Notes: a model not told the origin generated them from the letters alone. Shown: positions 1-28,277, numbered from the stretch's first letter. The stretch is 28,277 nucleotides of DNA from a virus (IMGVR_UViG_3300020156_000466:1-28277), one strand, 5' to 3'. Numbers and translations: made by a program.

Positions 1-819
1 CTATAGACCACCAAGCCCGCGAACGGCCTGCCTGACCTGCGCAATGGCTCGCGCCTCGATCTGTCCAAGCCGCTGAAAGGTGATGCCGAACTCCGGCGCA
101 AGCTCACGCAGGCTCGGCGGGCTGTGCGGCCGCCGGTACAGCCGGGCCTCCATGAGTCGCCGGTCGCGCTCGTTCGGCAGGCTGGCGATGGCGGCGCGCA
201 GGAGACGGCGCTGCTGGGCGCGGTAAATGTCGTCGTCGGGCTCTGCAGCCAGCGGGTCAGCGAGGAAGTCGGCGCGAGTCGGCGCCTCCTCTCCGTCATT
301 CGTCACCGGCTCGTCCAACGCCACGTTGGGGGCACGGGCGCCGATGACGAGCAGGCGCTCGACGAGCGAGCAGCGGAGATCCAGGCGGGCTGACACCTCG
401 GCGACGAGCTCGCCCTCGGTGATGTCGGGGCGCTCGGCCCGGATACTGCGGGCGGCGCGGGAAACCGCAGGAAGCCGGTTTCGGATGACCGACTCGGGTA
501 CCATCGGGTCGGCCGTGTTGACGGTCACGGCCAGCCAGCAGGCGCGCTCCACGGCGGGCGCCGCATAGCCCATCAGCGTCACGCCGCTGGCCGGGTCCCA
601 GTGCTGGGCAGAGCGCAGCAGGGCGACGCGCGCTTCCTGGGCGACGTCGTCGCGGAGGTCGGCGCTGGCGGTGCGCGCAGCTTTGTTCACCCGCTGCTGC
701 ACCCACGGTTCGTAATGCATAAGCAGGCGGTCCAGGGCGCGGCGTTCACCGGCGCGCCACCGCGCCAGCAGGGCGGCGTCGCGGGCGATGGTGGGGGACT
801 GGTCGGCAGTCGTCGTCAT
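1..819 (-). CDS. Sigma-70-family RNA polymerase sigma factor carried by the element
   Basis: The product (272 aa) looks like an alternative sigma factor of RpoH-like size that would direct RNA polymerase to a special promoter set. Residues 15-100 look like region 2 (acidic DLRDDVAQEA helix, then a segment with YAAPAVERACW). Residues 205-265 look like region 4: a LPNERDRRLMEARLY helix, then an HTH with SLRELAPEFGITFQRLGQIE. The middle part (about 105-195) is a poorly conserved region 3 with an acidic linker. I chose ATG 819 because GGGAGG stands 7 bases upstream; a GTG five codons earlier is possible. The gene follows the upstream ORF after 2 bases, so the pair is translationally coupled. Known family behaviour suggests it could turn on late genes to the left, outside the window; that is inference. 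Confidence 0.75.
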   Translation of the reverse strand: MTTTADQSPTIARDAALLARWRAGERRALDRLLMHYEPWVQQRVNKAARTASADLRDDVAQEARVALLRSAQHWDPASGVTLMGYAAPAVERACWLAVTVNTADPMVPESVIRNRLPAVSRAARSIRAERPDITEGELVAEVSARLDLRCSLVERLLVIGARAPNVALDEPVTNDGEEAPTRADFLADPLAAEPDDDIYRAQQRRLLRAAIASLPNERDRRLMEARLYRRPHSPPSLRELAPEFGITFQRLGQIEARAIAQVRQAVRGLGGL

Positions 820-821
820 GG

Positions 822-1565
822 TCAGGCCTCCCACGACCGGGCCGCGGCGGCAAAGCCCGTGATGGCGTGATCGCGCAAACGCACGTCCAGCAGTTCACCG
901 AGAAGCGCCATCATCCCCGCGTGCCAGTCGGCGTAGAGGCTGTTCGTCCAGGCGATGACGTCGTCGCTTGGCGAGGGCTCCACCGGGCACCAGCGGACGC
1001 GAAGTTGCCGCTTGCCGTCCTCGGCGCGGCGGAAGGTGAAGGCGCGCTCCTCGCGCTCCAGGACGCTGCGGCCGTGGCGGTCGAGGATGGGCAGGCCTTG
1101 GCTGAGGTACAGCCGGGCAATCACCGACCGCTCGGGCGTGTCCTCCCAGGCGGCGTCGACCCGGTAGCGGACACCGCGGCCCGCGCCGCTGCGGGCGGGC
1201 AGGGACACGAGGCGCTGCCAGCGCGGGTCAATCCAGCCGGGGGCCTCGCCGGTGCGGGCGGCGCACAGGATGGCCGCCCGCGACCGGGCGGGCAGCCGAT
1301 TGATCGCGTCGCTCACAGCCTCGGCGTCGGGGTGGGTCTGCGGCGCGACCCCTCGGACAGGCCCCCCGTCAATCGCGCAGCCGAGCCCGGCGCGGCGTTC
1401 GAGCGTGGCCGTCCCGTCCAGCGTGGAGCCACGCGGTTCCCAGCCCTGGGCGGCGGCAAGCGCGTGTAGTTCGACCGTGTGCAGGCCGACGTTGTCATCG
1501 GTCGCGCGCTGACGCAGCACGGTCCAGACGACCAGATCCCAGAGGTCAATCTTCTGCCGCGTCAT
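822..1565 (-). CDS. Hypothetical protein co-transcribed with the sigma factor
   Basis: I do not recognise this 247-aa protein. The N-terminal 30 residues are hydrophobic/aromatic and probably helical (IDLWDLVVWTVLRQRA). The middle is rich in Arg and Ala (NRLPARSRAAILCAARTGEAPGW), and the C-terminal third contains a beta-like stretch ending in paired aromatic residues (RVRWCPVEP, then WTNSLYADWHAGM). No signal peptide, clear membrane span or catalytic motif is visible. The start ATG 1565 has AGGGA six bases upstream. Its stop lies 2 bases before the sigma start, so it may regulate or partner the sigma factor, for example as an anti-sigma protein; this is only a guess from position. Confidence 0.6.
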   Translation of the reverse strand: MTRQKIDLWDLVVWTVLRQRATDDNVGLHTVELHALAAAQGWEPRGSTLDGTATLERRAGLGCAIDGGPVRGVAPQTHPDAEAVSDAINRLPARSRAAILCAARTGEAPGWIDPRWQRLVSLPARSGAGRGVRYRVDAAWEDTPERSVIARLYLSQGLPILDRHGRSVLEREERAFTFRRAEDGKRQLRVRWCPVEPSPSDDVIAWTNSLYADWHAGMMALLGELLDVRLRDHAITGFAAAARSWEA

Positions 1566-1596
1566 GACGTTCCCTGCCGAAGGCGTTCCCTAAGGA

Positions 1597-1626
1597 ATCA
1601 TAGGTGCGGTAGCCCTTTTGGCGCAA
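1597..1626 (-). promoter_or_regulatory. Candidate leftward sigma-70 promoter
   Basis: On the minus strand, TTGCGC (1626-1621) is followed after 18 bases by TATGAT (1602-1597), five of six matches to the -10 consensus. It lies 32 bases upstream of the leftward ATG at 1565 and would drive the unknown protein and the sigma factor. Two CGTTCCCT direct repeats (about 1568-1575 and 1584-1591) lie in the leader. Confidence 0.45.
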
Positions 1627-1651
1627 GGCATTTCGATATCAAAAGACTCCA

Positions 1652-1694
1652 ATTGGTATCCAATATTGACGGACAGTGATTGCTGCGTTACCGT
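1652..1694 (+). promoter_or_regulatory. Candidate rightward promoter with operator palindrome
   Basis: TTGACG (1666-1671), a 17-base spacer and TACCGT (1689-1694) form a plausible promoter for the 1739 gene. A 5-3-5 palindrome ATTGG-TAT-CCAAT (1652-1664) touches the -35 box and is a good operator candidate for the element repressor. The sequence ATATTGAC around the -35 box recurs at the promoter near 4607. Confidence 0.45.
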
Positions 1695-1738
1695 TCGATG
1701 AGGTGCGACGGCCGAACGGGCGAACGTGAGGGGGCGAT

Positions 1739-3685
1739 ATGGCGCAACAGGAAAAGCGCAGGCTGTCGGCGAAGGCGTCGGCCGAAAACGAGCAGCGCCG
1801 GGTTTCGGCCCGCCGCCGGATGCTGGACGAGTTGGCGCTGGTCGTCAGCGCCCGCGGCGGCGAGATGACCCTTGCCCAGGCCGACATCGTCGGCGTGCTG
1901 GTGTACGGCGTCACCGGCGCGGACCCGTTCGTCGCCGCGCTCGCCTACTGGTGCGACGAGGCGAGGGCCGAGCTGGGCCTTGCCGAGGAGTGGCTGCGGT
2001 CGCGCGGCGGGCTCGAAGGCCTGGAGATGGCGGCGGTCGGCGCCGACGAGGACAGCCTGTCGGACTACACCATCGCCCAGGTCGTCGAGGTGTTCGCCAT
2101 CAGCGACACCGAGGCCGACCTGCTCGGCCTGACGACGCTTGTCAGCGAGCGGCGGCGCAGCCATCTGCGCCGCCGCGCCGAGGGCGTGCCGACGGCCGAG
2201 GAGGTGCGGGCCGCGCCGGGGCCGAAGCCCTGGGAGGTCGAGGGCATCCCCGAGCGGACATGGCGCTACCGGCGCGCCGCCGAGTGGCGCCGCTGCGTCG
2301 AGGAGACCGTCGCCGCCGTCCGCCGCATCGCGCGTGGAGACGAGCACGACGAGCCGCAGCCGACGGCCGACGCTGCCGCGCCCTCCGACGACCGCAAGCC
2401 GTGGGAAAAGCTGGGGGTCAGCCGCGCCACGTACATGCGCCGCAAGGCTGCCGAGCGCACCCGGCAGGCCGACGGTCAGGACGGGGCCGACCGTGAGACT
2501 CCGCCTTGCCGAACTCGCGACCCTATTTCTAAGAGATACAACAAGGAGTTCTTCCCTGATAGGGTCGCCGGTTCGGCAAGGGTCGGTCTCACCCGGCCTG
2601 CCGCTCAACCGGAGGTCGAGGCTGTTTGGCACACGGCGGAGTCCCGTCGTTTGGCGGCGTTGGCGACGTCCTTCGGCCTGACCCTGTCCGAGCAGGCCGA
2701 CCCTGACGCCCCGTGGCACGCCTGGGAGGTTCCCCCTGGCCTGACCCTGACGGACGAGCAGGCCGCCCATCTGCACGCGGCCCGCAAGGCCGCCGACGCG
2801 GCGGAGCGCCGTCGTCTGGCGATTCTGCTGCACCGTGACCGGCAGAGGTGGGCGGCCATGTCGCAGGCCGAGCGGGACGCCGAGCGCGCGGCCGAGGAGC
2901 AGGCCTGGGCCGACCGTCACCGGTGGATCATCGACGGCGACGGGTGCCCGCGGCAGGTCACGCCCGAGGTGTGGGCCGAGATCCCGCGCGCGTGGCGCAA
3001 AGTGACCCTGACGTGGTCGGGGCGGTTCCACGTGCGCGGCGAGCCCGGTGACCGGGCCGTCCTGCTCGGCTTTGCCGCGGCGATGCGGGCCGTGTCCGCG
3101 TACCATGAAATCCGGCGCGCCCTGCCGGACATGAGCAAGGCCGACGCCAAGCGGTACGCGGATTGGCTCTATCGGCTGCCGACGCTGACGGCGGTCGACC
3201 GCGTGCGCACGATTGTCCAGGACCGGCAGGACCAGACCGAGCGCGCGGCGGCGGATGTTGCGGCGGCGGTCGGCGGCGTGCTGCCGCCGGTCCCGGACGA
3301 CGACCACGCCGAGGTCATCGCGCGTGCGACCAAGCGCCTGCTGCGTCATCCCTATCCGATCTCCCCCATCGCCTGCCTGCTCCCGCGCCCGGCGTGGAGC
3401 GCGTCCGAGGTGCGGCAGGCCATCGCCGCCGTCCGCGCGGACGCCGCCGAGGCGCGCCGACTCCGCAGCGCGCTCGCCGAGGTCGAGGCGGTCGCCGACG
3501 AGGTCATCGCCGCGGAGTGGCCTGCGATGCCGCCGGGGGAGCGTGAGCGGGTCATCGGCGGGGCGGCCCGTCTGCTGGTGTCGGCCCCGTACCTGGGGGC
3601 ACGCCATGCGATGCGGCACGCCCTCGCCGAGGTCGAGGACGAGGCCAAGATCCGGGCCTTGAGCGGGCAAGCGACGGCGGCGTGA
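1739..3685 (+). CDS. Large HTH-repeat DNA-binding protein, possible replication protein
   Basis: The 648-aa product carries two copies of a KPWE...G(I/V)..RT(W/Y)..RR motif, at residues 163-179 and 220-236, which look like short HTH DNA-binding units. Before them lies a basic helix (LTTLVSERRRSHLRRRAEG, 131-149), a motif combination I associate with alphaproteobacterial mobile-element proteins. The C-terminal half is charged and alpha-helical with two more conserved-looking blocks (RKVTLTWSGRFHVRGEPGDRA and the Arg/Ala/Glu-rich tail), but I see no helicase or primase motif. ATG 1739 has GAGGGGG just upstream. It is the first gene of the rightward early region. The long inverted repeat at 2493-2592 lies inside it, between the HTH repeats and the C-terminal region, as an origin inside an initiator gene would. 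The replication role is inference. Confidence 0.6.
   Translation: MAQQEKRRLSAKASAENEQRRVSARRRMLDELALVVSARGGEMTLAQADIVGVLVYGVTGADPFVAALAYWCDEARAELGLAEEWLRSRGGLEGLEMAAVGADEDSLSDYTIAQVVEVFAISDTEADLLGLTTLVSERRRSHLRRRAEGVPTAEEVRAAPGPKPWEVEGIPERTWRYRRAAEWRRCVEETVAAVRRIARGDEHDEPQPTADAAAPSDDRKPWEKLGVSRATYMRRKAAERTRQADGQDGADRETPPCRTRDPISKRYNKEFFPDRVAGSARVGLTRPAAQPEVEAVWHTAESRRLAALATSFGLTLSEQADPDAPWHAWEVPPGLTLTDEQAAHLHAARKAADAAERRRLAILLHRDRQRWAAMSQAERDAERAAEEQAWADRHRWIIDGDGCPRQVTPEVWAEIPRAWRKVTLTWSGRFHVRGEPGDRAVLLGFAAAMRAVSAYHEIRRALPDMSKADAKRYADWLYRLPTLTAVDRVRTIVQDRQDQTERAAADVAAAVGGVLPPVPDDDHAEVIARATKRLLRHPYPISPIACLLPRPAWSASEVRQAIAAVRADAAEARRLRSALAEVEAVADEVIAAEWPAMPPGERERVIGGAARLLVSAPYLGARHAMRHALAEVEDEAKIRALSGQATAA
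2493..2592. repeat. Long imperfect inverted repeat with AT-rich centre inside a coding gene
   Basis: Two 34-base arms (2493-2526 and 2559-2592) match as inverted repeats at 28 of 34 positions. The matched blocks are GTGAGAC, CCTTGCCGAAC and GCGACCCTAT and their complements; the two mismatch blocks are 4 and 2 bases. The 32-base centre (2527-2558) is only about 41% G+C, in sharp contrast with the surroundings. It stays in frame through the gene (protein segment about 252-285). It could be an origin/cruciform, an in-frame palindromic insertion or an RNA hairpin controlling the gene. Confidence 0.75.
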
Positions 3686-3721
3686 TGCACGGCAGCCCTT
3701 TTCGTTTCCGCCTCCTCGAAT

Positions 3722-3798
3722 CGCTTTCTAAGCGTTTTCTTTGTCAACAGAGGCCTTGCCGTTACCCTTCAGCGACGGTAGGGTCCGCAAAGTTGACA
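3722..3798. promoter_or_regulatory. Inverted repeats upstream of the repressor gene
   Basis: Several nested inverted repeats precede the repressor start: CGCTT-TCT-AAGCG (3722-3734), ACCCT/AGGGT (3764-3768 and 3780-3784) and TGTCAAC/GTTGACA (3742-3748 and 3792-3798). The last two pairs form one long imperfect palindrome. They are candidate operators for autoregulation. A clear -10 box at the right distance from TTGACA (3793) is not present. Confidence 0.35.
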
Positions 3799-3815
3799 CG
3801 AACCGGAGCGGGACG

Positions 3816-4523
3816 ATGACGCGGCGGACGCAGGAGGAATCGGCGGCCATCATGGAGCGGGTGCAAGCCGTGATGGCGATGCGCAACCTCGATCAGGCCG
3901 CCGTCGCGCGTGCGCTCTCCGACGCCTCGGGTATCCGGTACGAAAACGCCAAGGCGCTGATTCACAAGGTGTATCGCGAGGGGCGTGTCCCGCGTCAGTC
4001 CGAGATGCGGCAGGGCATTGCCGACGCCCTCGGGGTGTCGCCGGGGTGGGTATGGTACGGCGCCGGTGACGCCCCGGAAGGCCTCCAGCCGCCGTCCCCC
4101 CAGCCCGCCCAGCCGCAGGCAACGGCCCGCCGGGCGCCCGCCATGCGTGCCGCCGACACCGGCCCCATAGACGCGCCGGACAGCGCCGTCCTCGTCGCCA
4201 GTGCCGCCGTGCCGCTGTCGGCGTTGGCGTCGGCCGTGCGTCCCGACCCCGCCGGGTACGGCGTCATCGTTGGCCCCGATCTCGCTCCGCGCTGCGGCGC
4301 CTGGGCGGGCCTCAATGACCTGATCTGGCTGACACCCGCGTACCAGCCCCGACCGGGGGACCGTGTCCTGCACACGTCCAGCGACGGCACGCGAGGCCTG
4401 TACCGGCTCCTCCACCGGGACGCCGACGGGGTGCTGCTGGTGTCCCCGGCCGGTGAGCCGATCCGGCTGCCGCTCGGCGAAGCGCACGCGCTGCACCGCG
4501 TCGCGGCGATCACCTACTCGTGA
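3816..4523 (+). CDS. LexA/CI-fold phage repressor with degenerate protease site
   Basis: The 235-aa product has an N-terminal HTH region (about residues 12-80, with a VSPGWVWYG end typical of CI/C2-type repressors), a Pro/Ala-rich linker (85-125) and a C-terminal domain (about 135-235) resembling the S24/LexA fold (NDLIWLTPAYQPRPGDRVL, then LYRLLHRDADGVLLVS). In active family members a VGDSM-like motif holds the catalytic Ser; here the aligned residues are VGPDL (152-156), and the usual Lys position near 195-198 shows LYRL. It is therefore probably a dimerizing repressor that cannot cleave itself. ATG 3816 has GGAG seven bases upstream; a TTG 25 codons earlier is open but lacks a ribosome site. 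It likely controls the promoters near 1666 and 4609. Confidence 0.7.
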   Translation: MTRRTQEESAAIMERVQAVMAMRNLDQAAVARALSDASGIRYENAKALIHKVYREGRVPRQSEMRQGIADALGVSPGWVWYGAGDAPEGLQPPSPQPAQPQATARRAPAMRAADTGPIDAPDSAVLVASAAVPLSALASAVRPDPAGYGVIVGPDLAPRCGAWAGLNDLIWLTPAYQPRPGDRVLHTSSDGTRGLYRLLHRDADGVLLVSPAGEPIRLPLGEAHALHRVAAITYS

Positions 4524-4570
4524 GCCGGTATCGGCATCGGCGCGCTACCGCATGCTAACTGGCGGCGCGA

Positions 4571-4637
4571 CAGAAAACATTTTCTGCGATGAATATCAAT
4601 AACTGATATTGACTAATCGTCATTGTCGCGCTAAGTT
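4571..4637 (+). promoter_or_regulatory. Early promoter with two perfect operator palindromes
   Basis: TTGACT (4609-4614), a 17-base spacer and TAAGTT (4632-4637) make a promoter for the 4664 operon. Two perfect palindromes stand upstream: CAGAAAA-CA-TTTTCTG (4571-4586) and AATATCA-N5-TGATATT (4592-4610), the latter overlapping the -35 box. The block is AT-rich compared with its surroundings. The layout resembles a phage early operator with repressor sites; the repressor encoded just upstream is the obvious binder. Confidence 0.55.
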
Positions 4638-4663
4638 CCCTCTATCAGATAGGGGGTAACGCG

Positions 4664-4885
4664 ATGAAGCACGCGCAACACGAACTCGCCGAGATGCTGC
4701 CGAGCCTGGAGGCTGCCCGTCGCCTCGGCGTCCAGCGGCAGACCCTCGCCAAGTGGCGCCTCCTCGGCATTGGCCCGCGGTATGTCCGCGTCTCCGCCCG
4801 CCGCATCCTGTACCCGGCCGACGCCGTCGCCGAGTTCCTCACCGAACGCACCGTCACGCCCGCCACGCCCGGCGCAACGGCTTGA
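4664..4885 (+). CDS. AlpA/excisionase-like HTH protein (single domain)
   Basis: A 73-aa protein made almost entirely of one winged-helix domain of the MerR/AlpA/HTH_17 type: SLEAARRLGVQRQTLAKWRLLGIGPRYVRVSARRILYPADAVAEFL (residues about 14-58) with the usual aromatic/basic wing and the terminal Tyr-Pro-x-D-x-V helix. Such proteins act as excisionases or small transcription regulators. ATG 4664 follows a GGGGG stretch that is also part of a short palindrome (CTATC-A-GATAG). It starts the operon that follows the 4571-4637 operator block and ends 12 bases before the resolvase gene. Confidence 0.7.
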   Translation: MKHAQHELAEMLPSLEAARRLGVQRQTLAKWRLLGIGPRYVRVSARRILYPADAVAEFLTERTVTPATPGATA

Positions 4886-4897
4886 GGAGACGGACCG

Positions 4898-5392
4898 ATG
4901 AAGACCCTCATCCTTGGCGTTGACCAGGGCAAGAGCGGCGCGCTGGCCTTCTACTGGCCGGGAACCGGAGTCCTCGACGTTCACGATATGCCGTTGGCGA
5001 AGGATGGCCGCGGGCGGCAGGTCATCGACCGCGTCGCGCTGGCGCACCTCCTCGACCGCCAGGACATCACGCATGCCTGGGTCGAACAGGTGGGCGTCAT
5101 GCCGGGCGAGGGGGCCGTCGGCGCCTTCTCCTTCGGGCTCGGTTGTGGCCTGCTGCTCGGCATCCTCGCCGCGAACTTCACCCCGACAACGACCGTGACG
5201 CCCCAGGTGTGGAAGCGCGCCTTGCGCGTCCCGGCCGACAAGAGCGCCGCCCGGCTGCGGGCGTCCGAACTGCTGCCGCGGCACGCCGCGCATTGGCCTC
5301 TGGTGAAGCACGACGGGCGCGCCGAGGCGGCGCTCCTCGCCCTCTACGGTGCCCGCTGCCTCGCCGAGCCGCGCCGCACGCTGCTCCACTAG
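4898..5392 (+). CDS. RuvC-like Holliday junction resolvase
   Basis: The 164-aa product matches the phage RuvC-like resolvase pattern: GVDQGKSGALAF at 7-18 with the first acidic residue D9, WVEQVGVMPGEGAVGAFSFG at 61-80 with E63, and HDGRAEAALLALYG at 138-151 with D139 and E143. These acidic residues would bind two metal ions for symmetric cutting of four-way junctions during element recombination or replication. The length is close to bacterial RuvC (about 170 aa). ATG 4898 has TTGAGGAGA ten bases upstream. It is co-directional with the flanking HTH genes. A different RNase-H-fold nuclease role is possible but less likely. Confidence 0.8.
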   Translation: MKTLILGVDQGKSGALAFYWPGTGVLDVHDMPLAKDGRGRQVIDRVALAHLLDRQDITHAWVEQVGVMPGEGAVGAFSFGLGCGLLLGILAANFTPTTTVTPQVWKRALRVPADKSAARLRASELLPRHAAHWPLVKHDGRAEAALLALYGARCLAEPRRTLLH

Positions 5393-5424
5393 CCGAACAC
5401 CAGCACCGACAACCGGACCGGCAA

Positions 5425-5457
5425 CAACCGGGCGGCATCCCTGCCGCCCGCAACGGG
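5425..5457 (+). repeat. Intercistronic hairpin repeat, copy 1
   Basis: A perfect 8-bp stem GGGCGGCA/TGCCGCCC (5430-5437 and 5442-5449) with loop TCCC is followed by GCAACGGG. A near-identical unit occurs at 6451-6481. No U-run follows, so it is not a classical terminator; it may affect mRNA processing or translation of the gene at 5531. Confidence 0.6.
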
Positions 5458-5530
5458 AGACCTGTGCTCGGGGCATGCCTGAATGGCAGTCCAGGCCAGC
5501 GTCACCCAAAAGCGAAGTGAAGGGGGACCC

Positions 5531-6430
5531 ATGAGCAGCAATACCCAGATGGCCGCCGCGCTGGCGGCGGCGTGCGGTGTCGAGGTCGTCCGCCAGCTTG
5601 TCGGCGGCATGCCGCGCACGGTGCACCGGGTCACATGCACGATGTGCGGGCACGACGAGACCTCGCACTATCCGACGAACGCGCCGCCGCAGCAGGTTCA
5701 GAAGAACTTCGCGAACAAGGGGTGGAAGTTCGAGGGGCGCCGCCGCTTGTGCCCGACCTGCGCGACGCCGAAGCGCGCGGAGCCGCGCCGGACCGCGCTC
5801 CGTTCCTCGGCCATCCTTGCTCCCGTGAGCCGCACCGACTACCGCGCCCGCGTCGACGCCGAACACTTCCGCAAGCCGGTGTCGGTGCGCGAGACCGCTG
5901 TCCAGGACGCGCCCGCCGCCACACCCGAGACCGCCCTGGACGCCATCCGTGCGACGCTCGACGACGTGCTGGACGAGGTCCGCGGGCTGTCCGCCGCACT
6001 GCGCAGTGTCCTGACCGGCGGAACCGCCCGGCCCGCGCCGGTGCTCGACGTCGCGCCGCAGCCGGTCGCCGAGACGGTGTCGACCATGACGATTGCCGAG
6101 GTCGCGGCGTACCTGGGCGTCGGCGCGACGGCTGTTTACGAGGCCATCCGGCGCGGGCGTCTCGTCGTCGTCGGCCAGCCTGGGGCGGCCAAGCGGGTGA
6201 CGGTGGACTCGGTCGATGAGTACGAGCGCACCCGCCGTCGGCCGGTCGAGGACATCGAGGACACGCTGACCGTCACGCAGCTTGCCGAACTGGCGGGCGT
6301 CCATCACTCCACGGTCCGCAACGCCATCCGGGGCGGCAGCCTGCGCGCTCAGGTCGTGGATGGCGCCTACCGCATCACGGTCGACGACGCCGTCGCCTGG
6401 AACGGCAAGCCGCGCCCGAGCGCCGTCTGA
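5531..6430 (+). CDS. Zinc-ribbon protein with two AlpA-like HTH domains
   Basis: The 299-aa product starts with a probable zinc ribbon: C36-x2-C39 (CTMCG) and C74-x2-C77 (CPTCA), separated by an aromatic/basic segment. A variable Ala-rich linker with a short amphipathic helix (133-162) follows. The C-terminal part has two MerR/AlpA-type HTH domains at about 186-234 (MTIAEVAAYLGVGATAVYEA) and 245-291 (LTVTQLAELAGVHHSTVRNA), ending with a GKPRP motif similar to the GRPRK ends in the 6780 protein. It should bind DNA, perhaps two or more sites at once. ATG 5531 has AGGGGG immediately upstream; an in-frame start at 5483 lacks such a site. The combination of a ribbon and tandem AlpA domains is not one I can name. 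Confidence 0.65.
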   Translation: MSSNTQMAAALAAACGVEVVRQLVGGMPRTVHRVTCTMCGHDETSHYPTNAPPQQVQKNFANKGWKFEGRRRLCPTCATPKRAEPRRTALRSSAILAPVSRTDYRARVDAEHFRKPVSVRETAVQDAPAATPETALDAIRATLDDVLDEVRGLSAALRSVLTGGTARPAPVLDVAPQPVAETVSTMTIAEVAAYLGVGATAVYEAIRRGRLVVVGQPGAAKRVTVDSVDEYERTRRRPVEDIEDTLTVTQLAELAGVHHSTVRNAIRGGSLRAQVVDGAYRITVDDAVAWNGKPRPSAV

Positions 6431-6450
6431 CGCCAAGCCGAACCGTCACG

Positions 6451-6481
6451 CAACCGGGCGGCATCCCGCCGCCCGCAACGG
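6451..6481 (+). repeat. Intercistronic hairpin repeat, copy 2
   Basis: Stem GGGCGGC/GCCGCCC (6456-6462 and 6468-6474) with loop ATCCC, flanked by CAACC and GCAACGGG as in copy 1 at 5425. It stands 15 bases before the start of the ribbon-helix-helix-like gene, so the trailing G-run probably doubles as the ribosome binding site. Confidence 0.6.
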
Positions 6482-6489
6482 GGGTGAAC

Positions 6490-6729
6490 ATGGCACACCA
6501 GCTTGACCTCATTGAGTTTCTGACCGGTGTCGCGCCGCCCCGCCAGGGGACGGCCAAGCGGCGTTCCCGCACGCCCTCCGCCTTCGTCGTCCCGCCGGAC
6601 CTGCGCCAGCGCGTCGCCGCCGCCAGCGAGGCGGTCGGGATGACGGTCCCCGAGTTCGTCCGCCGTGCGCTGGCGCTGACCCTCGCCATCGCCGAGGCCG
6701 AACGCGGCACGGCGAACACCGACGCCTGA
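6490..6729 (+). CDS. Small ribbon-helix-helix-like protein
   Basis: The 79-aa product has a short N-terminal arm, a basic stretch (GTAKRRSRTPS) and then a beta strand-helix-helix pattern at about 31-70: SAFVVPPDLRQRVAAASEAVGMTVPEFVRRALALTLA. This fits the Arc/CopG/MetJ family (FVVP strand, helix A, turn GMTVPEF, helix B). Such proteins are dimeric DNA binders that repress their own operons. The start ATG 6490 follows the hairpin repeat and a GGGGG ribosome site. No toxin-like partner is adjacent, so an antitoxin role is not supported. Confidence 0.6.
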   Translation: MAHQLDLIEFLTGVAPPRQGTAKRRSRTPSAFVVPPDLRQRVAAASEAVGMTVPEFVRRALALTLAIAEAERGTANTDA

Positions 6730-6779
6730 CCGGCGCGCAAGCCCCGGTCCCAACACTTCATCCGCAGAAGGAACTTTCC

Positions 6780-7388
6780 ATGGCACGTAAGACGAAGCAG
6801 GCCCGCATGACCGTTCAGGAAGCCGCGAGCTATCTGGGCGTCGGGGATGACGTGGTCTATGCCGCCATTCACAACGGCACCTTTGCCAACATCAGCCCGA
6901 ACGGCCGCCGCTACTTCCTGATCGCGGAGTTGGTGCAGGCTTACCGGCAGCACCTCGACGAGACGGTCTCGGCTCCCGAACTGGCGGCGATGGCCGGGGT
7001 CACGCGGGCGGCGGTCAACCTCGCCATCCACAAAGGGAAGCTGTCGTCGCGCAAGGTCTTCGGGCAGCACCGCATCCCCCGCGCCGAGGCACTCGCCTGG
7101 GCGGCCCAGCCGCACACCGGCGGGCGTCCGCGCAAGATGCCCGCCGCTGCGCCCCAGGTCCGCGCCGAACGGCCTCGCCCCGTGCCGCCGCCGGAGCTCG
7201 ACGGAACCGTCACGGTCACGCAGGCTGCGGCGCTGGCTTCCGTCACCGGGACAACGGTCCGCGACGCCATCAAGCGCGGCAAGCTGCCGGCGCGCAAGGT
7301 CAAGGGGGCTTACCACATCCCCGATGCCGCCGCGCACGCCTGGGCGGCGCTGCCGCACACTGTCGGCCGTCCGCGCCGCGCGGCCTAG
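6780..7388 (+). CDS. Protein with three tandem AlpA-like HTH domains
   Basis: The 202-aa product is built of three related HTH domains: about 10-57 (MTVQEAASYLGVGDDVVYAA), 62-109 (VSAPELAAMAGVTRAAVNLA) and 143-190 (TVTVTQAAALASVTGTTVRDA). Domains 2 and 3 each end in a HIP/HRIP-AEALAWAA-type helix followed by a GRPRK or GRPRR motif (115-119 and 196-200), which resembles an AT-hook core. A Pro/Arg-rich linker (120-142) separates them. The domains resemble those of the 5531 protein closely enough to suggest duplication within the element. ATG 6780 has AAGGAA at about 7 bases. A scaffold or regulatory DNA-binding role is likely; the target is unknown. Confidence 0.65.
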   Translation: MARKTKQARMTVQEAASYLGVGDDVVYAAIHNGTFANISPNGRRYFLIAELVQAYRQHLDETVSAPELAAMAGVTRAAVNLAIHKGKLSSRKVFGQHRIPRAEALAWAAQPHTGGRPRKMPAAAPQVRAERPRPVPPPELDGTVTVTQAAALASVTGTTVRDAIKRGKLPARKVKGAYHIPDAAAHAWAALPHTVGRPRRAA

Positions 7389-7403
7389 GTGGAGGGCTGA
7401 CCG

Positions 7404-7901
7404 ATGCTCAAGGTCCAGGACTTCCGCGAGTTCACCGGCTGGCGCTGGGGCATGTCCGTCCCGTACGCCCTCCACACGCTGGCCGACCTCTGGCTGTACG
7501 ACGAGGACGACGACGCTCCGTACGCCGAGGTCAAGGCGGGCTACGTGTGGTTCGCGGATGGGGCGCGGGCGGCGCACTGGTGGGTGGAGGATGCCCGGTA
7601 TCGTCTGCTCGATGCCGCCGTCCTGTCCCACCTGTCGCCGGTGGTGCGCCGGGACGTAGTGCTGACGAGGTCCGCCGCTGACCTTGTGTACGCCGCCCTG
7701 CGCGCCGTGCCGGTGCTGCGCGCCACTATGGCGCTGGACGTCGACCCCGCGGTCCAGGGCGCCTTCGACCTCCTCGTCGGCCTGGAGGCCCTGACCGCGG
7801 ACGAGGCCGAGGAGGCGGTTCGTCGTGCAGCCGAGGACGAGCGCGCCGCCGAAGAGGCCGTTGGGGCGCTCGCCCGGATGCTCGCCGCCTTCGAAACCTA
7901 G
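7404..7901 (+). CDS. Hypothetical acidic alpha-helical protein
   Basis: I do not recognise this 165-aa protein. It is rich in Asp, Glu and Ala. The N-terminal half has aromatic residues (FTGWRWGMSVPYALHTLADLW, then YVWFADGARAAHWWVEDARY). A middle hydrophobic helix region follows, and the C-terminal 40 residues form a long acidic helix (LTADEAEEAVRRAAEDERAA) likely to be coiled coil. No membrane span or signal peptide is convincing. ATG 7404 has GGAGGG about 10 bases upstream, 15 bases after the triple-HTH gene, so both are probably co-expressed. Small acidic phage proteins sometimes mimic DNA or inhibit host factors; nothing here proves that. Confidence 0.55.
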   Translation: MLKVQDFREFTGWRWGMSVPYALHTLADLWLYDEDDDAPYAEVKAGYVWFADGARAAHWWVEDARYRLLDAAVLSHLSPVVRRDVVLTRSAADLVYAALRAVPVLRATMALDVDPAVQGAFDLLVGLEALTADEAEEAVRRAAEDERAAEEAVGALARMLAAFET

Positions 7902-7976
7902 CGGCCCACTACGCGCCGGGGTGGGGCGCTCAAGACTCCCGACATTAACAAGAGTTCCCCCTGATTGGAGATCTGC

Positions 7977-8294
7977 ATGGGACTGCCCGCGCTCTACACC
8001 GAAGCCGAAGCCGCTGCGTACCTGCGCATCACATCTGAGCGCCTTGGGCGCATCCGCCGCGCCGGTGAAATTGACTACGTTCAGGCGTCGGCTGGAAAGG
8101 TCCGCTATACCGAGCAGCACCTTGCCGACTACCTTGCTCAGCGCACCCGCAAGTGTCGGGCACGTGTCGTGAGTTCTGACGAGATCGTGTCCGAGATGTC
8201 TTTGCCGTCAAACAGCAACGCATCCAGTCATATGCAATCCGGATCGCTGGCTCTGGCCCTTAAGACGTTTGGGTCGGCAAAGCGCGTCCGGTGA
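7977..8294 (+). CDS. AlpA/excisionase-like HTH protein next to the integrase
   Basis: The 105-aa product has one winged HTH domain at about 5-57 (LYTEAEAAAYLRITSERLGRI, then basic residues and a YTEQHLADYLAQR helix). A Ser-rich, low-complexity C-terminal tail of lower G+C content follows. Position immediately upstream of the integrase makes it the best candidate for the recombination directionality factor (excisionase) of the element. ATG 7977 has GGAG seven bases upstream; a TTG at 7965 is less likely. The 75 bases before it hold no other gene. Confidence 0.65.
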   Translation: MGLPALYTEAEAAAYLRITSERLGRIRRAGEIDYVQASAGKVRYTEQHLADYLAQRTRKCRARVVSSDEIVSEMSLPSNSNASSHMQSGSLALALKTFGSAKRVR

Positions 8295-8310
8295 GAGTTA
8301 CGTATTTTTC

Positions 8311-8346
8311 TTGACGAAACGCCGAAACGTCGTGAGATCGCGATCT
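8311..8346 (+). promoter_or_regulatory. Possible integrase promoter with 12-bp palindrome
   Basis: TTGACG (8311-8316) is followed by a perfect palindrome AGATCGCGATCT (8335-8346) where a -10 box would be expected; the -10 itself is poor. GAAACG occurs twice in the spacer. The site may bind a regulator of int or the excisionase. Confidence 0.35.
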
Positions 8347-8421
8347 GCGGTTGCACGACGTAGGTCGGGGGTGGTGCCCCGGTCCTGAAGAGGCAGCCGG
8401 TCGACATGAGGAGGACAGCGA

Positions 8422-9747
8422 ATGGCTGGACATCGCAAGGGGAAGGACGACCGCAAGCTGGCGGTGCACGGCGACTGGTACATCGTTGAACGGGCTGGAA
8501 AGCTGTATCGGGCAAAGTACGACCCGGTTATCAGCGACGAACGCCGGTATAGCCTCGGCACGTCCGACCTGGAGGAGGCTAAGCGTAAGCTGGCCGAACT
8601 GGTCGCAGCCGAATACCGTCCTCAGCAGGCGGCCCCGTCGGCGGTCAAGCTGGCGTCGGTGTTGGTCTACTACTGGGACGAACACGCTTCGAATATCGTT
8701 AGCGCCAAGCAGGCCAAGATCGAACTGCGCTTCTGGGCGGAGTGGTGGGGCGAGGCCACGGTCGACGAAGTCCGGCTCGACCGGCAAAAGCGGTTTGTTG
8801 AGCATCTGCGCGGCCTCGGCAAGTCCGACGGCTACATCAGCCGCATCATGGCGACCGGCCGGGCGGCCCTCAAGCACGCCTATAAGCACTCGTACATTGC
8901 GTCGGCGCCCTACGTGATGGATGTCGAGGGGGCTGAGGAGAAGCGCAGCAAGGACCCGAAGGGCCGTCCTCTGTCGGTCGAGGAGGTGGCGCGCCTGCTC
9001 GACAACATCCCGGCGGACAGCGAGCATCTATGGCGCTTCTGCGTGCTCATGCTGTGCACCATGGCGCGCCCGGACGCCGTCCTGGACCTGACCTCGGCGC
9101 AGGTCAATCGGGAGTTCGGCTATATCAACCTGCTGCCGAAGGGCCGGAAGCAGACGCGCAAGCGCCGCGGCATCGTCCCGATCTGCGACACGCTTCGTCC
9201 GTGGCTGGACAAGTGGGGCAATGGCCCGCTGCCCTACGTCGCCTATACCAAGTCCAAGGACCCCAGCGCGCCGCGCGCCCGCAGCGACGCCCCGAAGACG
9301 GTCGCGGCAAAGCCCGTGTCATCGGTCAAGGTCGGGTGGCGGGCGTTGCGGGCGCGGGTGTGGCCTGCCGACCTGTCCGGCCTGCCGGAAGCGGAGACGC
9401 CCGCCGAGGTGCGCCGCCGACGCCTGCTGACGTCAGAGGAGGGCGTCAAGGTCCAGCCGTACAGTTTCCGTCACACGCTCGGCCGGGCGCTGCGCCGCCG
9501 CCGGGTGCCGGGCGACGAGATCAGCATCATGCTCGGTCACCTCGTCGTGACGGAGAATCAGACGACCGGCATCTACAGCCCGCACGATCCTGACTACTGC
9601 TTGACCGCCAAGGCCGCCCTCGACGACTACCTGCGCGAGGTCGACAGGCACATGCGCGGTCCTCGTCGCCTTGTCCTCCAGGACGCACCGGCGCAGTTGC
9701 AGGACGGTCCGGCGCTGGCCGTGGTTGGCGGTCGCTCGGTGCCGTAG
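8422..9747 (+). CDS. Tyrosine-family site-specific integrase
   Basis: The 441-aa product is a phage-type tyrosine recombinase. An N-terminal arm-binding region (1-70) and a core-binding SAM-like domain (about 75-165) precede the catalytic domain (185-390). Visible catalytic elements are R216 (TMARPDAVLDL), a Lys-rich beta turn (GRKQTRKRRG, 241-250), the YSFRHT box with R350, where the usual first His is Tyr347, H373 (LGH) and the nucleophile Y385 (GIYSP). ATG 8422 has AGGAGG eight bases upstream. It reads toward the tRNA-Val fragment 141 bases downstream, which is its attachment site. It likely catalyses integration into and excision from tRNA-Val(GAC). The tail beyond residue 410 is basic and seems family-variable. 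Confidence 0.93.
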   Translation: MAGHRKGKDDRKLAVHGDWYIVERAGKLYRAKYDPVISDERRYSLGTSDLEEAKRKLAELVAAEYRPQQAAPSAVKLASVLVYYWDEHASNIVSAKQAKIELRFWAEWWGEATVDEVRLDRQKRFVEHLRGLGKSDGYISRIMATGRAALKHAYKHSYIASAPYVMDVEGAEEKRSKDPKGRPLSVEEVARLLDNIPADSEHLWRFCVLMLCTMARPDAVLDLTSAQVNREFGYINLLPKGRKQTRKRRGIVPICDTLRPWLDKWGNGPLPYVAYTKSKDPSAPRARSDAPKTVAAKPVSSVKVGWRALRARVWPADLSGLPEAETPAEVRRRRLLTSEEGVKVQPYSFRHTLGRALRRRRVPGDEISIMLGHLVVTENQTTGIYSPHDPDYCLTAKAALDDYLREVDRHMRGPRRLVLQDAPAQLQDGPALAVVGGRSVP

Positions 9748-9782
9748 CTATCAGAACGGTAAGTGAACAAAGGTGCCCGCAA

Positions 9783-9803
9783 CTGTCCGGAAGCTGTCCG
9801 GAA
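9783..9803. repeat. Direct repeats, possible integrase arm sites
   Basis: CTGTCCGGAA occurs twice, at 9783-9792 and 9794-9803, with an 11-base period (about one helical turn). They lie between the integrase stop and the att core, where arm-type binding sites of tyrosine integrases are commonly found. Confidence 0.4.
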
Positions 9804-9887
9804 ATCGGCGTCAAAAGCCCCCAAGTTCCACCATTGTTCTTTTCGGAAACCTAGGAAATCCGCCATTTTTTGGGTTCCCAGGATCCC

Positions 9888-9932
9888 TTGACATCGTAGG
9901 GGTCACAGGTTCAATCCCTGTCGCGCCCACCA
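9888..9932 (+). other. Attachment site: 3' part of tRNA-Val(GAC)
   Basis: The segment folds as the 3' part of a tRNA: anticodon loop TTGACAT (9888-9894, anticodon GAC), 3' anticodon strand CGTAG, 5-base variable loop GGGTC, T arm ACAGG/TTCAATC/CCTGT, 3' acceptor strand CGCGCCC, A73 and encoded CCA (9930-9932). The sequence upstream of 9888 does not pair as a tRNA 5' part, so the gene is not complete. Similarity to the E. coli tRNA-Val(GAC) anticodon arm supports the identity. Integration with crossover at the anticodon loop leaves exactly this remnant. Confidence 0.85.
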
Positions 9933-9933
9933 T

Positions 9934-9967
9934 GAAGGCCAGCAACCTCAACGGGTTGCTGGCCTTC
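9934..9967 (+). terminator. Host tRNA transcription terminator hairpin
   Basis: A perfect 14-bp stem GAAGGCCAGCAACC (9934-9947) and its complement (9954-9967) with loop TCAACG starts one base after the tRNA CCA end. There is no long U-run. It is probably the original terminator of the host tRNA gene, and marks where host-side sequence resumes. From here to about 10100 I see no gene. Confidence 0.7.
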
Positions 9968-10100
9968 GCCCGTTCTGGGGCTTGGCCATCCGCCTTGGGG
10001 CCGCGGCCGGCCGGCACGACCGGCAAGGCGCGGGCGTTGCCGCCTTCCGGCGCCAGATCCTTCAGCGCTGCCTTGTGGGTGGACCGTGCACGCCGTGAAC

Positions 10101-10129
10101 GCACGAATCCATATATGGTATATTCGTGC
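10101..10129. promoter_or_regulatory. Operator palindrome at the tail-locus repressor promoter
   Basis: Perfect 8-base arms GCACGAAT (10101-10108) and ATTCGTGC (10122-10129) surround a second palindrome CCATATATGG (10109-10118). TATATT (10119-10124) can serve as -10 box with a weak GTGAAC -35 (10095-10100). The half site GTATATTCGTG (10118-10128) recurs at 11280-11290. Autoregulation by the repressor gene starting at 10174 is likely. Confidence 0.55.
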
Positions 10130-10173
10130 CCGGTCGGACGGTCGACCCGTCGCGTGAGGAAGGAGACGTGGCA

Positions 10174-10788
10174 ATGGCCGCTGCCGTGGAGAGCGAAGGC
10201 GCCCGCACCATAGGGTCCTGGCTTCGTGCATGGCGAAAGGCCGCGGGCCTGAGGCAGGAGGACTTGGCGGCCGAGATCGATGTCAAGCAGGCCAGCATCT
10301 CGCGCTGGGAAAAGGACGTCGTCCAGCCGAACGTCGAGGACTTGAACAGGCTGTACGCGCTGTTCAAGGGCAAAGGACTGAGCATCGCTCCGCCGCCGGT
10401 GGTGAACGGGGCGGACAGGGAGGAAGCGCCTCTGCTGGGGGCGATCCGGCAAGGCGGCTTCGTCCGCCGCGGAGCCGCGGATCAGGAGCGCGTCGCGGCC
10501 CGACCGGCCCCGGACGACCGGCCGCTGGTGGCCTATCGCATAGACACCGACGCGCTGGCGCCGTTCGGCAACGGCTGGCTGGTGCTGGCGCACGACCACA
10601 AGGCCGGATCCAACCCGGCGGAGTGCCGTGACAAGCTGTGCGTCGCCGCCGACGAACGGCATGGCACCGTGCTCGGCTGGCTGCGCGCCGTGCGCGGCGG
10701 CTATGTGCTGGAGCGCATCAACGCGTCCACCATTCCCCTCGATTCCCTGCTGTGGGTGGAGAAGGTGGTGGAGATCAGGCCGACGTAG
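10174..10788 (+). CDS. XRE-family repressor with LexA-like C-terminal domain lacking the catalytic Ser
   Basis: The 204-aa product has a classical XRE helix-turn-helix at about 12-66 (LRAWRKAAGLRQEDLAAEI, SISRWEKDVVQP) and a C-terminal LexA/S24-like domain (about 85-204). Its role would be to hold the tail locus silent, like PrtR of pyocin loci. In cleavable relatives an Ala-Gly dipeptide lies in a motif like PLxGxVxAG; here it reads PLLGAIRQGG, giving Gln93-Gly94. The Ser-containing D-S-M-x-P motif reads TDALAP (125-130), placing Ala127 at the Ser site. These changes suggest it cannot self-cleave. ATG 10174 has AAGGAG eight bases upstream; upstream GTG codons are poorer starts. The alignment is by eye. 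Confidence 0.75.
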   Translation: MAAAVESEGARTIGSWLRAWRKAAGLRQEDLAAEIDVKQASISRWEKDVVQPNVEDLNRLYALFKGKGLSIAPPPVVNGADREEAPLLGAIRQGGFVRRGAADQERVAARPAPDDRPLVAYRIDTDALAPFGNGWLVLAHDHKAGSNPAECRDKLCVAADERHGTVLGWLRAVRGGYVLERINASTIPLDSLLWVEKVVEIRPT

Positions 10789-11021
10789 CCGGCCGAGCCA
10801 GCACCGGGAGCCGGAAGGTCCGCCGGCTCGAGCCCCTCCGCCGCGAACCGCTCCAGCGCCGCGGGCATGCCGCACCAGCGCGCGTGCCGCACATGATCCC
10901 GGCTCGGGCCGGAGCCATGGCAACACAGGCACCGGACGATCCGCCCGCCGCGCGGGTCCGGGTCGTCGCCTTCCCGCATCCACCCGCCGTTCCTCGCCAG
11001 ACTGTCAAAACAACGCTGCAT
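10701..11021 (-). CDS. Possible small zinc-binding protein, opposite strand
   Basis: A 106-aa frame whose middle reads CLCCHGSGPSRDHVRHARWC, a Cys/His spacing that could bind one zinc ion. The surrounding segment (GRIVR before, GMPAALERFAAEG after) looks protein-like. The last 30 residues lie antisense to the repressor gene and are probably not constrained. The ribosome site is weak (GAGG about 11 bases before ATG 11021), and a second ATG at 10979 is possible. If not a gene, the stretch 10789-11241 holds nothing else that I can identify. Confidence 0.35.
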   Translation of the reverse strand: MQRCFDSLARNGGWMREGDDPDPRGGRIVRCLCCHGSGPSRDHVRHARWCGMPAALERFAAEGLEPADLPAPGAGSAGYVGLISTTFSTHSRESRGMVDALMRSST

Positions 11022-11241
11022 GGCAACTCGCCTCGCGGTTCGGGGGTGCTGTCGCGGCTTTTATTCTCTTAATAGGACTATGAGCCTGACGAGAGGGCCT
11101 GTCAAGGCGCGGGTGCCAAGTCCCGCTCAACCATCGTTCGCCGTGCGCGCAGGGTGACAGTCGCAATCGGAAGGAAGGCAAGCCGCAATCCCGGCGATGG
11201 ATTCAATACGTGTAGTGGATTCGCCCGGCGGCGTTCTGGCG

Positions 11242-11290
11242 TTGACCCACGGCAAGCGCGGACACTATATACGGTGAAAGTATATTTGTG
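11242..11290 (+). promoter_or_regulatory. Promoter and operator of the 11317 gene
   Basis: TTGACC (11242-11247), an 18-base spacer and TATATA (11266-11271) form a good promoter. A palindrome ATATAC-N7-GTATAT (about 11267-11285) covers the -10 box and the start region, and its right part extends to GTATATTTGTG (11280-11290), which matches the operator half site at 10118-10128 at 10 of 11 positions. Repression by the 10174 protein is the simplest reading. Confidence 0.55.
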
Positions 11291-11316
11291 TACGTGCCAG
11301 CGATGGAGATACGATC

Positions 11317-11985
11317 GTGGCGAAGGGAACCAAGGACAGGAGAGACCGGCGTGTCGGCCCCGGGCGGCCCTTCACGCCGGGCCAGGACGTGCCGGTCACG
11401 AGGGATCAGGCGCTGCAAACCGCCACGCCGGAGCGTCTGGGCCACTCCGCCCATGTGGTGGAGGCGCGCGACGCCACGGACGGCGGTGCGCCGCCATCCC
11501 TTGGCGTCCGGGTGCTGGACGCGTGCCCGCTGGACGCCTACCGGCGGCGCGGCGTGCTCGATTCGCGTCAGCACGATGCAGGGGCGTGGCTGGCGCGGTG
11601 TTTCCGCAAGGCCGTGCATCAGCCGTCCATGACGACGTGCTATGGCGAGCGCCTGGGCGGCGGCGGCGGCGCCGATCCGATGCTGGATGGCCGGAACACG
11701 CTGTGGCGCGTCCTTCTGGCCAGCGGATTGGCCACGAAGGCGGCCAAGGGAACTGCCGCCGGTGGTGGCGACGCCTTGCGGGACTCCGGCGCCGGCATGG
11801 CGCTCACGCCCACGGGGGTGGTGGCCATCAACGTGTGCGGCATGGAGGAATGGGCCGGCGGCACCCGCAACCTTGCAAAGTTGCGCGCCGCCCTGGACGC
11901 GCTGGCCGATCACCTGCGGATCGGCCAGGGAGCAGGCGCTATCCCACGGAGCCAGGGCCGGGGCGCTGGTGCAGATTGTCGATAA
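11317..11985 (+). CDS. Unknown protein, candidate activator or antiterminator of the tail operon
   Basis: The 222-aa product starts at GTG 11317 with GGAG eight bases upstream. It has a basic N-terminus (KGTKDRRDRRVGPGRPF, with a GRP motif), then a segment HDAGAWLARCFRKAVHQPSM, a Gly-rich stretch, and a helical C-terminal region (GMEEWAGGTRNLAKLRAALDALADHL, about 175-200). The last part faintly resembles the DUF6456 family of alphaproteobacterial proteins; I cannot confirm this. It sits between the repressor and the tail genes, its promoter carries the shared operator motif, and a terminator follows it. By analogy with PrtN in pyocin loci it may switch the tail operon on. This role rests on position only. 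Confidence 0.55.
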   Translation: MAKGTKDRRDRRVGPGRPFTPGQDVPVTRDQALQTATPERLGHSAHVVEARDATDGGAPPSLGVRVLDACPLDAYRRRGVLDSRQHDAGAWLARCFRKAVHQPSMTTCYGERLGGGGGADPMLDGRNTLWRVLLASGLATKAAKGTAAGGGDALRDSGAGMALTPTGVVAINVCGMEEWAGGTRNLAKLRAALDALADHLRIGQGAGAIPRSQGRGAGADCR

Positions 11986-12033
11986 GAATGTATTCGTATT
12001 TTGATTGACACATAGGCATGTTTTCCGGTAGCT
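11981..12033 (+). promoter_or_regulatory. Candidate promoter ahead of the tail operon
   Basis: TTGACA (12005-12010) is a perfect -35 box; the -10 at 17-18 bases (GTAGCT/TAGCTC, 12028-12034) is poor, as expected for an activator-dependent promoter. Upstream, TATTCGT (11991-11997) shares the core of the operator motif at 10118 and 11280, within a short GAATGTATTC palindrome. Transcripts would meet the terminator at 12073-12106 before reaching the first tail gene. Confidence 0.4.
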
Positions 12034-12072
12034 CTTGGATACCGTGGCGCTTCGTGTCGCAGCCGCAGCCGG

Positions 12073-12106
12073 AACCCCCGCTCTGGAACGAGAGCGGGGG
12101 TTTTTG
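12073..12106 (+). terminator. Strong intrinsic terminator or attenuator before the tail genes
   Basis: A 12-bp stem (AACCCCCGCTCT, 12073-12084, with complement 12091-12102) and loop GGAACG is followed by a T-rich run. It ends the 11317 transcript, and also lies between the promoter candidate at 12005 and the first tail gene at 12202. Confidence 0.85.
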
Positions 12107-12157
12107 TTTGGGCACCCCGCTCCCCGCGCCCGGCCGCGACGCGGCGACACCGCCACG

Positions 12158-12186
12158 CCCCGTCACACCACCCCCCGTCACACCAC
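12158..12186 (+). repeat. Tandem 15-base direct repeat in the tail-operon leader
   Basis: CCCCGTCACACCAC occurs at 12158-12171 and again at 12173-12186, just ahead of the ribosome site GAGAGGA of the first tail gene. It is GC-rich and shows no -10/-35 pattern; it may be a protein-binding or RNA element, or chance duplication. Confidence 0.5.
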
Positions 12187-12201
12187 GACGAGAGGAACGC
12201 C

Positions 12202-12771
12202 ATGCACCCCAGAACCGTCATCCGCCACGCGCTGGTGGCCCACCTGGGCCAGCCGCTGCCGGACACCGACCCGCCGTCCTACCGCACCGCCGCCGGGGAC
12301 AGGGTGTACGCCGCCCGCTCCGCGCCGGTGCCGTCGAACGGCCTGCCATGCCTCGCCGTGCACACCGGCGAGGATGTGCGGGACGCCAGCGCCCCGGCGA
12401 ACGCGGATGGCCCGGAACGGCGCCTGCTCACCATCGTGGTGGAGGGCTCGGCCCCCGGCGCGAACGCGGACGACGCGGCGGACGCCCTGGCGCTGGAGGT
12501 GGAAAGCGCGGTGCGCGCCGACCCCACGCTGGGCGGCCTCGTCGAGGGCATCCGGCTGGAAAGGACGGCGACGGCGGCGACGGGCAGCGGCGATGGCCAG
12601 GCGGTCGTCGCCAAACTGACCTTCGGCGCCGTCTACCACGCGCACCTGCCGGCCGGGGACGGGCCGCCGCCGCCCACGCAGCTCTACGGCTCCTGGGAGC
12701 CGAACACCGGCCCGGCCCACCTGGACGACTACCAGCGGATCGAGCAGGGCCAGCTGCCGGAGGTGCGGTGA
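12202..12771 (+). CDS. Tail terminator-like (gpU-fold) minor tail protein
   Basis: The 189-aa product begins RTVIRHALVAHLG, followed by a strand segment with a conserved-looking RVYAARSAPVPSNGLPCLAVHTGED, RRLLTIVVEGSA, a long helix ADDAADALALEVESAVRADPTLGG, then IRLERT and AVVAKLTFGAVYHA. This alternation matches small tail-completion/terminator proteins of phages (lambda gpU-like fold) that cap the tail tube. The C-terminal 35 residues are an extra Pro/Tyr-rich tail. ATG 12202 has GAGAGGA upstream. The stop overlaps the gpV start by one base (TGATG), so expression is coupled. The terminator assignment is by pattern, not by a diagnostic motif. Confidence 0.55.
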   Translation: MHPRTVIRHALVAHLGQPLPDTDPPSYRTAAGDRVYAARSAPVPSNGLPCLAVHTGEDVRDASAPANADGPERRLLTIVVEGSAPGANADDAADALALEVESAVRADPTLGGLVEGIRLERTATAATGSGDGQAVVAKLTFGAVYHAHLPAGDGPPPPTQLYGSWEPNTGPAHLDDYQRIEQGQLPEVR

Positions 12772-13412
12772 TGACCCCGGAGTTCGTCGACCTGGAGCGC
12801 CGCGTCGCCAACGTGGTGCACTTCGCCACCGTGGAGGCCGCCGACTACGCCAAGGCCCGCGTGCGGGTGCGTATCGGCCCCAACGTCACCGCGTGGCTGC
12901 CCTGGGCCGCCGCGCGGGCCGGCGGCGACCGCTCCTGGCATCCGCCGGAGGTGGGGGAGCAGGTGGTCCTCGCCGCACCCTGCGGGGACCTGAACCAGGC
13001 GGTGGTGCTGGGCTCCGTCTACCAGGCGAAGCACGCCGCACCGGGCGACCGGGCCACCGTCTCCCGCACCGTGTGGGAGGACGGGGCCGTCCTGGAATAC
13101 GACCGCGCGGCGCACGCCTGGACCCTGGACGTGCCGACCGCCGGCACCATTACCCTGCACCTGGGGGCGGCCCGGGTGGTGCTGACGAACGACGGCGTCT
13201 CGCTGGAATGCGGCGGCTCCCGCCTGTCCGTCACGCCGGACGCGATCACGCTGGCCGCCCCCGCGGTGGGCATGTCGGCGGGCGGGGGGAGCGGCACGGC
13301 CACGCTGGCCGGCAACTTCCGCATGCAGGGCCAGCTGGCCGTGACCGGCGACGTGTCGGCCAGCGGCAGCGTCATGGACGGCGGCGGCAACTCCAATCAT
13401 CACAGCCATTAG
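12771..13412 (+). CDS. V: Baseplate spike protein gpV
   Basis: The 213-aa product is close in length to P2 gpV (about 211 aa). The N-terminal half has the OB-fold pattern of the family: VHFATVEAADYAKARVRVRIG, TAWLPWAAARAGGDRSWHPPEVGEQVVLAAPCGDLNQAVVLGSVY. The C-terminal part is a beta-helix spike made of short repeated strands (TITLHLGAARVVLTNDGVSLECGGSRLSV), ending in NSNHHSH, a His cluster like the iron-binding tip of membrane-piercing spikes. It would form the trimeric needle at the tail end. It overlaps the previous gene by one base and is followed 28 bases later by gpW. Confidence 0.9.
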   Translation: MTPEFVDLERRVANVVHFATVEAADYAKARVRVRIGPNVTAWLPWAAARAGGDRSWHPPEVGEQVVLAAPCGDLNQAVVLGSVYQAKHAAPGDRATVSRTVWEDGAVLEYDRAAHAWTLDVPTAGTITLHLGAARVVLTNDGVSLECGGSRLSVTPDAITLAAPAVGMSAGGGSGTATLAGNFRMQGQLAVTGDVSASGSVMDGGGNSNHHSH

Positions 13413-13440
13413 GCCACCACTCACATCAGCGGAGACCCCA

Positions 13441-13779
13441 ATGCTGGGCATGGACGCCGCGACCGGCCGCCCGCTGGGCGGGCTGGCGCACCTGCGCCAA
13501 TCCATCCGGGACATCCTGACCACCCGCACCGGCACGCGCGTCATGCGGCGCGACTACGGCTCGGACCTGCCGAACCTGGTGGACCGGCCGATGAACCCGG
13601 CGCTGGCCGTGGACCTCTACGCCGCCACCGCCAAGGCGCTGCGGCGGTGGGAGGCGCGCCTCCTTCTCACCCGCGTCCGCATCGCCCAGGCCCGGCCGGG
13701 CCGGGTGGAGCTGTCGCTGGAAGGCATTTACCGGCCGGACGGTCAGCGCGTGACCATGGACGGCATCGTTGTGGAGTAG
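13441..13779 (+). CDS. W: Baseplate wedge protein gpW (gp25-like)
   Basis: The 112-aa product matches the gpW/T4 gp25 family in length (P2 W is about 115 aa) and pattern: G-R-x-L-x-G-x-x-H-L-R-Q-S-I-R-D-I-L-T-T-x-x-G-T-R-V-M-R-R-D-Y-G-S-D-L-P-N-L-V-D near the N-terminus, then helix and strands ending RPDGQRVTMDGIVVE. This protein links the baseplate wedge to the sheath. ATG 13441 has GGAGA six bases upstream. It ends 3 bases before gpJ. Confidence 0.92.
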   Translation: MLGMDAATGRPLGGLAHLRQSIRDILTTRTGTRVMRRDYGSDLPNLVDRPMNPALAVDLYAATAKALRRWEARLLLTRVRIAQARPGRVELSLEGIYRPDGQRVTMDGIVVE

Positions 13780-13782
13780 GCA

Positions 13783-14664
13783 ATGCCCGCGATCGACCTT
13801 TCCCAGCTCCCCGCCCCGACGGTGGTGGAGGCGCTGGATTTCGAGACCATCCTGGCGGCCATGCGCGCCGACCTGCAGGCCCGCTGGCCCGAATTCTCCG
13901 CCGCCGTCGAGAGCGACCCGGTGATGAAGGTGCTGGAGGTGGCCGCCTACCGCGAGCTGCTGCTGCGCCAGCGCGTGAACGACGCGGCGCGGGGCGTGCT
14001 GGTGGCGACCGCCGCCGGCGCCGACTTGGACAACCTGGGTGCCCTGCTGAACGTGCGGCGGCTGGTGGTGACGCCGGCCGACCCCGCCGCCAACCCGCCG
14101 CGCGCGGCGGTGCTGGAGGACGACGCCCGGTTCCGCCAGCGCATCGTCCTGGCGCTGGAGGGCTATCCGACGGCCGGCGCCACCGGCGCCTACCGGTTCC
14201 ACGCCCTGTCCGCCACAGCCGACGTGAAGGACGTGGCGGTGCGGAGCCCCTATCCCGGCAAGGTCCGGGTCGTGGTGCTGTCGCGCGCCGTCGGCGGGGC
14301 GGCGGATGCCGCGCTGCTGGCCACCGTGCAGGCGGCCCTGTCGGACGAGACGGTGCGGCCGCTGACCGACAGCGTGGAGGTGGTGTCCGCCGCCATCGCG
14401 CCGTACCGCGTGACCGCCACGCTGCACGTCCAGTCCGGGCCGGACGCGCTGGTGGTGAAGCGGGCGGCGGAGGACGCCGTGGCCGCCTACGTCGCCGGCC
14501 GGCACGCCATCGGGGCGGGGGTGGCGGTGTCCGGCCTGCTGGCCGCCCTGCACCAGCCGGGCTGCCGGACGGTCCGGCTGGCCGAGCCGGCGGCCGACCT
14601 GGAGGTGGGGCCGGACTCCGCCCCCTTCTGCGAGGCCATCACCATCACCGTGGAGGAGGGGTAA
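13783..14664 (+). CDS. J: Baseplate wedge protein gpJ
   Basis: The 293-aa product is nearly as long as P2 gpJ (about 302 aa). It starts with IDLSQLPAPTVVEALDFETI and continues with a long helix (ILAAMRADLQARWPE) and the family signature around VLEVAAYRELLLRQRVNDAARGVLVATAAGADLDNLGALLNVRR (about 47-88). A central domain ARFRQRIVLALEGYPTAGATGAYRFHALSA and a C-terminal strand region follow. It is the gp6-like wedge component that holds the baseplate in hexagon form. Its stop is directly followed by the gpI ATG. Confidence 0.92.
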   Translation: MPAIDLSQLPAPTVVEALDFETILAAMRADLQARWPEFSAAVESDPVMKVLEVAAYRELLLRQRVNDAARGVLVATAAGADLDNLGALLNVRRLVVTPADPAANPPRAAVLEDDARFRQRIVLALEGYPTAGATGAYRFHALSATADVKDVAVRSPYPGKVRVVVLSRAVGGAADAALLATVQAALSDETVRPLTDSVEVVSAAIAPYRVTATLHVQSGPDALVVKRAAEDAVAAYVAGRHAIGAGVAVSGLLAALHQPGCRTVRLAEPAADLEVGPDSAPFCEAITITVEEG

Positions 14665-15819
14665 ATGACCGAATCCCTTCTGCCGTCCAATGCGACGGTG
14701 GCGGAGACGGCCATCGCCGCGACCATCGGGCGGCTGTCCGCCGTCCTGGTGCCCAACCGGGACCTGTGGAACCCGCAGGCCATCCCCGCCCACCTCCTGC
14801 CGTGGCTGGCGTGGTCGCTGTCCATCGGCGAGGAATGGACGCTGGCGACGACGGAGCAGGAGCAGCGCGACATGGTCGCGGCCGCCGTCGACCTGCACCG
14901 CTACAAGGGCACGCCCTTCGCCGTGCGGCGCGGCCTGCGGGCCGCCGGCTTCCGCGACGCCACCCTGCACGAGGGGGAGCCGGTGCTGCGCCACGACGGC
15001 GCGTTCCGGCGCGACGGCACCGAGGATTACAACGTAGGGCGCCGCTGGGCGCTGTTCTCCGTCACCCTGGACCTGGGCAACGACAAGGGGTTCGATGATT
15101 CGGTGGCGGCCCGGGCGCGCACGGCCATCGCGGTGTGGAAGAACGCCCGCTCCCACCTGCACCGGATCGAGCTGAAGGCCACGCTGTCGGAGGCGCGGAA
15201 CGCGCCCCCCGCCGCGGCGCCGGCCCTGCACGTCGGGCTGCATCCGTCCGGCGTCCGCGCGGGCTGGCGCGACGGCACGCACCGCCGCGCGGCGCCCACC
15301 CGGTACGTGCGGGACGGGGCGTTCACCTATGGCGCCGGGGCGCCGCGCGACGGTGCCGTCCGCTGGACCGGGCTGCGCTTCGGCCGGCCGCGCGTGCAGG
15401 CGATGCTGCACGTCGGCCTTCGGCTGGAGGTGCGGCGCGGGGTGGGGGTGTCGCGGGACGGCGCCATCCGCTTCTCCGGCGTCCACCGGCGCGGCGACAC
15501 CGGGGCGCTGGACGTGTGGCCGCCCGTCCGGCGGGTGGCGCTGGACGACGCCCGCGCGGCGTGGCCGGAGATCCCCGGCTTCCTGGTCCACCCGGATCCG
15601 GCGGCCTGGGCCGATGGGCGGCCGCTGGACGGCCCGGTGTACGGCGCCGCCGTGCGCCGCCATCCGCGCGATGCGTCCTTCCGGCGCAACGGTTCCCGCG
15701 CCTTCGGGCCGCTGGAGACGACCTACTACACCCAGCAGGGCAACACCGTCCTTCAGACCGTGTGGGATTACGACACCACGCAATGGGACGGCGACACCAC
15801 CGAGTGGGACGAGGCGTAG
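14665..15819 (+). CDS. I: Tail protein gpI with long C-terminal extension
   Basis: The first 175 residues match the gpI family: LLPSNATVAETAIAATIGRL, then PAHLLPWLAWSLSIGEEW, LHRYKGTPFAVRRGLRAAGF and a helix with ARARTAIAVWKNARSHLHRI. P2 gpI is about 176 aa, but here the product has 384 aa. The extra 200 residues contain several RDGA/RRDG units (DGAFRRDG, YVRDGAFTYG, APRDGAVRW, SRDGAIRF) in a beta-rich, Arg-rich pattern and end in an acidic DYDTTQWDGDTTEWDEA tail. The extension may attach the fibre or decorate the baseplate. The start immediately follows the gpJ stop. Confidence 0.85.
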   Translation: MTESLLPSNATVAETAIAATIGRLSAVLVPNRDLWNPQAIPAHLLPWLAWSLSIGEEWTLATTEQEQRDMVAAAVDLHRYKGTPFAVRRGLRAAGFRDATLHEGEPVLRHDGAFRRDGTEDYNVGRRWALFSVTLDLGNDKGFDDSVAARARTAIAVWKNARSHLHRIELKATLSEARNAPPAAAPALHVGLHPSGVRAGWRDGTHRRAAPTRYVRDGAFTYGAGAPRDGAVRWTGLRFGRPRVQAMLHVGLRLEVRRGVGVSRDGAIRFSGVHRRGDTGALDVWPPVRRVALDDARAAWPEIPGFLVHPDPAAWADGRPLDGPVYGAAVRRHPRDASFRRNGSRAFGPLETTYYTQQGNTVLQTVWDYDTTQWDGDTTEWDEA

Positions 15820-15822
15820 CCC

Positions 15823-18030
15823 ATGACCAGCAACATCGACGTGACGGTGCCGCGTTCCGGGAACGCGGACACCGCCCGGGTGCGCGCGAACTTCGCCACC
15901 ATCAAATCGGAAGTGCAGGATCTGCAGTCCCGCCTCGCCGGCCTGACGGCGCGGCTGGACGCCGGCATGGAGATGCCGGAGGACGCCGTGCGGCTGGCGC
16001 AGCTGGCCCAGGTCGCGCTGTCCGGATCCTACTATCATCTGGCGCACCGCCCGCACATCCCCGCCGGGGCGGAAGATCTGGGGGCGCTGCCGCTGGCCGG
16101 CGGGGCGATGACGGGGCCGCTGGCCCTGTCCCGCAACGCCGGCACGGCCATGGAGCCGGTGCCGCTCCAGCAGCTTCAGGGCATGCTGGCGGCGCTGGCG
16201 GCGGTGGCGCGCACCGGCCGCTATGCCGACCTGCTGGACCGGCCGGCCCTGGGCTCGGCGGCGTCCCGCGACGCAGGCGCGTTCGCCAGCGCCGCGCAGG
16301 GCGCCAGGGCCGACACGGCGGTGCAGCCGCCGGATCTGGCGCCGGTCGCCACGTCGGGGTCCTTCGCCGATCTCGACGGCGCCGTGACGGAGGCGCAGCT
16401 GGCCCCGGCGGTGGCGGCCAAGCTCAACAACACGCTGCCCTACAACGTCTCCGCCACCCGGCCGCCGGGGGCTGCCGACGACGCGAACGCCGGGTGGCTG
16501 GTCGGCTCCCTGTGGGTCGACGTTCAGGCGGACGAGGCCTATCGCTGCGTCGACGCGGCGGCCGGTGCCGCCAAGTGGGTGAAGACCACCGTGGACGCCA
16601 CGGAGTTGGCGGCGCTGGCCTTCTCCGGCCAGTTCGCCGACCTGGGCGGCAGGCCCACGACCTTGGCCGGTTACGGCATCACCGACGCCGCCCCGCTGTC
16701 CCACGCGGGGGCGGGCGGGGCGGCGCACGCGGCGGCCACGGCGTCCGTGGCCGGCTTCCTGTCGGCGGCCGACAAGGCGAAGCTGGACGGCATCGCCGCC
16801 GGGGCGCAGGTCAACACCGTCGCCTCGGTCAACGCCAGGACCGGCGCGGTCGTGCTTGCCCACACGGACGTCGGCGCGGCGCCCGCCGTGCACGCCCACG
16901 GCGAGGCCACGGCGTCGGCCGCCGGTTTCCTGTCGGCGGCGGACAAGACGAAGCTCGACGGCATCGCAACGGGGGCCAACGCCTACGTGCATCCGGCCTC
17001 GGGCGTCGCGGCCGGCACCTACCGGTCGGTGACGGTGGACGGCAACGGCCACGTGATCGGCGGCACCAATCCCACGACGCTGGCGGGATACGGCATCACC
17101 GACGCCGTTCCGTCCAGCCACGCGGGAAGCGGCGGCGGGGCCCATGCGGTGGCGACGCAGAGCGCGGCGGGGTTCCTGTCGGCTACCGACAAGGCGAAGC
17201 TGGACGGCATGACGCCGGCCACGGCGGCCACGGCGGGCACCCTGGCCCAGCGCGACGCCAACAACACCCTGGCGTCCGGCTCCTTCATCGCCAGCGCGGC
17301 GTTCCCGGTCTTCGAATTCCACGAGACCGACGGCACCGCCAACAACAGGCGCTGGCAGCAGCTCGTCAACGGGCAGCAGATGATCTGGCGCACGCTGACG
17401 GACGACGGCTCGGCCGAAACGCCCTGGCTGACCGTCAGCCGCAGCGGCGTCGGCGTCGGCTCCATCGCCTTCGGCGGCTCGCTGACGGTGGGGGTGCAGG
17501 ACGGCCTGATCCTGTCCCGCTCCGCCGGCAACTACCGCCTGCTGAACTGGCGCAGCGGCACGTCCAACCGCTGGCACCTGGGGGCCGACAGCGGGACGGA
17601 GGGCGGCTCCAACGCCGGCTCGGCCTTCGTGCTGATGCGCTACAGCGACGCCGGGGCCTACCTGGGCACGGCGATCAACGTGTCGAGGGCCAGCGGGCTG
17701 GTGTCGTTCGAGACGACCCCGGCCGTGGCCGGCAACTACGTCTGGCACGCCGGCAACCTGGGCAACGCCACGACGGCCACCGCCGGGCTGATGTCGGCCG
17801 CCGACAAGGCCAAGCTCAACGGTCTGGGCAGCGTCGCCTCCGGCGTTCTGCCGCCGGTGAACCAGGCCCCCGCGGCGGGGGCGCTGGGCACCACGAAGAC
17901 GCCGACGCTCCAGGGCTCCGCCTTCGCCACGGTGGGCAGCGCCGACACCCACGCCGCGTCGCAATGGCAGATCGCCACCGACGCGGCCTTCACCACCATC
18001 GTCTACGACAGCGGCGAGGTAACCACGTGA
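15823..18030 (+). CDS. Tail fibre protein with SAADKAKLDGI repeats and truncated FN3 end
   Basis: The 735-aa product is a collagen-like/beta-rich fibre. Residues 1-55 form a short helix region (ARVRANFATIKSEVQDLQSRLAGL) that probably anchors it. Repeated motifs GYGITDA and FLSAADKAKLDGIA mark the shaft (copies at nucleotides about 16753, 16924, 17170 and a diverged one at 17785). Residues 480-600 look like a receptor or trimerization region. The C-terminus holds only the first half of a fibronectin-III-type module (nucleotides about 17857-18020) and stops at YDSGEVTT. The GTG of the next gene overlaps its stop. It should be part of host recognition; no separate chaperone follows directly. Confidence 0.8.
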   Translation: MTSNIDVTVPRSGNADTARVRANFATIKSEVQDLQSRLAGLTARLDAGMEMPEDAVRLAQLAQVALSGSYYHLAHRPHIPAGAEDLGALPLAGGAMTGPLALSRNAGTAMEPVPLQQLQGMLAALAAVARTGRYADLLDRPALGSAASRDAGAFASAAQGARADTAVQPPDLAPVATSGSFADLDGAVTEAQLAPAVAAKLNNTLPYNVSATRPPGAADDANAGWLVGSLWVDVQADEAYRCVDAAAGAAKWVKTTVDATELAALAFSGQFADLGGRPTTLAGYGITDAAPLSHAGAGGAAHAAATASVAGFLSAADKAKLDGIAAGAQVNTVASVNARTGAVVLAHTDVGAAPAVHAHGEATASAAGFLSAADKTKLDGIATGANAYVHPASGVAAGTYRSVTVDGNGHVIGGTNPTTLAGYGITDAVPSSHAGSGGGAHAVATQSAAGFLSATDKAKLDGMTPATAATAGTLAQRDANNTLASGSFIASAAFPVFEFHETDGTANNRRWQQLVNGQQMIWRTLTDDGSAETPWLTVSRSGVGVGSIAFGGSLTVGVQDGLILSRSAGNYRLLNWRSGTSNRWHLGADSGTEGGSNAGSAFVLMRYSDAGAYLGTAINVSRASGLVSFETTPAVAGNYVWHAGNLGNATTATAGLMSAADKAKLNGLGSVASGVLPPVNQAPAAGALGTTKTPTLQGSAFATVGSADTHAASQWQIATDAAFTTIVYDSGEVTT

Positions 18031-18377
18031 TCACCAAAGGCTATTACGCGTCCCTGCGGGAGCTGCTCGCCACCGGCGACCCCGCCCGCGTCGTCGCCAA
18101 GATCGGCTTCGGCACCGGGACGAACCCCGAAGACTTCAACGACACCACCCTGACCAACGCCTTCGTCAAACCCCTGTCGGGGTTCGAGATGGACCCCGAC
18201 AACCCGCGCCTGCTGCGCTTCACCTATTCCCTGCTGCGCGGCGAGGCGAACGGCAAGGCCATCACCGAGATCGGCCTCTTCACCGAGGGCGGCACGCTGG
18301 TGGCCCGCAAGGTCCGCAGCCCCATCGAAAAGACCCCGGACATGCAGATCGGGGACACCTGGGAACTTCTCGTTTAA
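18027..18377 (+). CDS. Short tail-collar/fibre adaptor-like protein
   Basis: The 116-aa product starts at GTG 18027, with GAGGT six bases upstream and four bases overlapping the fibre stop. It contains FGTGTNPEDFNDTTLTNAFVK, SLLRGEANGKAITEIGLFTEGGTLVARKVRSP and DTWELLV. This resembles the N-terminal domain of phage tail fibres (tail-collar fibre domain, DUF3751 type), in which the ITEIGLF motif is typical. Here it is a stand-alone gene between two fibres, and may join the second fibre to the baseplate. The family call is by memory of the motif. Confidence 0.6.
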   Translation: MITKGYYASLRELLATGDPARVVAKIGFGTGTNPEDFNDTTLTNAFVKPLSGFEMDPDNPRLLRFTYSLLRGEANGKAITEIGLFTEGGTLVARKVRSPIEKTPDMQIGDTWELLV

Positions 18378-18389
18378 GGAGCGCGCCAC

Positions 18390-20978
18390 ATGGCCGACCC
18401 CAACCACCTCCCGGACGTTGCCGATCCGGGCTTTCCCGCCGTCTATGAACTGGCCGTCGACGATCCGGTCGCCGGCGGCCCGGACGGCGTCGACAACCTG
18501 CCGCACAAAAACCTGAAGGAGCGCACCGACTACCTGAAGCGCCGGCTGGAGGCGCAGGCCGCCACGCTGACCGGCGTGGACAACCGGCTGGAGACGCTGG
18601 AGGCCAGCTCCGTCGGCTCCGTCGGCCGCGCGCTGCCGCTGTCGTGGGAGCTGTCGGACGAGGGCTTCGACTTCGAGCTGTTCTCCCAGGGCTTCCGCTG
18701 GGCGGACATCGCCCCGGTGACGGTCGTGCAGACCGTGGCCGGCGACGAGAGCGTGGACGTGGCCGACACCGCCGGCCTGCAGGTGGGCCGCACCTACGTC
18801 ATCTACACCGGCACCGGCGTCGGCTACCCGGTGGTGGTGGACGCCGTCCTGTCCGCCACGCGCTTCCGCGCGAAGGAGGAACTGGCCGTCTCCCTGTCCG
18901 GCGCCACGCTGGCCTGCACGTCCTGGGACGTGCGCGCCGGCTATGCGGTGGCGAAGAACGGCGGGCTGCTGTTCTCCCGCCCGGTGCGGGCGCTGCGCTT
19001 CTACGCCGACGCCCGCGTGGTGGTCCGGCGCGACGACAAGGACGGCAAGCTGAGCGTCCAGTACCGCACCGCCGGCACGGCCGGCGCGTGGCTGGACGCA
19101 GCACTGGTCAGCACCACCGCCCGCGAGGCCGGCACCCGCGACGAGGAGTACGCGCTGTCCGGCGGCTCCGTCCTGGAGTTCCGGGTGGACGCGGCGCACG
19201 GGCCGTCGGGCAAGGACGTGACGGTGCACCACCTGGTGGCCTTCCCCGGCGACACCGCCGGCCGCGCCTGGGAGGTGTCGCAGCCGGTCAACGCCACACC
19301 CGCGAACGGCGCCACCAACGTGCTGGCGACGCCGACTCTGCAGGGCAGCGGCTACCGCAGCCTGTACGGCGTGGCGCAGTCGAACGCCGAGTTCCGCGTG
19401 GCGACCGAGGAGGACATGACGAACGTGGTGCACACGGCCCTGGCCGGCAGCGCCACCACCTCCCACGCCATCCCCAACGGCGTGCTGACCACCAACACCG
19501 TCTACTGGTGGCAGGCCCGCTACCGCGACGCGGACGGCACGTGGTCGCCGTGGTCGAAGCCGACCGCGTTCTCGACCGGCGCCGTCTTCCGCTACGTCCA
19601 GCAACCGCTGAACACTGCACCCGCCAGCGGGACCAAGAGTGCCTCCACCGTGCCGACGCTGCAGGCGTCCGGCTTCCTGGTGGTGGGCGGCACCGACACC
19701 CACGCCGCGTCGCAGTGGCAGGTCGCGACGGACGCGGCGTTCACGGCCATCGTCTACGACACGGGGGAAACCGTGGCCAGCACCAACCACACCGTGCCCG
19801 CCAACACGCTGGCGGACCAGACCACCTATTATTTCCGCGCCCGCTACAAGGGCACGGCCCTGGGCCTCTCCCCCTGGTCGGCGCCCACCAGCTTCACCAC
19901 GCAGGCCCTGCCGGCCGCGCCCACGAACACGGCGCCGGCCAACGCGGCCACCGGCGTGACGCTGCCGGTGACGCTGCAGACCTCGGCGTTCTTCATTCCC
20001 GGCGGCGGCGACACGCACGCGAAGTCGCAGTGGCAGGTCGCTACCGACGCCGGGTTCACGTCGGTGGTGTACGACAGCGGCGAGAGCGCCGATCTCACCA
20101 GCCACACCATCCCGGCCGGCACATCCCTGGCATCGCTGACCACGCACTACTTCCGCGTGCGGCATAAGGGTGTGAGCACGGGGTGGGGTGCGTATTCGTC
20201 GGCCACCAACTTCACCATCGCCATGGCCAGCGGTTCGCAACAGTACACCACGCCCGGCAACCACACCTTCACCGTTCCCGCCGGGGTCACGTCCGTATCC
20301 GTGGTGTGCGTCGGCGGCGGTGGCGGCGGCAATGTTGGCGGCGGCGGCGGCGGTGGCCTGCGCTACAAGAATGGGCTGGCGGTAACGCCGGGTCAGGCGA
20401 TCACAGTGACGGTCGGAGCCGGCGGGGGACCCCGGCAGGCCGGCGGGTCGTCATCGTTCGGCACCTTCATCACGGCTTATGGTGGTGCTACTGGTCCGGG
20501 CGCTGGCGATGGGGGCACTGGTGGCGGTGGTTTCGGTGGTGATGGCGGCGGCACCGGCGGCGCTGGTGGCCCGTGGGATGGCGGAAACTATGGCGGTGGC
20601 GGTGGCGGCGCGGCCGGCTATTCGGGGAATGGCGGCACCGGTGGCCGCGGCGGCAGCGGTGGCGGTTTGACCGGGGGTACCGCCGGCGCTGGAGGCGGCG
20701 GCGGTGGCGGTGCTGGCTGGGGTGGGGCCGGTGGTGGTGTCGGATTGTTTGGCATGGGTGCCAACGGTGAGGGAGGCACCTTGCGCAGCGGCGGGGGCGG
20801 CGGCAGCGGCGGTGCCAACGGCAGCGCCCAAGCCGGGTTCTACGCTGGTACCGGCGGTGCCTTCGGCGGCGGCGGTGCTGGTCAACACAATGGTGAGGAT
20901 GACGACGGCACCGGTGGCAGTGGCGCTGTCCGCATCATCTGGGGGCAGAGCCGCTCCTATCCGAACAACGCCGCATAA
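18390..20978 (+). CDS. Second tail fibre with FN3 modules and glycine-rich tip
   Basis: The 862-aa product has an N-terminal coiled-coil-like part (about 35-75: LKERTDYLKRRLEAQAATLTG), a central beta domain (about 80-290), then three fibronectin-III-like modules at about 298-396, 405-507 and 508-610, each with a Q-W-x-VATD-A-x-F-T motif or variant and a YYFRARYKG- or YFRVRHKG-type strand. The last 245 residues (from nucleotide about 20222) start GSQQYTTPGNHTFTVPAG and become a low-complexity Gly region ending GAVRIIWGQ. This is the pattern of polyglycine-sandwich receptor-binding tips of tail fibres. It likely determines which bacteria are bound. The start at 18390 follows the adaptor gene by 12 bases with AAGGAG upstream. 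Confidence 0.8.
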   Translation: MADPNHLPDVADPGFPAVYELAVDDPVAGGPDGVDNLPHKNLKERTDYLKRRLEAQAATLTGVDNRLETLEASSVGSVGRALPLSWELSDEGFDFELFSQGFRWADIAPVTVVQTVAGDESVDVADTAGLQVGRTYVIYTGTGVGYPVVVDAVLSATRFRAKEELAVSLSGATLACTSWDVRAGYAVAKNGGLLFSRPVRALRFYADARVVVRRDDKDGKLSVQYRTAGTAGAWLDAALVSTTAREAGTRDEEYALSGGSVLEFRVDAAHGPSGKDVTVHHLVAFPGDTAGRAWEVSQPVNATPANGATNVLATPTLQGSGYRSLYGVAQSNAEFRVATEEDMTNVVHTALAGSATTSHAIPNGVLTTNTVYWWQARYRDADGTWSPWSKPTAFSTGAVFRYVQQPLNTAPASGTKSASTVPTLQASGFLVVGGTDTHAASQWQVATDAAFTAIVYDTGETVASTNHTVPANTLADQTTYYFRARYKGTALGLSPWSAPTSFTTQALPAAPTNTAPANAATGVTLPVTLQTSAFFIPGGGDTHAKSQWQVATDAGFTSVVYDSGESADLTSHTIPAGTSLASLTTHYFRVRHKGVSTGWGAYSSATNFTIAMASGSQQYTTPGNHTFTVPAGVTSVSVVCVGGGGGGNVGGGGGGGLRYKNGLAVTPGQAITVTVGAGGGPRQAGGSSSFGTFITAYGGATGPGAGDGGTGGGGFGGDGGGTGGAGGPWDGGNYGGGGGGAAGYSGNGGTGGRGGSGGGLTGGTAGAGGGGGGGAGWGGAGGGVGLFGMGANGEGGTLRSGGGGGSGGANGSAQAGFYAGTGGAFGGGGAGQHNGEDDDGTGGSGAVRIIWGQSRSYPNNAA
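19281..20220 (+). repeat. Three tandem FN3-like modules, partly repeated in the upstream fibre
   Basis: Modules lie at about 19281-19578, 19600-19905 and 19910-20220. The block encoding DTHAASQWQVATDAAFT in module 2 (about 19696-19743) is almost identical at the nucleotide level to 17944-17991 in the preceding fibre gene. Confidence 0.7.
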
Positions 20979-20990
20979 GGAGGCACTGCA

Positions 20991-21524
20991 ATGTGGTCAC
21001 GCATTGACGACGAAAACCGTTGCGCCGAGTTCGTGATGGACGATCCGGAGGGGCGTTTCCACCCCTCCATCACGTGGGTTCCGGTTCCGGACGCCCTGCG
21101 CGGCTGGGCCGACCACAGCTACGTGGCCGGTGAAGACGGCAGCCTCGCCCCCCCGACCCTCGACCACCTCAGGCAGCAGGCCAAGTCCCGCATCGCCGCC
21201 CGCCGCTACGCGGCGGAGACCGGCGGGCTCACCCTGCCGGACGGCACCGGGCTGCGCACCGACCGCGAGAGCCAAGCCATGATCGGCAACGCCGTGGCGC
21301 TGGCGCAGCTGGAGCCGGACGCCCCGGTGGCGTTCAAGGCGGCCAGCGGGTGGGTGACGCTCACCGGCGCGCAGATGCAGGCCGTCGGCCGGGCGGTGGG
21401 CGCGCATGTCCGCGCGTGCTTCGCCCGCGAACAGGCCATCGGCGAGCTGATCGACCTGGCCGACACGGTCGACGAGGTCCTCGCCACGTACGACGCCGAA
21501 AAGGACGAGGGCTGGCCGGCGTAA
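20991..21524 (+). CDS. DUF4376-type tail fibre-associated protein
   Basis: The 177-aa product has a variable N-terminus (MWSRIDDENRCAEFVMDDPEG, FHPSITWVPVP) and a C-terminal helix region typical of DUF4376 proteins: DHLRQQAKSRIAARRYAAET, TDRESQAMIGNAVALAQ, then FKAASGWVTLTGAQMQAVGRAVGAHVRACFAREQAI. This domain is common in genes next to phage fibres and may act as fibre assembly factor or fibre-tip partner. ATG 20991 has AAGGAGG upstream, 12 bases after the fibre. A strong terminator follows at 21553. Confidence 0.75.
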   Translation: MWSRIDDENRCAEFVMDDPEGRFHPSITWVPVPDALRGWADHSYVAGEDGSLAPPTLDHLRQQAKSRIAARRYAAETGGLTLPDGTGLRTDRESQAMIGNAVALAQLEPDAPVAFKAASGWVTLTGAQMQAVGRAVGAHVRACFAREQAIGELIDLADTVDEVLATYDAEKDEGWPA

Positions 21525-21552
21525 GCGGCCGCAGCGATCCGTCCGACGTTCG

Positions 21553-21575
21553 GCCCGCCTTCGGCGGGCTTTTTC
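21553..21575 (+). terminator. Intrinsic terminator between fibre and sheath genes
   Basis: Stem GCCCGCC/GGCGGGC (21553-21559 and 21563-21569) with loop TTC followed by TTTTTCTTTT. It lies 30 bases before the sheath start, so the sheath needs its own promoter, read-through or antitermination. Confidence 0.85.
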
Positions 21576-21605
21576 TTTTCCCGAAAGCCTTGGGAGCACA
21601 CCGGA

Positions 21606-23015
21606 ATGCCGGAACAGTTTCTCCACGGCGTGGAAGTCGTCGAAATCGACAACGGCCCGCGCCCCATCCGTACCGTGAAGTCCTCCATCATCGGCGTCGT
21701 CGGCACGGCACCCGAAGCGGACGCCGCGGCCTTCCCGCTGGACACGCCCGTGCTGGTCGCCGGCAGCCGCCAGGAGGCGGCCAAGCTGGACACCACCGGC
21801 GACGGCAAGGGCACCCTGCCGGCCGCGCTGGAGGGCATCTTCGACCAGATCGGCGCCATGGTCGTCGTCGTCCGCGTGGCCGAGGGGTCCGACGCCGACG
21901 AGACCATGGCCAACCTGCTGGGCGGCGTGAACGGCACCACCGGCGCCTATGAAGGCGTGCACGCACTCCTGTCGGCGCGCACGGCGCTGGGCGTCGTGCC
22001 GCGCATCCTGTGCGCGCCGGGCTTCACCCACCAGCGCACCACCGGCGGCGTCACCGGCGTGGCCGTGGGGGCCGGCGGCAGCGGCTATGCGGCCACCGGC
22101 ACCACCGTCACCATCACCGGCGACGGCGTGGGGGCGGAGGCCAAGGCCGTGATCACGGCCGGCGCCGTCACCGGCGTCACCGTCACCAAGCCGGGCTTCG
22201 GCTACACCAGCGCCACCGTCACCATCTCCGGCTCCGGCACCGGCGCCACGGCCACCGCCAGCCTGGGCACGGTCGCCAACCCGGTGGTGGCGGAGCTGCT
22301 GGGCATCGCCGAGCGCACCCGCGCGGTGATCATCGCCGACGGCCCGAACGCGACGGACGCGGCCGCCATCGCCTACCGCGGCGACTGGGGCTCGCCGCGC
22401 GTGTTCGTGGTCGATCCCTGGGCCAAGGTGGTGCGCGGCGGTGCCGTGGTGGACGAGCCGCTGTCGGCCCGCGTGGCCGGGCTGATCGCCAAGATGGACA
22501 ACGACCGCGGCTTCTGGTGGAGCCCGTCGAACCAGGTGATCAACGGCATCGTCGGCACCGTCCGCGCCGTGGACTTCACGCTGGGCGACGCCAACTGCCG
22601 GGCGAACTACCTGAACGAGCGCGAGGTGGCGACGGTCATCCGCGAGGACGGCTTCCGCCTGTGGGGCAACCGCACCTGCGCGGCCGATCCGAAGTGGGCG
22701 TTCCTGTCGGTCCGCCGCACCGCCGACCTGATCAACGACAGCCTGCAGCGCGCCCACCTGTGGGCGGTCGACCGCAACATCACCGGCACGTACCTGCAGG
22801 ACGTGACGGAGGGCGTGAACGCGTACCTGCGCAGCCTGAAGGCGCAGGGCGCCATCCTGGGCGGCCGCTGCTGGCCGGACCCGGACCTGAACAGCCCGGC
22901 CAACATCACGCAGGGGAAGGTCTTCTTCAACTTCGACTTCACCCCGCCGTACCCGGCCGAACACATCACCTTCCGTTCGCAGCTCGTGAACGACTACATC
23001 GCGGAGATCCTGTAA
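21606..23015 (+). CDS. FI: Contractile tail sheath protein gpFI with inserted repeat domain
   Basis: The 469-aa product has the sheath N-terminal pattern (FLHGVEVVEIDNGPRPIRTVKSSIIGVVGTAP), the middle DTPVLVAG and VVVRVAEG segments, and the conserved C-terminal part with VDPWAKV, RGFWWSPSNQVINGIVG, NGR-like WGNRTCA and FRSQLVNDYIAEIL. P2 FI has about 396 aa; here about 78 extra residues (146-223) form two related GYxx(T/A)TVTI-G-G-GA-A repeats. The insert would face outward on the tail. ATG 21606 is 31 bases after the terminator. The gene ends next to the tube gene (stop, then ATG directly). Confidence 0.93.
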   Translation: MPEQFLHGVEVVEIDNGPRPIRTVKSSIIGVVGTAPEADAAAFPLDTPVLVAGSRQEAAKLDTTGDGKGTLPAALEGIFDQIGAMVVVVRVAEGSDADETMANLLGGVNGTTGAYEGVHALLSARTALGVVPRILCAPGFTHQRTTGGVTGVAVGAGGSGYAATGTTVTITGDGVGAEAKAVITAGAVTGVTVTKPGFGYTSATVTISGSGTGATATASLGTVANPVVAELLGIAERTRAVIIADGPNATDAAAIAYRGDWGSPRVFVVDPWAKVVRGGAVVDEPLSARVAGLIAKMDNDRGFWWSPSNQVINGIVGTVRAVDFTLGDANCRANYLNEREVATVIREDGFRLWGNRTCAADPKWAFLSVRRTADLINDSLQRAHLWAVDRNITGTYLQDVTEGVNAYLRSLKAQGAILGGRCWPDPDLNSPANITQGKVFFNFDFTPPYPAEHITFRSQLVNDYIAEIL

Positions 23016-23555
23016 ATGGCCATCCAGCTTCCCAGGGTTCTGAAGAACCTCAACCTGTTCCTGGACGGCACCGGCTACGCCGGCCGCGTGGACGAGGTGA
23101 CGCTGCCCAAGCTGACCATCAAGACCGAGGAGCACCGCGCCGGCGGCATGGACGTGCCGGTGGCGCTCGACATGGGCATGGAGAAACTGGAGATCGCCAT
23201 GGTGCTCTCCGATTTCGAGCCCGAGGTGTTCGCCTCCTTCGGCCTGCTGGACAGCGAGGGCAAGGCCATCACCGTGCGCGGCGCGTTCCAGGCACAGGGC
23301 AGCGCCGACGTGCTGGCCGTCGCCATCTCCATGCGCGGCGGCTGGAAGGAGCTGGACGCCGGCAAGTGGAAGGCGGGCGACAAGTCCACCCTGACCATCA
23401 CCGGCGCGCTCTCCTACTACAAGCTGGAGGCCGGCGGCGAGGAGCTGGTGGAGATCGACGCCGTCAACATGGTCCGCCGGATCGCCGGCGCCGACCAGCT
23501 GGCGGCGGTGCGCGACGCCATCGGCCTGAACAGCGGCTTCTTCAGCTTTCCCTGA
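23016..23555 (+). CDS. FII: Tail tube protein gpFII
   Basis: The 179-aa product has P2 FII length (about 172 aa) and pattern: LPRVLKNLNLFLDGTGYAGRVDEVTLPKLTIKTEEHRAGGMDVPVALDMGMEKLE at the N-terminus, then GLLDSEGKAITVRGAFQAQG, and a C-terminal ITGALSYYKLEAGGEELVEIDAVNMVRRIAG. It forms the stacked hexameric tube inside the sheath. It starts immediately after the sheath stop. A GC-rich hairpin (23591-23631) lies between it and gpE. Confidence 0.93.
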   Translation: MAIQLPRVLKNLNLFLDGTGYAGRVDEVTLPKLTIKTEEHRAGGMDVPVALDMGMEKLEIAMVLSDFEPEVFASFGLLDSEGKAITVRGAFQAQGSADVLAVAISMRGGWKELDAGKWKAGDKSTLTITGALSYYKLEAGGEELVEIDAVNMVRRIAGADQLAAVRDAIGLNSGFFSFP

Positions 23556-23590
23556 GCCTGACCGCCTCTCCTGACCACGCCTCGTGACCA

Positions 23591-23631
23591 CGGCACGGGC
23601 CGGCGCGGATGTCCGCGGCCGGCCCGTGCCG
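23591..23631 (+). terminator. Hairpin after the tube gene, possible partial terminator
   Basis: A perfect 14-bp stem (23591-23604 with 23618-23631), extended by inner pairing GCGG/CCGC, followed by TTTCC. The U-run is short, so partial termination or mRNA 3' stabilization is likelier than full termination. It could lower downstream expression relative to the abundant sheath and tube. Confidence 0.6.
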
Positions 23632-23666
23632 TTTCCAAAAAGCCTCCCCGAAAAGGATACCGGGAC

Positions 23667-23951
23667 ATGACCGACACGCAGTTCACGGCGGCCGGCGGGC
23701 CGCGCACCGTCACCCTTTCCGTTCCCGTCACCGTGGGCGGGCGGACCATCGCCGACGTCACGCTGCGCCGCCCCAAGGTCGGCGACCTGCGGCGCATGGA
23801 CAAGCAGAAGGGCTCCGACCTCGACAAGACGCTGTGGATGATCTCCACCCTGGCCGAACTCACGCCCCAGGAGGTGGACGAGATCGACGCCGGTGACCTG
23901 GAGGCCATCGCGGAGGTGGTCGCGGGTTTTACCGGGAAGGGGCGGGATTAG
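23667..23951 (+). CDS. E: Tail assembly chaperone gpE
   Basis: The 94-aa product is close to P2 gpE (about 91 aa), with VTLRRPKVGDLRRMDKQKGSDL and a helix LAELTPQEVDEIDAGDLEAIAEVVAGF. It helps fold or load the tape measure protein. Its last codons contain a slippery site at 23924-23930 giving a longer E/E' form. ATG 23667 has AAAAGGA upstream. Confidence 0.85.
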   Translation: MTDTQFTAAGGPRTVTLSVPVTVGGRTIADVTLRRPKVGDLRRMDKQKGSDLDKTLWMISTLAELTPQEVDEIDAGDLEAIAEVVAGFTGKGRD

Positions 23952-24103
23952 CCCCGGATTCGGCGTGGGCGGCGATGGCCGACATCGCCGTGGTGTTCGG
24001 CTGGACGCCGGACGTGATGGACGACATGGAGGCCCCGGACCTCCTGCGCTGGCACGCGCTGGCGCGGGAACGCGGGGCCGGGGCCGGAGGCAGCCGTGGC
24101 TGA
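23667..24103 (+). CDS. E': E/E' tail assembly chaperone made by -1 frameshift
   Basis: A -1 shift on G GGT TTT (23924-23930) continues into an open frame: YREGAGLAPDSAWAAMADIAVVFGWTPDVMDDMEAPDLLRWHALARERG, ending at TGA 24101-24103. The predicted fusion has 145 aa, close to the 142 aa of P2 E+E'. The extension contains the family pattern ADIA-x-VFGW...L-L-x-W-x-x-x-A. An ATG at 23975 lies in the same frame. It overlaps the tape measure start (GTG 24096) by 8 bases. E and E/E' proteins together guide tail assembly. Confidence 0.8.
23924..23930 (+). promoter_or_regulatory. Programmed -1 frameshift slippery heptamer
   Basis: The sequence GGGTTTT is in frame as G GGT TTT, a perfect X XXY YYZ heptamer. 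The downstream -1 frame is open to 24103 and encodes the expected E' domain. A GC-rich stretch that may form a stimulatory structure follows. Confidence 0.8.
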
Positions 24104-26207
24104 AGGGAAGATCACCATAACCATCGCGGCCGTGGACCGCCTGACGGCCCCGGTGCGGATGATGAACGAGGCGGCGGCCCTGCTCGCCGGTCCGTTCGTC
24201 CGCCTGAACGGCGTCGTTCAGGCTTTGGGCGACGGGGCCGTCGCCGCCGTGAAGCGGATTCCCGCCCTGCCGAAGGCCATGATGCGCATGGGCGGTCCGC
24301 GCGATCTCGGCCTGGATGACCTGGACACCCGGTTCAAGACGCTCCGCGGCAGCGTCACCGACGTGACGGGCAGGGTGTCCGCCCTGTCCGGCTCCATGCT
24401 GGACATGGCCGGCCTGGGCGGGCTCAGCCTGCGCGACGTGGCCGTCAGCCTCGGCCGCGGCGTCGTGGAGGCGTCGGCCCAGGCCGAGCAGTACGAGGCC
24501 GTGCTCACCTCGCTTCTCGGCAGCAACGCCGGGGCGAAGGAGAGCATGGCGTGGATCGATACGTTCGCCGAGAAGACCCCGTTCAGCGTCGACGCGGTCA
24601 CCGACGCCTTCATCCGCCTGAAGGCGCAGGGCATCGACCCGACGGACGGCACGCTGCAGGCGGTCGGCGACGCCGCCGCCGCGACGGGCAAGCCGCTGGC
24701 GCAGATGGTGGACGCCATGGCCGGGGCCGCCGGCGGCAAGTTCGACCGTCTGCGCGACGTGGTCGGCGGCCGTGCCGAAACCAAGGACGGCAAGGTCACC
24801 TACACGGTCGCCGACAAGGACGGCAGGCAGCGGGTCTTCACGGCGGCCGAGAACGACGCCCAGGCCCTGCAGGCCATGGTCATGCAGGTGTTCCAGGCGA
24901 AGGGCTACACCGGCGCCATGGACAATCTGTCCCGCACCTGGAACGCCATGTGGCTGAAGCTGCAGGACGCCGGGTCCGGGTTCCTGCAAATGATCGGCGA
25001 CGCCGGCACCTTCGAATACCTGAAGGGCAAGCTGCGCGCCGTCCTGGACCTGATCAACCAGTGGAAGGCGGACGGCACGCTCCAGGCCTGGGCCAGGCGG
25101 ATCTCCGACGCCTTCACCGGCGCCATGCAGGCCATCGAGGGCAAGCTGGCCGGCGTGAACTGGGCGCAGGTGTTCACCACCGTGACCGACACGGTGTCCC
25201 GCTTCGTGGACACCGTGAGGAGCGTGGTCGCGTGGCTGGGCGGCTGGGAGAACGCCGTCATCCTCGTCGCGTTCGTGATGAACGCGGGGCTGCTGGCGTC
25301 CGTGCTGCAGCTCGGCATGGCGCTGGGCGGCCTCGCCGCCGGCTTCGTGCGCGTCGGCGCGTCGCTGGCGATGATGGCCGTCGGCAACGTGGTGGCCGGC
25401 ATCGGCGCGGTGATCGGTGGTGTCATAGCGGCGGTGAAGGCGATCGACACCTTCATCTTCGCCCTTCGGATGAGCGGCAGCGTGTTTGCGTCCCTCAGTC
25501 TGGTGATGGCGACGAACCCTTTGGGCGTGATCGTGCTGGGCGTGGCGGCCCTGGCCGGCATGGCTTACGTCCTGTGGGAAAACTGGGAGGCGGTGGGGCC
25601 TTATTTCAGCGCCTTGTGGCAAGGCATCAGCGACATCGTGCTGAAGCTGACCGGCCTGAACCTGTCCGCAATCGGGACCAATCTCATCAACAGCCTGTGG
25701 GCTGCCTTGAAGGCGATGACCGACTGGTTGCCGGATTGGGCCAAGGACAAGCTGGGAATCACCTTTCCCGATGCTCCGCCGCCCGCTCCGCCGGCTCCGC
25801 CACCGGTGGCCGAGAAGCCCTCCGCGGTGAGTCAGGTGGCGACGCCGCCGGTGCCTCCACCGGTCAAGCCGCCGCCGCCGGTTCTTCCGGCCTCTGCCGG
25901 GGCCCTGGCGGCGGGTCGGGCAATGATCTACGGCCCCATGCCGATGCCGGGCATCGTCCAGGCGGCCAACCCGGCCCAAGCCGCCGGCATCCCGGCGGCG
26001 GTTCCGGGCATGCCGCCGCTCGGCGCCATGGCCACCCCGCCGGTCAGCCAGATCAGTGCCCCCGTCACCGTCGCCGTCACGGTGAACGGCATGGCGGACA
26101 TCGACGTGCTCCGCCGCGAGGTGGAGGGCGCCACCCGCCGCGCCATGGAGGAATGGCAGTGGCGCCAGCAATCGGCGGCCGGCGCCGCCCTGTGGGGAGG
26201 AGTGTGA
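24096..26207 (+). CDS. T: Tail tape measure protein gpT
   Basis: The 703-aa product is the longest structural tail protein. The N-terminus (ITITIAAVDRLTAPVRMMNEAAALLAGP) and the central block ASAQAEQYEAVLTSLLGSNAGAKESMAWIDTFAEKTPFSVDAVTDAFIRLKAQG are typical tape measure patterns. Hydrophobic segments occur at about 385-455 and 460-490, and a Pro-rich stretch (PPPAPPAPPPVAEKP) near 560-600. Using the known rule of about 0.15 nm per residue, the tail would be about 105 nm long, shorter than P2 (815 aa). The start is GTG 24096, inside the end of E'. Confidence 0.9.
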   Translation: MAEGKITITIAAVDRLTAPVRMMNEAAALLAGPFVRLNGVVQALGDGAVAAVKRIPALPKAMMRMGGPRDLGLDDLDTRFKTLRGSVTDVTGRVSALSGSMLDMAGLGGLSLRDVAVSLGRGVVEASAQAEQYEAVLTSLLGSNAGAKESMAWIDTFAEKTPFSVDAVTDAFIRLKAQGIDPTDGTLQAVGDAAAATGKPLAQMVDAMAGAAGGKFDRLRDVVGGRAETKDGKVTYTVADKDGRQRVFTAAENDAQALQAMVMQVFQAKGYTGAMDNLSRTWNAMWLKLQDAGSGFLQMIGDAGTFEYLKGKLRAVLDLINQWKADGTLQAWARRISDAFTGAMQAIEGKLAGVNWAQVFTTVTDTVSRFVDTVRSVVAWLGGWENAVILVAFVMNAGLLASVLQLGMALGGLAAGFVRVGASLAMMAVGNVVAGIGAVIGGVIAAVKAIDTFIFALRMSGSVFASLSLVMATNPLGVIVLGVAALAGMAYVLWENWEAVGPYFSALWQGISDIVLKLTGLNLSAIGTNLINSLWAALKAMTDWLPDWAKDKLGITFPDAPPPAPPAPPPVAEKPSAVSQVATPPVPPPVKPPPPVLPASAGALAAGRAMIYGPMPMPGIVQAANPAQAAGIPAAVPGMPPLGAMATPPVSQISAPVTVAVTVNGMADIDVLRREVEGATRRAMEEWQWRQQSAAGAALWGGV

Positions 26208-26210
26208 ACC

Positions 26211-26621
26211 ATGGCCGAACGCATCATGCTGGCATTGGGCGATTTCCGCTTCGAGGTGGGGACGGCGGCCTACCAGAGCCTGCAGCGCTCGCAGGCCTTC
26301 CGGTGGGAGAAGCAGAACCGGCTCGGCCGGCTGCCGGCGCTCCAGTTCACCGGCCCTGACGCCGAGACGGTGGAGCTGAAGGGCACCATCTACCCGGCCT
26401 TCCGGGGCGGGCTGGAGCAGGTTCCGGCCATGCGCGACCTCGCCAGCCTGGGCGTGCCGCTCGACCTCGTCGACGGCACCGGGCGGGTGCTGGGCCTCTG
26501 GTGCATCGAATCGGTCGCCGAGACCGGCACGGTGTTCACCGACGACGGCCAGCCCCGGAAGCTGGAGTTCACCCTGAAGCTGACCGCCTACGGCGAGGAT
26601 GAGCAGGAGGACGGCGCATGA
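26211..26621 (+). CDS. U: Tail protein gpU
   Basis: The 136-aa product matches P2 gpU (about 159 aa): LALGDFRFEVGTAAYQSLQRSQAFRWEKQNRLGRLPALQFTGPDAETVELKGTIYP, then GLEQVPAMRDLASLGVPLDLVDGTGRVLGLWCIESV. This small protein belongs to the tail-end/baseplate group between T and D. The stop overlaps the gpX start by four bases (ATGA). Confidence 0.9.
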   Translation: MAERIMLALGDFRFEVGTAAYQSLQRSQAFRWEKQNRLGRLPALQFTGPDAETVELKGTIYPAFRGGLEQVPAMRDLASLGVPLDLVDGTGRVLGLWCIESVAETGTVFTDDGQPRKLEFTLKLTAYGEDEQEDGA

Positions 26622-26827
26622 CCGCGCTCTACGTCACGAGGAACGGGGACATGGTGGATTACGTGGCCTGGAAGCACTACGGCAGCCGCACCGGCGCCGT
26701 GGAGGCCGTGCTGGACGCCAACCCGGGGCTGGCCGACGCGGGCGTCGTCCTCCCCGCCGGCCGCACCGTCACGCTGCCGGACCTGCCCGCCGGGACGACG
26801 CAGCGCGTCGTCCGGATCTGGGGGTGA
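26618..26827 (+). CDS. X: Tail protein gpX (LysM-like)
   Basis: A 69-aa protein like P2 gpX (67 aa): YVTRNGDMVDYVAWKHYG, then VEAVLDANPGLADAGVVLPAGRTVTLPDLP, a LysM-type pattern. It sits in the baseplate hub region and may contact the cell wall or gpD. ATGA overlap with gpU and 2-base spacing to gpD show tight coupling. Confidence 0.9.
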   Translation: MTALYVTRNGDMVDYVAWKHYGSRTGAVEAVLDANPGLADAGVVLPAGRTVTLPDLPAGTTQRVVRIWG

Positions 26828-26829
26828 CC

Positions 26830-27888
26830 ATGCGCCCTGCCTTCAAACTGCTGGCGGACGGCCGGGACATCACGGCCAACATCCGCGACCGCCTGCTGTC
26901 CATCGCCTGCCACGACGAGGCGGAGGCCAAGTCCGACCGCCTCACCATCCAGCTCGACGACCGGCCGCGCCCGGCGGACGGCGCGCATGTGGCGCTGCCC
27001 GACGTGGGATGCCGGCTGGAGCTGTCGCTGGGCTACGAGGAGACCGGCATGCTGCCCATGGGCAGCTTCCTGGTGGACGAGGTCGAGCACAGCGGCCCGC
27101 CCGAGACGCTGAAGGTTGGCGCCAAGGCCGCCGATATGGTGGGCCCCTTCCGCACGCCCACCTCGCGGTCCTGGGACGCCACCACGCTGGGCGCCATCGT
27201 GCAGGAGGTTGCGAGGGCGCACGGCTACCAGGCCCGGCTGGACCCGGCGCTGGCCGCGGTGCCGGTGGCGCACGAGGACCAGACCAACGAAAGCCCCATG
27301 GCCTTCCTCCACCGCCTGGCCGAGCGGCACGACGCGGTGGTCAAGCCGGTCAACGGCATGCTGGTGCTGGCGCCGAAGGGCAAGGCCAAGGCCGTCAGCG
27401 GCAAGGCGCTGCCCGAAGCCGTCGTACGGATGGACCGGCTGTCCAAGTGGACCTACAGCTACAAGGCACGCGCCGAAGCCGGCAAGGCCAAGGACGCCAG
27501 GGGACCGGCCGGCGGCGTCCAGACGGCCTACTGGGACAAGGACGCCGCCGCGCAGAAGCAGGCGCAGGCTGGGGCGCCGCCCCACCAGAACACCCGCTTC
27601 GCGTGCGCCGACGCCAAGGCGGCGGCGGCGGACGCCGCCGGCACCAAGAACCGGAAGGACCGGGGATCGGCCAAGTTCAGCTGCACCACCATCGGCGACC
27701 CGCGGTTCATGGCCGAGCAGAAGCTGAGGCTGCAAGGCTTCCGCCCCGGCCTGCCGACGGAGTGGCGCGTCACCACCGTGGAGCACCGGTTCGACGCGAA
27801 CGGCTACGCCGTGGACATCACCGCCGAGCTGTTCACGCCGGAGCAGGAGGACGTGGGCAAGGCCGCTTCCACGGCGGGACAGGAATAG
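26830..27888 (+). CDS. D: Baseplate hub protein gpD
   Basis: The 352-aa product matches P2 gpD (about 387 aa) and the gp27-like hub: FKLLADGRDITANIRDRLLSIACHDEAEAKSDRLTIQLDDRP at the N-terminus, GCRLELSLGYEETGMLPMGSFLVDEVEHSGPPETLKVGAKAADM, then TNESPMAFLHRLAERHDAVVKPVNGMLVLAPKG. It forms the ring that joins tube and gpV spike. A Lys/Ala-rich insert (about 220-280) is poorly conserved. The stop is followed by 41 bases before the holin gene. Confidence 0.93.
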   Translation: MRPAFKLLADGRDITANIRDRLLSIACHDEAEAKSDRLTIQLDDRPRPADGAHVALPDVGCRLELSLGYEETGMLPMGSFLVDEVEHSGPPETLKVGAKAADMVGPFRTPTSRSWDATTLGAIVQEVARAHGYQARLDPALAAVPVAHEDQTNESPMAFLHRLAERHDAVVKPVNGMLVLAPKGKAKAVSGKALPEAVVRMDRLSKWTYSYKARAEAGKAKDARGPAGGVQTAYWDKDAAAQKQAQAGAPPHQNTRFACADAKAAAADAAGTKNRKDRGSAKFSCTTIGDPRFMAEQKLRLQGFRPGLPTEWRVTTVEHRFDANGYAVDITAELFTPEQEDVGKAASTAGQE

Positions 27889-27929
27889 TCGCGTCCCGCC
27901 TTTTCCAAACCCGCGCTGATAGGGCCGCC

Positions 27930-28277
27930 ATGGACAAGCACACCGCGTTCTACGAACTTGCGGTCAATGGGGCCGTCGCGTCGTTCGGCGCGATGGCGAA
28001 CTATCTCTACGCGCACGTGACCAGGAACGTGCCGCTCAACTGGCTGCGCTTCCTCACCAACATCGCGCTTGGCTTCTTCATCGGGCAGGTGGTGGGCGAT
28101 TTCCTGCCGGCGGACTTCGCCTATCGGGACGGCACCCTGCTGATCGCGGGGTTCAGCGTCTACCCGCTCCTGCAGATCCTGGAGATCAAGGGCGGCGAGT
28201 TCGTCGCCCGGCACCTGGGCGTCGGCCCGGCTTCCAAGCACGGCCCTGGACGGCGGGGAAACGGCCTCGGCCCATAG
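27930..28277 (+). CDS. Holin-like membrane protein
   Basis: The 115-aa product has three likely membrane segments: about 8-30 (YELAVNGAVASFGAMANYLYAHV), 42-60 (LTNIALGFFIGQVVGDFLP) and 68-88 (GTLLIAGFSVYPLLQILEI), and a basic Gly-rich tail (KHGPGRRGNG). Size and layout fit class I phage holins (LydA/P2-like). It would open the inner membrane to release tail particles, with an endolysin expected nearby, likely just beyond the right edge. ATG 27930 has a weak AGGG upstream. The gene ends at the last base of the window. Confidence 0.65.
   Translation: MDKHTAFYELAVNGAVASFGAMANYLYAHVTRNVPLNWLRFLTNIALGFFIGQVVGDFLPADFAYRDGTLLIAGFSVYPLLQILEIKGGEFVARHLGVGPASKHGPGRRGNGLGP

What the first reader, a model, noticed from the sequence alone, without database searches (positions are those of the whole stretch)
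12202..28277. Headless P2-type tail locus: probable R-type tailocin
All tail genes from terminator-like protein to gpD and a holin are present in P2 order and appear intact, while no head, packaging or integration gene is seen. The intact state of every tail gene argues for selection for tail function, as in pyocins.
Basis: partly seen in the sequence, partly recalled or inferred. Interest (0 to 1): 0.6.

Follow-up and report, generated by a model that had tools for sequence, protein, structure and literature searches.

The report
Headless contractile phage-tail locus in Azospirillum
A stretch of bacterial DNA, probably from the root-associated genus Azospirillum, carries every gene for a contractile phage tail but no phage head; close relatives share this headless state, so it most likely makes a tail-shaped weapon against rival bacteria, a known kind of device not yet described for this group in the papers I could search.

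Summary
From 12202 to 28277 lies an intact contractile-tail operon: terminator, V, W, J, I, two fibre genes plus chaperone-like DUF4376, sheath, tube, E with a conserved -1 frameshift (E'), tape measure, U, X, D and a holin-like gene. There is no terminase, portal or capsid gene. Related full phages carry the head module immediately left of the tail terminator. Probes that find it in four relatives find nothing here.

The window ends at 28277 only because the IMG/VR record was trimmed there. In a 93%-identical twin the next gene is a 55-aa gene. In A. agricola and A. doebereinerae that gene closes a ~20-kb headless locus before hisI-metC.

It belongs to a different element, ending at a tRNA-Val attachment copy (9888-9932), so the tail locus lies outside it.

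Headless loci form one clade on sheath and gpD trees, nested among full phages. dN/dS is below 1 throughout, including between headless relatives. Fibre tip and tube-tape-measure-U differ sharply between the window and its twin.

Verdict: probable R-type tailocin, of a kind already known. I found no report of a contractile tailocin in Alphaproteobacteria. Regulation, lysis and killing are untested.

The parts
9888..9932 (+). 45-nt copy of the 3' end of a tRNA-Val(GAC) gene (attR of the element to its left), followed by a terminator-like inverted repeat 9934-9967; marks the left limit of the segment that carries the tail locus
   Evidence: 45 bases identical to the 3' end of tRNA-Val in two Azospirillaceae genomes; inverted repeat with 14-nt arms
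10174..10788 (+). XRE/HTH_3 repressor-like regulator (204 aa), candidate tailocin regulator
   Evidence: Pfam HTH_3 4.9e-11; 98% identical and in the same place in twin contig L201; absent from the A. agricola and A. doebereinerae loci
11317..11985 (+). 222-aa protein of unknown function at the place where related phages carry the head module; shared by the window, its twin and three other headless records, absent from the A. doebereinerae locus and from four full phages tested
   Evidence: PHROG 31762 (unknown function) 8e-8
12202..12771 (+). tail terminator
   Evidence: PHROG 20428 1e-24
12771..13412 (+). baseplate assembly/spike protein V
   Evidence: Pfam Phage_base_V 4e-18
13441..13779 (+). 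baseplate wedge W (gp25-like)
   Evidence: Pfam GPW_gp25 2.7e-16
13783..14664 (+). baseplate J
   Evidence: Pfam Baseplate_J 8.9e-27
14665..15819 (+). baseplate/tail protein I
   Evidence: Pfam Tail_P2_I 1.2e-30
15823..18030 (+). tail fibre 1 (735 aa, repetitive)
   Evidence: PHROG 7389 tail fibre 4e-20
18027..18377 (+). collar-fibre-like small protein
   Evidence: PHROG 1780 tail collar fibre 1.5e-5
18390..20978 (+). tail fibre 2 (862 aa); C-terminal tip from about 20000 differs sharply from the twin
   Evidence: PHROG 863 tail 5e-14; sliding identity
20991..21524 (+). DUF4376 fibre-associated protein, probable fibre chaperone
   Evidence: Pfam DUF4376 3.4e-22
21606..23015 (+). contractile tail sheath
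   Evidence: Pfam Phage_sheath_1 and Phage_sheath_1C
23016..23555 (+). tail tube
   Evidence: Pfam Phage_tube 1.1e-56
23667..23951 (+). tail assembly chaperone E
   Evidence: Pfam Phage_TAC_7 1.2e-18
23924..23930 (+). slippery heptamer G GGT TTT for a -1 frameshift into an open E' frame that ends just inside the start of the tape-measure gene; heptamer conserved in four headless relatives
24096..26207 (+). tape measure protein (703 aa)
   Evidence: Pfam TMP_3 1.3e-11
26211..26621 (+). tail protein U
   Evidence: Pfam Phage_P2_GpU 5.6e-40
26618..26827 (+). tail protein X
   Evidence: Pfam Phage_tail_X 9.5e-22
26830..27888 (+). baseplate hub D
   Evidence: Pfam Phage_GPD 2e-13, PHROG 52 3.7e-104, both scored on the longer frame 26599-27888
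27930..28277 (+). holin-like membrane protein (115 aa); last gene of the record
   Evidence: weak PHROG 6384 holin E 0.09; 79% identical to the gene directly before an endolysin in A. doebereinerae

Best explanation
This is a chromosomal R-type (contractile) tailocin locus of an Azospirillum-like bacterium. It derives from a temperate phage with a P2-type tail and a lambda-type head (the Pseudomonas phage PPpW-3 / Azospirillum cavernae prophage kind). The head module was lost at the head/tail boundary: the head genes and their connectors are gone, the tail terminator and everything downstream is kept. On induction the cell would build a contractile tail (703-aa tape measure) capped by the terminator, lyse, and release particles whose fibre tips bind related bacteria; sheath contraction would then drive the tube through the envelope and depolarise the target. 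Shown here: the gene set, its intactness, the conserved frameshift site, absence of head genes, shared headlessness of a clade, purifying selection, and exchange of the fibre tip. Inferred from known tailocins: induction, particle assembly, lysis and killing.
For: Complete tail gene set. Head probes negative here but positive in four related full phages. Homologous loci in A. agricola and A. doebereinerae are ~20 kb, headless, share the same right flank (hisI-metC and further genes), and their GpA terminases lie on other contigs. The twin contig continues past 28277 with the same terminal 55-aa gene. Headless loci form one clade on sheath (96/89) and gpD (98/91), beside the A. cavernae full prophage and among full phages. 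dN/dS is below 1 for all tail genes, in comparisons between headless loci. The slippery heptamer and E' frame are conserved. The fibre-2 tip plus DUF4376 differs between twins (about 61-71% identity against 94-100% over most of the fibre upstream), as tailocin specificity modules do. The integrase is separated from the tail locus by a tRNA-Val attR.
Against: No direct evidence of particles or killing. The window's own right flank beyond 28277 is unseen and is inferred from relatives. The holin call is weak, and no endolysin is in the window or at the same place in the twin, although relatives carry a Phage_lysozyme gene. No PrtN-like activator was recognised, and no GTTC-N7-GTTC SOS-type box lies upstream of the operon. 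The W tree does not recover the headless clade, and J, I and fibre 2 of the window are closer to the A. cavernae phage than to A. agricola, so the loci are mosaic.
Confidence: 0.77

Rival explanations
1. A decaying remnant of a defective prophage that lost its head and makes nothing useful.
For: Lysis cassette incomplete in the window; no recognisable activator or SOS box; the locus is present in only a few Azospirillum species: five of 45 genomes have a closely related sheath, two of them headless.
Against: No tail gene is broken; dN/dS is below 1 between headless relatives; the frameshift site is kept; the headless state is shared across at least two named species and a metagenome twin.
Confidence: 0.13
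2. Part of a complete prophage whose head module lies beyond the trimmed right end.
For: The record is trimmed at 28277; full prophages with an 80-84% identical sheath exist (A. cavernae).
Against: In the related full phages the head module sits left of the terminator. The window's left side has no head genes. The twin and two named species show the locus ending one or two genes later.
Confidence: 0.05
3. The tail locus serves a head encoded elsewhere in the genome (split phage, satellite or gene-transfer-agent-like use).
For: The host genomes of the relatives carry terminase genes on other contigs.
Against: No head-closure or neck homologue, which would be needed to join such a head, was found by the probes used. 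I did not examine whether those other terminases belong to prophages with their own tails.
Confidence: 0.03
4. An eCIS of the Afp/PVC type that delivers a cargo protein to eukaryotic cells.
For: Contractile injection machinery next to unknown genes. Related headless loci have extra sequence of about 1.1-1.7 kb between V and W that the window lacks.
Against: The structural genes match P2-type phage tails, with a single sheath gene and P2 D/U/X/E proteins; no AAA+ ATPase family was met in the scans.
Confidence: 0.02

Closest known systems
R-type pyocins of Pseudomonas aeruginosa and carotovoricin of Pectobacterium (P2-like R-type tailocins)
   Same: P2-type contractile tail gene set without head genes; fibre and tape-measure genes are the variable parts (tape-measure variation in carotovoricin: PMC13195805)
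   Different: Nearest full phages have lambda-type heads; no PrtR/PrtN pair recognised; no endolysin in the window; Azospirillum rather than Gammaproteobacteria
Rhizoviticin of Allorhizobium vitis (PMC10811719)
   Same: Alphaproteobacterial tailocin derived from a prophage that lost its head
   Different: F-type (non-contractile); the present locus has a contractile sheath and a P2-type baseplate
Azospirillum cavernae prophage (G003 C2, ~314-336 kb) and Pseudomonas phage PPpW-3
   Same: Homologous tail operon in the same order (sheath 80-84% identical to A. cavernae over the aligned parts)
   Different: They carry terminase, portal, protease/capsid and connector genes directly left of the tail terminator

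Membership tests
R-type tailocin | Contractile sheath plus tube of phage-tail type | tested here: met
   Pfam sheath and tube matches
R-type tailocin | Complete baseplate, hub, tape measure, chaperone and fibres | tested here: met
   V, W, J, I, D, X, U, E/E', tape measure, fibres
R-type tailocin | No capsid, portal or terminase genes in the locus | tested here: met
   None in 28277 bases; right flank beyond the record inferred from the twin and two species
R-type tailocin | No integration or replication genes belonging to the locus | tested here: met
   Integrase 8422-9747 lies in another element ending at tRNA-Val attR 9888-9932; no homologue of it in the A. agricola or A. doebereinerae loci
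R-type tailocin | Lysis cassette in the cluster (usual, not universal) | tested here: inconclusive
   Weak holin match only; Phage_lysozyme present in relatives, not in the window
R-type tailocin | Locus regulator of PrtR/PrtN kind or SOS control | tested here: inconclusive
   XRE regulator upstream; no activator family and no SOS box at the operon
R-type tailocin | Maintained by selection in the headless state | tested here: met
   dN/dS below 1 between headless loci; conserved frameshift site; clade of headless loci
R-type tailocin | Produces headless particles that kill related strains | not testable with these tools
   Needs induction, electron microscopy and killing assays
P2-like temperate phage (functional prophage) | Head and packaging genes | tested here: not met
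   Absent
F-type tailocin (rhizoviticin) | Non-contractile tail, no sheath | tested here: not met
   Sheath gene present

The most novel reading that the evidence does not exclude
A single head-loss event in Azospirillum-type bacteria founded a lineage of contractile tailocins, the first of that type described in Alphaproteobacteria. It has since spread or persisted across several species while exchanging two cassettes, the fibre tip with its chaperone and the tube-E-tape measure-U block.
Probability: 0.55. Interest if true: 0.5.

Novelty: new member of a known kind. Interest (0 to 1): 0.42.

Why it matters
Azospirillum is a widely used crop inoculant. A narrow-spectrum contractile weapon would help explain competition between inoculant strains, and would extend R-type tailocins to a class where the literature I could search reports only the F-type rhizoviticin. 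It also gives a clean natural comparison: a full prophage in A. cavernae and headless tail loci in A. agricola and A. doebereinerae within one genus, so the step from phage to weapon can be tested directly.

Tried and rejected
11317-11985 looked to me like DUF6456 from memory, but Pfam and NCBIfam at relaxed E-values gave no hit, so this was dropped. AlphaFold models of 11317-11985 and of the XRE protein were low confidence (mean pLDDT 38.7 and 50.4), so no fold search was made. I suspected that the XRE C-terminal half is an S24-like domain, but only its HTH matched anything, so it is left open. The idea that the integrase at 8422-9747 belongs to the tail locus was rejected: a 45-nt tRNA-Val 3' copy and a terminator-like hairpin separate them, and the copy lacks the 5' part of the tRNA, so the element lies to its left. 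GTTC-N7-GTTC boxes occur at 9754 and 9825 (inside the neighbouring element) and at 26206, none before the tail operon. gpD and integrase scans of viral contigs gave few or no loci. The W-gene tree (112 aa) did not resolve the headless clade. Labels used in the sheath tree have limits: L004 is a 7.7-kb contig counted as headless without proof, and the two twin contigs L201 and L002 are joined only by coming from one metagenome at similar identity. In the gpD and W trees every row outside the headless set was labelled full, although the gene content of some (for example L007, L010, L116) was not checked.

Full report
What the window is. The window is a complete IMG/VR virus record of 28277 bases. 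Both ends fall on gene ends (1 = end of ORF 1-819 on the minus strand; 28277 = stop codon of ORF 27930-28277), so the record was most likely cut from a longer contig at gene boundaries. Its GC content is 62-76%.

The observation. Gene calling with a codon model and family scans give one continuous operon: tail terminator, V, W, J, I, fibre 1, collar-fibre-like protein, fibre 2, DUF4376, sheath, tube, E, tape measure, U, X, D, holin-like. None is broken. The E gene ends with a canonical slippery heptamer, G GGT TTT at 23924-23930. In the -1 frame an E' reading frame stays open to the first codons of the tape-measure gene. The same heptamer, a constant gap of about 145 nt and a similar E' peptide occur in four headless relatives. 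This is the P2 E/E' arrangement, and its preservation argues that the tail is still made.

No head. No ORF scanned matches a head, portal or terminase family, apart from weak terminase-small-subunit profile hits to the HTH_17 domains of two regulators in the left-hand element. To control for sensitivity I used terminase, portal, capsid, head-closure, neck, terminator and V proteins of PPpW-3 and Alux-21, together with the corresponding proteins available from ZRG1 and the A. cavernae prophage, as probes. They find terminase, portal, capsid and V in A. cavernae (G003), G004, G016 and G035, but only terminator and/or V in the window, its twin and the A. agricola/A. doebereinerae-type loci. In the full phages the head module and connectors sit directly left of the terminator. 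In the window that place holds 11317-11985, a gene of unknown function. It is shared with the twin and three other headless records, and not found in the A. doebereinerae locus or the four full phages.

The right flank. The twin contigs from metagenome 3300020147 are 92-96% identical over most of the locus. One starts exactly at the XRE start codon. The other continues past the holin-like gene with a 55-aa gene. In A. agricola (G001) and A. doebereinerae (G002) a homologous 55-aa gene closes the locus. An 80-aa gene then follows, which in five tail-less Azospirillum genomes also sits next to hisI, then hisI and metC. The tail locus is therefore ~20 kb and headless on both sides in two named species, and no GpA terminase lies on those contigs. 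For the window itself this is an inference from relatives.

The left flank and the integrase. There is one at 8422-9747 (PHROG 1, E 9e-30). It is followed at 9888-9932 by 45 bases identical to the 3' end of tRNA-Val(GAC) and a terminator-like hairpin at 9934-9967. Related integrases in two Azospirillaceae genomes sit beside an intact tRNA-Val with the same sequence. Because the window copy lacks the tRNA's 5' part, it is the far end (attR) of an element lying to its left. The XRE gene and tail operon lie outside it, in what was chromosome downstream of the tRNA gene. So the tail locus has no integrase of its own in view.

Evolution. On a sheath tree of 51 proteins the headless loci form one clade (96/89) with the A. 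cavernae full prophage as sister (100/91) among full phages. On gpD the headless clade has 98/91 support. The short W tree does not recover it, and J, I and fibre 2 of the window are closer to the A. cavernae phage than to A. agricola, so parts of the operon have recombined. Between the window and its twin dN/dS is 0 to 0.73, with most genes below 0.5; against A. doebereinerae it is 0.24-0.73. Since the compared loci are all headless, much of this purifying selection acted on tails without heads. The window and twin differ in two sharp blocks. One is the fibre-2 tip from about 20000 through DUF4376 (61-71% identity). The other is tube, E, tape measure and U (dS 0.22-0.48). The rest has dS 0.01-0.10. 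Swapped fibre tips are typical of tailocins; variable tape-measure genes are also reported for carotovoricin (PMC13195805).

What it does. The best-supported reading is an R-type tailocin: a contractile tail assembled without a head, released by lysis, that binds a related bacterium with its fibre tips and punctures it. Gene content, headlessness and selection are shown; assembly, release and killing are inferred from known tailocins. Weak points are the weak holin match, no endolysin in the window (relatives carry a Phage_lysozyme gene), and unknown control. The XRE regulator is present in window and twin only, and no SOS-type box precedes the operon.

Novelty. The rhizoviticin paper (PMC10811719, 2024) states that no tailocin had been reported before in Alphaproteobacteria and describes an F-type one. 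My searches of the held library for R-type tailocins in Alphaproteobacteria and for Azospirillum tailocins found no other report. The library omits most subscription journals, so this is not proof of priority. The kind of system is well known; the lineage and host group appear new.

Noticed in passing
window 1-9932: A separate integrative element at least 9.9 kb long: tyrosine integrase, excisionase-like HTH_17 proteins, RuvC-like resolvase, a sigma-factor-like gene (1-819, PHROG 351 1e-16) and a 648-aa protein (1739-3685) with no match in Pfam, PHROGs, PADLOC or the phage collection; integrated at tRNA-Val.
   Followed up: partly
window 23016-26621 against L002: Tube, E, tape measure and U together are strongly diverged from the twin while sheath, X and D are nearly identical, suggesting exchange of a tube/tape-measure cassette independent of the fibres.
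   Followed up: partly
G001, G002, IMG/VR 2622736628 and 2928819513 loci, between V and W: A gap of about 1.1-1.7 kb between V and W, holding a poorly called ORF in one record and no called gene in the others, absent from the window; possible tailocin cargo or immunity gene in the relatives.
   Followed up: no
G002 (A. doebereinerae) left flank of the tail locus: By my reading of the sequences, PAAR-like, FHA-domain and serine/threonine-kinase-like genes of type VI secretion kind lie close to the left of the headless tail locus.
   Followed up: no
window 10788-11317: 529-bp spacer between the XRE gene and 11317-11985, 88% identical in the twin (lower than the genes), with AT-rich promoter-like stretches shortly before 11317 and a possible small reverse-strand ORF at 10775-11026.
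   Followed up: no
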